NCBI GenBank assembly: GCA_028284345.1
Contig: JANQRY010000006.1
Coordinates: 434,001 to 498,000 of the forward strand
DNA: 64,000 nt
From: Hyphococcus sp.
GTDB lineage: Bacteria > Pseudomonadota > Alphaproteobacteria > Caulobacterales > Parvularculaceae
Direction: 5' to 3'
Below are positions 1 to 64,000 of this stretch, one piece after another. A model generated the notes under the pieces. That model worked only from the letters and a program-made list of their open reading frames with translations. It had not been told where the DNA came from and searched no databases. The translations under genes were made by a program, and so were the position numbers. Positions within the stretch are counted from its first letter, which is position 1, and the number at the start of each line of letters is the position of its first letter.

Positions 1-2307
1 TTGAGCGTTGCGCGCCAGTTCCGAATAACTTGTGACGCTGAAAATATCCGCCGTAACCTTCCAGTCTTCCTTTAACAACGTCGCCGCTTTGACGACTTCC
101 GGCAGAATGGCGCCGCTGCCGAGGAGGCGAACTTGCGCATCGCCGGCGCCGTCCAGGCGATACATGCCGCGAATAATGTCGTCTTCGACGCCTGCCGGCG
201 CTGAAGGCTGTGTGTAGGTTTCGTTCATCAGCGTGATGTAGAAGAACTCGTCCCTGTTCTCCTCCAGCATGCCCCGCGCGCCATGATCGAGGATGACCGC
301 CAACTCATAGGCGTAGGCCGGGTCATACGCCCGGCAGTTGGGAACGGTGGACGCAACGAGATGGCTTGTTCCGTCCTGATGCTGAAGGCCTTCGCCGCCC
401 AGCGTCGTCTTGCCGGCTGTCGCGCCAAGCAAAAACCCGCGCGCGCGCTGGTCCGCCGCCGCCCAGATGAGATCGCCGACCCGCTGAAAGCCGAACATCG
501 AGTAATAAATATAGAAGGGCAGCATCGAGACGCCATTGACGCTGTAGGATGTCGCCGCGGCGACCCAGGAGGAAATGGCGCCGGCTTCGGTAATGCCCTC
601 CTCCAGAAGCTGGCCGTCTTTCGCTTCCTTGTAGTAGAGCATGGAGCCGGAATCTTCCGGTTCGTAGAGCTGGCCGATCGGCGAATAAATGCCCACCTGG
701 CGAAACAGATTGGCCATGCCGAAGGTGCGGGCTTCGTCGGCGACAATGGGCACAACTTTCTCGCCGATCTCTTTATCTTTGATCAGATTACTGAGCAGGC
801 GCACAGCGGCCACGGTGGTCGACATCTCCTTGCCGTCCGCGTTTGTGGCGAATGCGCCGTAGCTTTCGAGCGAAGGGATAGCCGCCGGCTCGACCGTGCG
901 CCGGCGTTTGGGCATATAGCCGCCAAGCGATTCGCGCCGCGCCCGCAGATAGGCGATTTCGGCCGAGTCCTCGGCGGGTTTGTAGAACTCAAGATTTTCA
1001 ACCTGCGCGTTCGTCAGCGGCAGGGAGAACTTGTCGCGAAACGCTAAAAGCGCGTCGACATTGAGTTTCTTTGCCTGATGCGAGGTCATCCGCGACTCGC
1101 CGGCCGCGCCCATGCCGTAGCCTTTCTTGGTCTTTGCAAGGATGACGGTCGGCCGTCCCTTGCTTTCCTTGGCGGCCTTGAATGCGGCGTATAGTTTCCG
1201 GAAGTCGTGGCCGCCGCGTTTCAGCCCGTCAATGTCCTGATCCGACATATGGGACACGAGCGCCTGCACCGCCGGATCGGCGCCGAAAAAATGACGCAGA
1301 TTGTAAGCGCCGTCATTGGCGCCGAGCGTTTGATATTTTCCGTCGACGGTATCGGCGAACCGGCTCAACAGCGCATGATCCTTGTCGCGCGCGAAAATGT
1401 TGTCCCACTCCGATCCCCACAAAACCTTGATGACATTCCAGCCGGCGCCTTTGAAGATGTTCTCAAGCTCGGGGATGATTTGTCCGTTGCCGCGCACCGG
1501 CCCGTCGAGCCGCTGCAGGTTGCAGTTGATGATGAACGTCAGATTGTCGAGGTTCTCGCGGGCCGCGATCGACAGACCGGCGAGCGATTCCGGTTCATCC
1601 ATTTCGCCATCGCCGAAGACGCCCCAGACATGCCGCTCATCGGTGTCGAGAATGTTCCGGTCGCGCAGATACCGCATGAAGCGGGCCTGATAGACGGCGT
1701 TGACGGGACCGATCCCCATTGAACCTGTGGGCGTCTGCCAGAAATCCGGCATCAGCCACGGATGCGGATAGGAACATAATCCGTCCCCGGAAATCTCCTG
1801 GCGGTAGTGGTTCAGATTGTCTTCCTGAAGGCGCCCCTCAAGATACGCCCGCGCATAAATCCCGGGCGCGGAATGCGGCTGGAAATAGACGAGATCGCCG
1901 CCGCCGGGCGCGTCGTCGCCTTTGAAAAAATGGTTAAATCCGACTTCGAATATTTCCGCCGCCGATGCGTAGCTGGCGATATGCCCCCCGAGCTCCCCAT
2001 AGGCTCGATTGGCCTTCGCCACCATCGCCAGCGCATTCCAGCGGATAATCGAGGTGATCCGCTCTTCCATCTCGATATCGCCCGGAAAGGCGGGCTGGTC
2101 TGCGAGCGAAATGGTGTTTCGATAGGGCGAATACGGCGGAATGTCCGTGACGAGCCGCATTTCCTTGGCCCGCCGTTCGAGCGTTTCCAGCAAAAACCGC
2201 GCGCGGTCCTGGCCGGCGAACTTCGCGACGGACTCGAGCGCGCTGAGCCATTCATAGGTTTCCTGAGGGTCTTCATCGGACCCCCATGCTGCGGCAGGGT
2301 TTGACAT
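1..2307 (-). CDS. aceE: Pyruvate dehydrogenase E1 component, homodimeric type (3' end outside window)
   Basis: Thiamine-diphosphate E1 subunit that decarboxylates pyruvate and passes the acetyl group to lipoyl-E2 of the pyruvate dehydrogenase complex in the cytoplasm. The minus-strand reading frame is open from the ATG at 2307 to the window edge (769 codons of a family near 890). It begins MSNPAAAWGSDEDPQETYEW, typical of AceE. The TPP-binding GDGEMDEPES stretch lies near residue 230, and HSAPGIYARAYLEGRL and GGEGLQHQDGTSH are AceE signatures. It is the single-chain alpha2-type E1, not the split PdhA/PdhB form common in alphaproteobacteria. The Lrp-type regulator at 2446 is divergent and shares the short intergenic region, so it may control aceE (inference). 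The C-terminus cannot be checked. Confidence 0.95.
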   Translation of the reverse strand, partial: MSNPAAAWGSDEDPQETYEWLSALESVAKFAGQDRARFLLETLERRAKEMRLVTDIPPYSPYRNTISLADQPAFPGDIEMEERITSIIRWNALAMVAKANRAYGELGGHIASYASAAEIFEVGFNHFFKGDDAPGGGDLVYFQPHSAPGIYARAYLEGRLQEDNLNHYRQEISGDGLCSYPHPWLMPDFWQTPTGSMGIGPVNAVYQARFMRYLRDRNILDTDERHVWGVFGDGEMDEPESLAGLSIAARENLDNLTFIINCNLQRLDGPVRGNGQIIPELENIFKGAGWNVIKVLWGSEWDNIFARDKDHALLSRFADTVDGKYQTLGANDGAYNLRHFFGADPAVQALVSHMSDQDIDGLKRGGHDFRKLYAAFKAAKESKGRPTVILAKTKKGYGMGAAGESRMTSHQAKKLNVDALLAFRDKFSLPLTNAQVENLEFYKPAEDSAEIAYLRARRESLGGYMPKRRRTVEPAAIPSLESYGAFATNADGKEMSTTVAAVRLLSNLIKDKEIGEKVVPIVADEARTFGMANLFRQVGIYSPIGQLYEPEDSGSMLYYKEAKDGQLLEEGITEAGAISSWVAAATSYSVNGVSMLPFYIYYSMFGFQRVGDLIWAAADQRARGFLLGATAGKTTLGGEGLQHQDGTSHLVASTVPNCRAYDPAYAYELAVILDHGARGMLEENRDEFFYITLMNETYTQPSAPAGVEDDIIRGMYRLDGAGDAQVRLLGSGAILPEVVKAATLLKEDWKVTADIFSVTSYSELARNAQ

Positions 2308-2445
2308 TGCGAGACTTCCAAACGGCGAAAACCTGTCTGATATATCTCAACTCCAGCCGCATTACCTGCCGGAATTTAGGTGCAATGCCGCTTTTTTCAG
2401 TATATTATACCGCAAAACCTACAAGAACGGCAGGTATATCTGAAT

Positions 2446-2931
2446 ATGAAGATTGATGCGATAGATTTGAAAATCCTCCAAGAGCTCCAGAACAACGGAA
2501 GGCTGTCCAATGTGGAGCTTGCAGGACGGGTTGGCCTCTCGCCCTCGCCCTGTCTGACCAGGGTGCGCGCGCTCGAAGAGGCCGGCGTTATCAGCCGCTA
2601 TGTCGCGCTTCTTGATCCGGAGAAGCTCGAGGCCAAGGTCAGCGTCTTCATTCAGGTCTCCCTTGAACGCCAGTCGAAAAAGCCCCTCGAAACATTTGAA
2701 AAAGAAATGACGCGGCTTCCCGAGGTCATGGAATGCTACTTAATGAGCGGCGATTCTGACTACCTGCTTCGCGTTGTCGTGCCTGACACTGTCGCGCTGA
2801 AAGACTTCATTCTGGAAAAACTGACGAACATTCCCGGCATCTCGACGATTCGTTCCGGGTTCGCCCTTAAACTTGTGAAATACAAAACGGCGCTGCCCGT
2901 GGAGACAATTCGCTCCACAAAGGGAGAATAG
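2446..2931 (+). CDS. Lrp/AsnC-family transcriptional regulator
   Basis: About 161-residue DNA-binding regulator. The N-terminal winged helix-turn-helix (residues about 5-55, DLKILQELQNNGRLSNVELA then SPSPCLTRVRALEEAGVI) is followed by an AsnC/RAM ligand-binding domain with the ECYLMSGDSDYLLRVVV signature. I start it at the ATG at 2446 because that gives the standard Lrp N-terminus; an upstream ATG at 2380 would add 22 residues unlike the family. It is transcribed away from aceE, and regulators of this family often act on a divergent neighbour and sense amino acids or related metabolites. The ligand cannot be told from sequence. A partial ATATATC-like sequence sits in the shared promoter but does not match the regulon box seen elsewhere in this window. 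Confidence 0.9.
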   Translation: MKIDAIDLKILQELQNNGRLSNVELAGRVGLSPSPCLTRVRALEEAGVISRYVALLDPEKLEAKVSVFIQVSLERQSKKPLETFEKEMTRLPEVMECYLMSGDSDYLLRVVVPDTVALKDFILEKLTNIPGISTIRSGFALKLVKYKTALPVETIRSTKGE

Positions 2932-2953
2932 CATCGGAACCTTTCGGCAAAAG

Positions 2954-3832
2954 CTACGGCGTCGTCTTGCTCATCATATCATGTTCATCATCGCGCAGGG
3001 TTAGCACCGATACGCCCGACGCCGTTACGGCCACCGTGTGCTCGAACTGGGCGGAAAGCGAACCGTCTTTCGTAACGACGGTCCAGCCGTCCTCTTCCGT
3101 GACCACGCCGCGCCGACCTTGGTTCAGCATCGGCTCGATTGTGAACGTCATGCCCTCACGGAGCACAAGACCCGTTCCGCGCTTTCCATAATGCAGAACT
3201 TGCGGATCTTCATGCATCTCACGGCCAATCCCGTGACCGCAATATTCGCGTACGATGGAACAGCCATTTCGTTTTGCATGCCGCTCGATAGCCCAGCCAA
3301 TGTCGCCAAGCTGCGCGCCCGGGCGAACCGCGCGGATGCCCGCCCACATGGCTTTGTATGTCGTGTTAACGAGCCTCTTCGCAGCGGAACTGCTCTCCCC
3401 GATGAGATAGGTCTTGCTGGAGTCGGCGATAAAGCCATTCTTTTCCAGGGTAATGTCGAAATTAACAATGTCGCCGCCCTTCAAGACGTCCAATTGCGAC
3501 GGGACGCCATGACAAACAACCGTGTTCATGGATGAATTCAACGCATAGGCGTAGTCATACTGGCCCTTGCTCGCCGGGCGCGCCTGAAGGTCATCGACGA
3601 TGAACCGTTCAACCATGTCATTGACCTGAAGCGTCGACATGCCGAGAAGCGTTTCGCGATCCAGCATTGCGAATACGGACGCCAGAAGCCGGCCGGATTC
3701 CGCCATCAACGCCAGTTCCTCAGGCGTTTTCACCATGTGACTCGACGGATCACGCTCAGGCAGATGAACCGCGGTGGAGGTCAAACCGCCGGATTCGGCC
3801 AAAAGCCCTAACTTCGCAGCGATCTTACTCAT
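2954..3832 (-). CDS. map: Methionine aminopeptidase, type I
   Basis: Removes N-terminal methionine from nascent proteins in the cytoplasm, using two divalent metal ions. All five metal ligands of the pita-bread fold are visible: Asp in VNFDITLE, Asp in GFIADSSKTY, His in YCGHGIGREMH, Glu in FTIEPML and Glu in SAQFEHTVAV. At 292 residues it is about 30 longer than the basic type I enzyme because of an N-terminal extension (residues 1-32) before VKTPEELALMAESGRL. No clear zinc-finger cysteines are seen in the extension. The start at 3832 has a GGGAG ribosome-binding sequence upstream. It faces the Lrp gene tail to tail. Many alphaproteobacteria carry more than one map gene, so this may be a second copy; that is not testable here. 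Confidence 0.93.
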   Translation of the reverse strand: MSKIAAKLGLLAESGGLTSTAVHLPERDPSSHMVKTPEELALMAESGRLLASVFAMLDRETLLGMSTLQVNDMVERFIVDDLQARPASKGQYDYAYALNSSMNTVVCHGVPSQLDVLKGGDIVNFDITLEKNGFIADSSKTYLIGESSSAAKRLVNTTYKAMWAGIRAVRPGAQLGDIGWAIERHAKRNGCSIVREYCGHGIGREMHEDPQVLHYGKRGTGLVLREGMTFTIEPMLNQGRRGVVTEEDGWTVVTKDGSLSAQFEHTVAVTASGVSVLTLRDDEHDMMSKTTP

Positions 3833-4140
3833 GCCGCACTCCCGATTTGCACTAGCAACAACGCATGTTCAGACGTCCTGCGGCGATGGAGCACGCGATC
3901 ACAAACCGACGCCTCGATGGCTTCATGAAACATTGCGGAACCTGGTCAAGGAAAAGCCCTGCGTTTCCGGGAAACAACATTAAACACTTTCTTTCCCGGT
4001 CTTTGATTCCGATGCATAGCCATCTTTAAGACGCCCATAAAGGTCTGCGCAGGGTAAAGTTCAGGCGCTGTCCGCTTTGTTCGCCCCTGACCGCCTTGCC
4101 TTAAGCCCGGAGCATTACAGCGGTCCGAGCGCTTGGCCAA
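3833..4140. other. Intergenic region between map and the first methyltransferase
   Basis: 308 bases with no gene I can support. It holds the upstream region of map (read leftward) and the 3' flank of the methyltransferase. A 64-codon minus-strand ORF (3946-4140) has low-complexity basic content and no family resemblance. It may mark the left border of the accessory catabolic region, but there is no integrase, direct repeat or tRNA to support an insertion event. Confidence 0.5.
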
Positions 4141-5004
4141 CTATGACGGTTTTCGCGTTGCGACGCCCACCGCATAGTGGCGGCTGGCTTTAAACGCATC
4201 GGGGTTTTCATTTCGGTTTTCGAGGACGTCAACCATTTTCGTCATGGTCTCATCCAGGATGCCGGCTTTCTCCATCGCCATGCTGCAGCCGCGCGAGATG
4301 GGGTGCACCTGATCGACGCCCTCCAACAACGCGCGCGCCGACGGCGCTTCGTTCACCATCGGGTGTTTTTCCATTTTGATGTCGAAGCCCGCGGCGCCGA
4401 ACAATTCGCGCATGTCGTCTTCAACGCCCCAATAGCTGTAGGGAAACGCTTTGTAACCAAGAACCTCGGCCGTCGTTTCCATTTGAATCTTCGCGACCTC
4501 GGCAATCGCGTCGCCTCCGCACCAGCCGGTCCATACAATACGCCCGCCCGGCTTTAGAACTCTGGCCATTTCGGCGACCGCCGCCTTCTGATCGTCGCCG
4601 AACATCAGCGCCACCACATCGATCACAACGTCAAAGCTGTCATCGGCGAAGGGCATCTTTGCAACGTCAGCCAGCTCAAACTGCGCTTCCGGGTAGCGCT
4701 CCTCAAATTTGCTCTGCGCCAGCGCGAGCAGACGCGGCGAAAAATCGATGCCTGTCACCCGGCCCCCGGCTTCGGCGGCCAACAACGCCCAATCGCCGCT
4801 GCGCGTGCCAACATCAAGAACGGATTCGCCCTCTTTGATCTGGGCGGTGTCGACAACCGTGCGCCCGATCGAGAGAAGCGCCTCAGCGATAACCTCATAT
4901 TGCCCCAAAACGCCCCAGTCGGGCGCAACGGACGGGCGCCCGACATAGTGTCCGACGAAATCCCAGGAAGGCGCGGCGAGTCCGCTATCTTTGGTCGTTC
5001 CCAT
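4141..5004 (-). CDS. Class I SAM-dependent methyltransferase (copy 1)
   Basis: 287-residue Rossmann-fold methyltransferase. Motif I is VLDVGTRSGDWALLAAEAG (about residues 63-81), the acidic post-I strand is VTGIDFSP, the adenine loop is ELADVAKMPFADDSFD, and motif III is RVLKPGGRIVWTGW. It resembles UbiE-like small-molecule methyltransferases, but the acceptor is unknown. It aligns along its whole length with the second copy at 21919-22776, including the unusual start DFVGHYVGR and the tail SRHYAVGVATRK. A good ribosome-binding site (CCGGAG) precedes the ATG at 5004. A perfect palindromic regulon box lies 80 bases upstream (5084-5098), followed on this strand by TAGACA and, 17 bases later, TAGTTT, a plausible sigma-70-type promoter. 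It is monocistronic and divergent from a GST operon. Confidence 0.88.
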   Translation of the reverse strand: MGTTKDSGLAAPSWDFVGHYVGRPSVAPDWGVLGQYEVIAEALLSIGRTVVDTAQIKEGESVLDVGTRSGDWALLAAEAGGRVTGIDFSPRLLALAQSKFEERYPEAQFELADVAKMPFADDSFDVVIDVVALMFGDDQKAAVAEMARVLKPGGRIVWTGWCGGDAIAEVAKIQMETTAEVLGYKAFPYSYWGVEDDMRELFGAAGFDIKMEKHPMVNEAPSARALLEGVDQVHPISRGCSMAMEKAGILDETMTKMVDVLENRNENPDAFKASRHYAVGVATRKPS

Positions 5005-5083
5005 TTTTTATCTCCGGCAGCCTTTCCGCGCCCAACCGCACGGAAATATTTCAAACTATCTCAGGCGTTCCACTCTGTCTAGC

Positions 5084-5098
5084 AGATATCCGATATCT
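5084..5098. promoter_or_regulatory. Class 1 operator box (perfect palindrome)
   Basis: AGATATC-C-GATATCT, with perfect 7-base arms around one central base; the best-formed member of the 15-site family. It lies between the methyltransferase start (5004) and the divergent GST, and on the minus strand it sits just 5' of a TAGACA/TAGTTT promoter-like pair. Confidence 0.75.
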
Positions 5099-5250
5099 TT
5101 CATAGTTGTAGGATGGCCTAGCGGCCCGCGGCGTCAATTCAACGCCGCTTCATTTTGCCTGTAAATGATATTGCGCAGTCGCATCCAAGGAGACGCGGTC
5201 GCGCGGCGGCGCCGACAGGTTTGATAGGTCCGGCGCACAATACGTTGCAG

Positions 5251-5265
5251 AGTTATCATATATGT
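5251..5265. promoter_or_regulatory. Class 1 operator box
   Basis: AGTTATC-A-TATATGT, 40 bases upstream of the GST start at 5306. It matches the boxes at 11120, 17895 and 27750 closely. One of two boxes in the divergent methyltransferase/GST intergenic region, so each gene has its own. Confidence 0.72.
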
Positions 5266-5305
5266 GCGACACTCCGACAACACCAGAAACAGGGAGCGTC
5301 GAGAA

Positions 5306-5938
5306 ATGCGCCTATATCATTCGCCCATGAGCATCGCACTGTCCTGCCGGCTGGCTTTGGCGGCGGCCGACGCTGAACATGAGCTTGTTATCGTCAATGC
5401 GCTTGCCGGGGAAACAAAGCAGGACAAATTTTTGTCGACAAATCCGCTTGGCGAGGTCCCGATACTGGAGCACGACGGCGCGGTTCTGGGGCAAACCATT
5501 TCTATTCTGACGTTTATCGCAGATCACACCGGCAAAGGGTGGAATCACGCTTCGTCCATCGAACGCGCGAAAGCGTTTTCGATTATGGCCTTGGCTTCCT
5601 CAGAGATTCAGGGGTCGTGGAAGCTGGTCAACCGCCCGGAGCGATATGTTGAGGATGAAGCGGCGCGCGCGCAACTTGTCGATAACGCGACAGCCCGACT
5701 GGACGCCGCCTATGGCGAGGTCGATCGCCAACTTGGACAACTGGATGGCGATCGGGAGTTAGGGATCCTGGATTATTATCTTGGCGTATTCGGTCTTTGG
5801 AAAGTAATGGCGCCAGCAGGCGAAAACCTTTCACCCGCGCCGCGTGTCGAGGCTCTCAAGGACAAGGTTATGAGTTCGCCGAAACTCAAGGCCGTCATTG
5901 ATGAAGATATCGCGAGTTACAAGGCGCTTATAAGCTGA
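5306..5938 (+). CDS. Glutathione S-transferase family protein
   Basis: 210-residue cytosolic GST with the N-terminal thioredoxin-like domain (MRLYHSPMSIALSCRLALA, then the cis-proline stretch NPLGEVPILEHDG near residue 50) and an alpha-helical C-terminal domain. The N-terminal Ser/Cys region (SIALSC) resembles beta-class GSTs, where a serine or cysteine activates glutathione; which residue does so here is not certain. I chose the ATG at 5306; an upstream ATG at 5264 lacks family similarity. It is first in an apparent operon with an acyl-CoA ligase and an alpha/beta hydrolase, under the box at 5251. It probably conjugates or removes glutathione from a catabolic intermediate (inference from context). 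Confidence 0.85.
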   Translation: MRLYHSPMSIALSCRLALAAADAEHELVIVNALAGETKQDKFLSTNPLGEVPILEHDGAVLGQTISILTFIADHTGKGWNHASSIERAKAFSIMALASSEIQGSWKLVNRPERYVEDEAARAQLVDNATARLDAAYGEVDRQLGQLDGDRELGILDYYLGVFGLWKVMAPAGENLSPAPRVEALKDKVMSSPKLKAVIDEDIASYKALIS

Positions 5939-6152
5939 CAAGCGCGCAGACTCGCAACGATTAACGCACGGCATTCTCAAGTTTGGCGGGCCGCCGAGGA
6001 CATAAGAATGGCCTGAAGCCATGGCGGCCGGCGCTTCCACGAGGATAGGCGCGGCGAAGCAGCGGCGGCCAAGACTGACGCGATCATCGGTGCGCCAATA
6101 GAACCGCTTGCCCAGGTTATCTGTAACAAGACGAGTAAACAGAGAATCCGCC

Positions 6153-7796
6153 ATGCCTTTCCGTTATGCGAATCCGACCGCAGAGACTCATGCGCAACCG
6201 CTCACCATAGGAAACCTTCTGAACTCGACAGATCGTCGCGACGCCGATCAGGTAATCGTTTACCGCGACCAGAAGCGACTGACCTATACTGATCTTCGCG
6301 ATCGCATCGGTCGCCTGGCGACGACGCTGGAAGCAGCGGGCGCCGAGGCGGGATCCACCATCGCGGTGCTGGATTGGGACAGCCATCGATATCTGGAGTG
6401 CTTTTTCGCCGTTCCGATGATCGGCGCCGTGCTGCAAACCGCCAATATCCGCCTCGCGTCGTCGCAACTTCTTTATACGCTCAATCATGCGAAGGCCGAG
6501 ATCCTGCTGGTTCATCGCGACTTCTGGCCCGTGATTGAAGCCATCCGCGAGGAACTCAGTCATGTCCGCTCGATTATTGCGATATCCGATGGCGACGCTG
6601 GCGAGATACCGGCCTGGTGCATCGGCGAATATGAAGCCCTCATCCAGTCGAACCGTCCGCGGGTTACGTTTATCGAGGTCGACGAGAACGCGCTGGCGAC
6701 GACCTTTTACACCAGCGGGACGACCGGTCTGCCCAAAGGCGTCTGCTTCTCCCATCGTCAAATCGTTCTGCACACCCTTGCATCTGTCGCCGCCTTCGCG
6801 TCAGCAGCGGGTCCCGGCTTTCGGCGCGACGATGTCTATATGCCGCTCACGCCGATGTTTCACGTCCATGCGTGGGGTTTTCCATTCGCCGCCACAATGC
6901 TTGGCATGAAGCAGGTTTATCCGGGCAAGTACGAAGCGGAGCGGCTGCTCCAGTTGCGACGGGACGAAGGGGCGACCTTCTCGCATTGCGTGCCGACTGT
7001 TCTGCAAATGGTCATCGAAACGGCGATCGCCGCGGGCGAGCGCCTCGACGGCTGGCAAATCCTCATTGGCGGCAGCGCCTTGACGCCCTCCCTTTATGAA
7101 AAAGCGACGTCGCAAGGCGCTTATGTCACCACCGGGTACGGCATGTCCGAGACCTGTCCGATGATTTCGGTGAACTGGCACGGCGACGAACCCTACGATT
7201 CAACGCGCGGCGGCTTGCCGATCCCGCTCGTGCAAGCGAAGATCGTCGATCCTGACAACAATACGCTGCCCGACGACGATGAAGCGCTTGGCGAGCTTGT
7301 CTTGCGGTCGCCCTGGTTGACGCCGTGTTACGTGGATAACGAACCGGCGTCCGAAGCGCTCTGGCGCGGCGGCTGGATGCACACCCAGGATGTCGCCTCA
7401 ATTTCCCCGAGCGGCTCCATTCAAATTCGCGACCGCCTCAAGGATGTGATCAAGAGCGGCGGCGAATGGATTTGCTCCCTGTCGCTTGAGCAGATCATCG
7501 CCGCGCATCCCGATGTCGCCGAAGTTGCGGTCGTCGGCGTTCCCGACCCCGTCTGGCAGGAACGGCCCGTCGCGGTCATTGTCCCTCGCGAGGCTGAAAA
7601 AGCGCCGACCCTTGAGGCAATATGCAAGACCCTCGACACCGCCGTCGTGTCCGGCGAGATCAGCCGCTATGCGGTGATAGACAAGCTTATTTGCCTCGAC
7701 GCCCTGCCCCTTACAAGCACTGGAAAGATAGACAAGAAAGCGCTCCGCGCGGCGATTGCCGACAACAGTGCGGCCGCTGCCGGGGCGAACGGCTAA
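6153..7796 (+). CDS. AMP-dependent acyl-CoA synthetase/ligase
   Basis: 547-residue adenylate-forming enzyme that activates a carboxylic acid to its CoA thioester with ATP. The P-loop TTFYTSGTTGLPKG (near residue 180), the motif VTTGYGMSETCP (near 325), the hinge GSIQIRDRLKDVIKSGGE and the C-terminal catalytic lysine region LPLTSTGKIDKKAL are all present. It is of the AlkK/medium-chain fatty-acid or aromatic-acid ligase type; the substrate cannot be read from sequence. I start at the ATG at 6153 (MPFRYANPT), whereas an upstream ATG at 6108 adds only a non-family leader. It lies 214 bases after the GST, so it may have its own promoter; a degenerate half-box is present at 6115. An alpha/beta hydrolase follows. 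Confidence 0.9.
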   Translation: MPFRYANPTAETHAQPLTIGNLLNSTDRRDADQVIVYRDQKRLTYTDLRDRIGRLATTLEAAGAEAGSTIAVLDWDSHRYLECFFAVPMIGAVLQTANIRLASSQLLYTLNHAKAEILLVHRDFWPVIEAIREELSHVRSIIAISDGDAGEIPAWCIGEYEALIQSNRPRVTFIEVDENALATTFYTSGTTGLPKGVCFSHRQIVLHTLASVAAFASAAGPGFRRDDVYMPLTPMFHVHAWGFPFAATMLGMKQVYPGKYEAERLLQLRRDEGATFSHCVPTVLQMVIETAIAAGERLDGWQILIGGSALTPSLYEKATSQGAYVTTGYGMSETCPMISVNWHGDEPYDSTRGGLPIPLVQAKIVDPDNNTLPDDDEALGELVLRSPWLTPCYVDNEPASEALWRGGWMHTQDVASISPSGSIQIRDRLKDVIKSGGEWICSLSLEQIIAAHPDVAEVAVVGVPDPVWQERPVAVIVPREAEKAPTLEAICKTLDTAVVSGEISRYAVIDKLICLDALPLTSTGKIDKKALRAAIADNSAAAAGANG

Positions 7797-7912
7797 AGCG
7801 CCGCAGGCGCCCGCAATGCTGGCGGCTTCCTATACGGGCCGCCGCGCATATCATTCGTATACGGAACGCCGAGCGCAAAAACGAGGCTTGATGAATTAGG
7901 AACGGCATCACC

Positions 7913-8686
7913 GTGAAAGACTCATTCGTATCCACCCGTCTCGGCCGCGTCCACCTCCGCACCGTTGGGGATGGCCCGGTTCTTTTTCTCATGCACAGCG
8001 TTGGAAACTCGGCTTACGAGTTTGATGATCTGGCCCCGCTGTTGGCGGAGCGCTGGCGGGTTGTGTCATGGGACATGCCTGGCCACGGCGATTCCGGCCG
8101 TCCGTCGCAATATGTGTCCATCACCGACTTTGCGGATATTGCTGTCGAGATCGCGTGCGGTCTCGGCGACGGCAAACCGGTCTTCGGCGGCAGCTCCGTG
8201 GGGGCGGCCATTGCCATAAATGCAGTCGAGCGCCATGCGGACCGCCTGGCCGCAATCCTGCCGATCGAGCTTCCGATTGGCCGCACGAGCGACTGGTGGG
8301 AACAGAACTGGTTCACGGTTGAAACCATATCCACCCTTGGGGACGAAGCGGAGATGTTTAACAAGCCGCGATATCGCAACTGGTCGCCCGATTTCGCCAC
8401 GCGGCTGCGCATCGATCGCGCCAAGGCGGGGCCGCATCAAATAATGCAGGTTCTGTGGGCCGGACGTGAAGACACAGACGCCTATAATCAGCGGATAAAG
8501 AGCATCAATATTCCGAACCTCTTCATTATTGGCGACAAGGGCGACGCGCCGAAAACGAAAGAAATCCTTACATCACTCAACGCCAAGACCAAACTCGCCG
8601 TCATCAAGGACGCCGGGCACTTTCCGCACAATGACGATCCGGCCGCAATGGCGGACGCGATCCTGTCCGAACTGGCGCTTCCGTGA
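7913..8686 (+). CDS. Alpha/beta-fold hydrolase
   Basis: 257-residue hydrolase of the ester/C-C hydrolase superfamily. The oxyanion region is FLMHSVGNSAYEFDDL, the nucleophile elbow is GGSSVGAA (Ser near residue 101), and the catalytic histidine is in DAGHFPHNDDP near the C-terminus. The stretch WDMPGHGDSGRPSQY is typical of lipase/meta-cleavage-product-hydrolase relatives. It starts with GTG at 7913. It is 116 bases downstream of the acyl-CoA ligase on the same strand and convergent with the MFS gene. Possible roles are thioesterase, esterase or meta-cleavage product hydrolase; the operon context favours aromatic or acyl catabolism but does not decide between them. Confidence 0.85.
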   Translation: MKDSFVSTRLGRVHLRTVGDGPVLFLMHSVGNSAYEFDDLAPLLAERWRVVSWDMPGHGDSGRPSQYVSITDFADIAVEIACGLGDGKPVFGGSSVGAAIAINAVERHADRLAAILPIELPIGRTSDWWEQNWFTVETISTLGDEAEMFNKPRYRNWSPDFATRLRIDRAKAGPHQIMQVLWAGREDTDAYNQRIKSINIPNLFIIGDKGDAPKTKEILTSLNAKTKLAVIKDAGHFPHNDDPAAMADAILSELALP

Positions 8687-8753
8687 TTGCCGGCGACTGA
8701 TTCTGAAAGTTTAAAGCAGAGTGAATTTCAGATGGATCGCTCCATCTTATGTC

Positions 8754-10109
8754 TCAGCCGTTCCCTTGCACTCGAAGACGCGCCGTGTCGACGGCCTTGC
8801 GCATGGGTCTAAGGCCCAGCCACATCACGACGCCCGACGCCGGCGCCACAATGGCGAAGATAAGGCTCAGCGACTCGCCAAGACGGGCCTCGTCGCCGAA
8901 CACAAAGTCGGTGAGCGCGCCCACGATCATCGGCCCCATGCCAACGCCAAGCCCGCTGATGACCAAGAGAAACATCGCGCTGATCTGGCCGCGCATTTCA
9001 TTGGGCGCCACGATTTGCAGCGCCGCCATGGCGACCGCGCCGGTCCCCAGGAACGACACAATCGGCGTGATCAGAAGCAGGAACATATGAGGATCGTCAA
9101 CACGGAACGCAGCGACGCCGAGCACGGCGATGGCGAACGTAATGGCGACGCAGACGCGCAGATGCGCATCGGTCAGTCCCCGCGCGAACATACGATCCAC
9201 CAGCCAGCCGCAGGCCAGCGTGCCGACGGTCGCGCCAACGCCGGTGATGAGCGCGAGCGGCTCAGTCACCTGGGCAATCGACCAACCAAAGGCGCGCATC
9301 ATATAAACGGGCATCCAGCTCATGAAGGCCCATCCCGTGACAGAGAGCAGACCAAAGCCGAGAAAGTGAGCCGTAAAGAAGGCTCTATTGGCGGCGATGA
9401 ACTGAAGGGTTTCAGAAAAAACGGGGCCTTTGCTTTCATGCAACCGGCCGCGGCGCGCCGGCTCGCGAAGGGCGAAGACCAGCGCCCCGAAGAACAGACC
9501 CGGCAAGCCGGTGATGATGAAGACGAGTTGCCAGGGTCGCAACTCCCCGACAACCGGCAGCGCCACGGTTCCAAGATTCTCCGCGAAGGTAATCACCTTC
9601 CCGCCCACGGCCAGGCTGAGCCCGCTGCCAAGGTTCGTTCCAATCAGCATGAACGCCATGGCGAGCGCGAGACGCGAGGGCTTGAACAGGTCTGGGAACA
9701 TCGAATTGGCCGCGGGCGAAAGCGCTGCTTCGCCGGCGGCGGATCCCATCCGGGCCGCCATCAGGCTGATGAAGTTGACGGCCAGGCCGCAGGCGGCCGT
9801 AAACAAACTCCAGACCGTCACGCCCAGCCAGATAATCGGCCGGCGCGGATAGCGATCGACCAGCCAGCCAAGAGGCAGCGATGCCGCGCTGAAGAAGATG
9901 GCGAAGGCCAAGCCCTGCAAGACGCCGATCTGAAAGTCGGAAAGGCCCAAATCCTGTTTGATGGGATCAACCATCAAGGTCAGCACGTGGCGATCAAGAA
10001 CCGACAGCGCGGAGAGAAGGACAAACAGCGACAACCATCGCCATGCGCCCGGCAGGGTTCCCAGCGACGGCGTCGGCAGGGTCGGATTCACCGTTGCAGA
10101 TTTCGACAT
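8754..10109 (-). CDS. MFS transporter (spinster-like), copy 1
   Basis: 451-residue inner-membrane major facilitator with about 12 hydrophobic segments. The family loop GWLVDRYPRRPIIWLG (residues about 80-95) is the MFS signature between TM2 and TM3, and the second half contains EMRGQISAMFLLVISG. It belongs to the group of MFS carriers often linked to aromatic and hexuronate uptake, but its substrate is unknown. It lies 121 bases behind the LigE-like GST on the same strand and is probably cotranscribed from the box at 10999. It is a full-length paralogue of the MFS gene at 11312-12646; shared tracts include LGLSDFQIG, GRLHESKGP and IVAPNEMRGQISAM. The two may import related substrates, or import and export. 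Confidence 0.9.
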   Translation of the reverse strand: MSKSATVNPTLPTPSLGTLPGAWRWLSLFVLLSALSVLDRHVLTLMVDPIKQDLGLSDFQIGVLQGLAFAIFFSAASLPLGWLVDRYPRRPIIWLGVTVWSLFTAACGLAVNFISLMAARMGSAAGEAALSPAANSMFPDLFKPSRLALAMAFMLIGTNLGSGLSLAVGGKVITFAENLGTVALPVVGELRPWQLVFIITGLPGLFFGALVFALREPARRGRLHESKGPVFSETLQFIAANRAFFTAHFLGFGLLSVTGWAFMSWMPVYMMRAFGWSIAQVTEPLALITGVGATVGTLACGWLVDRMFARGLTDAHLRVCVAITFAIAVLGVAAFRVDDPHMFLLLITPIVSFLGTGAVAMAALQIVAPNEMRGQISAMFLLVISGLGVGMGPMIVGALTDFVFGDEARLGESLSLIFAIVAPASGVVMWLGLRPMRKAVDTARLRVQGNG

Positions 10110-10230
10110 CTCACCGCCTGTCCAGACCGGCCGTCAGCTTGGTTTTGCAGAATTTGTCTCTCAGGCTTGTCCTCCAGGATGGATCGATAGGAAAAGCGAT
10201 CCATCACCCTACGGAACAAACCGCCTGGCG

Positions 10231-10929
10231 CTAATGCATCCGTTCGCTGAGTTTCAGATCAAGCGCGCCCGCTTCTGAAGAAAAGAAGGAAAATCCGCGA
10301 CCGGCATAGGCGATGAGCGGATCGTCAGCCGCGAGCAGCGGCAACGTTCCGATTTTTCCCGCCCAGATGAACACGCCCAACATACACATGTCGGCGAAAT
10401 TCGGTTCGTCTCCGCCGATAAACGGCTGGGCAGCAATCGTCTGGCGGATCGGCTCGAATGAGCGGCGAGCGTCCTGCAGGCGCTCCTCGCGGTCCGCCAC
10501 AACCTCCTCAAGCGTCTGGCCCCACGCCGCTTCGCGCGAGCTCCGGTAATAGTCCCGATCCTCCGGCGCCACGCAATGGAGGGCGTCGAGCGTGTAGACC
10601 TTCAAAAGCTCGGTGCGGATGACATGCATCAGCCAATGGTCGAAGAACCCGGCCATCGCCCGATCAGCCGGGCTTTCAAACAGTGAAGGCGCGTCGGGAT
10701 AGGCCTCTTCAAGGTAGTCAATTATGCCCCAACCGTCGTCGATCTCTCGATCCCCGTCGACCATGATCGGCACGGTCTGATATCGGCCGCCAAGAACATT
10801 CGCCATCTCCGAGAACAGGACGGGTTTCGCCTCGTAATCGAGATGTTTCTTCGCCAACGCGAACTTTATTCGCCAGACATACGGGCAGACTTGCGTTCCG
10901 TCAGCGACCGCGCGCTCGTACAGTTGCAT
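10231..10929 (-). CDS. LigE-like (beta-etherase family) glutathione S-transferase, copy 1
   Basis: 232-residue GST whose signatures match the LigE/LigP etherase group: CPYVWRIKFALAKKHL near the start, RDYYRSSREAAWGQTLEEV, and PNFADMCMLGVFIW with LLAADDPLIAY at the C-terminus. LigE and LigP of sphingomonads use glutathione to cleave the beta-aryl ether bond of lignin dimers. The sequence supports family membership, not that exact reaction. The ATG at 10929 is preceded by GAGGGG. A class 1 box (10999-11013) lies 70 bases upstream and an MFS transporter gene follows, probably in the same transcript. A close paralogue sits at 26697-27410. The pair could serve different stereoisomers, as LigE/LigP and LigF do (inference). 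Confidence 0.85.
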   Translation of the reverse strand: MQLYERAVADGTQVCPYVWRIKFALAKKHLDYEAKPVLFSEMANVLGGRYQTVPIMVDGDREIDDGWGIIDYLEEAYPDAPSLFESPADRAMAGFFDHWLMHVIRTELLKVYTLDALHCVAPEDRDYYRSSREAAWGQTLEEVVADREERLQDARRSFEPIRQTIAAQPFIGGDEPNFADMCMLGVFIWAGKIGTLPLLAADDPLIAYAGRGFSFFSSEAGALDLKLSERMH

Positions 10930-10998
10930 GATTTCACCCCTCGCATGTCTGATGCTTCGCGCACGAAATGATTAGCATTACCGGCCCAAAATGCAAAT

Positions 10999-11013
10999 TC
11001 TTATCAGATATGC
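10999..11013. promoter_or_regulatory. Class 1 operator box
   Basis: TCTTATC-A-GATATGC, upstream of the LigE-like GST (start 10929, minus strand). On that strand it is followed within 3 bases by TTGCAT and about 16 bases later by TAATCA, a promoter-like pair. Confidence 0.68.
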
Positions 11014-11119
11014 GCTGCATTCCGCCAACCGGCGCGCAAGCGCCTAAGGCTGGGGGCGTTTCCCCAAACAGGCCCTCGGCGGGACGAGAGGCATGACCGC
11101 TTTCCAAAGCCACGCATCA

Positions 11120-11134
11120 ACTTATCATATATGT
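11120..11134. promoter_or_regulatory. Class 1 operator box
   Basis: ACTTATC-A-TATATGT, upstream of the MFS operon at 11312. The 45 bases from here rightward resemble the region at 27750, with TTGCCG and, 18 bases on, CATGAT as a putative promoter. The shared layout suggests that one promoter was copied from the other. Confidence 0.72.
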
Positions 11135-11238
11135 CTTGCCGATAGGGCCCTTTTCTGCGCATGATCGGCGCCAGGCATCGGGGGGCAAACGCCCGCTCTG
11201 AGAAGCAATGGACCCTGAATGTGCGTGGGGAGAATAAG

Positions 11239-11310
11239 ATGAACGTCATCGGGATTCGAAACTTCGGGCCATCTGAAGCGCTTGATCCGCGCTGGCGGTT
11301 TTGTGTCTAG
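11239..11310 (+). pseudogene. 5' remnant of a quinone oxidoreductase gene, now a 23-codon leader ORF
   Basis: A GGGGAGAATAAG ribosome-binding site precedes ATG at 11239, which opens a 23-residue frame starting MNVIGIRNFGPSEAL and ending at TAG 11308-11310. The start resembles MKVIRVSEFGPPDVL of the intact quinone oxidoreductase at 27879. The upstream promoter and its box also resemble that gene's promoter. After about 17 residues the similarity stops. The MFS gene begins with GTG one base after the TAG, so translation of the remnant could feed the MFS start by termination-reinitiation. Confidence 0.6.
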
Positions 11311-11311
11311 G

Positions 11312-12646
11312 GTGAGTCAGGAAAGCAAGGCGCCGCTGGGACTCCCGGATAAGAACCTGCCGGGCGCGTGGCGTTCATTGTCTGTGTTCGTCCTGTTATC
11401 CGGCCTGTCCGTCTTCGACCGTCAGATCCTGACCCTGATGGTCGAGCCCATCAAACAGGATCTGGGCCTTTCCGACTTTCAGATCGGCATCCTCCAAGGG
11501 CTGGTCTTTGCAATCTTCTATAGCGTTGCGGCCCTGCCGCTCGGTTGGATGGCCGATCGCTACCCGCGCCGGCCGATTATCTGGCTCGGCGTGACCACCT
11601 GGAGTTTGTTTACGTCCGCATGCGGTCTCGCCAACAGTTTCGTAAGCCTCGTCATCGCCCGCATGGGCGTCGGCGCCGGCGAGGCGTCTCTATCGCCCGC
11701 CGCTTATTCAATGCTTGCAGACCTGTTCAAACCCTCGCGGCTTACCCTTGCATTGTCGATCATGATGATCGGCATGAACCTCGGCAACGGTATTGCGATC
11801 GGCCTCGGCGGCGCCATCATTACCTTCGCTGAAAAGGGCGGAACCTGGGTGCTGCCCCTGTTTGGCGAGTTGAAGTCCTGGCAGTTCGTTTTCTTCGTCG
11901 CCGGGTTGCCCGGCCTCGTGCTGGGGTTGTTGGTCTTCACCTTTCGCGAGCCGGTGCGCCGCGGCCGGTTGCATGAAAGCAAAGGCCCTGAACTCTCCGA
12001 GACCTTTCGGTTCATCGCCGCCAATCGGGCCTTCTTCGCCGCCCACTTCATCGGTTTTGGTCTGCTTTCCACCGTCGGATGGGCCTTCTTCAGCTGGCTG
12101 CCGGTCTATATGATCCGCGAATTCGGATGGACGATCGGCCGTATCAGCGCGCCGCTCGCGCTGATCACCGGCGTCGGCGCGACGATCGGCACGCTGGCCA
12201 TGGGATGGCTGGTGGATCGATTGTTCGGGAACGGACGACTGAACGCCCATCTGCTGGTTTGCATGGGCATCGCAGCCTGCATGGCCGTTCTCGGCGTCAT
12301 CGCCTTCAGGATTACGGATCCGCATATCTTCCTGCTGATTGTCACGCCGATTATTTCGATCATGTCCCTGGGAGGAACCGCCTCGGCGGCCTTGCAGATC
12401 GTGGCGCCCAATGAAATGCGCGGGCAGATCAGCGCGATGTTCCTGCTGGTCATCAGCGGCTTTGGCTTAGGCCTCGGCCCTGTGGTCGTGGGCGCGCTCA
12501 CGGATTTCGTCTTCCAGGACGAAGCGCGCATTGGCGACTCGCTCACCGTGATCTTCGCCGTCCTGGCGCCGGCCTCTGCATTTGCCATGTGGCTGGGCCT
12601 TGGTCCCATGCGCGTCGCCGTCGAAAAGGCGCAACAAAGGAGTTAG
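11312..12646 (+). CDS. MFS transporter (spinster-like), copy 2
   Basis: 444-residue inner-membrane transporter, paralogue of the gene at 8754-10109 over its full length. The TM2-TM3 loop GWMADRYPRRPIIWLG, GRLHESKGPELSETF in the central loop, and IVAPNEMRGQISAM in TM10-11 are conserved. The start is uncertain: I take the GTG at 11312, which gives VSQESKAPLGLPDKNLPGAW, similar to the paralogue's pre-TM1 region. A TTG at 11282 is also in frame but lies inside the leader remnant. The region 11239-11310 encodes a 23-codon leader with a strong ribosome-binding site that ends one base before this GTG. The SDR gene at 12651 follows 4 bases after the stop, so the two form an operon under the box at 11120. 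Confidence 0.9.
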   Translation: MSQESKAPLGLPDKNLPGAWRSLSVFVLLSGLSVFDRQILTLMVEPIKQDLGLSDFQIGILQGLVFAIFYSVAALPLGWMADRYPRRPIIWLGVTTWSLFTSACGLANSFVSLVIARMGVGAGEASLSPAAYSMLADLFKPSRLTLALSIMMIGMNLGNGIAIGLGGAIITFAEKGGTWVLPLFGELKSWQFVFFVAGLPGLVLGLLVFTFREPVRRGRLHESKGPELSETFRFIAANRAFFAAHFIGFGLLSTVGWAFFSWLPVYMIREFGWTIGRISAPLALITGVGATIGTLAMGWLVDRLFGNGRLNAHLLVCMGIAACMAVLGVIAFRITDPHIFLLIVTPIISIMSLGGTASAALQIVAPNEMRGQISAMFLLVISGFGLGLGPVVVGALTDFVFQDEARIGDSLTVIFAVLAPASAFAMWLGLGPMRVAVEKAQQRS

Positions 12647-12650
12647 AAAA

Positions 12651-13427
12651 ATGATAGAACCCATCGCACCGTTTAACCTGCAAGACCGGGTCGCTATCGT
12701 TACAGGCGCCGGACGTGGTATTGGCCGCGCGATCGCCCGCGCATTTGCGCGCGCCGGGGCGCAGGTGGTTGTCGCCACGCGCACCGCCGGACCCGGCGAA
12801 GAGACGGTAAAGCTGATCGAAGAAGAAGGCGGTGCCGCCAAGCTGACCAGCGTGGACCTCTCAAAGCGCGAGGAAGCCGCTTCCCTCATCGAGGAAACAA
12901 ACCGCGCGTTCGGCCGCCTCGACATCCTCGTGCATAACGCCGGGGTGTATCCCTTCGCGACGGTCGACGAGATCTCCGACGAAGATTTGGAGATCACCCT
13001 CAACGTCAACCTCAAGGCGGCCTTCTGGCTGACCAAGGCCGCGGCGCCGATGCTGCGGAAAGCGCCCTCCCCGCGCCTCCTGTTCACCTCATCGCTCGGC
13101 GGCCCGCGGATCGGCGTTCCGGCCATGGTGCATTATGGCGCATCGAAGTCAGGTCTGAACGGCTTCATCCGCGGCGCCGCGGTGGAGTATGCGAAGGACC
13201 GCATCACCGTGAACGGCGTTGAACCCGGCGGAATCCTCACGGACGCCTTGAGCTTTGCAACGCCTGAGCAACTGGAAGCGGCGGGCGCCGCCACGCCAAT
13301 CGGAAGGCTGGGGAATCCGGAGGATATCGCCTACGGAATGCTCTATCTGGCGTCGGATCAGGCAAGCTACATTACCGGTCAAACCATTGTCATCGACGGC
13401 GGCGCGTCCCTGACCATCGCGTCGTAA
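12651..13427 (+). CDS. SDR-family oxidoreductase (FabG-like), copy 1
   Basis: 258-residue classical short-chain dehydrogenase/reductase. The cofactor motif TGAGRGIGRA (near residue 19), the VHNAG motif, the catalytic Ser in LLFTSSLGG and the Tyr/Lys in HYGASKSG are present. The ATRTAG loop after the second strand suggests NADP preference, though this is weak evidence. It is cotranscribed with the MFS gene just upstream (4-base gap; AGGAG within the MFS end serves as ribosome-binding site). It is very similar to the SDR at 33222-34001, sharing RLIEEEGG-like and LRKAPSPRLLFTSSL tracts, so both likely act on related alcohols or ketones. In lignin-dimer pathways such SDRs (LigD, LigL, LigO) oxidise the alpha-alcohol before GST ether cleavage; that role here is inference. 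Confidence 0.9.
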   Translation: MIEPIAPFNLQDRVAIVTGAGRGIGRAIARAFARAGAQVVVATRTAGPGEETVKLIEEEGGAAKLTSVDLSKREEAASLIEETNRAFGRLDILVHNAGVYPFATVDEISDEDLEITLNVNLKAAFWLTKAAAPMLRKAPSPRLLFTSSLGGPRIGVPAMVHYGASKSGLNGFIRGAAVEYAKDRITVNGVEPGGILTDALSFATPEQLEAAGAATPIGRLGNPEDIAYGMLYLASDQASYITGQTIVIDGGASLTIAS

Positions 13428-13434
13428 CCGGCGG

Positions 13435-13953
13435 TTAGTCAGCAGGCATCTTTTTTAGACGCTCAGGCATTTTTTTCATCACGCAAGAGACGAGCTGAAG
13501 CACTTCCTCCGGAATGAGGCCGCCGATGGCGAAGCTGCCATAGACGGCGGCGCCGATCTTCCCTTTCGGATCAAGCACGAAGCCAGTGGTTTCCAGATGG
13601 TCGCCCCAGAGCTCGGAGTCCGTGTGATAGGCGCCCGTCTTCTCGACAATTTCTGCAACATTGGCGGAATGGCCCATGATGAAGTCGATGTTGTACTTCT
13701 CAACGAACTCCGCCGTCTTCTCTTCCGTATCGGTAGAGAAAGCGACAACCTTGATGTCCTCTTTCTTCAGTTCGTCGGCAGCGGCGACAAACGCTGGAAA
13801 CTGCTCATTGCAGACCGAACACCAACTGCCGCGATAGATAAGAACAACGCCATGCGAGCCGGCCAGCACCTCGGGAACGCGAATAACGCCGCCGCCGAGC
13901 GCGGGAACTTCAAAGGACGGGAAGCTTTCCCAATATTTTAAAACTCTCTGCAT
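13435..13953 (-). CDS. Peroxiredoxin / AhpC-TSA thioredoxin-fold protein
   Basis: 172-residue thioredoxin-fold protein with the active-site motif YRGSWCSVCNEQFPAF (CxxC near residues 44-47), as in AhpC/TSA-type peroxiredoxins and thiol oxidoreductases. It would reduce peroxides or disulfides in the cytoplasm; no signal peptide is seen. A strong GGGAGG precedes the ATG at 13953. It is divergent from the FMN-dependent 2-hydroxy-acid dehydrogenase at 14208, an enzyme class that often makes hydrogen peroxide or passes electrons to quinones, and the two share a pair of class 1 boxes at 14108 and 14127. A detoxifying partner role for peroxide from that enzyme is a reasonable inference. It ends 7 bases from the SDR stop (convergent). 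Confidence 0.85.
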   Translation of the reverse strand: MQRVLKYWESFPSFEVPALGGGVIRVPEVLAGSHGVVLIYRGSWCSVCNEQFPAFVAAADELKKEDIKVVAFSTDTEEKTAEFVEKYNIDFIMGHSANVAEIVEKTGAYHTDSELWGDHLETTGFVLDPKGKIGAAVYGSFAIGGLIPEEVLQLVSCVMKKMPERLKKMPAD

Positions 13954-14107
13954 GTTGGCCTCCCTAGGAAATTTCTCTTATCGGGGCGGATCGCCGCCCT
14001 TCGTCATCAGAACTTCAGTCTGCAGAACGTCGTCCGCCGCTTCTTTAAGCGACCCATTCATGCAAGGCGCATCGTCCTGAAACTCGCCCAGAAGAACCGC
14101 TGGGCAA

Positions 14108-14122
14108 ACCTATCTGATATGA
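14108..14122. promoter_or_regulatory. Class 1 operator box (first of a pair)
   Basis: ACCTATC-T-GATATGA in the divergent intergenic region between the peroxiredoxin and the FMN dehydrogenase. Its centre lies 19 bases from the next box, close to two helical turns, so two dimers could bind on nearly the same face. Confidence 0.68.
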
Positions 14123-14126
14123 ATAT

Positions 14127-14141
14127 ACATATCTGATAAGT
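14127..14141. promoter_or_regulatory. Class 1 operator box (second of a pair)
   Basis: ACATATC-T-GATAAGT, followed at once by TTGCCA on the plus strand. It serves the FMN dehydrogenase at 14208 and, with the box at 14108, perhaps also the divergent peroxiredoxin. Confidence 0.7.
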
Positions 14142-14207
14142 TGCCAATATGTCAATCATCGAGCCGGCGCCGCCGTCTCGCATGATGACGCAAGGGAGGG
14201 CTTTTCG

Positions 14208-15365
14208 ATGTCGGGACTCGATCGGTGTCATAATGTTGAGGATTTCAGGAAGATGGCGCGCAGCCGCCTTCCCTCGCCGTTCTTCCACTATCTTGACGGC
14301 GGCGCCGACGACGAGTGGTCGTTGCGAAATAACGAGGCCGCCTTCTCCCGTTACAGCCTGCTGCCGGCGCTGGCCCGGGACAAAGGGGAAATCGATCTTT
14401 CCGTAACGGTGCTCGGCGCGCCGTCATCCATGCCAGTTATGCTCTCGCCGACCGGCATGACGCGCCTGTTCCACCGCGAGCGTGAGATTGGGGTCGCCAA
14501 AGCGGCGAACCGGGCGGGCCTCTTCTACAGCCTTTCAACCTTTGGCTCGACGACAATCGAAGATGTCGCCGCCGCCAATCCCGGACCGAAAGTGTTTCAG
14601 GTTTACATAACCCGAGATCGCAACATAACCCGCGACCTCGTTGAACGCACCCGCGCGGCCGGCTTTACCGCCCTTGCCGTCACCGTCGATACGCCGACGC
14701 CGGGCAATCGCGAACGCGATCTTCACACCGGCATGACCATGCCCCCGCGTCTAAGCCTCGCCAGCCTCTTCAGCTTCGCGCGGAGCTTTGGATGGACACT
14801 GGATTATCTGCGGGATCAAAACCTGTCGATCGCCAATATCGACCCTTCCGGCGCCGAGTTCGAAGCTGGCGGGATGAGCCCGGTGCAATACGCCAACCAC
14901 CAGATCGATCCGACGATTTCCTGGGCGGACATCGAATGGCTGAAAGGCGAATGGGGCGGTCCGATGATCGTCAAGGGGGTTTTGGGCGTTGAAGAGGCCA
15001 AACGGGCCGCGTCAGCGGGCGCAAACGCGATCATGATCTCCAACCATGGGGGGCGGCAGCTCGATCAATGTCCGGCGCCGATTGAGAGCCTGCCGGCGAT
15101 CCGCGACGCTGTGGGCGGCGATCTGGAGCTGATTGTCGACGGCGGCGTTCGTCGTGGCACGGATATTATCAAGGCGCGCGCCCTTGGCGCCGACGTTTGC
15201 GCCATCGCCAGACCTTATCTCTATGCGCTGGCCGCGGGCGGCGGAAAAGGGGTCGATCGCCTGCTGGCCTTGCTTCGCGCGGAACTGGAGCGCGACCTCA
15301 TTCTTATGGGCAAGAACAAATTTGAACAGGTGAGCGCCGCCGATGTCGTCATGTCGCCGGCTTGA
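14208..15365 (+). CDS. FMN-dependent alpha-hydroxy-acid dehydrogenase (LldD/mandelate dehydrogenase family)
   Basis: 385-residue TIM-barrel flavoenzyme that oxidises an L-2-hydroxy acid to the 2-oxo acid. The N-terminal region LPSPFFHYLDGGADDEW and YSLSTFGSTTIEDVA are family signatures; FMN and substrate residues lie in SNHGGRQLDQCPAPIE (catalytic His and Arg, near residue 280) and in VDGGVRRGTDIIKARALGAD. The family includes lactate dehydrogenase, mandelate dehydrogenase and glycolate oxidase, and sequence alone does not separate these. The aromatic setting makes a mandelate- or aryl-hydroxy-acid-type substrate worth testing. The ATG at 14208 has a weak ribosome-binding site. It is monocistronic, with paired boxes 67-100 bases upstream, and convergent with the TonB receptor across a terminator-like hairpin. 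Confidence 0.9.
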   Translation: MSGLDRCHNVEDFRKMARSRLPSPFFHYLDGGADDEWSLRNNEAAFSRYSLLPALARDKGEIDLSVTVLGAPSSMPVMLSPTGMTRLFHREREIGVAKAANRAGLFYSLSTFGSTTIEDVAAANPGPKVFQVYITRDRNITRDLVERTRAAGFTALAVTVDTPTPGNRERDLHTGMTMPPRLSLASLFSFARSFGWTLDYLRDQNLSIANIDPSGAEFEAGGMSPVQYANHQIDPTISWADIEWLKGEWGGPMIVKGVLGVEEAKRAASAGANAIMISNHGGRQLDQCPAPIESLPAIRDAVGGDLELIVDGGVRRGTDIIKARALGADVCAIARPYLYALAAGGGKGVDRLLALLRAELERDLILMGKNKFEQVSAADVVMSPA

Positions 15366-15422
15366 AAAGGCCGGGCGGACTTTCGGACCGCGCGCTCGTC
15401 TTTGCGCCTATAGAAAAGAAAA

Positions 15423-15458
15423 GGGCTGCGAGCGTTTCATTTGATCCGCCCGCAGCCC
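15423..15458 (-). terminator. Intrinsic terminator for the TonB receptor gene
   Basis: Inverted repeat GGGCTGCG ... CGCAGCCC with a 20-base loop between two convergent genes. Read on the minus strand the stem is followed by TTTTCTTTTC, a U-rich tail; the plus-strand tail is not U-rich. It therefore mainly ends the leftward TonB receptor transcript. Confidence 0.6.
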
Positions 15459-15478
15459 AAATATCTTAACCGTCAGGA

Positions 15479-17749
15479 TTAGTACCGAACGGAGAGGGTC
15501 GCGCCGTATGTGGCCGGCATGCCGACGAAGCGCACATTGGCGTCCTGCAGTTGCCGCGCCGCCGACCAGTAATAGGTGTTGGTGACGTTGCGGCCCCACA
15601 GCGACGCGCGCAACCGTCCGTCGTTGGTCTCGATGCCGGCCCGCAAGTCAAGCAGCGCATAGCTGTCGGTGCGGAAGAGGTCGATCTCACCGAAGTCGCT
15701 GTTGGTATCGCTCTGATAATAGACGTTGCCGCCAAGGAAGGCGTCGAGCCGATCGCTCACCGCCCATGTATACTGGACATCCGAGGACAGTTGCCATTTC
15801 GGCGTGTTCGGAAACGCCTCGCCCCGGAAGTCGATCATGTTGCCAAGCGGATCGATGTCAAAGAACGTACCCGTCACTTCCGAGTCCACATACGTCCCCG
15901 ACGCTGAAATTCTCAGCCCGTCCACCGGCGTTGTGACGATTTCAAACTCGCCGCCGACAACGCGGGATTCAGGAATGTTCAGGAATTTGGAGACCAGTCC
16001 GACGCCGGGCAGGATCTCGTTCCCGAGCAGCTGCTTGTTCGTGTAGTCATAATAGAAGAACGCGCCGTTGAACTGCAGCGCGCCGTCAGAGAGGCCCGCC
16101 TTGAACCCGGCCTCGTAAGCCAGCACGGACTCCTGCGTCACCGGAGCGAACGATCTAAAGCTATCCGCAGGGATCGACGGGAAACTACCCGCTTTAAAAC
16201 CCTTGCTGACATTGGCGTAGAGCATGATGTCCGGCGCCACGGTCCATTGGGCGCCGGCGCGCCAGGAGACATTGTCCTCATCGAGGACCGACGTCACCTC
16301 TCCCGGCAGTCCGCTCTCCAGAATGGTCACGCAGGCGCCGGGCATGATGGGCACGCCGCCGGCCAGAATGGAGAAGATCGCGGCCGTCACGCCGTCGCCG
16401 CTGTCCTTCAGGCAGCCGTTGAAGTCCGTCCTGAAGTCCGTGTACCGGACGCCGCCGTAAATGTTGATGTCGTCCGTCAGATCGTAGTCGAAGCTTCCGA
16501 ACACCGCTTTGGTGACCGAGTCCTGATTATACAGGGTTTCAAAGTTGATCGGATCGGCGCCGAAAAAAGCGATGAAAAGATTGGAAACAGACGATATCGG
16601 GCTGTCCACCCGATAGAGCTCGGTCGTGTTGTCGTCGGCGTAAAAGCCGCCGATCGTAAAGTTGCCGCGATCGCCAAGCCTTCCGGCGAGCCGAAGCTCC
16701 TGAGAAACCGATTCCAGCTCGCCAAAAACGACAAAGGAATTGTTGTTGACCGTGGTTCCGTCGAGGTCGTCCAGCCGATGCTCATTGTGGTGGCTGTAGG
16801 ATGTCAGCGACGTGATGGTCAGATCGTCGGCGAGATCGTAATCGACGCGCAGGTTGCCCTGATAGAAATCGTTGTTTCTGCTATAGTCCCTGCCCACATC
16901 GAAGTCCGCGGCGCGCGGGTTGCGCGGCGCAAGCGGATAGCCGATCAGCTCCGGCACGGGGAACGGCGTGGTGAATGAAATCCCGATCAGCTGTTGCGCC
17001 TGCGTATCCGAACGGTCAATCCATCCGCTCAGCGTCAGGCTTGCTTTCAACCGCTCGCTGGGCGTCCAGTCGAGGATCGCGCGGCCATTCCAGAAATCCT
17101 TGGCGCCGAGTTCTTCGCCCGTCGTGAAGCTTTGCTGCCACTCGTCCATGCCCTCATGGGCGATGGCGATGCGCCCGGCGAGCGTGGACGAAATGGGCCC
17201 GCTGATGAAGGCGCTGATGTCGCGCGAATTGAACCGGCCATAGCTCAGATCGGCGCCCGCCTCGAATTCGCTTGTCGGCTTTGCCGCGACAAAGTTGATC
17301 GCGCCGCCGGTGGTGTTGGTGCCGAAGAGCGTGCCCTGAGGCCCTTTCAGGACCTCAACGCGTTCCAGATCAAGGATAACGCCGCGCGTTTGCAGGGCGA
17401 AGGGTATGGGCGCTTGGTCAGAATACACCGTCACCGCCGGCCGGCCCGCGACCGCAATGTCGTCAAAACCAATGCCGCGGATCGTGTAGACCGGCGTTCC
17501 AACGCCAGAATCGGCATGGGTAAGGCCAGGCGTCAGCTTGACCAGATCACGAACCTGCGTGACGCCGGCGTCGCGCAGCTGCTCGCCCGTCGCCGCCGTG
17601 ATCGACATCGGGACCGTGTTAATGTTCTCTTCCCGCTTCTGCGCCGTAACGATGATCTCATCGCCCTGCGCCTTCGCCGGCAGCGCCGAGAGCAGCGCCG
17701 CAACAGCAAGCGCGGATGAGCCGATCAGATAACGATGCTTAGACTTCAT
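15479..17749 (-). CDS. TonB-dependent outer-membrane receptor 1
   Basis: 756-residue outer-membrane transporter. A signal peptide (MKSKHRYLIGSSALAVAALL, cleavage after AKA) is followed by a TonB-box-like EIIVTAQKREEN, a plug domain (TIRGIGFDDIAVAGRPAVTV, VEVLKGPQGTLFGTNTTGG near residue 120) and a long beta-barrel ending in YGATLSVRY with the C-terminal aromatic residue needed for barrel assembly. I start at the ATG at 17749, preceded by GAGGGGAATAAA; an ATG at 17770 adds seven residues. It belongs to the large sphingomonad/caulobacter receptor group that imports diverse substrates, including aromatics, not only iron chelates. Two class 1 boxes lie upstream. With no siderophore genes nearby, uptake of the cluster's carbon substrate is the likely role (inference). 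Confidence 0.92.
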   Translation of the reverse strand: MKSKHRYLIGSSALAVAALLSALPAKAQGDEIIVTAQKREENINTVPMSITAATGEQLRDAGVTQVRDLVKLTPGLTHADSGVGTPVYTIRGIGFDDIAVAGRPAVTVYSDQAPIPFALQTRGVILDLERVEVLKGPQGTLFGTNTTGGAINFVAAKPTSEFEAGADLSYGRFNSRDISAFISGPISSTLAGRIAIAHEGMDEWQQSFTTGEELGAKDFWNGRAILDWTPSERLKASLTLSGWIDRSDTQAQQLIGISFTTPFPVPELIGYPLAPRNPRAADFDVGRDYSRNNDFYQGNLRVDYDLADDLTITSLTSYSHHNEHRLDDLDGTTVNNNSFVVFGELESVSQELRLAGRLGDRGNFTIGGFYADDNTTELYRVDSPISSVSNLFIAFFGADPINFETLYNQDSVTKAVFGSFDYDLTDDINIYGGVRYTDFRTDFNGCLKDSGDGVTAAIFSILAGGVPIMPGACVTILESGLPGEVTSVLDEDNVSWRAGAQWTVAPDIMLYANVSKGFKAGSFPSIPADSFRSFAPVTQESVLAYEAGFKAGLSDGALQFNGAFFYYDYTNKQLLGNEILPGVGLVSKFLNIPESRVVGGEFEIVTTPVDGLRISASGTYVDSEVTGTFFDIDPLGNMIDFRGEAFPNTPKWQLSSDVQYTWAVSDRLDAFLGGNVYYQSDTNSDFGEIDLFRTDSYALLDLRAGIETNDGRLRASLWGRNVTNTYYWSAARQLQDANVRFVGMPATYGATLSVRY

Positions 17750-17894
17750 TTTATTCCCCTCTTTGCGCATTTTACGCCTCCCTTTTGTGCGCTCCCTGGC
17801 GCAGGTTTTTTTTACTCATCCGCGGTTTGCGTTCCCGGAAACGCCCCTCCCGGCCGGACGACATGCATGACCCTATCCCCAAGGCCAACCATCA

Positions 17895-17909
17895 AGTTAT
17901 CATATACGT
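17895..17909. promoter_or_regulatory. Class 1 operator box (proximal to TonB receptor 1)
   Basis: AGTTATC-A-TATACGT, about 145 bases before the receptor start. It is paired with the box at 17921, centre to centre 26 bases. Confidence 0.68.
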
Positions 17910-17920
17910 CGCACGCGTCA

Positions 17921-17935
17921 AGTTATAATATATGT
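17921..17935. promoter_or_regulatory. Class 1 operator box (distal, degenerate)
   Basis: AGTTATA-A-TATATGT. It differs from the core at one base in each half-site but keeps the outer arms, and together with the 17895 box it makes a tandem array upstream of the TonB receptor. Confidence 0.58.
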
Positions 17936-18107
17936 CCGCGGTCAGGGGCGCATTGCAGCGCAAACAGCGGCGCGCGCAGGGGCGGCGCGACGGCGAAAAG
18001 AGAACCGCTCTCGCCATCGTCAAACACGAGCGGCGCAAGCCGCGGTTTCGCAGAATTCGGATTTGTTAGCGATTAGTCAGTCCTTGTCCTTTGTGGAAAG
18101 GACGGGG

Positions 18108-19082
18108 TCAGACGATCTGATTGGCCGGGCGTTCGCCGCGTCGCCAGGCCTCGATGGCGTCGCACAGCGTCGCCGCCATGCCCCGCCGCGCCTCTTCCGT
18201 CGCGCTGCCGACATGCGGCGTCGTCACGACATTGGGCAGCGTCAGGTAGCGCGGGTCGAGATTCGGTTCGTTGCGAAAAACGTCGAGGGCGGCCGCCCGG
18301 ACCTTGCCGCTTTCAAGCGCCGCCACAAGCGCGTCGTCATCGACCAGGTCGCCGCGTGCGATATTTACGACGACGACGCCGTCGCGCGCCGTGGAAAGTC
18401 GCTCGGCGTTCAGGAAATTGCGCGTTTCATCCGTAGACGGCGCAGCCAGCAGCAAAATGTCGGCCTCAGCGAGAAAGTCGTCCGCTGCGGCGATGTATGT
18501 TGCGCCCGCCTCGTCTTTGGCGCGCTTGCGGTTGTGATAGACGACACTCATGCCAAACGCCGCGGCCCGGCGCGCAACACGAGCGCCAATATCGCCAAGG
18601 CCGTAAACGCCCAATGTTCTGCCGGCAAGCTCGACGCCAAGGATCTGGTTCGAGCGCATGTCCACCCAGCGGCCTTCGCGCAGCAAGGCGGTCGCCTCGG
18701 TCATGCGCCGCGTCGCGGCCAGCATGAGCAACATCGCGTGGTCCGCTACGGCGTTGGAAAGAACCGAGGGCGTGTAAAACAACGGCAGGCCGCGCGCGCG
18801 CACCGCATCGAGGTCGATGTGGTCAAGGCCGACCGAATAGGTTGCGATGGCTTTTACGGAAGTCGGAAGGCGCTCCAGGAACGCCTTGTCCACCCTCAGC
18901 GGCGGGCCGAGCAGCACGATATCGGGCGCTGCGTCTTCGTCGTGCGCGCCAAGCGACTCGGGGTCGGCGTCGTCGATGGTGAAACGCCCCGCGATTTCCG
19001 CGCGCGCAATCGGCGGCAACGGAAACAGGGAAGCGATCCGGACGGGATCGATGGATGCATGTTGATCGGCGTTATCTGTCAA
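18108..19082 (-). CDS. D-2-hydroxyacid dehydrogenase (glyoxylate/hydroxypyruvate reductase type)
   Basis: 324-residue NAD(P)-dependent dehydrogenase that interconverts 2-oxo and D-2-hydroxy acids. The Rossmann motif [16 protein letters not shown] lies near residue 160; the catalytic Arg is in [11 protein letters not shown], Glu in [11 protein letters not shown] and His in [12 protein letters not shown]. The start ATG at 19082 overlaps the stop of the upstream aldolase gene by four bases (ATGA), so translation is probably coupled. It is the last gene of the operon methyltransferase - hydratase - acetaldehyde dehydrogenase - aldolase - this gene. Pyruvate or another 2-oxo acid released by the aldolase step is a natural substrate, but a larger aromatic 2-oxo acid is equally possible. 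Confidence 0.9.
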
Positions 19083-20116
19083 TGGGAGGTCACGGCCCCG
19101 CGTTTAATATCGAGCGCAACATCGACGATCATGTCTTCCTGGCCGCCGACCATTTTGCGGCGACCAAGTTCAATGAGAATTTCCCGCGCGTCCAGACCAT
19201 ACTCCTCCGCAGCCTTCTCGGCGTGGCGAAGGAAACTCGAATAGACGCCGGCATAGCCCAGCGCGAGCGTTTCCCGATCGACGCGCACCGGGCGGTCCTG
19301 CAGCGGCCGCACCAGATCCTCCGCCGCATCCATCAGTTTCATCACGTCGCAGCCATGGTTCCAGCCTTTGCGGTCGGCGGCGGCAATGAACACCTCAAGC
19401 GGCGCATTCCCGGCGCCGGCGCCCATGCCGGCGAGACTGGCGTCAATGCGCACCGCGCCCGCCTGCGCGGCGACGATTGAGTTCGCCACGCCAAGCGAAA
19501 GATTATGATGCGCGTGCATGCCCCGCTGTGTTTCCGGCTTGAGCACCCGGCCATAGGCCTCAATGCGTTCTCGCGCCCCGTCCATATCGAGCGCGCCGCC
19601 GCTATCGGTGACATAAACGCAATGCGCCCCGTAGCTTTCCATCAGCAAAGCCTGCTGCGCCAATTCTTCCGGCCCGATCATATGGGCCATCATCAGAAAG
19701 CCCGAGACGTCCATGCCAAGATCGCGGGCGATGCCGATATGCTGCTTGGCGACGTCAGCCTCGGTGCAATGGGTCGCCACGCGCACAGAACGCACGCCCA
19801 GGTCATAGGCGCGGCGCAGTTCGTCGACGGTTCCGATGCCGGGAACAAGCAGGGTTGTTAGAACCGCATTCTCAAGAACGTCGGCGGCGGCTTCGATCCA
19901 TTCCCAGTCGGTTTGGGCGCCGAAGCCGTAATTGACGCTGGCGCCGGACAGCCCGTCCCCATGGGACACCTCAATGGCGTCAACGCCCGCCTCGTCGAGC
20001 GCCTTGGCGATCGCGCGCACATGATCAATCCCGTACATGTGCCGGATCGCATGCATCCCGTCGCGCAGCGTTACATCCTGGACGTATAGTTTCTGGCTGT
20101 TGACGTCGAAGCTCAT
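19079..20116 (-). CDS. dmpG: 4-hydroxy-2-oxovalerate aldolase
   Basis: 345-residue class II pyruvate aldolase (DmpG/MhpE/BphI family) that splits 4-hydroxy-2-oxovalerate to pyruvate and acetaldehyde. The N-terminal metal/catalytic stretch [14 protein letters not shown], the conserved MLLVPG-like LLVPGIGT, and the Mn-binding [15 protein letters not shown] (two His ligands near residue 200) are complete, and the DmpG communication domain at the C-terminus is present. Length matches the family. Its start overlaps the acetaldehyde dehydrogenase stop by four bases (ATGA), as is usual for this pair, because the two proteins form a channelling complex that hands acetaldehyde directly to the dehydrogenase. 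It belongs to the operon driven from the box at 22859. Confidence 0.96.
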
Positions 20117-21057
20117 GCCGAAACCCTCCGCTCTTTAATGCGCTGTGCAAGCAATTCGCCTGTCGCTTTCGCGGCGGCAGTCATAATATCAAGGTTGCCC
20201 GAATAGCTTGGCAGATAGTCTCCTGCGCCTTCGACTTCGAGAAACACCGAACTCTTGACGCCCGTAAACTCGCCGCGGCCGGGAATCTTGAGCGGGTTGT
20301 TGTGGCCGAAGCGTTCGAACTGAACTTCCTGCTTCAAACGATAGCCCGGCACATAAGCCTGAACCTTCTTCACCATCGCCTCGATCGAGGCGCGGATCGC
20401 GTCCTCGTCAGCGCCCTCCGACAGCGTGAAGACAGTATCGCGCATGATCATCGGCGGTTCGGCGGGATTGAGAATGACGATCGCCTTGCCCTGCGCGGCG
20501 CCGCCGACTTTCTCGATCGCGCTGGCGGTCGTGCGGGTGAATTCGTCGATATTGGCGCGCGTGCCAGGCCCGGCCGATCGTGAAGAAACGGAGGCCACGA
20601 TTTCGGCGTAGTGGACCTTCGCCACCTCGCTGACTGCGGAGACGATCGGGATTGTCGCCTGCCCGCCGCATGTCACCATGTTGACGTTGCTCGCATCGAG
20701 GTGCTCGTCCATGTTGACGGGCGGAATGATGAAGGGGCCAATCGCCGCGGGGGTCAGGTCCACAACGAGCTTGCCGTCGGCGCGCAACGCCTCGTCATGG
20801 GCTTTGTGCGCATGGGCCGAGGTTGCGTCGAACACGATGTCGATATCAGCGTATTCGGAATGGCGCTTCAGACCGTCGAGCCCTTCATGAGTGGCGGCGA
20901 CGCCCCGCTCGCGGGCCATCGATAGGCCTTCGGATGCGGGATCGATGCCCACAACCATCGCCAGTTCCATGTTCTGCTGATTGTTCAGCATCTTGATCAT
21001 CAGGTCCGTGCCGATATTGCCCGATCCGATAATCGCTGCCCTGATCTTTTCCGTCAT
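20113..21057 (-). CDS. dmpF: Acetaldehyde dehydrogenase, acylating
   Basis: 314-residue enzyme (DmpF/MhpF/BphJ family) that oxidises acetaldehyde with NAD and CoA to acetyl-CoA. The Rossmann motif [18 protein letters not shown] begins near residue 6, the catalytic cysteine is in [15 protein letters not shown] near residue 130, and [13 protein letters not shown] is a family signature. I start at the ATG at 21057, where MTEKIRAA gives the normal N-terminus; the longer open frame upstream is the overlapping hydratase gene. The start overlaps the hydratase stop by four bases and its stop overlaps the aldolase start, a tight translationally coupled string that implies stoichiometric synthesis of the aldolase-dehydrogenase complex. 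Confidence 0.95.
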
Positions 21058-21881
21058 GTTTGAGGTCCGTAGCTGAAAGCGCATGCGCCGACGCCGCCGA
21101 TTTGAATGCGCACTTGATCGCCGGGTTGCAGGGTCGCCATGGGACCCAGCGCGCCCGACAAGATGACGTCGCCCGCCCGCAGCGGCTCCCCTGCAGCAGC
21201 AAGCGTGCGGGCGAGCCATTGAACGGCGTTATAAGGATGGTCGAGACAAGCCGCGCCGGCGCCGAGCGACGCGACCGCGCCGTTGATCTCCATCACCATG
21301 CCGCAACTGTAGAGATCGAGCCCGGACGGCGCGAGAACGTCGTCGCCGAGCACGAAGAAAGCGGAAGAGCCGTTGTCGGCAATGGTGTCGGCGACGCTGA
21401 TTTTCCAGTCGGCGATGCGGCTGTCGACGATCTCGATTGCCGGCAGCACGCCCTCAATCGCAGCGACGACCGCGTCATGCGGCGCTTCGGGATCGTCGAG
21501 ATCGCGGCCGAGAATAAACGCGATTTCCGCCTCTGCTTTGGGCCCTATGGCCCTTGCAGGATCAAGCGTTCCGCCGTTGGGCACCTGCATGTCGGCGAAA
21601 AGCGCGCCGAAGTCCGGCTGATCGACGCCGATCTGCTGCTGAACGGACTTGGCGGTCAGCCCGATTTTACGGCCGACCAGCTTTCGGCCTTCCTCTACCC
21701 AGCGCCGGGTGTTGATGGCCTGGACCGCATAAGCGCCCTCAATATCGGACGGCTCCAGAAACGCGCGCATCGGCGGGATTGTCGTATTTTGTCGATAGGC
21801 GTCGCACAGCTGCCGCGCAGCCTCATCGAACCGGTCGGCGGCGGCGCTGCGCGATTGATCAGTTTCTGTGGGCGAGCTCAC
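21054..21881 (-). CDS. dmpE: 2-hydroxypenta-2,4-dienoate (2-keto-4-pentenoate) hydratase, copy 1
   Basis: 275-residue FAH-fold hydratase (DmpE/MhpD/XylJ family) that adds water to 2-hydroxypenta-2,4-dienoate to give 4-hydroxy-2-oxovalerate. Signatures are [17 protein letters not shown], the metal-binding [13 protein letters not shown] (E-x-E near residue 110), [11 protein letters not shown] and [13 protein letters not shown] prefer the GTG at 21881, which has GAGG six bases upstream and starts 37 bases after the methyltransferase stop. An earlier frame start at 21947 would overlap that gene. It is second in the operon and feeds the next two enzymes directly. A paralogue (44160-44987) sits in the extradiol dioxygenase operon. 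Confidence 0.92.
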
Positions 21882-21918
21882 GGCGAACCTCAATAATCGG
21901 ATGTTTTCGGAAGACGGA

Positions 21919-22776
21919 TCAGTGTTTTCGGGTCGCGATGCCGACAACGAAGTGACGGCTGACCTTGAACGCCTCGCGATCTTCGTTGCGCCCTTCCAAA
22001 ACGCCGATCATTTTTTCCATTGTCTGCTCAAAGATCCCCGCTTTTTCCAGCGCCAGGCTGCAGGCGCGCGAGGTCGGGTGCACCTGATCGATCCCCTCCA
22101 GAAATTCCCGCGCCGACGGCGCCGTATGGGCGATCGGATGCTTGATCATCTGGATATCGAGGCCCTGCGCGCCGAATAAATCGCGCATCTCGTCCTCAAC
22201 GCCCCAATAGCTGTATGGATGGGGCGGATGGCCATTCGCTTCCGTGGCGGTTCCGATCTGTATTTTCGCGGCTTCCGATATCGCGTCTCCGCCGGCCCAA
22301 CCGGTCCAGACGATGCGTCCATCCGGTTTCAGAACCCGCGCCATCTCGGCGATCGCCGCTTCACGGTCGGCGCCGAACATGAGGCTCACCACGTCAATGA
22401 TGGCGTCGAAACTGGCGTCCACGAACGGAAGCTTCGCCACGTCTGCAAGTTCGAAGCGCGCATCCGGGTAGTCCTTCAGTTTTTCCCGCGCGATTTTCAG
22501 AAGGCCCGGAGAAAAGTCGACGCCCGTGACCTTGGCGCCGGCTTCCGCGGCCAGCAGAGACCAGTTTCCGGTCCGCGTCCCCACATCGAGAACGGCTTCG
22601 CCTTTCTTGATCTGAGCCGTGTCAATGACGGTGCGCGCGATCTCCATCAGCGCGTCCGCGATAAATTGATACTGCCCCAACGCGCCCCAATCAGGCACAA
22701 GGGACTTGCGTCCGACATAGTGTCCTACAAAGCCCCAATCGGGCGCGGCGGACGGATCGGTTTCGGTTGTCGGCAT
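21919..22776 (-). CDS. Class I SAM-dependent methyltransferase (copy 2)
   Basis: 285-residue Rossmann methyltransferase, full-length paralogue of 4141-5004. Motif I is VLDVGTRTGNWSLLAAEAG, followed by VTGVDFSPGLL, and motif III is RVLKPDGRIVWTGWAGG. The unusual N-terminus WGFVGHYVGRKSLVPDWGAL is shared with copy 1, so both copies are products of one duplication. AGGAGG lies just upstream of the ATG at 22776. It is the first gene of the meta-cleavage lower-pathway operon, an uncommon place for a methyltransferase. It may methylate a pathway intermediate, or a hydroxylated or thiol product for disposal; the acceptor is unknown. The box at 22859-22873 and a TGGACA/TACGTT promoter-like pair lie immediately upstream. 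Confidence 0.88.
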   Translation of the reverse strand: MPTTETDPSAAPDWGFVGHYVGRKSLVPDWGALGQYQFIADALMEIARTVIDTAQIKKGEAVLDVGTRTGNWSLLAAEAGAKVTGVDFSPGLLKIAREKLKDYPDARFELADVAKLPFVDASFDAIIDVVSLMFGADREAAIAEMARVLKPDGRIVWTGWAGGDAISEAAKIQIGTATEANGHPPHPYSYWGVEDEMRDLFGAQGLDIQMIKHPIAHTAPSAREFLEGIDQVHPTSRACSLALEKAGIFEQTMEKMIGVLEGRNEDREAFKVSRHFVVGIATRKH

Positions 22777-22858
22777 CGTTTGTTCCTCCTGCCGGGCTGC
22801 GTTCGCGACAACGCCCGTGCGGGCGGGAACGTAACGTCGATCCTAGCGCCTGTCCAGT

Positions 22859-22873
22859 AGATATCTGATATGT
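22859..22873. promoter_or_regulatory. Class 1 operator box
   Basis: AGATATC-T-GATATGT, 83 bases before the methyltransferase copy 2 start. On the minus strand it is followed by TGGACA and 17 bases later TACGTT. It controls the five-gene hydratase/aldolase operon. Confidence 0.75.
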
Positions 22874-23007
22874 TGTGCTCGCAAAGAGGCCCTTCCCTCT
22901 GTACAGCCCGCCAGCAAGGCCCCGCCCATTCAAGCAAGATAAGGACGCGCATCCTGAGGATGCGTCGCGGCGCGCCCGGGACGCCCGCGCCACAATTCAC
23001 GCTATCA

Positions 23008-23022
23008 AGATATCAGATAGGT
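23008..23022. promoter_or_regulatory. Class 1 operator box with no clear target gene
   Basis: AGATATC-A-GATAGGT, a strong match. It could act from a distance on the leftward operon (232 bases from its start), but its sequence context looks like that of boxes serving a rightward gene, and only the small ORF at 23072 lies that way. Confidence 0.62.
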
Positions 23023-23071
23023 GTGAGGCCTTATGATCTCCGTCTTGAAATCAAGCTAGGAGCAAGAGGGA

Positions 23072-23191
23072 ATGCCTCACTATCATTCCCGATCAGCGTC
23101 TTGTTGGCTTTCCGGCGGTTTTATCCGCATAATTTGGATTTGCATCGGCGACGTGCAACCGATTTCGGCCTCGTCGTCAACGCATCGATAG
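23072..23191 (+). pseudogene. Short ORF, possible decayed 5' end of a gene
   Basis: 39 codons beginning MPHYHSRSASCWLSGG, with AAGAGGGA directly upstream and a class 1 box 50 bases before the start. No recognisable family. Good translation and transcription signals with no downstream frame suggest a remnant, like the oxidoreductase remnant at 11239, but a genuine small protein cannot be excluded. Confidence 0.3.
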
Positions 23192-23267
23192 CGGCGCTGT
23201 ATGTTCAAAAGCGGCGCGAAACACGCTTGCAAGCTGTCGCCACGCCGATCCTCAACCGGCTTGTCGG

Positions 23268-24149
23268 TCAGCTATCGACGAAATCATCGAACGAAAATCG
23301 GTGCGCTGCGAGCCGGCTCCAGTTGTCGCGAATGGCCTCGTCAAAACATTTGCGCATGGCGTTCGCGGCGGCGCTCGGATCCTTGCGCGCGATCGCCCGG
23401 ACAATCGCCTTGTGTATCCTCACTTGCGCCTGCTTCTGAGCCTTGGTCGTGCATTTTCGCCAAGCTTCTCGCGTGGCGACGCGCGTAATGGGAGAAAAAG
23501 AAGCCAGAATCTGGGCAAACAGGACGTTGTGGCTGGCCCGTGCGATGGCGTAGTGAAACTCTGCGTTATATTGTGAAACTTTATCAACATTGTTGATATT
23601 CAATACGATCGCTTCAACAATGTCCTGAATCTCGGCTAGCTCTTCTTCAGTGCGAACGGTCGCCGCCAATTCGACGGCTCGGATTTCAACGGTTTTTCGG
23701 ACCTCCCAAACATCCATGATAGGTATTTGCGACGTGTTGAAGCCATGAACAATGGAGGTTGCGAATAGCGAGCCGTCTACGGGACTGACTTTCGGTTTCC
23801 GGCCCCGAGCGATGTCAATGATCTGCAGCGCGCCAAGCGCGCCAAACGCCTCGCGCATAACGGCCCGGCTCACGCCGAGTTCGTCGGCGAAATATTTCTC
23901 GCCCGGAAGCGTGTCGCCCGGCCGAAGTCCCTGATCATGTAAATAGTTTGCGACGGCGTGTATCGCCTGTTGCACGAGCGAACCTTCTTCTGCGCCCGAA
24001 TCGCCATTCGCCGAGGATGCGCCGTTTTTGGCGATGCTTTTTACGTTAACCAAAGGCTCCGCGTTTTCGCGTCCAAGCGAAGCGTTCTTGTGGCCGGCGC
24101 GCTTGCGCGTTGCGGGCCGCTTGGTGCGGGGGGCGGTGGAGCTGCTCAT
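23268..24149 (-). CDS. GntR-family (FadR/FCD) transcriptional regulator 1
   Basis: 293-residue regulator. A basic, disordered-looking N-terminal extension (residues 1-55, many Lys/Arg) precedes the GntR winged helix (PGDTLPGEKYFADELGVSRA, then VMREAFGALGALQII, residues about 75-125). The C-terminal FCD ligand domain follows, with EVRKTVEIRAVELA and the metal-binding histidine region AEFHYAIARASHN and RIHKAIVRAI. A GGAAG ribosome-binding site precedes the ATG at 24149. A class 1 box at 24333 lies in the divergent region shared with the aldolase-amidase operon. Its central position and the recurrence of one palindromic box make it the best candidate regulator of the whole 4-35 kb region (inference). 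FCD regulators usually bind a carboxylic-acid effector and usually repress. Confidence 0.9.
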   Translation of the reverse strand: MSSSTAPRTKRPATRKRAGHKNASLGRENAEPLVNVKSIAKNGASSANGDSGAEEGSLVQQAIHAVANYLHDQGLRPGDTLPGEKYFADELGVSRAVMREAFGALGALQIIDIARGRKPKVSPVDGSLFATSIVHGFNTSQIPIMDVWEVRKTVEIRAVELAATVRTEEELAEIQDIVEAIVLNINNVDKVSQYNAEFHYAIARASHNVLFAQILASFSPITRVATREAWRKCTTKAQKQAQVRIHKAIVRAIARKDPSAAANAMRKCFDEAIRDNWSRLAAHRFSFDDFVDS

Positions 24150-24332
24150 CCTTTACTTCCTATCGTCCCAGGCCGAGAGCCGCAACCGCGTGCTCGTCAA
24201 CCATACGGACACCTCTCCGCCCGCATCTGGACATTGCCAGGCGGCTTTGCCGGCGCGATCGGCCATTGGCGGGCGAAACTGACGCAGTGTTTTTCCCGCC
24301 GGTCAATCACTGCGCGCTTGCATTTTTTCCAA

Positions 24333-24347
24333 AGATATCTGATATGT
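24333..24347. promoter_or_regulatory. Class 1 operator box, regulator/aldolase divergent region
   Basis: AGATATC-T-GATATGT, identical to the box at 22859. It lies 61 bases before the class II aldolase start and 184 bases from the GntR regulator start, so it could mediate both operon control and autoregulation. Confidence 0.74.
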
Positions 24348-24407
24348 CAATCTAGGTCGGTGGGTGACGGTCTGCCGGGCGTTTAGATTGAGGAAGGGGC
24401 TGTGACA

Positions 24408-25184
24408 ATGAACAATCCAACACGCGCGTTGGCCTTAGCCTATCGTATCCTGGGTTCCTATAACATCGGCACCGGCCTTCTCGCGCACCTGACGATGCGG
24501 AGCGCCGGCGGCTCGACATTCTGGACCTACCAACTCGGGCAGAGCGTTGAAGAAGTAAGGACGGCGGACATTGTCGAGGTCGGATTCGACCTCAAACCCG
24601 TCGCCGGCAGCGCACGGGTCAATCCAAGCCTTGTCATTCACGGTGAAATCTACGCGGCGCGGCCCGATGTGGGCGCCATTGTCCATCATCACAGCGTGAA
24701 CGGCGTCGCACTGGGCGCAATCGGCGAGTCCGTTGTCCCATTCGATCAGCATGCGGCGCGCTGGCACAAGGAAATTGCGCTTGCCGAGGTCTACGAAAGC
24801 CCCCTTCTTCAAACGAAGAGCGCGCCCGTTGCCGCGGCGCTGGGCGACATGAAGGCGCTGCTGCTCAAGCATCATGGTGTTCTCGTAACGGGCGGCTGCC
24901 TGGAGGACGCAATCGCGTCGACGCTTGAACTTGAAAAGGTTTGCGACGCGCAGCTCAAAGCCATGGCCGCCGGCGAGCTGCACGAGATGCCCGCCGCCGA
25001 GATAGAAGACATCAAGCAGATTATGGGATCGAAAGTCTATTACGAGGGGCTGTGGGCCTATTATCTTCGCCGCCTCAATCGGCTCGGCCTCGACCGTGAC
25101 ATCGACGACGCAGCGCCCGCCGGGTTCGAAGCGATCGATGTCGACCTTGCCAGGGATTATGTCCCCAGCGCCAGGGAACAATAG
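24408..25184 (+). CDS. Class II aldolase/adducin-family protein (metal site intact)
   Basis: 258-residue member of the fuculose-1-phosphate aldolase/adducin fold. The zinc ligands are in place: HHHS in DVGAIVHHHSVNGVALG (near residue 88) and the third His in LLKHHGVLVTGG (near 157), with HGEIY just before. Family members include retro-aldolases, sugar epimerases and decarboxylases. I start at the ATG at 24408, 8 bases after AGGAAGGGG; a GTG at 24402 is possible. It is first in a two-gene operon with an amidase (15-base gap), directly divergent from GntR regulator 1. A retro-aldol or decarboxylation step on a hydroxy-acid intermediate is plausible. The other family member in this window (43492) lacks the metal residues. 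Confidence 0.88.
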   Translation: MNNPTRALALAYRILGSYNIGTGLLAHLTMRSAGGSTFWTYQLGQSVEEVRTADIVEVGFDLKPVAGSARVNPSLVIHGEIYAARPDVGAIVHHHSVNGVALGAIGESVVPFDQHAARWHKEIALAEVYESPLLQTKSAPVAAALGDMKALLLKHHGVLVTGGCLEDAIASTLELEKVCDAQLKAMAAGELHEMPAAEIEDIKQIMGSKVYYEGLWAYYLRRLNRLGLDRDIDDAAPAGFEAIDVDLARDYVPSAREQ

Positions 25185-25199
25185 CCAGGGAGCAATACT

Positions 25200-26612
25200 A
25201 TGAGCGAACAGTTTTGGCGTCTTTCGGCAACCGAGATGGCGCGGCAGGTTGCGGCTGGAGAAGTCACGTCTCGAGCGCTTGTCGAATCCCACCTGGCGCG
25301 CATCGAAGAGGTGAATTCAAAGATCAACGCCGTGGTTCGCGTGCTGAGTGACGAGGCGCTGGCGGCGGCTGATGAAGCCGACCGACAGAAGCAGGAGGGA
25401 TTGCCGCTCGGGCCCCTTCACGGCGTCCCCTTCACGATCAAAGAGAGTATCGATGTTGCCGGTCTGCCGACGACCTGGGGGGTCCCTGTGCTCGCCGAAG
25501 CGGTCGCGCCCGCTGACGCGCCCGTGGTCGAGCGACTACGCGCGGCCGGCGCAATTCCGATCGGGCGCACGAACCTTCCCGACTTTGCGTTGCGGCCTTC
25601 GACCGAAAGCACGCTTTATGGCCTGACGCGCAATCCCTGGGACTACGACCGGACGGCGGGCGGCTCGACCGGCGGCGACGCAGCGGCGCTCGCTTCCGGC
25701 ATGACCCCGATCGGCCTGGGATCAGATTTTGGCGGATCGCTGCGAAATCCCGCGAACGCCTGCGGCGTCGTCAGCGTACGGCCGTCCGCAGGGCGCGTTC
25801 CCAACGCACAGATCGTTCCGGGTCCGGATCAACATATCTCGGCGCAGCTGATGAATGTGCAGGGGCCAATGGCGCGCTCGGTCGCCGATGTCCGCGTCGT
25901 CCTGGAAGCGCTCATCGGCGCGCACCCGAAGGACCCGTGGGCGATCGATTCGCCGCTGGTCGGCAAGCCCGTCCAATCGCCGGTGCGCGTGGCGGTCCTC
26001 TCCTCGCCGCCCGGCTCGACGCTCGAAGACGCCGTGACCGACGCCGTGCGCGGCGGCGCCGACGCGCTTTCAAACGCCGGGTACGATGTCGTTGAAGCTT
26101 GTCCCCCACGCTATGAAGAAGCGATTGAGGTCTGGGGGCGTCTCCTGACGGGTGATCAACGCTTCGGCGCTGACGACTTGCTTCCGCTGCTGAGCGCCGA
26201 TGCGCTGCGGTATTTCAACTTCTATCTGGACGCCATCCCGGCCTTCGCCGATTCTTTCGAGATGTCGGAAATCCTCCAGCGCCGCCACAGCATCGCCGCG
26301 GACTGGTCTGTTTTTCAGGAGGAACACCCGATCATCCTTGGACCGACCTGGACGCGGGTAACCCCCAATCACGGTTACGACATAGCGGGCAACGATCTGG
26401 AAGCGTTCATGTCGGTCATCCGACCTGTGTCGCCGGCAAATCTGCTCGGCCTGCCGTCGATCTGCGTGCCGAGCCGACTGGATCCGGCGACGGGCCTTCC
26501 CATCGGGGTGCTCGTCGGCGGCCGACGTTTCCGCGAGGACATGTGTCTCGACGCGGCGGCGGTCATCGAAGCCGCGGCCAAGGTCCCGACCCCGATCGAT
26601 CCGAAATTCTAA
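25200..26612 (+). CDS. Amidase (amidase-signature family)
   Basis: 470-residue serine hydrolase of the amidase-signature family, which uses a Ser-cisSer-Lys triad to cleave amides or, less often, esters. The lysine is in PFTIKESIDVAG (near residue 80). The signature is TAGGSTGGDAAALASGM followed by LGSDFGGSLRNPA; the cis-Ser is the Ser in GGST and the nucleophile is in GGSLR. The GGSTGGD form departs slightly from the usual GGSSGGS. Length is normal. It is cotranscribed with the class II aldolase (15-base gap, GGGAGCAAT before the ATG). An amide-bearing substrate or side product in the pathway is implied but not identified. Confidence 0.9.
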   Translation: MSEQFWRLSATEMARQVAAGEVTSRALVESHLARIEEVNSKINAVVRVLSDEALAAADEADRQKQEGLPLGPLHGVPFTIKESIDVAGLPTTWGVPVLAEAVAPADAPVVERLRAAGAIPIGRTNLPDFALRPSTESTLYGLTRNPWDYDRTAGGSTGGDAAALASGMTPIGLGSDFGGSLRNPANACGVVSVRPSAGRVPNAQIVPGPDQHISAQLMNVQGPMARSVADVRVVLEALIGAHPKDPWAIDSPLVGKPVQSPVRVAVLSSPPGSTLEDAVTDAVRGGADALSNAGYDVVEACPPRYEEAIEVWGRLLTGDQRFGADDLLPLLSADALRYFNFYLDAIPAFADSFEMSEILQRRHSIAADWSVFQEEHPIILGPTWTRVTPNHGYDIAGNDLEAFMSVIRPVSPANLLGLPSICVPSRLDPATGLPIGVLVGGRRFREDMCLDAAAVIEAAAKVPTPIDPKF

Positions 26613-26696
26613 CCTTCAGTAGGCTGAAGAAAAGCAATGACGCGTCGCCTGTCCGGGGAAGCACAGCTTGACCGCGGGCGACGGGCGCATGCCTGG

Positions 26697-27410
26697 CTAC
26701 TGCGGCTTCTCGCTGAGCTTCAGCGCCAGCGAACCGGTTTCCGACGGGAATGCGGCGAAGCCGCGATCAGCATAGTCAATGAGCGGATCGTCAGCCGCGA
26801 GCAACGGCAGACTTCCGATTGTTCCTACAAAGATGAACAAGCCGAGCATGCACATATCGGCGAAATTGGGCTCTTCTCCGCCGATGAAGGGCTGGGTCGC
26901 AATCGTTTGACGAACCGGCTCGAGCGCGCGGCGGAGGTCATGCACCCGCTCCTTGCGGTCCGCCACGATCTCCTCAAGCGTTTGGCCGAAAAACGCCTCC
27001 CGGGATTCCCGATAATAATCCTGATCCTTCGGCGTCGCACAGTCATGCGCGTCGAGCGTGTAGACCGGCAGGATCCCGGCGATGAGCACAGAATAGGTCA
27101 GCCACTGATCGAAGAAGCCGATCATCTCGCGCTCGGCCGGGCCGGAAAAGATCGCCGGCCGATCCGGATAGAGTTCGTCGAGCCGGTCTGCGATGGCGAG
27201 GCTTTCATTGAGCTGCGAGTCGCCAAAGTCGATAATCGGGCAGGTTTCGAAACGCCCGTCGAAAAGCGTGCGGACGTCGCTTAAGCCGACCAGTTTTGAG
27301 CGATAGGGAATGCCCTTGCGGTCGAGGCAGAACTTGATCCGCCATACGAACGGACTAACCGATGCGCCGCTCGCGACGCCAATCTCATAGAGGGTTATGT
27401 CCGCCGCCAT
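26697..27410 (-). CDS. LigE-like (beta-etherase family) glutathione S-transferase, copy 2
   Basis: 237-residue GST, paralogue of 10231-10929 and of LigE/LigP etherases. Signatures are SPFVWRIKFCLDRKGI at the glutathione-binding start, QDYYRESREAFFGQTLEEI, and PNFADMCMLGLFIF with LPLLAADDPLIDYADRGF. I start at the ATG at 27410 (MAADITLYE), preceded by GGGAGA; the frame extends 20 codons further up without family likeness. The box at 27561-27575 lies 150 bases upstream. It is convergent with the amidase. As with copy 1, the family is clear, but whether it cleaves an aryl ether here is inference; the presence of two LigE-like copies and a Nu-class GST in one regulon argues for it. Confidence 0.86.
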   Translation of the reverse strand: MAADITLYEIGVASGASVSPFVWRIKFCLDRKGIPYRSKLVGLSDVRTLFDGRFETCPIIDFGDSQLNESLAIADRLDELYPDRPAIFSGPAEREMIGFFDQWLTYSVLIAGILPVYTLDAHDCATPKDQDYYRESREAFFGQTLEEIVADRKERVHDLRRALEPVRQTIATQPFIGGEEPNFADMCMLGLFIFVGTIGSLPLLAADDPLIDYADRGFAAFPSETGSLALKLSEKPQ

Positions 27411-27560
27411 GATGTCTCTCCCGTCATGCTCTAAAGGCCGCCTCGGCGACGGCGTGTTCGTAAAGCCCAACGCCGCAAGACCTGCTGCGCGTTTTTCGTA
27501 AGCTGTGAGGCTTTTCCTATCGTGCGAGACGCATAACCCCTAAGCGGCGCCATGCCATAA

Positions 27561-27575
27561 AGTTGTCAGATAGGT
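27561..27575. promoter_or_regulatory. Class 1 operator box
   Basis: AGTTGTC-A-GATAGGT, with one core mismatch (G for A). Upstream of the LigE-like GST copy 2 and 189 bases from the next box, in a 468-base divergent region (27411-27878) that otherwise holds only the two promoters. Confidence 0.62.
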
Positions 27576-27749
27576 AACGGCCGGATGCAATCGTGTCAAC
27601 GAATCATAGCGGCCCAAGGCTTTCGCTAGACTGGCTTCATTTTTGTCGATGCGCTCCGGCAGCGAACCCCTCCGCAACGGCGCTGACAATTTTCAATGCC
27701 GCGCGTCGCGTCACTTTCGGAAAGCCGCTTGAGCGCAGGGCTCTCTCCA

Positions 27750-27764
27750 AGTTATCATATATCT
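27750..27764. promoter_or_regulatory. Class 1 operator box
   Basis: AGTTATC-A-TATATCT, upstream of the quinone oxidoreductase operon (27879). It is followed at once by TTGCGG and 18 bases later by CATGAT, the same layout as at 11120. Confidence 0.73.
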
Positions 27765-27878
27765 CTTGCGGGCCGAGCGCTTTTTAGCGCATGATTGCGA
27801 GCGGACCCCGCGGGCGCCGACAGGCGCGCTACGGGCCGGCCGGCTTCGGTTTTGAGCGTGCAGGAGAATAAGAATATT

Positions 27879-28835
27879 ATGAAAGTGATCAGGGTTAGCG
27901 AATTCGGCCCGCCTGACGTGTTGCAACTCGGCGACGCCCCCGATCCTCAGCCGGCTGCGGGCGCCGTCGTGGTCAAGATCGAGGCGATCGGGCTGGGCTT
28001 TATGGACACGGCGGCGCGCCGGGGAGAAAGTTATCTGGCGTCATCGCCCGGCTTCATACCGGGGTACGAGGTGGCCGGAACCGTTATCGCCGTCGGCGAA
28101 GGCGTCGATAATGCGTGGCTTGATCGCCGGGTGTTTGCGGTGCTGCGAAAAGGCGGCGGGTGCGCCGAGCGCTTAGAAATTCCGTTGAACGAGATTATGC
28201 GCCTTCCTGAAAAGGTCTCTTATGAAGACGCAGTCGCCACAGGGCTGAATGCGCTCGTCGCGCAAACGGGGCTGTCCCGGGTTCCCATCGCCGATACCGA
28301 TAAAGTGCTCGTTCGGGGGGCCGGCGGCGGGATCGGCCTCATGTGCGTTCAGTATGCCGCGCTGCGCGGCGGCGCGATTGTCGCGACAACCTCGTCCAAG
28401 GAGCGGGGCGAACAGCTTCTCGCGCTTGGGGCGACGGAGATATGGAACCGGCTTTCCGGCGACCGCGAAGACCCCGACGGCTACGACGTGATTGTCGATA
28501 CGATCATCGGAGAAGACTTTCCGACCTTCTTCGACAAGCTTAAGGCCAACGGACGCTATCTGATGTGCGGCGGCGTGGGCGGCATGCCGCCGGAGGATTT
28601 CGGCATGAAGATCCTTGAGCACTTCCATAAATCACCGACGCTTTACGCCTTCAGTCTAAACTCGCCGTCTGCTGATGACGTCGCTCGCGAGGCCGATAAG
28701 CTGTTTGACCATGTGCAAGCGGGGCGAATTTCCCCGGTGATCGATTCTGTGTTGCCGCTATCGGAAATCGTCAGCGCACACCGTAAGCTGGATGCCGGGA
28801 AAGCTTTTGGCAAGATCGTGCTTCGGCCCGATTGA
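27879..28835 (+). CDS. Zinc-independent quinone oxidoreductase (MDR family)
   Basis: 318-residue medium-chain dehydrogenase/reductase of the quinone oxidoreductase type. It starts MKVIRVSEFGPPDVLQLGD, a family hallmark, and has the nucleotide-binding VRGAGGGIGLMCVQYAALRGG near residue 145. The catalytic-zinc Cys/His set of alcohol dehydrogenases is absent. It would reduce a quinone or an enone with NADPH. I start at the ATG at 27879, preceded by AGGAGAATAAG. It heads an operon with an IlvD/Edd dehydratase, a 3-hydroxyisobutyrate-dehydrogenase-like protein and an SDR, under the box at 27750. A truncated copy of its 5' end lies at 11239-11310. Confidence 0.88.
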   Translation: MKVIRVSEFGPPDVLQLGDAPDPQPAAGAVVVKIEAIGLGFMDTAARRGESYLASSPGFIPGYEVAGTVIAVGEGVDNAWLDRRVFAVLRKGGGCAERLEIPLNEIMRLPEKVSYEDAVATGLNALVAQTGLSRVPIADTDKVLVRGAGGGIGLMCVQYAALRGGAIVATTSSKERGEQLLALGATEIWNRLSGDREDPDGYDVIVDTIIGEDFPTFFDKLKANGRYLMCGGVGGMPPEDFGMKILEHFHKSPTLYAFSLNSPSADDVAREADKLFDHVQAGRISPVIDSVLPLSEIVSAHRKLDAGKAFGKIVLRPD

Positions 28836-28883
28836 AAGTATACGCCGTTTGGCGCCCGGACTGAATAACCGCAGGAGACCGAT

Positions 28884-30590
28884 TTGACGTCGCGAAAATT
28901 TCGATCCGAGATCATACGCGAGGGCGTGGTGCGCACGACCACGCGCAGCTTCCTTTATGCTTTGGGCGAGGACGACGACGATCTGGAGCGCCCCCATGTG
29001 GCGGTCGTCCACACGGGCGGCGAAATGAGCCCCTGCAATACGACGCTGCGCGATCAGGCGATGCACGCCAAGACCGGCATTTACGCAGGCGGCGGGACGC
29101 CGCATGAATGCCCGGTGGTGTCCGTCTCGGACGGGCTGTCCGTGGCGCATTCGGGAATGCGCTTTTCGCTGATATCGCGCGAATTGATCGCCGACAGCGT
29201 CGAAGCGACGGTCCGGGGGCATCAATGGGACGGCGTGTTTGCGGTCGGCGGCTGCGACAAGAACCTGCCCGGCCTGATGATGGGCATGGTCCGTTGCAAT
29301 GCGCCAGGTGTGTTCCTTTATGGCGGCTCGGCCTTGCCGGGTCACTTGGCCGGACGCGACATCAATATCGTCGACACTTACGAAATGATCGGCCGGGTCC
29401 TGGCCGAAGAGGCGACGGAGCAGGAACTTGAAGATATGGCGCGCGCCTGTCTCCCGACGGCGGGGTCATGCGCGGGTCAATACACCGCCAACACCATGGG
29501 GATGGTGTCCGAAGCGCTGGGGCTCGCCCTACTCGGCTCGTCGATGATCCCGGCGGTCTACGCCGCCCGGGCGCCGATGGCGCGCAAGGCCGGGAAGACG
29601 CTGATGAAGGCGGTGCTCAACGGCGGCCCGCTGCCGCGCGACATTGTCACCCGCGAAGCGCTGGAAAACGCCTGCGCCGTGGTCGCCGCCACTGGCGGCT
29701 CGACCAATGCGCCCTTGCATCTGCCGGCGATCGCCAATGAGGCCGGCGTTCGCTTTGATCTCGATGACGTCGCCGCCGTGCTCGCGCGCACGCCGCTGAT
29801 CGCCGATCTCAAGCCGGGCGGCCGGTTCCTCGCCAAAGACGTCTTTCACATCGGCGGCGCGCCGGTGATCCTCAAGGCCCTGCTCGACGGCGGCCATCTG
29901 CACGGCGACTGCATGACGGTGACGGGACGGACATTGGCGGAAGAACTCGCTTCCGTTTGCCCGCCGGACGGCGACGTGGTTCGCGGATGCGCCTCGCCGC
30001 TCGCGACCTCCGGCGGCGTCACCGTGCTGAAGGGCAATCTCGCGCCGGACGGCGCGTTGCTCAAAACGGCGGGCCTCAAAAAACTGGAGCATCGCGGGCC
30101 GGCGCGCGTCTTTGAGTCGGAAGAGGCGTGCCTCGCCGCCGTGCGGGAAATGACATACGCGCCCGGCGACGTCATCGTGATCCGCAATGAAGGTCCGCGC
30201 GGCGGTCCGGGCATGCGCGAGATGCTGGGCATCACCGCCCTCCTCTACGGCCAGGGCATGGGCGAGCGCGTGGCGCTGATCACCGACGGTCGTTTCTCCG
30301 GCGCAACGCGCGGCATGTGCATCGGCTATGTCTCGCCCGAAGCGGCGAACGACGGGCCGATCGGTTTGATCCGCGACGGCGACATCATTGCAATCGACGC
30401 CCGCGACGGCGTCAGCACGCTAAAGGTCGAACTGGACGACGCTGAACTGGACGCGCGCCGGGCGTCGCCGCGAGCTGTTGCGGCGCAGCCAAAAGGAGGC
30501 TTGCTTGAAAAATATGCAGCCACGGTGGGCCCGGCGAACAAGGGCGCCGTAACCCATAGCGGAAACGTCGTGTGGGAGATGGACCCGTGA
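28884..30590 (+). CDS. IlvD/Edd-family dehydratase
   Basis: 568-residue iron-sulfur dehydratase that removes water from a dihydroxy or sugar acid to give a 2-oxo acid. The three cluster cysteines are visible in EMSPCNTTLRDQ (near residue 50), VGGCDKNLPG (near 118) and TAGSCAGQYTANTMGM (near 190), with NEGPRGGPGMREM near the C-terminus. The spacing fits the family. The start appears to be TTG at 28884, with AGGAGA 7-8 bases upstream. Being embedded with dehydrogenases rather than with ilv genes argues against valine/isoleucine synthesis and for a sugar-acid or dihydroxy-acid catabolic step (inference). Its stop overlaps the next start by four bases (GTGA). Confidence 0.9.
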   Translation: MTSRKFRSEIIREGVVRTTTRSFLYALGEDDDDLERPHVAVVHTGGEMSPCNTTLRDQAMHAKTGIYAGGGTPHECPVVSVSDGLSVAHSGMRFSLISRELIADSVEATVRGHQWDGVFAVGGCDKNLPGLMMGMVRCNAPGVFLYGGSALPGHLAGRDINIVDTYEMIGRVLAEEATEQELEDMARACLPTAGSCAGQYTANTMGMVSEALGLALLGSSMIPAVYAARAPMARKAGKTLMKAVLNGGPLPRDIVTREALENACAVVAATGGSTNAPLHLPAIANEAGVRFDLDDVAAVLARTPLIADLKPGGRFLAKDVFHIGGAPVILKALLDGGHLHGDCMTVTGRTLAEELASVCPPDGDVVRGCASPLATSGGVTVLKGNLAPDGALLKTAGLKKLEHRGPARVFESEEACLAAVREMTYAPGDVIVIRNEGPRGGPGMREMLGITALLYGQGMGERVALITDGRFSGATRGMCIGYVSPEAANDGPIGLIRDGDIIAIDARDGVSTLKVELDDAELDARRASPRAVAAQPKGGLLEKYAATVGPANKGAVTHSGNVVWEMDP

Positions 30591-31468
30591 AGATCGGCTT
30601 TCTCGGCATTGGCGATATGGGATTGCCGATGGCCCGCCGTATCGCCGGCGCCGGCTGCGAACTCATCGTCTGGAACCGGGATCGTGCAAAGGCCGAGCGC
30701 CTCGCCGCCGATGGCGCGCATATCGCTGCGACGCCGGCGGACGTCGCGGGAGAAGCGGATCTGATCGGCTTGTGCCTGTCGTCTCACATTGCAGTCGGGG
30801 AGATCGCGTTCGGGCCGTCAGGACTGTTCACGCATGATCGTCCGCGCGTTCAGGCGATCGCGGATTTCTCTACCGGTTCGGCGGAAGCCGCGCAGGATTT
30901 CAATAAACGCGCCGCGGCGCACGGCGTCGACTGGGTCGATGCGCCGGTCAGCGGCGGCGTCCCCGCAGCGACGCGCGGGCGGCTGGTGATTTTCGCCGGC
31001 GGCGACCAGGCGGCGATTGAGCGGCTCGGGCCCTTGCTGAAGCCGCTTGCCCTTCGCGTGACGCGTATGGGCGACAGCGGCTCGGGCCAGGCGACCAAGA
31101 TCTGCAACCAGTCGATGGTCGCCGCCAACATGCTGGTGATGGCGGAAACGATCGCCATGGCGCGCCGCGCCGGCATCGACGTTGCGCGCCTGCCCGACGC
31201 ATTGGCGGGCGGCTTCGCCGATTCCGCGCCGTTTCAGATCTTCGGACCGCGCATGGCGAAGCATGAGTTCGCGCCGCGACTTGGGGCGATCGCCCATATG
31301 GCAAAGGACGCCGGTCTGGCCGGCGACCTCGCAACGCGGTTGGACGCGGAAACGCCCATTCTGCGCAAGGCGCAGGAGATTTACGCCCGTATCGTTGAGG
31401 ATGGCGTCCCCGGCCCCGAGGACGATCTCTCCGCGCTCATTCGGCTTTACGAGGACAAGACGACATGA
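30587..31468 (+). CDS. NAD(P)-dependent beta-hydroxyacid dehydrogenase (3-hydroxyisobutyrate dehydrogenase family)
   Basis: 293-residue dehydrogenase. The N-terminal Rossmann motif KIGFLGIGDMGLPMARRI opens the protein, the substrate-binding DAPVSGGVPAATRG lies near residue 120, and the catalytic lysine is in GSGQATKICNQSM near 170. The family oxidises 3-hydroxyisobutyrate, tartronate semialdehyde, 6-phosphogluconate-like acids and relatives. The GTG at 30587 overlaps the dehydratase stop (GTGA), and the stop overlaps the SDR start (ATGA), so the three proteins are translationally coupled. It presumably acts next to the dehydratase on a beta-hydroxy acid or semialdehyde. Confidence 0.9.
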   Translation: MKIGFLGIGDMGLPMARRIAGAGCELIVWNRDRAKAERLAADGAHIAATPADVAGEADLIGLCLSSHIAVGEIAFGPSGLFTHDRPRVQAIADFSTGSAEAAQDFNKRAAAHGVDWVDAPVSGGVPAATRGRLVIFAGGDQAAIERLGPLLKPLALRVTRMGDSGSGQATKICNQSMVAANMLVMAETIAMARRAGIDVARLPDALAGGFADSAPFQIFGPRMAKHEFAPRLGAIAHMAKDAGLAGDLATRLDAETPILRKAQEIYARIVEDGVPGPEDDLSALIRLYEDKTT

Positions 31469-32235
31469 CCGACGCAAGGGTCGTCCTGGTGACCGGCGGC
31501 GCGTCCGGCATCGGCGCCGCAACCGTGCGTCACTTCACGGCGCAAGGCTGGAACGTTGTCGTCAATTACTACCTTGATGGTGAAGCGGCGGCGGCGCAGC
31601 AGCTTGTGGACGAGGCGTCCGCGACGGGCCTGCAAGGCCTCGCCGTCAAGGGTGATGTCGGCGTTGACGCGGATTGCAAATGCATGGCCGACGCCGCCGC
31701 GACCCGTTTTGGGCGCATCGACGCGCTGGTCAGCAGTGCGGGCGCGACGCGAATGGTCCCGCAGCACGATCTCGACGGGCTCACCCTCGACGATTTTTTA
31801 AACGCGACAACCGTGAACACGGCCGGACCCTTTCAGATCGTGCGCGCTTGCGCGCCCGCGCTTCGCGCCGCCCGGGGCTCGGTGGTGATCGTCTCTTCTT
31901 ACGGCGCCATCACCGGCACCGGCTCATCCATCGCCTACGCCGCGTCCAAAGGGGCGACGAACACGCTCACGCTGTCGCTGGCCCGCGTCCTGGCGCCGGA
32001 AATCCGGGTCAACGCCGTCTGCCCGGCCCTTGTCGCCGGCGGCTTCGTGCAGCGTATGGATCCGGAAATGTTCGAGCAGCGCGCCGCGGCGCAGCGCGAG
32101 CGAGCGCCGTTAAAGAAGGTTGGCGACGCCGCCGACGTCGCCGCTGACATCTACTGGCTGGCGGCTGGCGCGTCATTAATGACGGGCGCGGTACTGATGC
32201 TCGACGCCGGGCTTCATCTCAACATGGACGGCTGA
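31465..32235 (+). CDS. SDR-family oxidoreductase
   Basis: 256-residue classical SDR. TGGASGIGAATVRHF is the cofactor motif, the usual NNAG is changed to SSAG, and the catalytic Ser and Tyr-Lys are in VIVSSYGAITGTGSSIAY with AASK. The tail MTGAVLMLDAGLHLNMDG is family-like. It is the last gene of the quinone oxidoreductase - dehydratase - hydroxyacid dehydrogenase operon, joined by an ATGA overlap. It ends 6 bases from the convergent gene at 32242. Substrate unknown; a sugar-acid or hydroxy-acid oxidation beside the dehydratase is likely. Confidence 0.88.
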   Translation: MTDARVVLVTGGASGIGAATVRHFTAQGWNVVVNYYLDGEAAAAQQLVDEASATGLQGLAVKGDVGVDADCKCMADAAATRFGRIDALVSSAGATRMVPQHDLDGLTLDDFLNATTVNTAGPFQIVRACAPALRAARGSVVIVSSYGAITGTGSSIAYAASKGATNTLTLSLARVLAPEIRVNAVCPALVAGGFVQRMDPEMFEQRAAAQRERAPLKKVGDAADVAADIYWLAAGASLMTGAVLMLDAGLHLNMDG

Positions 32236-32241
32236 TGCGCG

Positions 32242-33207
32242 TTACCGGTAGGAAACCGACAAGGTCTTGCATTTGAGCTGCGCGCCCTGGCCGAAAAGCC
32301 GATTGGACTCCAGGCTCTCATTGTCCACATATTCCAATGGATGCGGCGCACCGCGCGCGGTGCAGTAAAACATCGGATAGCCGTAAAGATCGATAAGGCC
32401 CGGACCGCCGTCAAACGATCCATCCATCATCGAGAACATGCCAAGGCCGCAATCCAGCTGATTGAGCTGAACAATCTGTTCGTCGCCGCCGACATCAATG
32501 AACATATAGCGGCGATCGATCCGGCGTCCGACCCGGTCGACTTCGAAGACCACGTCCCCGTCGACATGCCAACGCGCCGTATTGGAATCGCGGTCATAGG
32601 AGACGCCGAGCCTGTGCCAATCATCAGGTTTGCGCGACCCGACCGGCACGGCGAAAGAGAAGGAGGCGTAATTGCCGAACTTCTCGCGCGCAAACGGCGC
32701 GCGCTCATACATTGCGAAAATACCGGTGTTGGTGAGAAAAAAGTCGAAAACGACGTTCGTATCGTGGTCCATATTGACCATTGCAAAGACGCCAAGCCGT
32801 GCGTCGTTTTGGGGGTCGCGAACCGCATCGCCAAAGGGGTGCTTCTCGGTGCCGTAAGTGCGCCCGCTCATCAGCGCTTCGATGTAAAGCGTTTTGCCGG
32901 AAGGCGTGTCGAAACCGGCGAAACCGTTGGACGACTGCGTATTGGCGGACGCAAACCATTTGACGTGATCGAGAACCCCGGGGATTTCGGCGTCCGGCGG
33001 CAAGGGTGCGCGGGTCTGCGTAAAGGCCGGCTCTCCGGTGTCTGGATTAACACCCTTTGATTTTACGCTGAGGCCGTTGTCGTCAACAGCGATGACCCCG
33101 TCATTGGGACGAAACTCGCCCGATTCAAACTGGTTCCATTTGGCGTCGCCGCCAACGTTGAATCCATCGGCGAAGTCGTCGGACCAGATAATGTCTTTCG
33201 AAGTCAT
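32242..33207 (-). CDS. Uncharacterised protein, possibly DUF6081/concanavalin-like
   Basis: 321-residue soluble protein without signal peptide or membrane segment. It is rich in aromatic and acidic residues and beta-strand-like alternation, with motifs DIIWSDDFADGFNVGG at the start, FEVDRVGRRIDRRYMFIDVG and LNQLDCGLGMFSMMDGSFDG. The region DDWHRLGVSYDRDSNTARWH resembles the sandwich of concanavalin/LamG-like folds, and I suspect the DUF6081 group, but this rests on memory only. I start at the ATG at 33207 with AAGGA upstream; an ATG at 33222 that overlaps the SDR stop is also possible. It is cotranscribed with the SDR at 33222, under the box at 34125. No function can be assigned. Confidence 0.75.
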   Translation of the reverse strand: MTSKDIIWSDDFADGFNVGGDAKWNQFESGEFRPNDGVIAVDDNGLSVKSKGVNPDTGEPAFTQTRAPLPPDAEIPGVLDHVKWFASANTQSSNGFAGFDTPSGKTLYIEALMSGRTYGTEKHPFGDAVRDPQNDARLGVFAMVNMDHDTNVVFDFFLTNTGIFAMYERAPFAREKFGNYASFSFAVPVGSRKPDDWHRLGVSYDRDSNTARWHVDGDVVFEVDRVGRRIDRRYMFIDVGGDEQIVQLNQLDCGLGMFSMMDGSFDGGPGLIDLYGYPMFYCTARGAPHPLEYVDNESLESNRLFGQGAQLKCKTLSVSYR

Positions 33208-33221
33208 GTTTTCCTTACCCA

Positions 33222-34001
33222 TTAGACCGGCACCCGCACGGAGAGCCCGCCGTCAACGACAATCGTCTGACCGGTGATGTAGCTTGCTTCATCCGACGCC
33301 AGGAAGAGCATGGCGTTGGCAATATCCTCCGGTTTTCCGAGGCGTCCAAGCGGCGTCCCGTCGGCCGCCGCTTTTTGCTGTTCGGGGCTCGCGGCCTGTT
33401 TAAAGGCGTCCGTGAGGATCGCGCCGGGCTCCACGCCATTCACCGTAATGCCGTCGGGGGCGTACTCCACCGCGGCGCCCATGATGAAGCCGTTAAGCCC
33501 CGCCTTGGAGGCGCCATAGTGAACCATGGTCGGCGCGGAAAATCGCGCGCCGCTCAGCGACGACGTGAACAAAAGACGCGGCGACGGCGCTTTTCGCAGC
33601 ATCGGCGCCGCAGCCTTGGTTAGCCAGAACGCCGCCTTGAGGTTGACGTTGAGCGTGCTTTCGAGGTCCTCGTCGCTGATTTCGTCGACCGTGACGAAGG
33701 GGAACACCCCGGCGTTATGCACGACAATGTCGATGCGCCCGAACGCAGCGGCCACGCCCTCGACCAACGAGACGGCCGCGTCGCGCTCGGAAAGATCTAC
33801 GGCGACCAGCGTGGCGCGGCCGCCCTCCTCTTCAATGAGCCTTACAGTCTTCTCGCCCGGCGCAGCGGTGCGCGTGGCGACGACGACCTGCGCGCCGGCG
33901 CGCGCGAACGCCCGCGCGATTTCACGGCCGATGCCGCGCCCGGCGCCGGTAACGATGGCGACCCGATCTTGCAGCCGAAACGGGACGATGGCTTCTGTCA
34001 T
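33222..34001 (-). CDS. SDR-family oxidoreductase (FabG-like), copy 2
   Basis: 259-residue classical SDR, close paralogue of 12651-13427. The motif TGAGRGIGREIARAFARAGA, VHNAGVFPFVTVDEISDEDL, the catalytic Ser in LLFTSSLSGARF and the Tyr/Lys in HYGASKAG are all present. I start at the ATG at 34001 (MTEAIVPFRLQDR), which matches the N-terminus of the paralogue; the open frame upstream of it carries no family likeness. It is followed by the uncharacterised 32242 gene and divergent from the glyoxalase-like gene, sharing the box at 34125. Likely an alcohol dehydrogenase for a pathway intermediate, perhaps with different stereospecificity from copy 1 (inference). Confidence 0.9.
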   Translation of the reverse strand: MTEAIVPFRLQDRVAIVTGAGRGIGREIARAFARAGAQVVVATRTAAPGEKTVRLIEEEGGRATLVAVDLSERDAAVSLVEGVAAAFGRIDIVVHNAGVFPFVTVDEISDEDLESTLNVNLKAAFWLTKAAAPMLRKAPSPRLLFTSSLSGARFSAPTMVHYGASKAGLNGFIMGAAVEYAPDGITVNGVEPGAILTDAFKQAASPEQQKAAADGTPLGRLGKPEDIANAMLFLASDEASYITGQTIVVDGGLSVRVPV

Positions 34002-34124
34002 GTACCTAAACCCCAATCTTAAATGCTCATTTTTCGCGGCGGTCTTGTGTTTTTGAGCCCTTTGGAAACAGCGAAAGGCCCGGTTTTGCGCGCCCAACAT
34101 ACACAATACCAACAAAAATCGAAA

Positions 34125-34139
34125 AGGTATATGATATCT
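34125..34139. promoter_or_regulatory. Class 1 operator box, SDR/glyoxalase divergent region
   Basis: AGGTATA-T-GATATCT. TTGACC starts one base after it on the plus strand, an excellent -35, with TTACGG about 17 bases on. The right half-site is perfect and the left is degenerate. It can serve the rightward glyoxalase-GST operon and perhaps the leftward SDR operon. Confidence 0.68.
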
Positions 34140-34249
34140 CTTGACCGTCGGGGATAGCCCCGGTTACGGAAAAGGCCCTTACGGGTCGCCGGCGCGACCC
34201 TTCAGGCCCGTCGCCAACTTGCTCGAATGTTCAGGAGGACTTGTACGAA

Positions 34250-34681
34250 ATGGCTGCTACGAAATTTTGGCACTCGATGTTGCGGATCTCCAATCCGGAG
34301 GAGACGATCAAGTTTTTCGAGCTTCTCGGCCTCAAGCAAGTCGAGCGATATGACAGCGAGGAGAACAGGTTCTCGCTTTATTTTATGGCGGTGCCCGGAA
34401 ACGAAGAAGCGGCGCAGATTGAACTCACCCACAACTGGGACGAAGCCGGTTACGATACCGGACGCAATTTCGGCCATCTGTGTTTTTTCGTCGATGACAT
34501 CTATGAGACATGCCAAAAGCTGTCGGACGCTGGCGTCACGATTAATCGGCCGCCTCGCGACGGTCATATGGCGTTCGTCAAAACGCCAGACAATATTTCG
34601 ATCGAGCTGATACAAGCCGACCGGGGAAAGCTCCCCCCGAAAGAGCCGTGGCAGTCCATGGAAAACATCGGCACGTGGTAA
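34250..34681 (+). CDS. Glyoxalase-I-like (lactoylglutathione lyase) VOC protein
   Basis: 143-residue single-module vicinal-oxygen-chelate protein closely resembling glyoxalase I, which isomerises the glutathione hemithioacetal of methylglyoxal to lactoylglutathione. All four metal ligands are visible: His8 in FWHSMLRIS, Glu in QIELTHNW, His in GRNFGHLCFFVDD and Glu in ISIELIQAD. AGGAGG lies 11 bases before the ATG at 34250. It is followed by a Nu-class GST gene on the same strand (118-base gap). Embedded in a glutathione-dependent catabolic regulon, it may process a pathway-specific glutathione hemithioacetal rather than methylglyoxal; this is inference. Confidence 0.9.
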   Translation: MAATKFWHSMLRISNPEETIKFFELLGLKQVERYDSEENRFSLYFMAVPGNEEAAQIELTHNWDEAGYDTGRNFGHLCFFVDDIYETCQKLSDAGVTINRPPRDGHMAFVKTPDNISIELIQADRGKLPPKEPWQSMENIGTW

Positions 34682-34799
34682 GCGCTGAAGCGTTCGGCGT
34701 CCCACTACGTGATTACCGCCCCCGCCGCCGTTGAGGCCGCGTTGGCGATCACTCCATTCAGCGCGCCGCGGCGACGCCCAAGCCGACCAGGAGAAAGCA

Positions 34800-35525
34800 A
34801 TGATTGATGTTCACTACTGGCCGACGCACAACGGCAAGAAGGTGACGATCCTGCTTGAGGAACTCGAAATTCCTTATCAAATTGTCCCGGTCAACCTCGG
34901 CCGGGGCGACCAGTTCTCCGACGACTTCTTCGCCATAAGCCCCAATAATCGCATGCCCGCGATCGTTGACAACGCCCCCAAAGGCGGCGGCCCGGCGATC
35001 AGCGTCTTTGAGTCGGGCGCCATCCTTTTTTACCTCGCGGAAAAAGAAGGCCGCTTCTGGCCGCAGGACGACATACGCGCTCGCTATGAAGTCATCCAAT
35101 GGGTGGTCTGGCAGATGGCAAACCAGGGCCCGAAGTTTGGCGAGCAAAGCCATTTCTCGCTGTTGCCGGAAAATAGGGGAGATCAGAGCTACGCCATACG
35201 GCGTTTCGACGACGAGACCCATCGTTTATATGGCGTACTGAACAATCGCCTTTACAACAACCGCTATATTGCCGGCGACGAATACACAATCGCCGATATC
35301 GCGGCCTATCCCTGGACTATGGTCTGGGAACGACAGGGTATCGATCTCGACGAGTTCCGCTACGTCAAACGATGGTTCGAGGAAGTGTCGGCCCGTCCCG
35401 GCGTAGAGCGCGGGATTGCGGTGTCTGTAGGGCCTGTCGAAGACCCATACAGCCTGCCGCCCGAGGAACAGGAACGGATCCGAAAAATCCTGTTCAACCA
35501 GCGCGCCCGGCCGGCGCCTGAGTGA
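34800..35525 (+). CDS. Nu-class glutathione S-transferase (YfcG/YghU type)
   Basis: 241-residue GST of the Nu class. The N-terminus WPTHNGKKVTILLEELEIPY, the cis-Pro motif SPNNRMPAIVDNAP, the SNAIL-like FESGAILFYLAEKEGRFWP and the helical domain with IADIAAYPW correspond closely to E. coli YfcG, which binds two glutathione molecules and acts on disulfides. In Novosphingobium a Nu-class GST is the glutathione lyase that releases the ketone from the glutathione adduct after LigE/LigF ether cleavage. The co-occurrence here with two LigE-like GSTs makes that role attractive (inference). The ATG at 34800 is preceded by AGGAGAAAG. It is convergent with the SDR at 35550. Confidence 0.92.
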   Translation: MIDVHYWPTHNGKKVTILLEELEIPYQIVPVNLGRGDQFSDDFFAISPNNRMPAIVDNAPKGGGPAISVFESGAILFYLAEKEGRFWPQDDIRARYEVIQWVVWQMANQGPKFGEQSHFSLLPENRGDQSYAIRRFDDETHRLYGVLNNRLYNNRYIAGDEYTIADIAAYPWTMVWERQGIDLDEFRYVKRWFEEVSARPGVERGIAVSVGPVEDPYSLPPEEQERIRKILFNQRARPAPE

Positions 35526-35549
35526 CGCAGCCGCGCGATTTCTGAATGC

Positions 35550-36308
35550 TCACCAGGCGCGCACGCCGCCGTCGACGGCTATGTCTGCGCCGGTGATGTA
35601 GGACGCGTCGTCGCTGGCGAGAAACGCGACGGCGCTCGCCACCTCCTCCGGTTGTCCCATTCTGTTCATCATGACCCGCCCAAGCTGCTTGGCGCACCAC
35701 TCCGGGTCGTCCAGGATAAAGCGGGTCTGGTTGGTTTCAATCGTGCCGGGGGAAACGGTGTTGGCGCGTATGTTGTGACGGCGCCCTTCCATGGCGAGCT
35801 GACGCGTCATCGCTAAGACGCCCCCCTTGGCGGCCGTGTGCGCCAGGGCCGGGAGCGGGTCAATGCCGGCCCAGGCGGAAAGTGACGCGGTATTCACGAT
35901 GGACCCGCCGCGCTTTTTCAATTCCGGCCATGCCGCGCGCGTCAGCAGGAAGACAAGATCGAGCTCTTCATTGATGGTCTTGCGCCAGACGTCATCGGCC
36001 ATGTCGTCGATCCAGGCGAAATACGCCATGGCGCCGTTGTTAAACAAGACATCAACGCCGCCGAACCGCTCGACAGCCGCCGCCACCACTTTGTCGCATT
36101 CCTCCTTGCTCGTGAGGTCCGACGGGTGGACGGAAATCATCGATCCGCCCGCTTCCTGAACAAGCTGAACCGTTTCTTCCGCGCTTTCCGCGTTGATGTC
36201 GCAACCGACGAGATTAGCCCCTTCGCTTGCAAAACGAAGGCAGGTTGCGCGTCCGATGCCGCCGCCGGAGCCAGTGACGATACAGCTGCGGCCTTCCAAA
36301 CGGCGCAT
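35550..36308 (-). CDS. SDR-family protein with altered catalytic tyrosine
   Basis: 252-residue SDR fold. The cofactor motif TGSGGGIGRATCLRFASEGA and the Ser of VNTASLSAW are present, but the usual Tyr-x-x-x-Lys is replaced by His in PALAHTAAKGGVLAMTRQL, so the standard proton donor is missing. I recall relatives with HxxxK in this position, so it may be a true subfamily rather than a dead enzyme. The NNGA motif replaces NNAG. I take the ATG at 36308 as the start; the three bases just upstream form an in-frame TTG alternative, right after the stop of the NTF2-like gene. It ends an operon DUF1857-like - NTF2-like - SDR preceded by two class 2 boxes. Confidence 0.82.
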   Translation of the reverse strand: MRRLEGRSCIVTGSGGGIGRATCLRFASEGANLVGCDINAESAEETVQLVQEAGGSMISVHPSDLTSKEECDKVVAAAVERFGGVDVLFNNGAMAYFAWIDDMADDVWRKTINEELDLVFLLTRAAWPELKKRGGSIVNTASLSAWAGIDPLPALAHTAAKGGVLAMTRQLAMEGRRHNIRANTVSPGTIETNQTRFILDDPEWCAKQLGRVMMNRMGQPEEVASAVAFLASDDASYITGADIAVDGGVRAW

Positions 36309-36311
36309 CAA

Positions 36312-36695
36312 TCAGGCGCCTTCGGCATAGAGCGGCGCGATGTCGATATAAATCCAAAGCCTGTCAAGAAGACCTTCGTTGTTGCGCCGAAGATAACTCG
36401 ACACCGGCAACGGCACGTCTTTACCGTCATGGGTTGTGTAGGTGACCGTTCCTTGCTGACACGCCGCCGCGCCGTCGAGAAACAGATTATCCCGTTGGTG
36501 CTTCATCCCCGCGATCGAGTTGTAAAACTCGGACATGACGCTAACCGCCGTATCTTTATTGTCGATCGGCGGATTATTTGCGAACCGAAGGTCAATATCG
36601 TTGGCGAACCACGCCGACAGCTTCTTGATGTCGACCGTGTCTGCATCGCGATAAAAATCATTGACCCATTCAGCCCCACCGGTTTCCTCTGCCAT
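36312..36695 (-). CDS. NTF2-like/SnoaL-like small protein
   Basis: 127-residue protein of the NTF2-like fold: EWVNDFYRDADTVDIKKLSAWF, then FANNPPIDNKDTAVSVMSEF and a C-terminal LDRLWIYIDIAPLY, as in SnoaL-like and ketosteroid-isomerase-like families. Such proteins are either small isomerases/hydratases or ligand binders; no diagnostic catalytic Asp/His pair can be asserted. I prefer the ATG at 36695 over one at 36716 because the latter leaves no room for a ribosome-binding site. It lies between an AtaL-like protein and an SDR in one transcript, a grouping that suggests action on a common cyclic or aromatic intermediate. Confidence 0.75.
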   Translation of the reverse strand: MAEETGGAEWVNDFYRDADTVDIKKLSAWFANDIDLRFANNPPIDNKDTAVSVMSEFYNSIAGMKHQRDNLFLDGAAACQQGTVTYTTHDGKDVPLPVSSYLRRNNEGLLDRLWIYIDIAPLYAEGA

Positions 36696-36737
36696 ATCTG
36701 CTTTTCCCGTTTTCATCCCGCTGCTTGTCGCAGCCCG

Positions 36738-37193
36738 TCAAAGCTCGCCCGCCAGTTTCATTTCACGCACGCGCGAAAGCGTCGATGTAACGGCGTTGAT
36801 ATAGGCGTCGCGCATGCCTTCGCCCTTGTCGCGTTCTTCATCCGAACCCGGCTCAACGCCCGGGAAGACCAAGCCGAAGGTAAAGGTCAGAAGCAGACCG
36901 GAATCGGACGTGCTGATCGTGTTTTCGATGAAGCCGCCGCCGCCCACGCGCTCAAAATGCACCTGCAGGGGTGGGTAAAGCGTAATTTTTTCCTGAAATA
37001 CGTCGCCGCCGAATTCGATCTCGCGAAGCAGCCACCCGTCGCCTTTTTCGAGCACGTCGCAGCGCTCCATTACCTTGACAAAAGGCAAGGCGTTTTCCGC
37101 CTTCATGGCGAGACCGCGCCAAACATCGTCGACGGACAATTCGGGTTCGACGCCCTTCGGATTAATGTCGACGGCGTGAGATAGCATGAACAT
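36738..37193 (-). CDS. AtaL/DUF1857-like SRPBCC protein
   Basis: 151-residue protein with the SRPBCC/START-like pattern: a long central helix-loop with WRGLAMKAENALPFV, then beta-rich GGDVFQEKITLYPPLQVHF and a C-terminal helix YINAVTSTLSRVREMK. It resembles the DUF1857/AtaL-like group, which binds hydrophobic ligands. No catalytic residues are identifiable. AGGAGAGG precedes the ATG at 37193. First gene of the 35550-37193 operon, with two class 2 boxes 73-103 bases upstream. A carrier or cyclase-like role on an aromatic intermediate is possible but unproven. Confidence 0.72.
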   Translation of the reverse strand: MFMLSHAVDINPKGVEPELSVDDVWRGLAMKAENALPFVKVMERCDVLEKGDGWLLREIEFGGDVFQEKITLYPPLQVHFERVGGGGFIENTISTSDSGLLLTFTFGLVFPGVEPGSDEERDKGEGMRDAYINAVTSTLSRVREMKLAGEL

Positions 37194-37265
37194 AAGACCT
37201 CTCCTGTTTTCGAACGGCCGGCCTTTCCGATCTCATTTTTCAATGGCTCGGCGCCGTGGATTTTA

Positions 37266-37279
37266 TACTGGATACACTT
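37266..37279. promoter_or_regulatory. Class 2 operator box (first of a pair)
   Basis: TACTGGATACACTT, whose reverse complement is AAGTGTATCCAGTA. Upstream of the DUF1857-like operon (start 37193, minus strand). A second box begins 17 bases on. Confidence 0.6.
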
Positions 37280-37282
37280 CAA

Positions 37283-37296
37283 TAGTGGATACAGAT
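37283..37296. promoter_or_regulatory. Class 2 operator box (second of a pair)
   Basis: TAGTGGATACAGAT, a weaker match to the same consensus, spaced 17 bases centre to centre from the first. Together they form a tandem array upstream of the DUF1857-like gene. Confidence 0.5.
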
Positions 37297-37325
37297 TGTC
37301 AACGGACACAGACTTCCCGCTCAGA

Positions 37326-38243
37326 TCATATGATGCGGGTGACGAGCTCTCCGAGCCCTTCGATCTCCATGCGCACTTCATCGCCGGCCGTCAGATATTC
37401 GGGCGGGTTTCGCCCGTTTCCGACGCCCGCCGGCGTTCCCGTGGCAATGACATCGCCCGGATAAAGGGTCATGACGGCGGACACGTGCTTTATGATCTCG
37501 GCGACGCCGAACACCATCTGACTGGTGCTTGAATCCTGCTTGACGACGCCATTGACGCTTAGCCGGATCGAAAGCTTCTGCGGATCATCGACAAACCGCG
37601 CGGGCGTAAGAAACGGCCCGAAGGGGGCGAACCCGTCAAATCCTTTATGCAACACCCAATCAACCCCGATGGGGGGGCGCTCTTCCAGCCAATCCCGCGC
37701 CGACAGATCGTTGAAGTTGGCGTAACCGGCGATGGCGGACAACGCGTCGTCTGCGGAAAGATCGCGACATTCTTTGCCGATGATGACGGCGAGCTCTGCT
37801 TCCCAATCCATCATGGACGCAATCTTTGGTTTCGATACGCTGTCCCCGGACCCGCGAAGCGTGTTATTCGCCGGCTTTATGAACGTATAAGGATAAGACG
37901 GCTTCATGGGTATCGGCATTTCGGCGATATGATCGTGATAGTTGGCGCCGACGCATATGATCTTTCCCGGCGCCGAGATCGGCGGACGGAACCCTCGCCC
38001 TTCAATGTCCAAACCGGTTTCCCGAAACTTCGGGTCAAGTTCGGAAACAGCCTCGGCAAGCCGCTTGTCCCACGCATCCCAGGCTTCAACCAGCGGCGTA
38101 AGATCATGCAACGGGGCGTTCAGCGCCTTTACTGCGTCAGCGCCGACAACAGCCGACAGCGGAAGCAATTTGCCGCCGCTTTCCACCACCACTTCATCAT
38201 CCGTATCCGTACCGACGACGGCCAACCGAAAGGCTTTACTCAT
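37326..38243 (-). CDS. Fumarylacetoacetate hydrolase (FAH) family protein
   Basis: 305-residue FAH-fold enzyme. The metal-binding region MMDWEAELAVIIGKECRD (E-x-E), the preceding GKIICVGANYHDHIAEM and the C-terminal GDVIATGTPAGVGNG are family hallmarks. Members hydrolyse fumarylacetoacetate or act as isomerases/decarboxylases of 2-hydroxyhepta-dienedioate-type meta-cleavage products; acylpyruvase and cis-trans isomerase are alternatives. The start at 38243 overlaps the tautomerase stop (ATGA), with CGAGGA upstream, so the pair is coupled. The tautomerase context strongly suggests action on a 2-oxo-enedioate intermediate of ring cleavage. Confidence 0.88.
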   Translation of the reverse strand: MSKAFRLAVVGTDTDDEVVVESGGKLLPLSAVVGADAVKALNAPLHDLTPLVEAWDAWDKRLAEAVSELDPKFRETGLDIEGRGFRPPISAPGKIICVGANYHDHIAEMPIPMKPSYPYTFIKPANNTLRGSGDSVSKPKIASMMDWEAELAVIIGKECRDLSADDALSAIAGYANFNDLSARDWLEERPPIGVDWVLHKGFDGFAPFGPFLTPARFVDDPQKLSIRLSVNGVVKQDSSTSQMVFGVAEIIKHVSAVMTLYPGDVIATGTPAGVGNGRNPPEYLTAGDEVRMEIEGLGELVTRII

Positions 38244-38443
38244 TCTGTATTTCCTCGCTCGACGGCAGCTTTGGATTTAGCGCCGACGCCCCAGTGTTCT
38301 TTGTCAACTTCTGTCAAAATGATGCGGATGGACTCTTCCTTGACGTCGAGCGCACGCATCGCGCCCTCGGCGAGTTCGCGAATTAACGATGCTTTTTGGT
38401 CGCTGGTGCGCCCCTTTAGGATTTTCACGTCGATGATGGGCAT
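38240..38443 (-). CDS. 4-oxalocrotonate tautomerase family protein
   Basis: 67-residue tautomerase that interconverts 2-hydroxymuconate and 2-oxo-3-hexenedioate. Proline directly after the initiator Met (MPIIDVKILKGRTSDQK) is the catalytic base once Met is removed, and the beta-alpha-beta length is right. The usual Arg11-equivalent is within KGRTSDQ. GCAGGA precedes the ATG at 38443. The class 2 box at 38556-38569 is 113 bases upstream. It supplies the tautomerase of the meta-cleavage branch whose dehydrogenase and decarboxylase lie in the 40597 operon. Confidence 0.88.
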   Translation of the reverse strand: MPIIDVKILKGRTSDQKASLIRELAEGAMRALDVKEESIRIILTEVDKEHWGVGAKSKAAVERGNTE

Positions 38444-38555
38444 ATCAGGTCCTGCGTCCTGCCTTCGCGGTTAGCTCAAAAGACGCCAGGCCATCCCGGC
38501 AAAGGCAATTCCGAAACGCGTCCTAATATCGATGCGTGGAAACACTCTTTCCCAA

Positions 38556-38569
38556 AAGTGTATACAGTT
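38556..38569. promoter_or_regulatory. Class 2 operator box
   Basis: AAGTGTATACAGTT, the clearest member of the class, upstream of the tautomerase-FAH operon (start 38443, minus strand) and within 25 bases of the SDR 3' end. Outer arms AAGTG and CAGTT are near-complementary around TATA. Confidence 0.62.
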
Positions 38570-38590
38570 ATGTGAAAAGGTCAAGCCGAA

Positions 38591-39358
38591 TCAGATTGAG
38601 AGATACCCGCCATCGACGGCGATCGCCGCGCCATTCACAAAAGACGCCTCGTCAGAAAGCATCCATTTTACCGCCTGACCGATTTCGTCCGGCTGCCCGA
38701 AGCGTCCCATCGAATGACGCGAGCGCAATCCGTCGAAAACGGCCGACAACTGCGGGTCGTTGCTCAAGCGTGAAATCATCGGCGTCATGGTAATGCCCGG
38801 CAGAATTGCGTTCACCCGGATGCCCTGAGGGCCGTAATCGGCGCCCGCTGAACGCGTTAATCCGATCACGCCGTGCTTGGCCGCGACATATTCGCCGGCG
38901 CCGGCAAGCCCAACCTGACCAAGAGACGACGCGGTGTTAACAATCGCGCCCCCGCCGGTTTTGAGCATCGCTTGCACTTGGTGCTTGATACATAGAAAAA
39001 CGGCGGTCAGGTCGATGCGAATCGCTAACTCCCATTCCTCAAGCGTTAGTTGATCCAGGGGTTTGTTGCGCTGCTCAACGCCTGCATTGTTGAACGCGCC
39101 GTCCAACTTTCCGTAAGTCTCGACCGCCGCGCCAACAAGGGCTTTGATTTCCGCTTCGGAACCAAGGTCCGCCTTGACGAACACCGCCTCCCCGCCCGCG
39201 TCGCGCACTGCCGCTGCGGCGGCTTCTCCCTCGCTGTCGGCAATGTCGCTCAACACCAATTTGGCGCCGGCGTTCCCAAGCACCAGCGCGGCGGCCGCGC
39301 CAATGCCGCCGCCGGCGCCGGTCACCAAAACAGACTTGCCTTCCAAAATCTTGCTCAT
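38591..39358 (-). CDS. SDR-family oxidoreductase
   Basis: 255-residue classical SDR with intact catalytic set: TGAGGGIGAAAALVLGNAGA for the cofactor, FNNAGVEQRN, Ser in VNTASSLGQVG and Tyr-Lys in GEYVAAKHGVIGLTR. The Asp after strand two (SDIAD) favours NAD. GGGAGCGAAT precedes the ATG at 39358. Divergent from GntR regulator 2 and upstream of the tautomerase operon, though the class 2 box lies between. Many ring dihydrodiol or hydroxy-intermediate dehydrogenases have this form; the substrate is not determinable. Confidence 0.9.
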   Translation of the reverse strand: MSKILEGKSVLVTGAGGGIGAAAALVLGNAGAKLVLSDIADSEGEAAAAAVRDAGGEAVFVKADLGSEAEIKALVGAAVETYGKLDGAFNNAGVEQRNKPLDQLTLEEWELAIRIDLTAVFLCIKHQVQAMLKTGGGAIVNTASSLGQVGLAGAGEYVAAKHGVIGLTRSAGADYGPQGIRVNAILPGITMTPMISRLSNDPQLSAVFDGLRSRHSMGRFGQPDEIGQAVKWMLSDEASFVNGAAIAVDGGYLSI

Positions 39359-39609
39359 GCTTTCATTCGCTCCCTGCCGAAATCAATCTCAATATCGGCC
39401 GCGCCGCCATGCGCTCTCGCGCAAAATATGCGGGCGGCACTCAAGCGCGCCATATCGCAAAGCGCCTCTTGCGCCGTACCGAGCGCAACGAGGACCAGCG
39501 CCCGACAAAAGTGGACGCACTTTGCGCCAGCACCCTACGCCCAGGCAGATACTCAGTTCAAGACTTTTGCGCTTGTATGCTAGTATTTATTGCAATATAG
39601 GGGCCGTTC

Positions 39610-40410
39610 ATGTTTTTCAGGATTGACCAATCTGCATCCAGTCTGCATTTTGCGGATATGGCTTTAGATTCCAATATTCTGGCCCCGTTGCCGCGGTCGG
39701 ACAGTCGTCGCACCGCGGTTGAGGTCTATGAGACGCTGCAGGCGTCGATCCTGAGCGGAAAGCTCAAACCCGGCGCCATTCTCTCGCAGGTTGAAGTTGC
39801 GCGTTCGCTGAACGTCAGCCGAACGCCCGTGCGCGAAGCCATGCGCATGCTCCAGGAAAGCGGGCTCCTTTCCGGCGAGCCCAATCATCGCAGCCAGGTC
39901 GTCGGCTTCGACCCGGAAGATATTGAAGCGCTCTATGTAAAACGCATTGTGCTTGAGGCGCTTGGCGTCTCGATCACGACGCAGAAAATGTCGCCGGCGC
40001 TGCTTAAAGAATTAAAGCAAGTGATCAAAGAACTGGAGAGCGACAAGGCGCACAAAGAATTCGCAGTCTGGCAAAGCCACCACCGACGCCTGCATCACTT
40101 GGTTGTATCGGAAGCAGGCGACGCAATTGTCGCAGAACTTCAAAATCTGGAACGGCGCAGCGAACGCTATCAATCGACCTACAAGGGCCAACACCTAACC
40201 GGCTGGTGGCAGCGCGGCGAGGCGGAACATCGCGCGTTAATTGACGCCATGGCGGCGAAAGACCCTTGCAAATCATCAGAGCTGGCGGCGCGTCACCTTG
40301 CCCGAACAGCATTGGAGTTGCTCGCTTCGCTGGCGCCGGAATATGACTCATCAACCTTGCGCGCGAGCCTGAAGTTCGCGATTGCCGGCGCGGCCGGGAG
40401 CAAAAAATAG
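39610..40410 (+). CDS. GntR-family (FCD) transcriptional regulator 2
   Basis: 266-residue regulator. The GntR winged helix is in LQASILSGKLKPGAILSQ, then VEVARSLNVSRTPVREAM (residues about 40-90), and the FCD effector domain follows with HRRLHHLVVSEAGD and GEAEHRALIDAMAAKD. A GGGGCC ribosome-binding sequence precedes the ATG at 39610; a later ATG at 39658 would remove the non-conserved first 16 residues. It sits among operons bearing class 2 boxes and is the natural candidate to bind them (inference). The intergenic region with the divergent SDR has no clear class 1 or class 2 box. Confidence 0.88.
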   Translation: MFFRIDQSASSLHFADMALDSNILAPLPRSDSRRTAVEVYETLQASILSGKLKPGAILSQVEVARSLNVSRTPVREAMRMLQESGLLSGEPNHRSQVVGFDPEDIEALYVKRIVLEALGVSITTQKMSPALLKELKQVIKELESDKAHKEFAVWQSHHRRLHHLVVSEAGDAIVAELQNLERRSERYQSTYKGQHLTGWWQRGEAEHRALIDAMAAKDPCKSSELAARHLARTALELLASLAPEYDSSTLRASLKFAIAGAAGSKK

Positions 40411-40534
40411 ACCTTGGGCGCTAAATCCGCGCCCGGGAAAGAAAGTAAGGCTCGCCGCTTCGGACGGTGAGCGCCCTTAAAAGGAACTATCCAGATCGAA
40501 AGCAAATGCGCGGACGGCAGACCGTAAACCCATA

Positions 40535-40552
40535 TAGGACGTATAAGTCCTA
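40535..40552. promoter_or_regulatory. 18-bp perfect palindrome upstream of the meta-cleavage operon
   Basis: TAGGAC-GTATAA-GTCCTA, 6-base perfect arms with an AT-rich centre, 45 bases before the start at 40597. It matches neither class 1 nor class 2. It may overlap a promoter -10 (TATAAG) and act as an operator for one of the local regulators. Confidence 0.55.
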
Positions 40553-40596
40553 AAAATTACTGCAAACGGATCGCGACAGCGATGCAAGGATTAAAA

Positions 40597-42081
40597 ATGC
40601 AAACCGAAAACCAGACGAGCCCAGCGTTGCGGAGCTGCAAAAACTATGTCGGCGGAGAGTTCGTTGACGGCGGCAGACCATTTGAAATCCGCAATCCCGC
40701 CACCGGCGACGTGCACGCCCATGCGTTTGAAGCCGATGCGGATATCGTTGACGCCGCCGTCGCCGCCGCGGCGAACGCGCTCAAAGGCGACTGGGGACAG
40801 ATGCCGCTCGCCAAGCGACGACAAATGCTAAATGCGATCGCGGATGGCATCGAAGCGCGCTTTGACGACTTTGTTGAGGCGGAAATCGCCGATACCGGCA
40901 AGCCTTACTCCCTCGCCGATCATCTCGATATCCCCCGGGGCGCGGCGAATTTTCGAATTTTCTCCGATGCGGTCGCCAACCTCTCTACGGAAACGTTCCA
41001 GCAGGACACGCCGGACGGCGGCAAAGCGCTGAACTACGCCGTCAGAAAACCTCTCGGGGTCGTTGGCATTATTTCGCCCTGGAACTTGCCGCTATTGCTC
41101 ATGACGTGGAAAGCCGCGCCGGCGATGGCGTGCGGCAACGCCGTCATTGTAAAACCGTCAGAAGAAACGCCGTCGTCGACGACGTTGCTCGGCGAGGTCA
41201 TGTCGTCGGTGGGCGTTCCGGACGGCGCATTCAACGTCGTGCATGGATTTGGGCCCGATTCAGCAGGCGAGCTTTTAACGAAACATCCCGGCGTTCGCGC
41301 AATCACCTTTACCGGCGAAACGCGCACGGGCGAAGCGATCATGAAAGCGGCCGCGGCGAATGTTAAAGCGCTGTCTTTCGAACTCGGCGGCAAGAATGCG
41401 GCCATTGTTTTTGCCGATGCGGATATGGACGCCGCCATCGCGGGATTGGCCCGGGCGGCGTTTTTGAACACCGGCCAGGTTTGCCTCGCGCCGGAACGCA
41501 TCTACGTTGAAAGATCAGTATTCGATACATTCGTAGCCGGCCTCAAGGGCAAGGCCGAGGCGCTCAAGCCCGGCCTGCCCCATGCCGACGGCGTCGATTT
41601 TGGGCCGCTCATTTCTGAAGAGCACCGTGAAAAAGTGCTTGGCTACTACCAGCTTGCCGTCGACGAAGGCGCAACCGTCGTTACCGGCGGCGGCGCGCTC
41701 GATCTGGATGACGCGGCGGCGAGAGGCTATTTCGTTGAACCAACAGTATGGACAGGCCTTAGCCATGACGCGCGCGTCTGCCGCGAAGAGATATTCGGTC
41801 CGGCTTGCGCGGTGATCCCGTTCGACACGGAAGAAGAAGCCATTCGTCTGGCGAATGATTCTGAATATGGCCTCGCTTCCTCGATTTGGACGACCGACAT
41901 GAGCCGCGCCCATCGCGTCGGCGAGGCCATGGAAGTCGGCATATCCTGGGTGAACTGCTGGTTCTTACGGGATCTGCGCACGCCGTTCGGCGGCGTAAAA
42001 ATGTCCGGGATCGGACGCGAAGGCGGCGTGCATTCGATCAACTTTTATTCCGAGCCGTCCAATATCTGCATCAAGCTCTAA
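40597..42081 (+). CDS. dmpC: 2-hydroxymuconic semialdehyde dehydrogenase
   Basis: 494-residue aldehyde dehydrogenase of the XylG/DmpC type, oxidising the ring-cleavage semialdehyde to 2-hydroxymuconate. The N-terminus NYVGGEFVDGGRPFEIRNP is typical, ISPWNLPLLLMTWKAAPAM lines the cofactor site, FELGGKNAAIVFADADMD carries the catalytic Glu, and NTGQVCLAPERIYVERS carries the catalytic Cys (near residue 300). The tail GVKMSGIGREGGVHSINFYSE is a semialdehyde-family mark. I start at the ATG at 40597, with AAGGA nine bases upstream; the ATG at 40582 lies inside a longer leader. First of six tightly packed genes. Confidence 0.94.
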   Translation: MQTENQTSPALRSCKNYVGGEFVDGGRPFEIRNPATGDVHAHAFEADADIVDAAVAAAANALKGDWGQMPLAKRRQMLNAIADGIEARFDDFVEAEIADTGKPYSLADHLDIPRGAANFRIFSDAVANLSTETFQQDTPDGGKALNYAVRKPLGVVGIISPWNLPLLLMTWKAAPAMACGNAVIVKPSEETPSSTTLLGEVMSSVGVPDGAFNVVHGFGPDSAGELLTKHPGVRAITFTGETRTGEAIMKAAAANVKALSFELGGKNAAIVFADADMDAAIAGLARAAFLNTGQVCLAPERIYVERSVFDTFVAGLKGKAEALKPGLPHADGVDFGPLISEEHREKVLGYYQLAVDEGATVVTGGGALDLDDAAARGYFVEPTVWTGLSHDARVCREEIFGPACAVIPFDTEEEAIRLANDSEYGLASSIWTTDMSRAHRVGEAMEVGISWVNCWFLRDLRTPFGGVKMSGIGREGGVHSINFYSEPSNICIKL

Positions 42082-42097
42082 CGACCGGGAGGATCAG

Positions 42098-42607
42098 GTG
42101 ACCGAAACCGCAAAACCCGAGCCTGCGCTCAACTTGAACTTTTACAGCCACGCCACCCTGGAATGTCGGGATATCGTTCAAACCAGAAAGTTCTTCGAGG
42201 AGTTTTTGGGGTTCGAAACGGTTCAGATGGCCGATGTGTCTTTTTGGGCGCGCCTTGGCGGCGATCAGATCATTGTGGTGGTGAAAAGTCCGAGCAGTGA
42301 GAAACCGACAATGCCCTTTCTCAATCACAACGGCCTTGACGTCGCCACAGAAAAAGAAGTCGACGCCGCATATGAAATCGTCAAACGCGATCAGGAGAAA
42401 TGGGGCATCAAAAAGATCACGCGCCCCGTCGTCCAGCATGGCACCTATTGCTTTTATTTTTGGGACGCGGACGACAACGCCTGGGAAATTCTCTGTAACC
42501 CGAAAGGCGGCTATTCGTGGGGTTTTGATCTCGGCGATCAGGAAGGCGCGGGACATATGAGCCGCGATTTCAAGCGTCCGGAATCGACGATTACCAAGGA
42601 GCGTTGA
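42098..42607 (+). CDS. Single-module VOC-family protein
   Basis: 169-residue vicinal-oxygen-chelate protein. It begins a VOC module with NLNFYSHATLECRDIVQTRK and FFEEFLGFETVQ, has MPFLNHNGLDVA mid-way and YCFYFWDADDNAWEIL at the end, giving possible ligands His, His and Glu. At about half the length of a type I extradiol dioxygenase, it lies directly before one (1-base gap). It could be a ring-cleavage or isomerase partner, a glyoxalase-like enzyme, or an activating chaperone for the dioxygenase. Starts GTG at 42098 with GGGAGGATC upstream. Confidence 0.82.
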   Translation: MTETAKPEPALNLNFYSHATLECRDIVQTRKFFEEFLGFETVQMADVSFWARLGGDQIIVVVKSPSSEKPTMPFLNHNGLDVATEKEVDAAYEIVKRDQEKWGIKKITRPVVQHGTYCFYFWDADDNAWEILCNPKGGYSWGFDLGDQEGAGHMSRDFKRPESTITKER

Positions 42608-42608
42608 T

Positions 42609-43502
42609 ATGGGCGCCGATCTGAGAGACATCCGCTACGTTCGCATGGGAACCGATAATCTGGACGAATGCGCGCAATATGCGACGGAAATTCTGGGGCT
42701 TGAACTTGTCGGCCGAGAGGCCAATGCGGTTTACTTGCGCGGCGACGATCGCGACCACAACGTCGTTTACACCCACGGCCGTTCAGGCGGACACGTTGTC
42801 GGTTTTCAGCTGGCTTCAATGGATGCGCTCGACCGCGCCGCAACGGAGTTCGAGCGCGCCAAAATCAAGGTGAAATACGGAACTTCCGACGAACGCGAGC
42901 AACGCCGGGTCCGCGGGCTTATCACGATCGAAGATCCCACAGGCAATGTGATCGACCTCGTTGCGCAACCGGCGGCGAGCGGAAACCGCTACTATGGAAC
43001 ACGGGACGCCGGGATCACGTCCTTCAGCCATGTCGGCCTTCGCACCTCGGACGCAAAAACCGACGAAGCCTTCTGGGTCAATTGGCTGAGCGCAAAGGTG
43101 AGCGACTGGATCGGCGATGCGCCGCTCTTGCGGATTGACGACGTGCACCACAAAGTTGCGCTTTTTCCGTCGCAGTTCCCCGGCGTTCAGCATGTAAACT
43201 TTCAAGTCGAAACCCATGACGACATCATGCGGTCTTACTACTTCCTGAAAAAGAAGAATGTGAGAATTGCGTTTGGACCGGGGCGTCATCCGACCTCCGG
43301 CGCCCGCTTTCTCTACTTCTACGGACCGGATGACATGATTTATGAGTATTCAACGGGCGTCAGGCTTATTACGGAAGAAGATGAAAAAACATATCTTCCC
43401 CGACAGTTCCCGATGACGTCATCCAGTTTTTGCATGTGGGGCTCAGAGCCTGACATCGCCGAATTTAAATCCAAAAAAGAGCCTGCATCGCATGCCGCCT
43501 GA
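42609..43502 (+). CDS. Type I extradiol ring-cleavage dioxygenase
   Basis: 297-residue two-module extradiol dioxygenase (catechol 2,3-dioxygenase/BphC/HsaC group). Iron ligands are His in ITSFSHVGLRTSD, His in GVQHVNFQVETHDD and Glu in MIYEYSTGVRL; the catalytic His is in DDVHHKVALFPSQ and another in GPGRHPTSGARF. The N-terminal module is non-catalytic as in the family. It opens the aromatic ring next to the diol to give a semialdehyde for the dehydrogenase at 40597. Substrate range is unknown: the following decarboxylase-like gene points toward a carboxylated catechol (inference). It is third in the operon and its stop overlaps the next gene by 11 bases. Confidence 0.92.
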   Translation: MGADLRDIRYVRMGTDNLDECAQYATEILGLELVGREANAVYLRGDDRDHNVVYTHGRSGGHVVGFQLASMDALDRAATEFERAKIKVKYGTSDEREQRRVRGLITIEDPTGNVIDLVAQPAASGNRYYGTRDAGITSFSHVGLRTSDAKTDEAFWVNWLSAKVSDWIGDAPLLRIDDVHHKVALFPSQFPGVQHVNFQVETHDDIMRSYYFLKKKNVRIAFGPGRHPTSGARFLYFYGPDDMIYEYSTGVRLITEEDEKTYLPRQFPMTSSSFCMWGSEPDIAEFKSKKEPASHAA

Positions 43503-44178
43503 TCGTCCGCGCACCCTGCGGCTTGCAGCGCGCGCAATGGCGCGACACGGTCTTGCGCATGCATATGGGCATGTCAGTTTGCGGTTGAATGAAGGCAGTT
43601 TTTTGGTGACGCCAGCGGCGCCGTTGGGCGCCGTCACAACATCCGAAGCGGGGATCGCCGTCGCCTTGGATGCGGCGATGCCGGACGCCGTATTGCCTGA
43701 AGTGCGCATCCATCGTGAGATATATCGACGACGACCTGAAATCGGCGGGATTTGCCGGTTCCAGTCGCCGGCCGTAATGGCGCTTTCCGCATTAGGAAAA
43801 ACGCCCCGCGTCCTGCACGGGTTGGGCGCCTATTTTGCGCCCTCGCCGCCCTTTTGGCCGCATACGGACCTTGTCCGCGACGACGCATCGGCGGAAAAGG
43901 TCGCCGCAGCGATGGGAGAAAACGCCGCGATTGTCCTGCGCGGAAATGGCGCCGTGACGGTCGGCGAAACGCTGCAAGAAGCCGCCAGCATGGCGTTCTT
44001 TCTTGAAGACGCCGCACGCATGGAACTCGCGCTTCTTCCGGCGTCAAGTCATGGCCTGGAGCCGCAACCTTATTCCGAAGAACAGGCAAAGCGCCGCGCC
44101 ATCAAGGCGGGCGCGTTGATTGAACGCATGTGGCAATTTCTTTGTTTAGAGGACCCGGAATGGAAATCCAGACCATGA
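43492..44178 (+). CDS. Class II aldolase/adducin-family protein lacking metal ligands
   Basis: 228-residue adducin-fold protein. It keeps HGLAHAYGHVSLRLNEGSF and PEVRIHREIYRRRPEIGG, but the HxH site reads CRFQS instead of HHHS and the third-His motif HHG reads RGNG (VLRGNGAVTVGE), so all three usual zinc histidines are gone. HCOMODA-type decarboxylases such as CmtD of p-cumate breakdown belong to this fold and follow an extradiol dioxygenase in their operons, as here; those remove the ring carboxylate from the cleavage product. This protein is either a metal-free variant or a pseudoenzyme. It overlaps the dioxygenase stop by 11 bases and the hydratase start by 19. Confidence 0.8.
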   Translation: MPPDRPRTLRLAARAMARHGLAHAYGHVSLRLNEGSFLVTPAAPLGAVTTSEAGIAVALDAAMPDAVLPEVRIHREIYRRRPEIGGICRFQSPAVMALSALGKTPRVLHGLGAYFAPSPPFWPHTDLVRDDASAEKVAAAMGENAAIVLRGNGAVTVGETLQEAASMAFFLEDAARMELALLPASSHGLEPQPYSEEQAKRRAIKAGALIERMWQFLCLEDPEWKSRP

Positions 44179-44987
44179 CGAACGCACTCTCTCCTGAAAC
44201 CATCGCAGAGCAAGCCATGTTGCTGCGCGCGTGCTATGCAAACAAAAGCTGTATGGCGCCAATTCGCGAAGCGCACTCGGAAGCGACCATTGACGACGCC
44301 TATGCCATCCAGGCGATGAACACGGCTTTCTGGGAAGAAGAAGGCAGAGTAGTGGCCGGCGCGAAGATCGGTCTGACATCCAAATCGGTGCAAAACCAAC
44401 TGGGCGTTGATCAACCCGATTTCGGTTCTATCTTCGCCGATATGGAAATCCCCGATGGCGCCGCCGTAGAGCCGGGTCGCCTGATCCAGCCAAAGGTGGA
44501 AGCGGAAATCGCCTTCATCATGGGGCGCCCTCCAAATACCGCAAAACTGACGACGTCAGAGCTTATCAACAGCATCGCCTATGCGTTGCCGGCGATTGAA
44601 ATTGTCGACAGCCGCATTGCGGACTGGAATATCGGGATCGTTGACACGATCGCCGACAACGCGTCGGCGGGATTGTATTTGACCGGCCCCTCCCCCGTCG
44701 CCATCGACAAGCTTGACCTGCGCCATTGCGGCATGGTGCTCGAAATAAACGGCGAACCGGTATCGTTTGGCGCCGGCGCCGCTTGCCTTGGAAATCCTCT
44801 GAACGCGCTGCAATGGCTTGCCCGTAAAATGGCCGACCTTGGACGCCCGCTCCGGGAAGGCGACATCGTGCTTTCCGGCGCGCTCGGCCCGATGGCGGCG
44901 GTCAGTCCGGGAGACTATGTCGAGGCGCGGATCGAGGGATTGGGCGCGGCCCGTGTAAAATTTGAAAGGGGGGATGCAGATGCGTGA
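44160..44987 (+). CDS. dmpE: 2-hydroxypenta-2,4-dienoate hydratase, copy 2
   Basis: 275-residue FAH-fold hydratase, paralogue of 21054-21881. GAKIGLTSKSVQNQLGVDQP, the E-x-E metal site [22 protein letters not shown] and [15 protein letters not shown] are conserved. I start at the ATG at 44160, preceded by AGAGGA and overlapping the previous gene by 19 bases; a further start upstream is possible. In the dmp/xyl pathway hydratase and decarboxylase (next gene) form a complex, and here the two genes overlap by 8 bases. The duplicated hydratase suggests two operons recruited from related pathways. Confidence 0.92.
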   Translation: MEIQTMTNALSPETIAEQAMLLRACYANKSCMAPIREAHSEATIDDAYAIQAMNTAFWEEEGRVVAGAKIGLTSKSVQNQLGVDQPDFGSIFADMEIPDGAAVEPGRLIQPKVEAEIAFIMGRPPNTAKLTTSELINSIAYALPAIEIVDSRIADWNIGIVDTIADNASAGLYLTGPSPVAIDKLDLRHCGMVLEINGEPVSFGAGAACLGNPLNALQWLARKMADLGRPLREGDIVLSGALGPMAAVSPGDYVEARIEGLGAARVKFERGDADA

Positions 44988-45753
44988 CTTGATGGAGATT
45001 GCGGCTTGCCTCGACAACGCTGCAAAAGACGCGCAAGCGACAGCACAGCTCGAAGAATCCCTCACGCTTGAGGACGCCTATCGCGTGCAAGCGGCCTCGC
45101 TCGCCCGGCGCTATGAACGCGGCGAGACTCGTGTCGGCGTAAAAATGGGATTTACCAGCCGCGCCAAGATGGCCCAGATGGGCGTTGACGAAATGATCTG
45201 GGGCCGTCTTACAAACAAGATGCTCGTTGAGGATGGCGGCTCGATCGACTTTGCCGCTTATGTTCATCCCCGCGTTGAACCGGAAATCGCCTATGTATTG
45301 AAAGCGCCCTTGCCGGAGAAGGTTACGCCCGCCGGCGCTCTTGCCGCCGTGGGCGGCGTGGCGCCCGCGCTCGAAATTATCGACAGCCGTTACAAGGATT
45401 TCAAATTCTCGCTGACGGACGTCGTCGCCGACAACAGTTCTTCATCGGCGTTTGTCGTCGGACCGTGGGCTGATCCTGAAACGGATGTTTCCAACCTCGG
45501 CATGGTGCTTGAGATCGACGGCGAGCCCCGTCAGATCGGCTCTTCCGCCGCTATCCTCGGAAATCCCATTCGCTCCCTCGTCGCCGCCGCAAGATTGGCG
45601 GCGGAAGCAGGCGAGCCGCTCAAAGCCGGCGACGTCGTCATGGCTGGCGGCGCAACAGCGGCTGAGCACCTGGCGCCCGGGCAGCACGTTCGGGTCACCG
45701 TTCAACATCTCGGCAAAGCTGAATTTACCATCGACGGCGCGCGCGCCGACTAA
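44980..45753 (+). CDS. dmpH: 2-oxo-3-hexenedioate decarboxylase
   Basis: 257-residue FAH-fold decarboxylase (DmpH/XylI) that converts 2-oxo-3-hexenedioate to 2-hydroxypenta-2,4-dienoate. The signature GVKMGFTSRAKMAQMGVDEM, the HPRVEPEIAYVL metal site (E-x-E) and IEIIDSRYKDFKFSL-like region separate it from the hydratases. ATG at 44980 fits a GGGGGG ribosome-binding sequence six bases upstream, better than the ATG at 44974 or TTG at 44962. It is the last gene of the operon and is followed by a terminator-like hairpin. It pairs physically with the hydratase in known pathways. Confidence 0.94.
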   Translation: MRDLMEIAACLDNAAKDAQATAQLEESLTLEDAYRVQAASLARRYERGETRVGVKMGFTSRAKMAQMGVDEMIWGRLTNKMLVEDGGSIDFAAYVHPRVEPEIAYVLKAPLPEKVTPAGALAAVGGVAPALEIIDSRYKDFKFSLTDVVADNSSSSAFVVGPWADPETDVSNLGMVLEIDGEPRQIGSSAAILGNPIRSLVAAARLAAEAGEPLKAGDVVMAGGATAAEHLAPGQHVRVTVQHLGKAEFTIDGARAD

Positions 45754-45757
45754 CCCC

Positions 45758-45789
45758 CGCGCCTCCCGGCGCGCGACCACCGTTTTTTT
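45758..45789 (+). terminator. Candidate intrinsic terminator after the meta-cleavage operon
   Basis: CGCGCC-TCCC-GGCGCG hairpin (45758-45773) followed 9 bases later by seven Ts. The gap before the T-run is longer than ideal, so it is only a candidate. Confidence 0.5.
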
Positions 45790-45856
45790 GGATTTCATCT
45801 TTTTCGAAACCCTCTACACTGACCAGCCTACTTCAACCCGTGTTTAGGCTTGGCGT

Positions 45857-46306
45857 GTGACGGCGGATAAACTTGAAAAGGCGTTGCAGCATTTTAATCT
45901 GTTAGACGCCCCCGGCCATTTGCTTCGCCGCAATCATCAGAGGTCTTACGAAATATTCGCTCGATGCGTCGGCGGCGATATCACGCGCCAACAAGTGGCG
46001 GTTCTTGTCGCGCTCGCCAAGCAGCCCGGCGCGTCTCAGCGCCATCTGGTCGAAGCGACCGGGATCGACAAAAGCACCGCCAAAGAAATGATTGACCGCA
46101 TGGTGGCGCGAAAGTGGATTGAGCGAATGCGAGATCCCGAAGACAGCCGGGCCTGGGCCATGCGCCTGACGCCGACCGGCAGGAAGGCGCTCGCCGAGCG
46201 ATTGCCGGACGTAATTGCCGCGCAGGAGGAAATATTGGCGCCGCTGGCACCAGGCGATCAGCGAAAATTCCTGAAATATCTGCGCATCTTGATCGATTCT
46301 GACTGA
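45857..46306 (+). CDS. MarR-family transcriptional regulator
   Basis: 149-residue winged-helix regulator. The MarR helix-turn-helix is QRHLVEATGIDKSTAKEMID with the wing ERMRDPEDSRAWAMRLT (Asp-x-Arg motif), between dimerisation helices at both ends. It starts with GTG at 45857. It lies between the decarboxylase operon and the TonB receptor promoter, separated from the former by a terminator-like hairpin. MarR proteins of aromatic clusters commonly respond to phenolic acids or CoA-esters and repress. The local target could be its own promoter or the 40597 operon palindrome. Confidence 0.88.
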   Translation: MTADKLEKALQHFNLLDAPGHLLRRNHQRSYEIFARCVGGDITRQQVAVLVALAKQPGASQRHLVEATGIDKSTAKEMIDRMVARKWIERMRDPEDSRAWAMRLTPTGRKALAERLPDVIAAQEEILAPLAPGDQRKFLKYLRILIDSD

Positions 46307-46524
46307 TCGCCAGCCCGCTGCGCGCCACCCGCATCAATCTCCTTCGGCATTCGATCCCGACCGGTTGCGGGGACGCCCAAATGCCCGCTTGGCGTTTCGG
46401 CCGCGACCAGGAAACGCCAATTCTGGATGCAGATTGGCTGGCAAGGAGCGCACGGGACTCCCTCTATGTCGCTGAGCTTGCTTGCAAATACTGCCTATTT
46501 TCCCAGTTTTGGTGGAAAACCGGC

Positions 46525-46539
46525 GGTTATCAGATAGGC
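46525..46539. promoter_or_regulatory. Class 1 operator box upstream of TonB receptor 2
   Basis: GGTTATC-A-GATAGGC with perfect core TATCAGATA but weak outer bases. The only class 1 box right of 35 kb; it links this receptor to the 4-35 kb regulon. Confidence 0.62.
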
Positions 46540-46553
46540 AGACAATCTGCCAA

Positions 46554-46567
46554 AAGTATATCCAATT
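46554..46567. promoter_or_regulatory. Class 2 operator box upstream of TonB receptor 2
   Basis: AAGTATATCCAATT, matching the class 2 consensus in ten positions or more. It overlaps a possible promoter (TTGACA begins just right of it). Confidence 0.5.
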
Positions 46568-46582
46568 ATTGACAAATCCCAA

Positions 46583-46596
46583 AAGTGCGTACACTT
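46583..46596. promoter_or_regulatory. Class 2 operator box with perfect arms
   Basis: AAGTG-CGTA-CACTT, a perfect inverted repeat, 77 bases before the receptor start. Centre to centre 29 bases from the box at 46554. Confidence 0.62.
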
Positions 46597-46672
46597 TGTG
46601 ATCGTAACCCGCGCCCATTGGGCCGCGGAAAAAAGCTCCAAAAAGCTGGGCCCACCGGGAGGGAAAAACCAT

Positions 46673-48814
46673 ATGTCTAGGATTTCATTGAACCTAGGTG
46701 CGAGCGTGCTCGCGCTGGCGGCATCGGGAATGGCGGCGACTGCGGCGCACGCACAGGACGAGCAAGAAGCAAGAGCAAGTCGCGGTTTCGAGACCATTGT
46801 CGTCACCGCCGAAAAAACGGAGCAGTCACTGCAAAAAACCGCCGCCGCCATCACGGTGCTCTCTGGCGACACGTTGGTCAAAGCCGGCGTGACCGATCTT
46901 CGCGATACGCAAATGCTCGTGCCGGCCGCGCGTTTTCAGAAGGAGGGCAGCACGACACAGGTGTTCGTGCGCGGCGTCGGCTCCAACCTCGACTATGGCA
47001 ATATCGAACCGACGGTCGGTTTCAACTTCAACGGCGTTTATATCCCGCGTGAGGGAACGAGCACGGCCTTCTTTGACATCGCAAGCATGGAAGTGCTGCC
47101 TGGACCGCAAGGCACGCTCTACGGGCGAAGCACCATGGGCGGCATCGTCACCGTAAACTATGTGCGGCCGGACTTTAACAACAATGGAAACCTGGTCCTT
47201 GAAGCCGGTAATTTCAGCACGTTCCGCGGAACGCTCGGACAGAACTTCGCCGTAAACGACAAATTGGCCTTTCGCATCGCAGGCAACTATTTTTATCACG
47301 ACGGCTACAACGAAAGCGGCGCCGACTCGGCCGACGACTACGCCGTCCGTCTGTCGGCCCTCTATAAGCCGACCGATAACTTCGAAGCCTATCTTTGGGG
47401 CGGTTTTGCGGAAAAGAACGGCAAGCACCCGAACCTCGTCAATCACGGCTTTGATCCGGTAACGATGGCGTTCGATCGGGACGCCTTCCTTACAGAAAAT
47501 CCTTGGAATGATCTTCGCACCGGTCCGCTTGAAATATATACGCTTATCGGTCAGCCGACGGCCAACGACCAGGTCTATGAAAACTTTACCTTCGGCGCGC
47601 AGTTTGACTGGGATCTCGGATTTTCAACGCTCACCTACATTCCCGGCTACATCCATCTCGATTCGTCTTCCAGCTATTGGCTCGGCGCCGTCCCCGCATC
47701 GATTTCGCAGAATTACCGCATGCACAGCCACGAATTGCGGCTGGCCGGCTCAAGCGGCCGCTTCGAATGGCTGGGCGGCGTCTACTACTACGACCAGCGT
47801 AACTTCGGCGATTTTTTCGTGTTCTTCACGCTGCTGAACGTCGACATCCGGGAAAACCTGCTGGACGGCTTCGGCGTTTTCGGACAGGCCACTTACAACG
47901 TCACCGACAACCTTCGCATCACAGCCGGCGCGCGCTACAGCTCCGACAATCGCTATGCGGAAGGTTTCGGGCCGCAGGTGCTCGCGATTCCCTTCGCGCC
48001 CGAGCGCGACCCGGCCAGCGCCTATGTCTTTGAAAACGACTATTCCGATATTGACTGGAAAGCCGCACTCGAATGGGACATCGCGCCTGAGATCATGGGG
48101 TATGTCAGTGCACAAACTTCCTATGCGCCGGGCACGTACAATTCCATTCCGAACTCGCCGACCTTCGACAATGCGGTGAGGGAGGCTGATCTCACGGCGT
48201 TTGCGGGGGGCTTCAAAGCCCGTTTCCTCGACGGCACCCTGCAAATCAACCCGGAGTTCTACTACTACATCTACAAAGACCTGATCATTCAGGCTTTTGA
48301 TCAGAGCATTATTTTCAACCCTGTGTTCAACGCGCAGGAAGTTCGAAATTACGGCGTGCAAATCGACGCCCTTTGGCAGGTAACGCCGAATGATCTGTTT
48401 AATTTCAGCCTTGGTTACACCCACGCTCGAAATCACGAGTTTGTCACGCCGGCTGGCGACGACTTTACCGGGCTGCAGCCGCCATATGCGCCGGACTGGA
48501 CGATCATCGCCGGTTATTCCCGCGACTTTGTCCTGCCCAACGGCGTCATAAACTTCAGCGCCAACGGCCGTTATGAAAGCTCTTGGTGGGCCGATTACGT
48601 CCACAACCCGGGAACGCAGCAACCGCCAAGCGCGAAGGGCGACGCGTCGGTGACTTATCAATCAGGACGCGGATGGGATGTCGGATTGTGGGTACGAAAC
48701 TTCACCAATACCGTCAGCATCGCGGCGACCGCCGCCGCCGGCTTCCCCGGCCCTGCAACGGCGTATCTTGAAAATCCGCGCACCTACGGCGTTCGCATAA
48801 GCCTGTCTTATTAG
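46673..48814 (+). CDS. TonB-dependent outer-membrane receptor 2
   Basis: 713-residue receptor. Signal peptide MSRISLNLGASVLALAASGM ending in AHAQ, TonB-box-like TIVVTAEKTEQS, plug domain with VFVRGVGSNLDYGN and LPGPQGTLYGRSTMGG (near residue 150), and a C-terminal barrel ending YGVRISLSY. ATG at 46673 is preceded by GGGAGGGAAAAACC. It is only distantly like receptor 1. Two classes of operator box lie upstream, suggesting control by both regulons. Import of the aromatic substrate through the outer membrane is the likely role. A small cysteine-rich secreted protein and an EthD protein follow. Confidence 0.92.
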   Translation: MSRISLNLGASVLALAASGMAATAAHAQDEQEARASRGFETIVVTAEKTEQSLQKTAAAITVLSGDTLVKAGVTDLRDTQMLVPAARFQKEGSTTQVFVRGVGSNLDYGNIEPTVGFNFNGVYIPREGTSTAFFDIASMEVLPGPQGTLYGRSTMGGIVTVNYVRPDFNNNGNLVLEAGNFSTFRGTLGQNFAVNDKLAFRIAGNYFYHDGYNESGADSADDYAVRLSALYKPTDNFEAYLWGGFAEKNGKHPNLVNHGFDPVTMAFDRDAFLTENPWNDLRTGPLEIYTLIGQPTANDQVYENFTFGAQFDWDLGFSTLTYIPGYIHLDSSSSYWLGAVPASISQNYRMHSHELRLAGSSGRFEWLGGVYYYDQRNFGDFFVFFTLLNVDIRENLLDGFGVFGQATYNVTDNLRITAGARYSSDNRYAEGFGPQVLAIPFAPERDPASAYVFENDYSDIDWKAALEWDIAPEIMGYVSAQTSYAPGTYNSIPNSPTFDNAVREADLTAFAGGFKARFLDGTLQINPEFYYYIYKDLIIQAFDQSIIFNPVFNAQEVRNYGVQIDALWQVTPNDLFNFSLGYTHARNHEFVTPAGDDFTGLQPPYAPDWTIIAGYSRDFVLPNGVINFSANGRYESSWWADYVHNPGTQQPPSAKGDASVTYQSGRGWDVGLWVRNFTNTVSIAATAAAGFPGPATAYLENPRTYGVRISLSY

Positions 48815-48880
48815 CGGGCGCGGGTTCTTCTATCAGTAAAAGATCAAATCGCGTTTTCTTTAATCGATGGAGATCATGCT

Positions 48881-49162
48881 ATGGCGATACGAGTTTTTGG
48901 GCTTCCCGTGCTAGTTGCGTCGCTGACCTTGGCGACGGCCAGCGCAAATGAAGATGAAGCAATGGCGTTCTGCACAAGCTTTGCGGAAAACAACGGCGTT
49001 TCCGACGAGCCTTGCGACTGCATCGTTGGAGAGGTGACGGGCGACGCGGCGCTGCTGGAAGAATGGTACACGCTGACGACCATGGACGAGTACACGACTC
49101 TGGCGTCCGATGAATTACGCGCAAAAGTCGACCCGTGCGTGCCGTCTGACGTAATCGAGTAG
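48881..49162 (+). CDS. Small secreted protein with four cysteines
   Basis: 93-residue protein. A signal peptide (MAIRVFGLPVLVASLTLATA, cleavage after SAN) precedes a mature acidic part with four cysteines in FCTSF, PCDCIVG and DPCVPSD, enough for two disulfides in the periplasm. I recognise no family; length and cysteines recall small periplasmic helix-rich proteins. It begins 66 bases after the TonB receptor stop and ends at a good terminator, so it is the last gene of that transcript. Function unknown; a role beside the receptor is suggested by position only. Confidence 0.7.
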   Translation: MAIRVFGLPVLVASLTLATASANEDEAMAFCTSFAENNGVSDEPCDCIVGEVTGDAALLEEWYTLTTMDEYTTLASDELRAKVDPCVPSDVIE

Positions 49163-49186
49163 CGCAATGTCTCCCTTTTGACTATC

Positions 49187-49218
49187 GGTGGCGTCGTTTT
49201 TCGGCGCCGCCTTTTTTT
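49187..49218 (+). terminator. Intrinsic terminator
   Basis: GGTGGCG ... CGCCGCC stem (one G-U pair) followed directly by seven Ts at 49212-49218, right after the small secreted protein. A strong rho-independent form. Confidence 0.78.
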
Positions 49219-49333
49219 GCGTTTCTGCTGAGAGACTATGCGAATGTCGATTCGAAAGTTATTTTCAAAACGAGGCGACAGAAACGACGCGCCATCGAAT
49301 CGCGAGGCTGCCGAGACAGGGAGGCGAGGCCCC

Positions 49334-50200
49334 ATGCATCTGACCTTGATCTTTTCCTTGCGACGCCGCCGCGGCGTCCCGCTTGATCTGTTCTACGCCT
49401 ATTGGATCAATGCCCACGCCGCCCAAATCGCCGCGCGCTTGCCGGGAATTCACGACTTGTGGCTGCACGAGATCAGTTATGAAGACGGTCTTCTCTGGCC
49501 GCGCGTTGCCGACGTTGAATTCGAACTCGACGAGGCTGACCGGTTTGAGGGCGTGCCGGAACCTGCTTTCGCCAACGAAAGCGACGTCAACGCGTTCCTG
49601 GCCAATATGGGCCCGTTGATGGAAGATGAAGCGAATATTTTCGATGAAACCGTTGCTTATGCATCCATAGGACAAAACTCCCGCACGCTTGTTGATCATG
49701 CGCCGCCGACGCTTTGTCAGAAAGGAGGCCGCCGCTTCATGCTGTTCATGCGTCCTCGCAGCGGCGTGTCGAAACAGGACTTTAATGCCTATGTCTCAAA
49801 TTCGTTTGCGGCGACGTTGGCGCAGGCAAGCGGCGTTGAGAAAGTGCGCATCCACCTATTTGAACCCAGTCCCGGCGACGATTCCCCGATGGCGAAGGCA
49901 AGCGCCGTTTCACGCGCCGCGCCGGCCGTTCGCGATTACGGCGCCATGTGCGAAGTGGCGTTTGCAGATGGGATGACCTTCGGCGCTTTTGCGCGCTCCG
50001 ATACGTGGCTTAACATGCAAGACGGCTATCGCAGACATCTCAGCGCCTGCCACGCCTTTGGCGTCAATGTCACCCATCGGCTGAAACAGGCCGGCGACAT
50101 GACGTTCGCAGGTTTGCGAACGCCGCTTATTGCCGACATCATCGATCGCGTCGCAGCGGCGAGCCAGCTCGACCCTGACGTCGATGCATTGCAGAGGTGA
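49334..50200 (+). CDS. Tandem EthD-like (dimeric alpha-beta barrel) protein
   Basis: 288-residue protein with two EthD-like ferredoxin-fold halves: MHLTLIFSLRRRRGVPLDLF with FYAYWINAHAAQIAARLPG, and after residue 130 RFMLFMRPRSGVSKQDFNAY. EthD is needed for ethyl tert-butyl ether breakdown by a P450 system, and the fold is common in aromatic-polyketide and monooxygenase clusters. I start at the ATG at 49334; an ATG at 49238 adds 32 Arg/Ser-rich residues. Its own terminator-separated position after TonB receptor 2 suggests membership of the catabolic block. Substrate unknown. Confidence 0.75.
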   Translation: MHLTLIFSLRRRRGVPLDLFYAYWINAHAAQIAARLPGIHDLWLHEISYEDGLLWPRVADVEFELDEADRFEGVPEPAFANESDVNAFLANMGPLMEDEANIFDETVAYASIGQNSRTLVDHAPPTLCQKGGRRFMLFMRPRSGVSKQDFNAYVSNSFAATLAQASGVEKVRIHLFEPSPGDDSPMAKASAVSRAAPAVRDYGAMCEVAFADGMTFGAFARSDTWLNMQDGYRRHLSACHAFGVNVTHRLKQAGDMTFAGLRTPLIADIIDRVAAASQLDPDVDALQR

Positions 50201-50258
50201 GCCAGCAGCGAGTCGCAGACTTTCGCCGTTACTGAAACTTGCGCTGCGCGCGCCTCGC

Positions 50259-53200
50259 CTATCTCTTCGGCGCGTTGGCGAGTTCCGCCGCCACTTTCTG
50301 TCCTTCCGCAGCGCGCGGTTTTGACAGGCCCGCCAGCAACAGGAACGCGACCGGCGCAAGCAGAAGCGTGAAAAAAGTCGCAAACCCCAGCCCGCCGAAA
50401 ATCACCCAGCCAAGCGACGCGCGCGATTCTGCGCCGGCGCCGCTCCCGAGGATCAACGGCGTGCTGGCGAGCAATGTCGAAAGAGCGGTCATCAGGACGG
50501 GGCGCAGCCGAGTCATGGCGGCGTGTTCGATGGCCTCGCGCACGCTCTCGCCGCGATCGCGCTGCTGGTTGGCGAACTCAACGATCAAAATGCCGTTCTT
50601 CGCCATAATGCCGATCAACAAAACAAGTCCGATCTGACTGTAGTAGTTGATCGAACCGCCGGTGAGATAAATGGCGTAGATCGCCGCAGCGATACCGAAC
50701 GGCACGGTCGCCATAATGATGAAGGCGCTGACAAAACTCTCAAATTGCGCAGCGAGAACGAGAAACACGATCACGGCGGCGAACCCAAAGACCAGAAGGG
50801 TTGCTTGATTGGTGTCCTGAAGGATCTTTGCTTCGCCGAGAAGCGTAATCGACAAAGACCCTTCCAACACCTCGAACGCCGCCGCACGCATTTCAACAAC
50901 CGCGTCGCCGAGCGCCACGCCTTCCGCAAGGCCAGCCGACACGGGCACCGCGCGGCGCCGCTGCTCGCGCGCCAGGGTCGATGCAACGGCGATTTCCCGA
51001 ACGCTGGCCACGGATGAGAGCGGCACGAAATCGCCGTTGGACGCTCGTAAATAGATGTTCTCAAGATCGGTAGGGTCATTGACCGGTTCCCCGGCGCCGG
51101 ACACCAGCACTTCAATAACATCGTCGCCGACAAAAACCTCCGCGGCGCGGAACTCATCGGCCATCACCTGGATCGTGCGCGTAATCGAGGCGATCGGCGC
51201 GCCGAGGGCGGCCGCTGCCTCGCGGTCGATATCAATGGTTATCTGCGGCTGCGAGGTTTGAAAGTCCGTGCGCACCGTCGTGAAGGCGCTGCTTTCTTCA
51301 AGCCTTCTCGCCAGCGCGTCCGCCGCTTCCGCCGCCTCAATGTAATCGTCGCCGACAACAGCGAAGCGCAGGCCCTGGCCGGCCCCGCGAATGCCGAGCG
51401 AGTTGCCGCTGCGGGGAATGGCAGCGATCCCCGGAATATCGGCGATGCGCTGACGCATTTCGCGTGAGAAGTCCTGCTGCGTTTCCTCGCGTTCCGACCA
51501 ATCGGGCAGCCGCAGAAAAACAAACGCCATCTGTCCGCCGCGCACGCCCGTGATGGAATTTGTCGCCGAAGCGCGGCCTTGCTCAACAAGCGGCTGCAGC
51601 CGGCTTTCGATCTCGAGCACTTTGCGGTCGAGGAACTCAAAACTCGATCCATCCTGCGGAATCACAACCATGAATACGCGGCCGCGATCTTCGTCGGGGA
51701 CCAGTTCCTTTGGCGTCGCCTGGTAAATGAAATAGGCGCCGATCCCGAACACCAACGACGCCAGCGCGGTCAAGACGGGGCGGTCAAGGACAAAACGCAA
51801 CACCGTTCGATAGCCGCTGGAAAGCGGTCCGGCCGGTTTCCGCTTATGCGACGGCGCGGACGGATTATCGTCCATTTCCGGGCGATGCTCGCGCCCGAGC
51901 CGGACGGTCATCACCGGGCATAAGGTGAGCGCGACGAAGGACGACACGATCACGGCGAAGGCCATGACAAAGCCGAACTCCGTAAAGAGGCGCCCCGCCT
52001 GCCCCGGCAAAAACGAGATCGGCACAAACACCGACGCCAGGGTCGCCGTGGTCGCCAATACGGCGAATACAATCTCGCGCGCGCCGATCACCGCCGCCGC
52101 GCGCTTGCCCGCGCCTTTGCCGCGCCAGCGCTGGATGTTTTCGGTGACCACAATGGCGTCGTCGACGACAAGGCCGGTCGCCATGACAAGCGCCAGAAGC
52201 GTGATCAGGTTGATGGAAAAGCCCGCCAGCCACAACGCCGCAAGCGTTCCAAACAGCGACACCGGGATCGTCACCGCAGGGATCAGGGTTGCGCGCCAGG
52301 AGCGCAAGAACAGAAAAATCACGATAACGACAATCGCCGTCGCCATCAGCAGGCTGCGGGCAACCTCGTTGATCGCCGCGTTGATAAAAATCGACTCATC
52401 GACGACCACGTCGATGAAGACGCCCTCGGGCAGCGTGTCATTGAGTTCGTCGACGGCGGCGCGCACGTCGCGCGAGACCGCGACCGTATTCGATTGCGCC
52501 TGACGGACGATTGCGATGCCGATGCCCGGATTGCCGTTGACGCGGGCCGTCCTTGTTTCGTCTTCAAAGCCCCATTCGACAATGGCCACGTCGGAAAGGC
52601 GCGTTTGATCGTCAAGACGCAAGGCGGCGATGTCTTCCGGCGTCTCCGCCTGCGCCTCCGCGCGAATGAGCAACTGCTGATTGGCGTTGCGAAGCCGTCC
52701 GCTCGGCGTGTTCTGAACGGCGCCGGAAATCAGCGTCGCCACCTCGTCGACCGAAAATCCGCGGGCGGCGAGCGCCGCCGGAACAATGCGCACGCGGATA
52801 ACCCGGTTGCGAACGCCGTAGTCATCCGCCTGGGCGACGCCCTCAACCGCCTGAAGACGCGGCAGGAGAACGTCGTCGACAAGACGGGCGAGCGCCCCGG
52901 GCTCGAGCCCTTCCGTCGCAACCGACAGGCGCATGATCGGCGATGCGTCCGCGTCGGCCTTCCTCACGATCGGCTCTTCGATGTCTTCGGGAAGGTCGCG
53001 GCCGATCCCCGAAACCGCGTTCTTTATGTCTGTCGCCGCTATATCGATATCCACGGTTGACGAGAATTCCGCGGTCACGTTGCTGCGGCCATAGCTTGAC
53101 GAAGACGAGATGGATCGAACGCCGTCAACCTGCGCCACGGCGCTTTCGATGATCGCGGTGAGTTCAGCGTCAATCGCTTCCGGTGTTGCGCCGGGATAAT

Positions 53201-53384
53201 TCGTGGAGATCGAAACCACCGGCTGATCCACTTCCGGCAGCTCGCGAACCTCAACGCCGGTCAGCGCCCCAAGCCCCGCGAGAAAAATCAGAAGGCTAAG
53301 AACGATGGCGAGGATGGGCCGCTGAATGAACGCGCCGATAAAACCGCCGGTACCGTCGACGCGCATTGGATCTGCGTTGGCCAT
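50259..53384 (-). CDS. RND efflux permease (HAE1/AcrB-like)
   Basis: 1041-residue inner-membrane RND transporter. TM1 is RPILAIVLSLLIFLAGLGAL; the proton-relay motif ATGLVVDDAIVVTENIQRWR is in TM4; FVFVPISF-like and QIGLVLLIGIMAKNGILIVE mark the repeat in the second half; and the periplasmic porter domains carry LRVVIP-like segments. It exports drugs or hydrophobic solutes together with the adaptor at 53390 (5-base gap) and an outer-membrane factor not present in this window. The location at the right border of the catabolic block suggests solvent or intermediate efflux, but such pumps are also ordinary chromosomal genes. Confidence 0.93.
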   Translation of the reverse strand: MANADPMRVDGTGGFIGAFIQRPILAIVLSLLIFLAGLGALTGVEVRELPEVDQPVVSISTNYPGATPEAIDAELTAIIESAVAQVDGVRSISSSSSYGRSNVTAEFSSTVDIDIAATDIKNAVSGIGRDLPEDIEEPIVRKADADASPIMRLSVATEGLEPGALARLVDDVLLPRLQAVEGVAQADDYGVRNRVIRVRIVPAALAARGFSVDEVATLISGAVQNTPSGRLRNANQQLLIRAEAQAETPEDIAALRLDDQTRLSDVAIVEWGFEDETRTARVNGNPGIGIAIVRQAQSNTVAVSRDVRAAVDELNDTLPEGVFIDVVVDESIFINAAINEVARSLLMATAIVVIVIFLFLRSWRATLIPAVTIPVSLFGTLAALWLAGFSINLITLLALVMATGLVVDDAIVVTENIQRWRGKGAGKRAAAVIGAREIVFAVLATTATLASVFVPISFLPGQAGRLFTEFGFVMAFAVIVSSFVALTLCPVMTVRLGREHRPEMDDNPSAPSHKRKPAGPLSSGYRTVLRFVLDRPVLTALASLVFGIGAYFIYQATPKELVPDEDRGRVFMVVIPQDGSSFEFLDRKVLEIESRLQPLVEQGRASATNSITGVRGGQMAFVFLRLPDWSEREETQQDFSREMRQRIADIPGIAAIPRSGNSLGIRGAGQGLRFAVVGDDYIEAAEAADALARRLEESSAFTTVRTDFQTSQPQITIDIDREAAAALGAPIASITRTIQVMADEFRAAEVFVGDDVIEVLVSGAGEPVNDPTDLENIYLRASNGDFVPLSSVASVREIAVASTLAREQRRRAVPVSAGLAEGVALGDAVVEMRAAAFEVLEGSLSITLLGEAKILQDTNQATLLVFGFAAVIVFLVLAAQFESFVSAFIIMATVPFGIAAAIYAIYLTGGSINYYSQIGLVLLIGIMAKNGILIVEFANQQRDRGESVREAIEHAAMTRLRPVLMTALSTLLASTPLILGSGAGAESRASLGWVIFGGLGFATFFTLLLAPVAFLLLAGLSKPRAAEGQKVAAELANAPKR

Positions 53385-53389
53385 ATCGA

Positions 53390-54508
53390 CTACTGCATGC
53401 CTGAGGAGACGCTGGCGCCCGCTCCCCCGCCGATATCCGCAACCGACGGCAGGCGCGCGCCGCGGCGAACCCGATCAGCGCCCTCGCTGACGATTTCATC
53501 GCCCGCCGCAACATCGCCTTCCACCAGAACGACTTCATCCCTACGCTGAAGAATAATCACTGACGCGCGTTCGGCGGCGCCGTCGCCATTGCGGCGCCAG
53601 ACAAACGCGCCGGCGCGATCCCATTGGATCGCCAATCCGGGAAGCGCCACCGCCGGCTCGCCGGCGGCCGTCGCTTTAACGACAAAGACCGCGCCGGGAA
53701 TAAGCCGCCCATTTGCGTTTTCAAATTGCGCCTCGGCGCGCAGCGAACGGGAGGCTGAATCAACGCGGCTGTCGATGGCGGTTATCTCGCCCGCATAAGA
53801 CTGCCCCGCGGCGGAGGTCAGCGCCGCCCCGACCGGTTGGCCTATATTGATAAGACTTGCCGATTCCTGGGGCACGGAAAATTCGATAATGACCGTGGAG
53901 GTATCGTCGAGCGTCGTTACCGTATCGCCGACCCGCAAATAATCTCCGGCCTCGATATCCGTGAGCCCGACAATGCCGTCGAACGGCGCGACGATGCGGC
54001 GCTGCGCAACGGCGACTTCCGCCGCGCGCAGGGCGGCCTGCGCCGCGATATAGGCGTTCTCCGCCTGCTCGGCCTCCAATTCCGACGCCGCTTCATCATC
54101 TTCTAAATTTCTGTAGCGGTCGGCGTTTTGCCTGGCGATGGGATAGTCAGCGCGAGCGCGCGACAGCGCCACCTGCTGCTCGTCGTCATTGATGCGGACC
54201 AGCAAATCGCCTTCGCTCACGCGCGCCCCCGGCGCAATGTTGACCTCTTCGACAAGACCGGCGACCTCAGAGGTAATCGCGACGCTTCTCAGCGCCCTCG
54301 CCTCTCCGATGACTTCGACGATGCGTTCAACGGATGCGGCCTCCGCGACGGCCATGCTGACGACGGGCACGTAACCGCGGCGCGCCTCGCCGCCGCCCGG
54401 CCGCCCGCCTTCGCGCCCCGCCGGTTCGCGGATTGCGAAACCGGCGATCACGACCCCGAGAACAAGCCCGACGGCGAGGCCAACCAATAGCGGCAGGGGC
54501 GTTTTCAT
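53390..54508 (-). CDS. RND efflux periplasmic adaptor (MFP)
   Basis: 372-residue membrane-fusion protein. N-terminal signal/anchor KTPLPLLVGLAVGLVLGVVI, lipoyl half-motifs in ALRSVAITSEVAGLVEEVNI and GIVGLTDIEAGDYLRVGD flanking a coiled-coil (ARADYPIARQNADRYRNLED to about residue 155), and a beta-barrel domain. Cotranscribed with the RND permease 5 bases downstream. It links the permease to an outer-membrane channel. No regulator is adjacent. Confidence 0.92.
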   Translation of the reverse strand: MKTPLPLLVGLAVGLVLGVVIAGFAIREPAGREGGRPGGGEARRGYVPVVSMAVAEAASVERIVEVIGEARALRSVAITSEVAGLVEEVNIAPGARVSEGDLLVRINDDEQQVALSRARADYPIARQNADRYRNLEDDEAASELEAEQAENAYIAAQAALRAAEVAVAQRRIVAPFDGIVGLTDIEAGDYLRVGDTVTTLDDTSTVIIEFSVPQESASLINIGQPVGAALTSAAGQSYAGEITAIDSRVDSASRSLRAEAQFENANGRLIPGAVFVVKATAAGEPAVALPGLAIQWDRAGAFVWRRNGDGAAERASVIILQRRDEVVLVEGDVAAGDEIVSEGADRVRRGARLPSVADIGGGAGASVSSGMQ

Positions 54509-54704
54509 AAACGTATCGCCAGTCCAGTCCGATACTCTTTTCAGATCCGGACATACTACTACAACGCTTTCGCAAACGGTTTGTGTAGTTTCGATACGAT
54601 AGGCCGGCGAGAAATGATCATACCGGTCCGCGAAATCAGGCCGATTAAGTCATAACCTTCTGTTTTTAAAAGTTTTCCAGCGGCAAACGGCGCGCATGGC
54701 CAAC

Positions 54705-56090
54705 TTACTTTTCGCCCAGCAATTCCAGCGCGCCGGCAGTCAGTGCATGAACGCCGGTTTTCAATGTCGGCTCCGGGATCGGCGCGAAGAACGGCGAGTG
54801 GTTCGCCGGCGGCGGGGGCGCCTTGCCTTCGCGGGCGGCTTTCATCGCCGCGGGGTCGCTGCCGCCGGTCCAGAAAATCAGCGTCGGGATGTCATCATCG
54901 GTGCGCCCGTAGCGGCTGAAGTCTTCGCCGCCCATCGACGGCGGGCGCGTATAAACGCGCGCTTCGCCAATCTCCGCGGCGACGGCGCCCATCACCCGTT
55001 CCGTCATTGCCGGATCGTTATAGGTCGACGGCGTATAGGTTTTCTCGACAATGACGTCCGGCATCATATCGTCGGGCAAGCCGGCGGAGCGCGCCTGCGC
55101 CTCGGCGATGCGCTTGATGCCGGCGAGCAGTTTCTCGCGCACCTCGTCTTCATAGGACCGCACAGTGATCTGCAGATGCGCCTGGTCGGGAATGATGTTG
55201 TGTTTGTACCCGGCCTGAAACGCGCCCACCGTGACGACGCCCGATTGCAACGGATCAAGCTCCCGCGACACCAGCGTCTGCAGCGCGCTAACGATTTGCG
55301 CGCCGATGACGATCGGATCCTTGCTGAATTGCGGCGCGGACCCGTGGGCGCCGATCCCTTTCACATAGATGTCGACGCTGTCCACATTGGCGAGGGCGTA
55401 GCCGGCGGTGTAGGTGACATCGCCGGCGGAATCCCACCCTGACGTATGCGTTGCGAGGACGTAATCGGGCTTGGGGAATTTCCGGTAGAGACCTTCATCA
55501 AGCATCGCCATGGCGCCGAGGCCTATTTCCTCCGCAGGCTGACCGATAAGCACAAGCGTGCCCGACCACTGGTCCTTCATCGCCGCGAGCCGCCGGGCTG
55601 TCCCGATCAGGATCGCCATATGGCTGTCATGAGCACAGGCGTGCATGACCGGCGCTTCCTGCCCCCGATAATCGACGGCGGTTACCGTTGACGCATAAGG
55701 AAGCCCGGTCTTCTCCTTCAGCGGCAACGCGTCCATGTCCGCGCGCAGCATGACCGTCGGCCCTTCGCCGTTTTCCATGACCGCGACGAGGCCGTAGCCG
55801 CCGACGCCGTCGACCGCCTCGCCGGTTGCAATCTTTGCTATCTTTCTAACCCAGTTCTCGCCGAGTCCCGTCGTCACCTTGAAGCCCAACGGCTCCAGTT
55901 CCGCCTGCATCCGCGCGGCGCTTTTGCTTTCCTTGAAGGACAGCTCCGGATTGGCGTGAAAATGTTTGTAGAGGTCAAAGATATAGTCGTAGTCGGCGTC
56001 GACGGCGGATTTAAGATCGGCGGCGGCCGCATGAACCCCGACGGCCCAGAAAGCGGCGGCGGCAAGGCTTCCAAGCAAGGGCGTTTTCAT
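54705..56090 (-). CDS. Secreted M20-family metallo-amidohydrolase
   Basis: 461-residue dinuclear-zinc hydrolase (hippurate-hydrolase/peptidase M20 type) with signal peptide MKTPLLGSLAAAAFWAVGV (cleavage near AAA). Metal-binding motifs: HACAHDSHMAILIG (near residue 140), GQPAEEIGLGAMAML, GIGAHGSAPQFSKDP and the C-terminal TRPPSMGGEDFSRYG. It hydrolyses N-acyl amino acids or peptides, presumably in the periplasm. I start at the ATG at 56090; the frame continues six codons upstream. Monocistronic, unrelated to the catabolic block by any visible box. Confidence 0.9.
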   Translation of the reverse strand: MKTPLLGSLAAAAFWAVGVHAAAADLKSAVDADYDYIFDLYKHFHANPELSFKESKSAARMQAELEPLGFKVTTGLGENWVRKIAKIATGEAVDGVGGYGLVAVMENGEGPTVMLRADMDALPLKEKTGLPYASTVTAVDYRGQEAPVMHACAHDSHMAILIGTARRLAAMKDQWSGTLVLIGQPAEEIGLGAMAMLDEGLYRKFPKPDYVLATHTSGWDSAGDVTYTAGYALANVDSVDIYVKGIGAHGSAPQFSKDPIVIGAQIVSALQTLVSRELDPLQSGVVTVGAFQAGYKHNIIPDQAHLQITVRSYEDEVREKLLAGIKRIAEAQARSAGLPDDMMPDVIVEKTYTPSTYNDPAMTERVMGAVAAEIGEARVYTRPPSMGGEDFSRYGRTDDDIPTLIFWTGGSDPAAMKAAREGKAPPPPANHSPFFAPIPEPTLKTGVHALTAGALELLGEK

Positions 56091-56352
56091 GACGTTTTTC
56101 TCCCTCATTGATGCGCGTCGGCGACTCGCAGCCCGGATATGAAAAGTCCGCGGGAATATCCTGCGCCGGCGCCGTTGATCAGCGCTGCGCCGCGAATCGC
56201 GAGACAGTATTTCCTGTTTAGAGCCTACAAGGCGTTCCGGGGATCCGCCAGTCTGAGGCGCTGCGACGCCCGTCTTTACCGTCCGTTAATCACACGGGCC
56301 GAATACGGCGATGGCTGGACTGTCTTCAGGCCATCCCCCGGAGGAGAGACCG

Positions 56353-56934
56353 ATGTTTTTGAGTAACGCCAATTCGTCCCTGGCGCGCCGCGTCGGCGCC
56401 GCCGCGCTCGTCGCGGCCGGCCTCGCGGCAACGACCGGCTCCGGATACGCCGCGGCGGACAGGAGCGATGACGCCGTCGTCACCGAAAACAGGGGCGTCA
56501 TCACCGCGCAACGCGTCCTTATGTTCACCGGCGTCGAGGACGAAGTCATTTTCGATGACGTGGTCGTCGGCGACCGCGTGCGCGTTATGCAGTTCGCCGA
56601 CGGCAATGGCGAACATCGCGTCATCCGCGTGCGCGGCGACGGTCATGGCGACAACGGCGACAGGTGGACAAGCGCAGGCTGCATCCATGAAGACGGCGAA
56701 GGCGAGCCGGTCATGCTGGAATTCAAGGAAGAGACCGGCGATGATGAGAACAAATCTGTATATCACACGGTGATCTGCCTGACCGGCGAGGACGCGAAAC
56801 CGGAAAACCGCGCCGCCGCCCTCGAAAAAGCCATTGCCGATATGGAAAAGCGCGCCAAGGAAGATGAGGCGCGTCGGAAGAAAATGATCCGGTCCCTGCG
56901 TAAACAGGCCAAGGAACTGGAAAAGAAAGAGTAG
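56353..56934 (+). CDS. Hypothetical secreted protein with C-terminal coiled coil
   Basis: 193-residue protein. Signal peptide (to about residue 33, GSGYAA) precedes a small beta-rich domain with two cysteines (AGCIHEDGEG and VICLTGED) and a charged helix DMEKRAKEDEARRKKM to the end that would form a coiled coil. I recognise no family. GGAGAGACCG precedes the ATG at 56353. It faces FlaF end to end. Confidence 0.7.
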   Translation: MFLSNANSSLARRVGAAALVAAGLAATTGSGYAAADRSDDAVVTENRGVITAQRVLMFTGVEDEVIFDDVVVGDRVRVMQFADGNGEHRVIRVRGDGHGDNGDRWTSAGCIHEDGEGEPVMLEFKEETGDDENKSVYHTVICLTGEDAKPENRAAALEKAIADMEKRAKEDEARRKKMIRSLRKQAKELEKKE

Positions 56935-56938
56935 GCGT

Positions 56939-57289
56939 TTACTCCGGCGCCTTGCCGGCGAGACCGTCCATCATGATCCGATTGACGTCGATGAGCGCGT
57001 CGACGGTTTCTTCCTGACGCAAGACGCGGCGGGAATGGGCGCCGACCCAGCGGGCAAGACCGATGATCCGCGCGCGCGTTTCCTCTGGCAGTTGATTAGC
57101 CTCGCTGGCGCAATCGCTGGCGAGCGCTTCCCATAACGACCGGTTGATATGCAACGCGTCGGCGAGTCCTTCCCCATTGCCTTCGCCCGCCGACAACAGC
57201 GCCCGCGTTGATTTGGCGAAGGCGCGGTATTCCGCATCCCGGGGCGCGGCGGTTTCCCGCTGCGTTTTGGCGTAGGCGTCATAGGACAT
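56939..57289 (-). CDS. flaF: Flagellar biosynthesis regulator FlaF
   Basis: 116-residue FlaF, an alphaproteobacterial flagellin-assembly regulator that promotes flagellin translation/secretion. The core MSYDAYAKTQRETAAPRDAE and LIDVNRIMMDGLAGK are recognisable. I take the ATG at 57289 over one at 57310 as it matches the family start; it overlaps the FlbT end by 11 bases. FlaF and FlbT act oppositely on flagellin, and being cotranscribed with flbT keeps their ratio. No flagellin gene is in the window. Confidence 0.9.
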   Translation of the reverse strand: MSYDAYAKTQRETAAPRDAEYRAFAKSTRALLSAGEGNGEGLADALHINRSLWEALASDCASEANQLPEETRARIIGLARWVGAHSRRVLRQEETVDALIDVNRIMMDGLAGKAPE

Positions 57290-57674
57290 GGGCGAGACGG
57301 GTCTCTTCATATTCCATCAGCGCGCGGCATTTCTGCAGCGCCTTGTAATAGTCTTCATTGGCGACATCCGCGGCGAGCCGCGCACAGGTTGCGAGCGCTT
57401 CGCCGTCGCTGACGGCGTTGATAAATTCGGTCAACCGCGCTTCGAACTCCGCATACATTTCCTTCGTCGTGCCCTCGTCGAGATACATCATCATGACCGG
57501 AAAATAGATGCGCCGCGCCGGCGTCGTCGCCTCTTCCGGCTGCATGATGTCGACTTCGCGCAGAACCCGCGCCCGGTTCTCGATGACAAGGCTCGCCCGG
57601 CGATCGCCATTGACGATTACCGCGCCGTTCACGGCCGCCCGTTCGCCGGGTTTCAGGGTCAGTTTCAGCACCAT
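57279..57674 (-). CDS. flbT: Flagellar biosynthesis repressor FlbT
   Basis: 131-residue FlbT, the post-transcriptional regulator that binds flagellin mRNA in Caulobacter. The start MVLKLTLKPGERAAVNGAV and PARRIYFPVMMMYLDEG and CRALMEYEETRL at the end are characteristic. I start at the ATG at 57674; the longer frame (57818) runs into the promoter of the 2OG oxygenase gene. It is divergent from that gene, with only about 82 bases between. Confidence 0.93.
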   Translation of the reverse strand: MVLKLTLKPGERAAVNGAVIVNGDRRASLVIENRARVLREVDIMQPEEATTPARRIYFPVMMMYLDEGTTKEMYAEFEARLTEFINAVSDGEALATCARLAADVANEDYYKALQKCRALMEYEETRLAHVL

Positions 57675-57756
57675 TGCGTCCTCGCCGCGACAATCGTAAA
57701 CCGGCAGGGTTAAGGAAACTTTGGCGCATAAGCCCCTTAAAACCCATGGATTTGGC

Positions 57757-58704
57757 ATGACCCGAAAATATGACCGCGTGCCGGAACTGAGCCTCAGCGC
57801 ATTCACGGACGGCGACAACGCAGACCGGCGATCCTTCGAGGAAGCGCTTTATGAAGGGTTCAAATATTTCGGGTTCATCATCCTGAAAGACCACGGCGTG
57901 TCGCGCGATCTGCTCGCCGACGCCTATGTGCTGAGCGAAGCGTTTTTCGCGCTCCCTACCGAGGAGAAAATGAAATATGCGGCGGGCGTTGACGGCCAGC
58001 GCGGCTATACGCCCTTCGGCACGGAACACGCCAAGGATTCGCAGCATCCCGACCTGAAGGAGTTCTGGCATGTGGGCCGGGAGTTCGACGGGGCCTCGCC
58101 GCTCGCAAAGATCTATCCCGCTAATGTCTGGCCGGACCGGCCCGAGCGGTTCCGCGACGTCTTTCTGAAACTCTACAACGCCCTTGAAGACGCAGGCATG
58201 GTCATGCTCGAGGCCCTCGCGCCGTCGCTCGATGTCGATGCGGCGTATTTCCGGCGCATGGCGACGGACGGCAATTCAATCCTGCGCCTGTTGCATTACC
58301 CGCCGGTCCCCGACGGCGCCAATCCGAACGCGATTCGCGCCGCGGCCCATGAAGACATCAACCTCATCACGATCCTCGTTGCGGCGAACGGCGCCGGGCT
58401 TCAACTCCTCGACCGCGACGGCAAGTGGCTGCCCGTTGAGACGGACCCGGACAATCTGATCGTCGACGCCGGCGACATGCTGGCGCGGGTCGCAAACGAC
58501 GTCATCCCGGCGACGACCCATCGCGTGGTCAATCCCGAGGGGCCAAACGTCTCGCGCTATTCCATGCCCTTTTTCATGCATCCTCATCCGGACGCCGTGC
58601 TCTCGTGCCTTGAAAGCTGCAAAGGCGCCGGGGCGAAATATCCTGACATCACCGCAGACGCCTTCCTCAAACAGCGCCTGAAAGAAATCGGGCTCGCTGG
58701 TTGA
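57757..58704 (+). CDS. 2-oxoglutarate/Fe(II)-dependent oxygenase (isopenicillin-N-synthase-like)
   Basis: 315-residue non-haem iron oxygenase. The DIOX N-terminal stretch FGFIILKDHGVSRDLLADAY and the iron ligands His-x-Asp in AAHEDINLITIL (near residue 200) and distal His in ATTHRVVNPEGP (near 255) are present, with the Arg-x-Ser of SRYSMPFFMHP that binds oxoglutarate. ATG at 57757 is preferred to a TTG at 57721. Its last codons overlap the next gene's start (TTGA), so the two are coupled. Confidence 0.9.
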   Translation: MTRKYDRVPELSLSAFTDGDNADRRSFEEALYEGFKYFGFIILKDHGVSRDLLADAYVLSEAFFALPTEEKMKYAAGVDGQRGYTPFGTEHAKDSQHPDLKEFWHVGREFDGASPLAKIYPANVWPDRPERFRDVFLKLYNALEDAGMVMLEALAPSLDVDAAYFRRMATDGNSILRLLHYPPVPDGANPNAIRAAAHEDINLITILVAANGAGLQLLDRDGKWLPVETDPDNLIVDAGDMLARVANDVIPATTHRVVNPEGPNVSRYSMPFFMHPHPDAVLSCLESCKGAGAKYPDITADAFLKQRLKEIGLAG

Positions 58705-60308
58705 CCGACGCCCTCATCATCGGCGGCGGCCATAACGGCCTCGTCTGCGCCTTTTATCTCGCCCGCGCCGGACTTGACGTTACAGTGCTGGAGCGCCGTC
58801 ACATTGTCGGCGGCGCGGCGGTGACCGAGGAATTTCACCCCGGTTTTAAAAACTCCGTCGCAAGCTACACGGTCAGCCTTTTAAACCAGCGCGTCATTGA
58901 CGATCTCGATCTCTACGCCCGCGGGCTAAAAATCGTCGAGCGCGCGCAGCCGAATTTCTGGCCCCTTGGCGCGAAGCCCGGCGCGTATCTTCAGAATTCC
59001 TACGATCTCGCAAAAACGCAGGCCGAATTCGCCCGCCATTCCGAAAAAGACGCCGCGGCGTTGCCGGACTATTACGCGGCCCTTGAAACCGCCGCAGCGG
59101 TCCTGCGCAAGCTCGTCCTCGAAACGCCGCCCAATGTCGGGGTGAGCTGGGCCGGCGGCGGCTTTCACAACGCCTGGCGGCTTGTGCGCACGGGCAATCA
59201 TTTCCGAAAACTCTCCCTCGCCGACCAGCAGATGCTACTCGATCTTCTCACGAAGTCGGCGACGGAATTTCTGGCGCAATGGTTTGAGCATCCCGCCATC
59301 ATCGCCGCCTTCGCCTTTGACGGCATTGTCGGCAATTATGCGTCGCCCCACGCGCCCGGCACGGCCTATGTGTTGTTGCACCACGTCTTCGGCGACATTG
59401 GCGGGCGCTCTGGTTTTTGGGGCCACGCCGTCGGCGGCATGGGCGCCATTACGCAGGCGATGGCGCGCGCCGCCGAAGACGCCGGCGCAACCCTGCGCAC
59501 AGAGGCAGGCGTCAAACGCGTCATCGTCGAGAACGGCGCCGCCGTCGGCGTTGAGCTTGAAAACGGCGAACGCATTCGCGCCGGCGCCGTCATCGCCAAC
59601 ATCAATCCGAAGCTGCTCTTTGCCGAACTCACTGGTCTCGACGGGCTCGATCCGCCTTTTGCGAGGCGCATGGAAAACTACGCATGCGGATCAGGCGCGT
59701 TCCGCATGAATGTGGCGCTGTCGGAACTCCCGGATTTTTCCTGTCTGCCCGGCAAGGAAGCGGCCGATCACCACAAATCCGGCGTCATCATCGGGCCGAG
59801 CGTCGACTATCTCGACCAAGCCTATCTCGACGCGCGCCGGTTCGGCTGGTCGCAGGCGCCGGTCATCGAAATGCTGATCCCGTCGACCATTGACGACACG
59901 CTGGCGCCCGCCGGCGCTCATGTGGCTAGTCTCTTCTGCCAGCATTTCGCGCCGGAATTGCCGGACGGGCGGTCCTGGGACGACGCGCGGGAAGACGCCG
60001 CCGATCTCATCATCGACACAGTGACGCGTTATGCGCCGAATTTCCGGAACGCCGTCATCGCGCGCGAGATCCATTCGCCGCTTGATCTCGAACGAAAATT
60101 CGGCCTCACCGGCGGCGACATCTTTCATGGGCGTTTGTCCCTCGACCAGATGTTCTCCGCGCGGCCGGCCCTCGGTTACGCCGACTATCGGACGCCCGTG
60201 GCGCGGCTTTATCTATGCGGGTCCGGCGCCCATCCCGGCGGCGGCGTCACCGGCGCCCCCGGGCACAACGCAGCCCGCGAAATCCTGCGCGATTTCCGCC
60301 GGCGTTAG
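58701..60308 (+). CDS. FAD-dependent oxidoreductase (CrtI/PYROXD2-like)
   Basis: 535-residue flavoprotein. The dinucleotide motif DALIIGGGHNGLVCAFYLAR opens the protein and a C-terminal FAD motif GSGAHPGGGVTGAPGHNA closes it; VLERRHIVGGAAVTEEFHPG is typical of the phytoene-desaturase/PYROXD2 group. Starts TTG at 58701 overlapping the 2OG oxygenase stop. It ends by overlapping the convergent glutathione peroxidase gene by four bases. Substrate unknown. Confidence 0.9.
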   Translation: MTDALIIGGGHNGLVCAFYLARAGLDVTVLERRHIVGGAAVTEEFHPGFKNSVASYTVSLLNQRVIDDLDLYARGLKIVERAQPNFWPLGAKPGAYLQNSYDLAKTQAEFARHSEKDAAALPDYYAALETAAAVLRKLVLETPPNVGVSWAGGGFHNAWRLVRTGNHFRKLSLADQQMLLDLLTKSATEFLAQWFEHPAIIAAFAFDGIVGNYASPHAPGTAYVLLHHVFGDIGGRSGFWGHAVGGMGAITQAMARAAEDAGATLRTEAGVKRVIVENGAAVGVELENGERIRAGAVIANINPKLLFAELTGLDGLDPPFARRMENYACGSGAFRMNVALSELPDFSCLPGKEAADHHKSGVIIGPSVDYLDQAYLDARRFGWSQAPVIEMLIPSTIDDTLAPAGAHVASLFCQHFAPELPDGRSWDDAREDAADLIIDTVTRYAPNFRNAVIAREIHSPLDLERKFGLTGGDIFHGRLSLDQMFSARPALGYADYRTPVARLYLCGSGAHPGGGVTGAPGHNAAREILRDFRRR

Positions 60309-60784
60309 ATCAGTTTCGCCACGTGCTTGGCGATGGCTTCCGGTTTGTCCTGCGGCCCGAAGCGCCGCACCACATTGCCGTCCCGGTCGACGAGGAATTT
60401 GGTGAAATTCCATTTGATGTCCCGCGTGCCGGCGAGACCCTTCTTCTGCCCCTTGATCCATTTGTAGAGCGGATGGGCGTCCGACCCATTGACGTCGACT
60501 TTTTCAAACATCGGGAAGGATACGCCGTAGGTCGTTGAACAGAAGGTCGCGATCTCCGCTGCGTCGCCGGGCTCCTGCGCCCCGAACTGATTGCTGGGAA
60601 AGCCAAGGATTTCAAAACCCTCGTCCTTATACTGACGGTATAAGTCTTCGAGCCCTTCATATTGCGGCGTGAACCCGCATTTTGACGCCACATTGACCAC
60701 CAGCAGCACCTTGCCGCGATAGTCGCCAAGATCGACCGCCTCGCCGTCGAGGGCGCTTGCATCGAAGTCGTAAATTTCAGCCAT
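60305..60784 (-). CDS. Glutathione peroxidase (cysteine type)
   Basis: 159-residue thiol peroxidase. The catalytic cysteine is in VNVASKCGFTPQYEGL (Cys, not selenocysteine), with Gln in LGFPSNQFGAQEPGD and Trp-Asn in IKWNFTKFLVDRDG completing the tetrad. I start at the ATG at 60784 with ACTGGAGCAGG upstream. Such bacterial enzymes mostly use thioredoxin. No link to the class 1 regulon is seen. Confidence 0.93.
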   Translation of the reverse strand: MAEIYDFDASALDGEAVDLGDYRGKVLLVVNVASKCGFTPQYEGLEDLYRQYKDEGFEILGFPSNQFGAQEPGDAAEIATFCSTTYGVSFPMFEKVDVNGSDAHPLYKWIKGQKKGLAGTRDIKWNFTKFLVDRDGNVVRRFGPQDKPEAIAKHVAKLI

Positions 60785-60915
60785 TTTCCTGCTCCAGTTA
60801 GGCCGGAGCAGATCGGTGTTTTTCATTAGAATATCAATTCAAAAACCCCGAAAGCTGACTGCGGCCCAGTATTGCCGCGACTAACCGGCGCCGCTAGGTT
60901 TGCCGCAATGCAGCA

Positions 60916-61776
60916 ATGGAGCGGGCCTTGGCCAAGTTTGTCGGCACGAAAGACTATATCGCAACGGAGGATCTCAAGGTCGCGGTAAATGCGGCGGTGA
61001 CGCTTGAGCGGCCGCTGCTGGTCAAGGGCGAGCCGGGAACGGGCAAAACCGTCCTCGCCATCGAGGTGGCGAAAGCCATCGGCGCCCCGCTCATCGAATG
61101 GCACGTCAAGTCGACGACGAAAGCCCATCAGGGACTTTACGAATATGACGCGGTCGCCCGCCTGCGCGACGGCCAGCTTGGCGAGGAAAAGGCCCGAGAC
61201 GTCAGAAACTACATCAAACGCGGCAAGCTCTGGGAGGCGTTTACGTCGGACGAACGCCCGGTGCTGCTCATCGACGAAATCGACAAAGCTGATATCGAAT
61301 TTCCCAACGATCTGTTGCAGGAACTCGATCGCATGGAGTTCTTCGTCTACGAGACCGGCGAAACGGTGAAAGCGGAAAAGCGCCCCATCGTCATCATCTC
61401 ATCGAACAATGAAAAGGAACTGCCCGACGCCTTCCTGCGGCGCTGTTTCTTTCACTACATCAAGTTTCCCGATCCGGAGACCATGACGGAGATCGTCGAG
61501 GTCCACTTTCCCGGCATCAAGAAACGCCTCGTCGCCGACGCGCTCAAGATTTTCTACGAAGTGCGCGAAGTCCCAGGTCTTAAAAAGAAGCCGTCGACGT
61601 CGGAACTCCTCGACTGGTTGAAGCTGCTCCTGTCCGAAGACGTGCCCGAAGAGGTGTTGAGCGAACGCGATCCGCGCAAGGCGATTCCGCCGCTCCATGG
61701 CGCGCTCTTAAAGAACGAACAGGACGTGCATCTGTTTGAGCGCCTGGCCTTCCTCGCCCGCCGGGAAGGCGCGTAA
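60916..61776 (+). CDS. MoxR-family AAA+ ATPase
   Basis: 286-residue ATPase. Walker A is KGEPGTGKTVLAIEVAK (near residue 40), Walker B is VLLIDEIDKADIEFPNDL and the sensor region is PIVIISSNNEKELPDAFLRR. MoxR proteins act as chaperones with a VWA-domain partner gene just downstream, which is not present here. The next gene is a Clp-fold protease. It starts GTG or ATG: I use the ATG at 60916. Confidence 0.9.
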   Translation: MERALAKFVGTKDYIATEDLKVAVNAAVTLERPLLVKGEPGTGKTVLAIEVAKAIGAPLIEWHVKSTTKAHQGLYEYDAVARLRDGQLGEEKARDVRNYIKRGKLWEAFTSDERPVLLIDEIDKADIEFPNDLLQELDRMEFFVYETGETVKAEKRPIVIISSNNEKELPDAFLRRCFFHYIKFPDPETMTEIVEVHFPGIKKRLVADALKIFYEVREVPGLKKKPSTSELLDWLKLLLSEDVPEEVLSERDPRKAIPPLHGALLKNEQDVHLFERLAFLARREGA

Positions 61777-61851
61777 GCCGCGCCCTTTCCAGCCCTTTAA
61801 AAAGCCCGTAAGCTCGCCGCGTTGTCGCGTTTCGGGGAGTTCGAGGGGTTC

Positions 61852-62823
61852 ATGGACGGGTTGTGGGGCTTACTGCCCATTCTCTTGATATTGCTGTTTA
61901 TTTTCTCGCGGCAATGGGCCGCGAGCCAGCGTCACGCCCAGCTCGTCAACGCCTTTTCCCGGCTTCAGAAAAAACGCAAAAGCCGGATCATCGCCATCGT
62001 CCACCGACAGGAGCCCATGGGCCTCCTCGGCATTCCGATGCTGCGCTATATCGACCTTAACGACGCCGAAGACGTGCTCGACGCAATCCGGCGCACGCCG
62101 CCGGACAAGCCGCTCGAATTTATTCTGCATACGCCGGGCGGGCTCGTGCTGCCGGCGCTGCAGATCGGCCGCGCGATCAAGGCGCATCCGGCGCGAACAA
62201 CCGTGTTCGTACCCCACTACGCCATGTCCGGCGGCACGTTGTTGGCGCTTGCAGCCGATGAAATTGTTCTGTCGCAACATGCGGTGCTGGGGCCCATCGA
62301 TCCGCAGATCGGCGGCCTGCCCGCCGCGTCCGTTTTGCGCGTCGCCCAGGAAAAACCCATTCAGAACACGGAAGATTACACCCTCGTGCTCGCCGATGTG
62401 GGCGCCATGGCCATCACGCAGTTGCAGCGGGCGGCGCGGGAACTGCTCACCGGCACGGTTTCGGAAAACGCCGCCGTCTCCATTGCGGAACAGCTCTCTT
62501 CCGGGCGCTGGACCCATGATTACCCGATCCATTTCGGCGAGGCGCGCGAGCTTGGCCTTAACGTGCGTCAGGATATGCCCCAGGAAATTCTCGACCTGAT
62601 GACGCTCTTCCCGGATACGGTGCGGCGGCATTCTGGCGTCAAATATGTCGCCGACGAAGCCAGGCTGAAAGGCGCGGGCGAAGCAGCGAACCCCCATCGC
62701 GTCACCATGACCGGCTATGCGCCGCAGGAAGGCGCGCGATCATTCAGCTTCGGCCCGTGGAATCCGAAGGATCTCAAACGCGAGGTCCGTGAAGAAAAAC
62801 GCGCGCCATGGCGTGATAATTAA
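61852..62823 (+). CDS. Membrane-anchored SDH-type Clp-fold serine protease
   Basis: 323-residue protein with an N-terminal membrane helix (GLLPILLILLFIFSRQWA) and a ClpP/crotonase-fold domain. Catalytic Ser is in VPHYAMSGGTLLALAADEI, Asp in GPIDPQIGGLP, and His is just before it in LSQHAVLGP, giving the Ser-Asp-His (SDH) type. The upstream TTG at 61822 would add ten residues; ATG at 61852 is preferred. Ends by four bases into the lipoprotein gene's end. Confidence 0.85.
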   Translation: MDGLWGLLPILLILLFIFSRQWAASQRHAQLVNAFSRLQKKRKSRIIAIVHRQEPMGLLGIPMLRYIDLNDAEDVLDAIRRTPPDKPLEFILHTPGGLVLPALQIGRAIKAHPARTTVFVPHYAMSGGTLLALAADEIVLSQHAVLGPIDPQIGGLPAASVLRVAQEKPIQNTEDYTLVLADVGAMAITQLQRAARELLTGTVSENAAVSIAEQLSSGRWTHDYPIHFGEARELGLNVRQDMPQEILDLMTLFPDTVRRHSGVKYVADEARLKGAGEAANPHRVTMTGYAPQEGARSFSFGPWNPKDLKREVREEKRAPWRDN

Positions 62824-63659
62824 AGCCTGAGCGCTACGCCTTCAATGCGCGCGGCGGCGGCGTGGAGCGTCGCCGGCGCGCCTTCCGTCTGATCCGCGAC
62901 GAGCCCGTTGAACGAGGCAAGACACAAGTCAATCTGTTCATGGGCGACGGCGATCGCTTCGCTGGCGTTGATATCGTAGGTTTTGATTTCAGCCAGCATT
63001 TCGCGCGCGGCGGCTAAAAATCCGTAGGCGTCCTGATATTCGCGGTGCCCCGTGACCACGCCGTCTTCGCTGACCCCGATATCAAATTCCTTCGCCGCGG
63101 CCGCAACAAGCAGCGAAACCGAAAGCAGCGTTGTCTGCACGTCGCTAGCCGGGGCGCTGGCGCGGATCGCCGAAATCGCTGTTGCGTATTTTGCCTCGAC
63201 ATCGCCGCCGCCGTCGGCTGCATCCGCGAGATCGTTCAGTGCGCCGATGAACCCCCGCTGGCCCCGCGCCGCAAGGGCCGGAACGAGCGCGTCATAGAAT
63301 TTCTGTTGAGGGTCTTCCAAATGCGTTTCGGCCATATCGATCGCGCCGGCCCGATAGAGTTCGATGAACGCCGCAAGATGGCCGCGCGCCACGCCGAGGC
63401 GATAAAGATATTCCGCATCGTCGTCCGACGGATCGCCGGAGCGCACGACCGCCTCGGGCTCGCCAGCGGGTTCAACGCCGCTGGGGCTTTCGCCGGCGGC
63501 GTCGTCAATCGCAGCATCGTCAATCGCGGCGGCGGGCGCATCGGCCGTCGCCTCGACTTCCCGTTCTTCGCCGCAGCCGGCGATCGCCAGCGCGCCGATC
63601 AGCGACAATGGCGGCAGCGATGTTGAACGACCGGCGACGAGTTTTGACCTGCGTCCCAT
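62820..63659 (-). CDS. Hypothetical lipoprotein
   Basis: 279-residue protein. A lipobox LAIAGC follows an N-terminal hydrophobic stretch (LPPLSLIGALAIAGC), so lipidation at Cys near residue 29 is expected. Next comes an Ala/Asp/Glu-rich linker (to about residue 75) and an all-helical domain with LYRLGVARGHLAAFIELYRA and REYQDAYGFLAAAREML. Helical-bundle content and an EHL-like region recall imelysin-type proteins but I cannot name a family. I start at the ATG at 63659. Confidence 0.72.
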   Translation of the reverse strand: MGRRSKLVAGRSTSLPPLSLIGALAIAGCGEEREVEATADAPAAAIDDAAIDDAAGESPSGVEPAGEPEAVVRSGDPSDDDAEYLYRLGVARGHLAAFIELYRAGAIDMAETHLEDPQQKFYDALVPALAARGQRGFIGALNDLADAADGGGDVEAKYATAISAIRASAPASDVQTTLLSVSLLVAAAAKEFDIGVSEDGVVTGHREYQDAYGFLAAAREMLAEIKTYDINASEAIAVAHEQIDLCLASFNGLVADQTEGAPATLHAAAARIEGVALRL

Positions 63660-63958
63660 TCTGCGCCTCCCAGTCCGGTGCAAACATGATATTCTCTCAA
63701 CCGCCCTGCGCAATGCGAAAACGCCGTAGCCATGCCGCTTCCGCTTATAAAGACGCCCTCAAACACGCCGGCTGCAGCGCCGGTCGCAACAAAATGCCCC
63801 GGCGTGACGCAAACGCCACAGCCCCGCGGGGTGAGGACACACGCGGATGCGATGCGCTGGAAAACACGGTCGAACAGGACAGGCTTGTCGATCTGCACCC
63901 CCGCCATCCGTCTTTGCCATGACCCGCGCCGATTTGGCGGCGCCAAGAGGAGATGCTC

Positions 63959-64000
63959 ATGAAAATGCTGATTCTGGCGAACGAAGCGCCGGAAGACTTT
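63959..64000 (+). CDS. Partial gene, first 14 codons only
   Basis: AAGAGGAG followed by ATG at 63959 and an open frame MKMLILANEAPEDF to the window edge. It looks like a real start but too little is visible to name it; relatives with MKxLxLAN-like starts include small YCII/DGPF-type proteins, so this is only a hint. Confidence 0.55.
   Translation, partial: MKMLILANEAPEDF

Follow-up and report, generated by a model that had tools for sequence, protein, structure and literature searches.

The 64-kb window, i.e. the whole stretch of DNA analysed here, harbors a 15-bp palindromic box at 14 places (28 strand matches to the pattern ASWTATCNKATAWST with at most two mismatches), and the box regulon is restricted to one accessory gene island resembling a breakdown pathway. 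The best explanation, which sequence comparison makes very probable, is that the boxes are operators of the island's own GntR/FCD repressor, which would be released by a ligand and thereby switch the island. The boxes (given without strand), the proposed binder and one doubtful site are as follows.

5084..5098: predicted operator box AGATATCCGATATCT, before the methyltransferase gene 4141-5004 (-)
5251..5265: predicted operator box, before the GST gene 5306-5938 (+)
10999..11013: predicted operator box, the weakest of the 14 (16.4), before the beta-etherase-like GST gene 10231-10929 (-)
11120..11134: predicted operator box, before the MFS gene 11312-12646 and the SDR gene 12651-13427 (+); a -35-like TTGCCG lies one base past its end
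14108..14122: predicted operator box, first of two spaced by 19 bp and located between the genes for a peroxiredoxin, 13435-13953 (-), and an FMN-dependent alpha-hydroxyacid dehydrogenase, 14208-15365 (+)
14127..14141: predicted operator box, second of the 14108/14127 pair
17895..17909: predicted operator box, first of a twin 26 bp apart, before the TonB receptor gene 15479-17770 (-)
17921..17935: predicted operator box, second of the 17895/17921 twin, overlapping by one base with a -35-like TTGACG on the minus strand
22859..22873: predicted operator box, before the presumed operon 18108-22776 (-), which encodes a methyltransferase, hydratase, acetaldehyde dehydrogenase, aldolase and 2-hydroxyacid dehydrogenase
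23008..23022: predicted operator box, second and upstream for the operon 18108-22776
23268..24149, minus strand: FadR-type GntR regulator with GntR and FCD domains, proposed binder
24333..24347: predicted operator box, between gntR (-) and the class II aldolase/amidase genes 24402-26612 (+)
27561..27575: predicted operator box in which one half (AGTTGTC) is of the canonical GT form; it precedes the beta-etherase-like GST gene 26697-27410 (-)
27750..27764: predicted operator box, before plus-strand genes for a zinc-type oxidoreductase (27858), an IlvD-type dehydratase (28884), a 3-hydroxyisobutyrate-dehydrogenase-like protein (30587) and an SDR (31465)
34125..34139: predicted operator box, between the SDR/DUF6081 genes 32242-34001 (-) and the VOC/GST genes 34241-35525 (+)
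46525..46539: weak box-like site of uncertain membership, before the second TonB receptor gene (46598)

The 14 places are exactly the first 14 of the 15 coordinates listed in the initial annotation, and their number far exceeds that in 100 dinucleotide shuffles of the window (expected 1.36, sd 1.48, largest 6), which documents the recurrence of the box as real for these sites. All strong boxes lie between 5084 and 34139 and all are intergenic in a codon-usage gene call, as had been claimed. A mechanical list of open reading frames covers some boxes (ORFs 22219-22860 and 22870-23439, GTG start at 5264); these frames are not retained in that form by the codon-usage call. Matrix scores of the strong boxes range from 16.4 to 24.5, with the matrix built from those same 14. 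The fifteenth claimed site, 46525, is absent from the pattern search and scores 12.5 with a matrix from the other 14 sites, which is the background level of 200 column-permuted matrices (on average 1.57 matches per window with scores of at least 12, maximum 9). This site is weak and its membership is uncertain. Of the two TonB receptors assigned to the set, 15479-17770 is boxed and the second (46598) is not securely included.

In the earlier consensus ASWTATC-W-KATAWST the centre is not always W, and A-S-W-TATC-N-GATA-W-S-T is a better description. The initial annotation had not recognised the box. Its sequence reads as a canonical GntR operator in which AT/AT stands in place of GT/AC: AT replaces GT/AC in both halves of 13 of the 14 strong boxes, and the remaining one (27561) is a hybrid.

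A genome-wide count with a control, as had been called for, shows that the box is concentrated in the window and not scattered at random. With at most one mismatch, 11 of 12 distinct places in the whole genome (3.41 Mb) lie inside the window, and the reversed pattern yields 0+2 strand matches. At two mismatches there are 96 strand matches, 28 of them in the window, versus 83 for the reversed control. Outside the window this whole-genome comparison reveals no excess of boxes, which is indicative of a regulon local to one island. Among the 61 other genomes of the family, eight contain an exact box, at one place each. The DUF6081 protein is present in only one of the family's 62 genomes, the window's own, and was not found on plasmids; a plasmid search with the GntR protein retrieved only matches below 60% identity. 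The window contains no tRNA.

Much of the island recurs with boxes and GntR gene in Sphingomonas sp. Root720 and Y57. Relatives in these two genomes are 72-74% identical, and the boxes stand at matching operons although the gene order differs; they form stretches of identity within diverged promoters, and the 26-bp spacing of the twin 17895/17921 is the same in both. One box of Y57 lies outside the island, and the reversed control gives two places in this genome. Local confinement together with conservation at matching operons supports the claim of a single regulon. Four regulators were identified in the window (GntR 23268, MarR 45857, GntR 39610, Lrp 2446), and only GntR 23268 is matched in the island regions of both relatives (E up to 1e-10). 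Lrp 2446 has no match there and was rejected as binder. The edge of the Root720 cluster carries an IclR-type gene.

The reported abutment of the box on a -35-like TTG proved to be real. Of 37 site-orientations in the three genomes, 15 have a TTG whose first base falls at -1 to +2 of the box end, as against 1-5 for each of nine shifted five-position windows; six of the 15 share the last T of the box. At box 34125, a -35-like TTGACC is located at or next to the box end in all three genomes. At some sites, such as R38754, the box is very close to the start codon, the ATG there being about 27 bases away from the centre of the box.

The proposed binder comprises an N-terminal GntR winged helix (PF00392, 34.1 bits, cut-off 27) and a C-terminal FCD domain (PF07729, 81.8 bits, cut-off 24.3). 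Its gene is flanked by the divergent class II aldolase and amidase genes upstream and by the methyltransferase-hydratase-aldolase set downstream. Box 24333 adjoins gntR, which suggests autoregulation. The closest solved structure by sequence is DgoR (PDB 7c7e, E 5.5e-14), described in the available part of its report as a FadR-family repressor of sugar-acid catabolism (PMC7674646); the metal-site Asp of DgoR aligns with Asn in our GntR protein.

Distant homologues of GntR 23268-24149 were compared at 19 loci, where they are 35-54% identical and reside beside different genes. All 19 loci harbor the 15-bp layout, exact or with one mismatch, within 1.1 kb of the gntR match, and in 18 of them the boxes are twins 22-24 bp apart. 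Their sequences grade from the canonical GntR operator ACCTGTNNNACAGGT via hybrids to ACCTATCNGATAGGT, all in the same 15-bp layout as the window box. If distance is disregarded, the generalised layout ASHTRTMNKAYADST occurs without mismatch in 18 of the 19 loci (24 matches versus none for the reversed pattern). With one mismatch there are 61 matches versus 17, and 37 of the 61, spanning all 19 loci, lie upstream of the gntR match at no more than 1.1 kb. A palindrome count made without reference to the window box retrieved CTATC-N-GATAG ten times in 10 of 11 loci of group f4 (expected 0.08) and three times in all three loci of group f3a (expected 0.01); it is not among the top 15 palindromes of group f3b. 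TATCNGATA is present in 14 of the 19 loci. Sorted by recognition helix, it occurs at the loci of 16 of the 17 proteins with the motif SRAV (22 aligned; the exception is L048), of one of four with SRPV (L055), and not at that of the single SRTV protein. The latter is the most distant homologue (L056), and its locus has canonical GT-N3-AC forms, not the AT box. At the two loci whose gene families were examined (L040, L046), the twin boxes are separated from gntR by an AraC-type gene, whose product may have a role there; L040 also encodes a GlcD-like oxidase near the homologue.

Box and gntR are also coupled across a sample of 398 genomes. Among the 20 genomes with the homologue, 14 contain ASHTATCNGATADST, versus 23 of 378 without (Fisher p 7e-12); for ASCTATCNGATAGST the counts are 13 of 19 versus 2 of 378 (p 3e-18), a comparison that leaves out the window's own genome, which has none. 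The p values are optimistic, because the co-occurrence and layout patterns were fixed after the loci had been viewed and the genomes are related. In 20 box regions from 18 of the 23 box-bearing genomes without homologue, GntR 23268 has no match up to E 1, and the boxes there are therefore read as chance matches. With one mismatch these regions, each chosen for one exact box, contain 27 matches versus 17 for the reversed pattern. The match in Root720 and Y57, the 19 distant loci, the co-occurrence and the fit of the DhdR operator strongly support, at the sequence level, the earlier proposal that GntR 23268-24149 is the predicted binder.

DhdR of Achromobacter denitrificans is, in the available part of its description, a GntR repressor whose footprinted operator GTTATCAGATAAC overlaps the -35 and which is released by D-2-hydroxyglutarate (PMC8651671). 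GTTATCAGATAAC agrees with the window consensus over its inner 13 bp (S-W-TATC-N-GATA-W-S); it is an instance of SWTATCNGATAWS and shares 13-base identity with none of the window boxes. Like gntR with its adjoining box, dhdR belongs to its own regulated operon; the likeness drawn here is that of the operators. The excerpt describes a single operon (dhdR-d2hgdh), whereas the island has 14 boxes at about a dozen units, and d2hgdh was not found next to the window's gntR, which adjoins the class II aldolase/amidase genes and the methyltransferase set instead. The canonical FadR-subfamily operator TKGT-N2-3-ACMA, represented by LhgR, resembles the box in length and symmetry as far as the excerpts show (PMC8206213, PMC4494728), whereas its GT/AC halves differ from the AT in both halves of the 13 boxes. 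BioR and NanR are known exceptions within the subfamily. The BioR operator TTATMKATAA likewise has AT replacing GT, but according to the excerpt it is an even 10-bp site at biotin genes without centre base (PMC4494728). This difference in spacing rejects the identity of our regulator with BioR; among the island proteins scanned there was no biotin gene. The same excerpt states that Arg at HTH position 28 avoids A/T at site position 6/14. Lys at this position of GntR 23268-24149 is in line with the rule, which does not discriminate between binders, since the second GntR (39610) also lacks Arg there in a hand alignment. Titles and abstract beginnings of the literature on sphingomonad GntR regulons contained none recognised as the island regulon.

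The most likely role of GntR 23268-24149 is that of a repressor that acts at the -35 region, also controls its own gene and is released by a ligand. We infer binding, repression rather than activation, the operon structures and the effector of this system. The dimer would read A-S-W-TATC-N-GATA-W-S-T, i.e. GT-N3-AC in which A has taken the place of G at the signature position of both halves. Ligand-free, it would sit at or beside the -35 of about a dozen units including its own gene and keep the island switched off. An intermediate of the pathway, perhaps one of the 2-hydroxy acids, would bind the FCD domain and release the protein, so that TonB and MFS uptake, the steps that depend on glutathione and the hydratase-aldolase lower pathway would be turned on together. 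It is unlikely that the same protein is mainly a ligand-dependent activator in a class II position just upstream of the -35. The abutting TTG would place the box centre at roughly -43 to -45, a location also suitable for activation, yet the short distance to the ATG at R38754 better suits repression, and the DhdR operator, an instance of the same consensus, serves a repressor with a protected region over the -35 in the part of the report available.

Other binders are far less plausible. MarR and GntR families both bind palindromes, and MarR 45857-46306 and the second GntR 39610-40410 are encoded close to the island. However, neither has a match in the box-bearing regions of Root720 and Y57, and a matrix scan found no strong box in their own block (37326-46306). 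Of the 19 distant loci, none matches MarR up to E 1e-3 and one, L056, matches the second GntR (22% identity, E 1e-4), which makes either protein a very improbable binder. Several boxes include -10-like strings such as TATGAT, as would a repeat dispersed in the genome or an AT-rich element of promoters that no protein binds specifically. This origin is hardly credible: 11 of the 12 near-perfect places of the genome fall into one island, and the boxes are identical within diverged promoters and travel with gntR.

Local gene control by a GntR protein is a known kind of system; new are the operator variant and the size of the regulon. A tentative reading is that this GntR lineage of the bacterial order has an operator in transition from GT-N3-AC via hybrids to AT-N3-AT, while its regulon may have grown from about three boxes (a twin next to the regulator, a third a few kb away) to fourteen over a whole accessory island whose genes would specify a glutathione-dependent breakdown pathway not described so far, with beta-etherase-like GSTs, paired methyltransferases and hydratase-aldolase. 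The graded series beside homologous regulators makes the switch of GntR specificity from GT to AT testable, and, if the transition is true, it would allow residue-by-residue tests of how a repressor changes its specificity while keeping its role in the cell. With 14 natural operators that differ by degrees in their match, this tight and local regulon is a possible sensor part. For the uncharacterised accessory catabolic island, a probable regulator, its operator and a list of targets are now at hand, with which it is possible to find the inducer and thereby the substrate.

The 15-bp palindrome with the preferred spelling A-S-W-TATC-N-GATA-W-S-T occupies 14 places between 5084 and 34139 of the window. 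With up to two mismatches, 28 strand matches were found versus 1.36 expected, and the maximum of 100 shuffles was 6. A weight matrix built from the 14 strong sites gave them scores of 16.4 to 24.5 and the site at 46525 a score of 12.5. Its columns were permuted 200 times: at a score of at least 15 the window holds 14 sites versus a mean of 0.27, and at a score of at least 12 it holds 16 versus a mean of 1.57 and a largest value of 9. Matrix scores and permutation counts thus secure 14 of the 15 sites listed in the initial annotation (5084 to 34139), while the one at 46525 is not secure. The intergenic position that had been ascribed to the boxes holds for all 14 strong sites in a codon-usage-based gene call. 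A weak box (ACCTGTCTGATATAT, 2331-2345, score 14.3) is located at the start of the gene 1-2346 (minus strand), which diverges from the Lrp gene (2446). Boxes 11120 and 27750 are both followed by similar promoter DNA (CTTGC ... GCGCATGAT), as if promoter and box had been duplicated together. The genes adjoining the boxes, among which the TonB receptors and SDRs were identified by eye, and the proposed regulator are:

Two methyltransferases, mutually related
Four GST-like proteins
MFS and TonB transport, SDRs, peroxiredoxin, FMN alpha-hydroxyacid dehydrogenase
Presumed operon of 4-hydroxy-2-oxovalerate aldolase and acetaldehyde dehydrogenase (each above cut-off), hydratase (below cut-off) and 2-hydroxyacid dehydrogenase
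Class II aldolase with amidase; IlvD-type dehydratase; VOC protein; DUF6081
23268-24149, minus strand, GntR1, the proposed binder, classed as FadR-type GntR because of its domains

Two of the four GST-like proteins match the NCBIfam beta-etherase model at scores (185 and 179 bits) that fall short of its cut-off, 440. The adjoining meta-cleavage-like block 37326-46306, which has its own GntR and MarR genes, is without a strong box in the matrix scan and has no close counterpart in the examined regions of Sphingomonas sp. Root720 and Y57. It encodes a 2-hydroxymuconic semialdehyde dehydrogenase above cut-off as well as extradiol-dioxygenase-like, decarboxylase-like and hydratase-like proteins, all below cut-off.

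In the whole genome, 12 distinct places match with at most one mismatch, namely 11 inside the window and one at C7:126521, and the reversed pattern gave 0 + 2 strand matches. At two mismatches, 96 strand matches (28 within the window) compare with 83 for the reversed pattern. The pattern is hence at background level outside the window, which argues for a local regulon; the genome-wide count with its control, 11 of 12 places at up to one mismatch falling in the window, supports the initial annotation, which had united most operons of the region in one apparent regulon. A lone box-like place (AAATATCAGATAAAT, G000:C4:508099-508113) lies about 10 kb past the window end. The exact box is present in nine of the 62 genomes of the family, eight of which have it at a single place.

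A search of named genomes gave two close relatives of GntR1, in Root720 (72%) and Y57 (74%). Much of the island 4141-35525 is found there in an altered gene order, and no match to the window's MarR, second GntR (39610-40410) or Lrp was detected within these regions. With at most one mismatch, all eight boxes of Root720 fall inside 24 kb (reversed control 0); the eight of Y57 comprise six in the cluster, one by a hydratase gene at another contig's end and one elsewhere (reversed control two places). The Root720 cluster has an IclR-type gene at its margin. In three aligned promoters the boxes stand out as high-identity stretches amid poorly conserved DNA, and the twin boxes of the TonB promoter are kept with their 26-bp spacing in all three genomes.

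A homologue of GntR1 (E <=1e-30) is present in 20 of 398 genomes of the order, with the window's own as the sole member of its family; all 62 genomes of the family were present in a draw of equal size (398). ASHTATCNGATADST occurs in 14 of the 20 genomes with a homologue versus 23 of the 378 lacking one (Fisher p 7e-12), and ASCTATCNGATAGST in 13 of 19 (own genome excluded) versus 2 of 378 (p 3e-18). These p values serve as guides only, because the loci were already in view when the patterns were selected and because the genomes share descent. In the 13 box-bearing homologue genomes besides the window's, the matched place lies inside the stretch around gntR. No GntR1 match was found near the box in 20 regions from 18 of the 23 box-bearing genomes without a homologue.

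The 15-20 kb around each of 19 more distant homologues (L038-L056) differ in gene content. The two loci read for families, L040 and L046, both contain a gamma-glutamyltransferase and an AraC-type gene, and L040 also MFS, esterases, a GlcD-like oxidase, TonB and SDR. Glutathione-related genes (gamma-glutamyltransferase, hydroxyacylglutathione hydrolase-like) near the regulator's relatives (L040 6509-8335, L046 2155-3897, L059 2073-2801) accord with the abundance of GST genes in the window's island. When all 5+5 palindromes at the distant loci were counted, independently of the window's box and with L056 outside all groups, CTATC-N-GATAG came joint first with two others in locus group f3a (3 matches vs 0.01 expected) and sixth in f4 behind five GC-rich words (10 vs 0.08); it is absent from the first fifteen of f3b. 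TATCNGATA occurs once in each of 14 of the 19 loci (0.03-0.18 expected per locus), and the generalised layout ASHTRTMNKAYADST is exact in 18 (24 matches vs 0 for the reversed pattern). One mismatch yields 61 matches vs 17, of which 37, covering all 19 loci, lie upstream of the gntR match at a distance of no more than 1.1 kb. Twins spaced 22-24 bp, in many cases an AT form paired with a hybrid or imperfect one, characterize 18 loci (L038-L055, not L056), and 16 of the 19 have a further box form 4.2-5.5 kb away on the same side, which in L040 is about 50 bp upstream of a TonB reading frame.

The box forms grade from ACCTGTATTACAGGT and ACCTGTCATACAGGT, the canonical GT-N3-AC form, through ACCTGTCAGATAGGT to ACCTATCTGATAGGT at the distant loci; at L056, the most distant homologue, the forms are canonical, the one at 73 bp deviating by a single base and the one at 5.8 kb being exact. 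Footprinted LhgR operators, TAGTCTGACAA and TTGTCTGACAA, are of the GT form (PMC8206213). Position 3 of the box is mostly W in the window clade (GntR1, L006, L007) versus C at the distant loci, and the HTH position matched by hand alignment to FadR Arg-35 is Lys in the window clade, Gly or Ala in L038-L051 and Ser, Thr, Ala, Asn or Leu in the remaining loci.

The proposed placement of the box directly before a -35-like TTG was borne out: in 15 of 37 site-orientations the first base of a TTG falls between -1 and +2 relative to the box end, versus 1-5 in nine shifted windows, a count based on hand-picked sites and orientations in which orthologous sites are non-independent and 6 of the 15 TTGs include the box's final T. 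The GntR repressor DhdR of Achromobacter binds GTTATCAGATAAC over its -35 region and is released by D-2-hydroxyglutarate (PMC8651671). Since this operator, as given there, fits the present box consensus, repression at the -35 region with a ligand as inducer, shown for DhdR, is by analogy the best reading of how the island regulator would act. Two hydroxyacid dehydrogenases in the island and a GlcD-like oxidase at the L040 relative make a 2-hydroxy acid a sensible guess at the effector, but no more. DgoR (7c7e), the solved structure nearest to GntR1 by sequence, uses Asp146, His150 and His195; four places of the FCD domain read Asn, His, His, Cys/Leu in the window clade versus Asp, His, His, His in the 19 distant homologues. 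Metal binding may thus be weakened in the window clade rather than surely lost, because Ps5454 also has Asn at the first DgoR place, together with three His.

Among 13 open-access papers retrieved for GntR with forms of TATCNGATA, the one on DhdR was alone, judged by titles, in dealing with a GntR operator. BioR and NanR are listed as exceptions of the FadR subfamily (PMC4494728). We file the regulon as a newly found case of an already known type of system, distinct from both DhdR and BioR.
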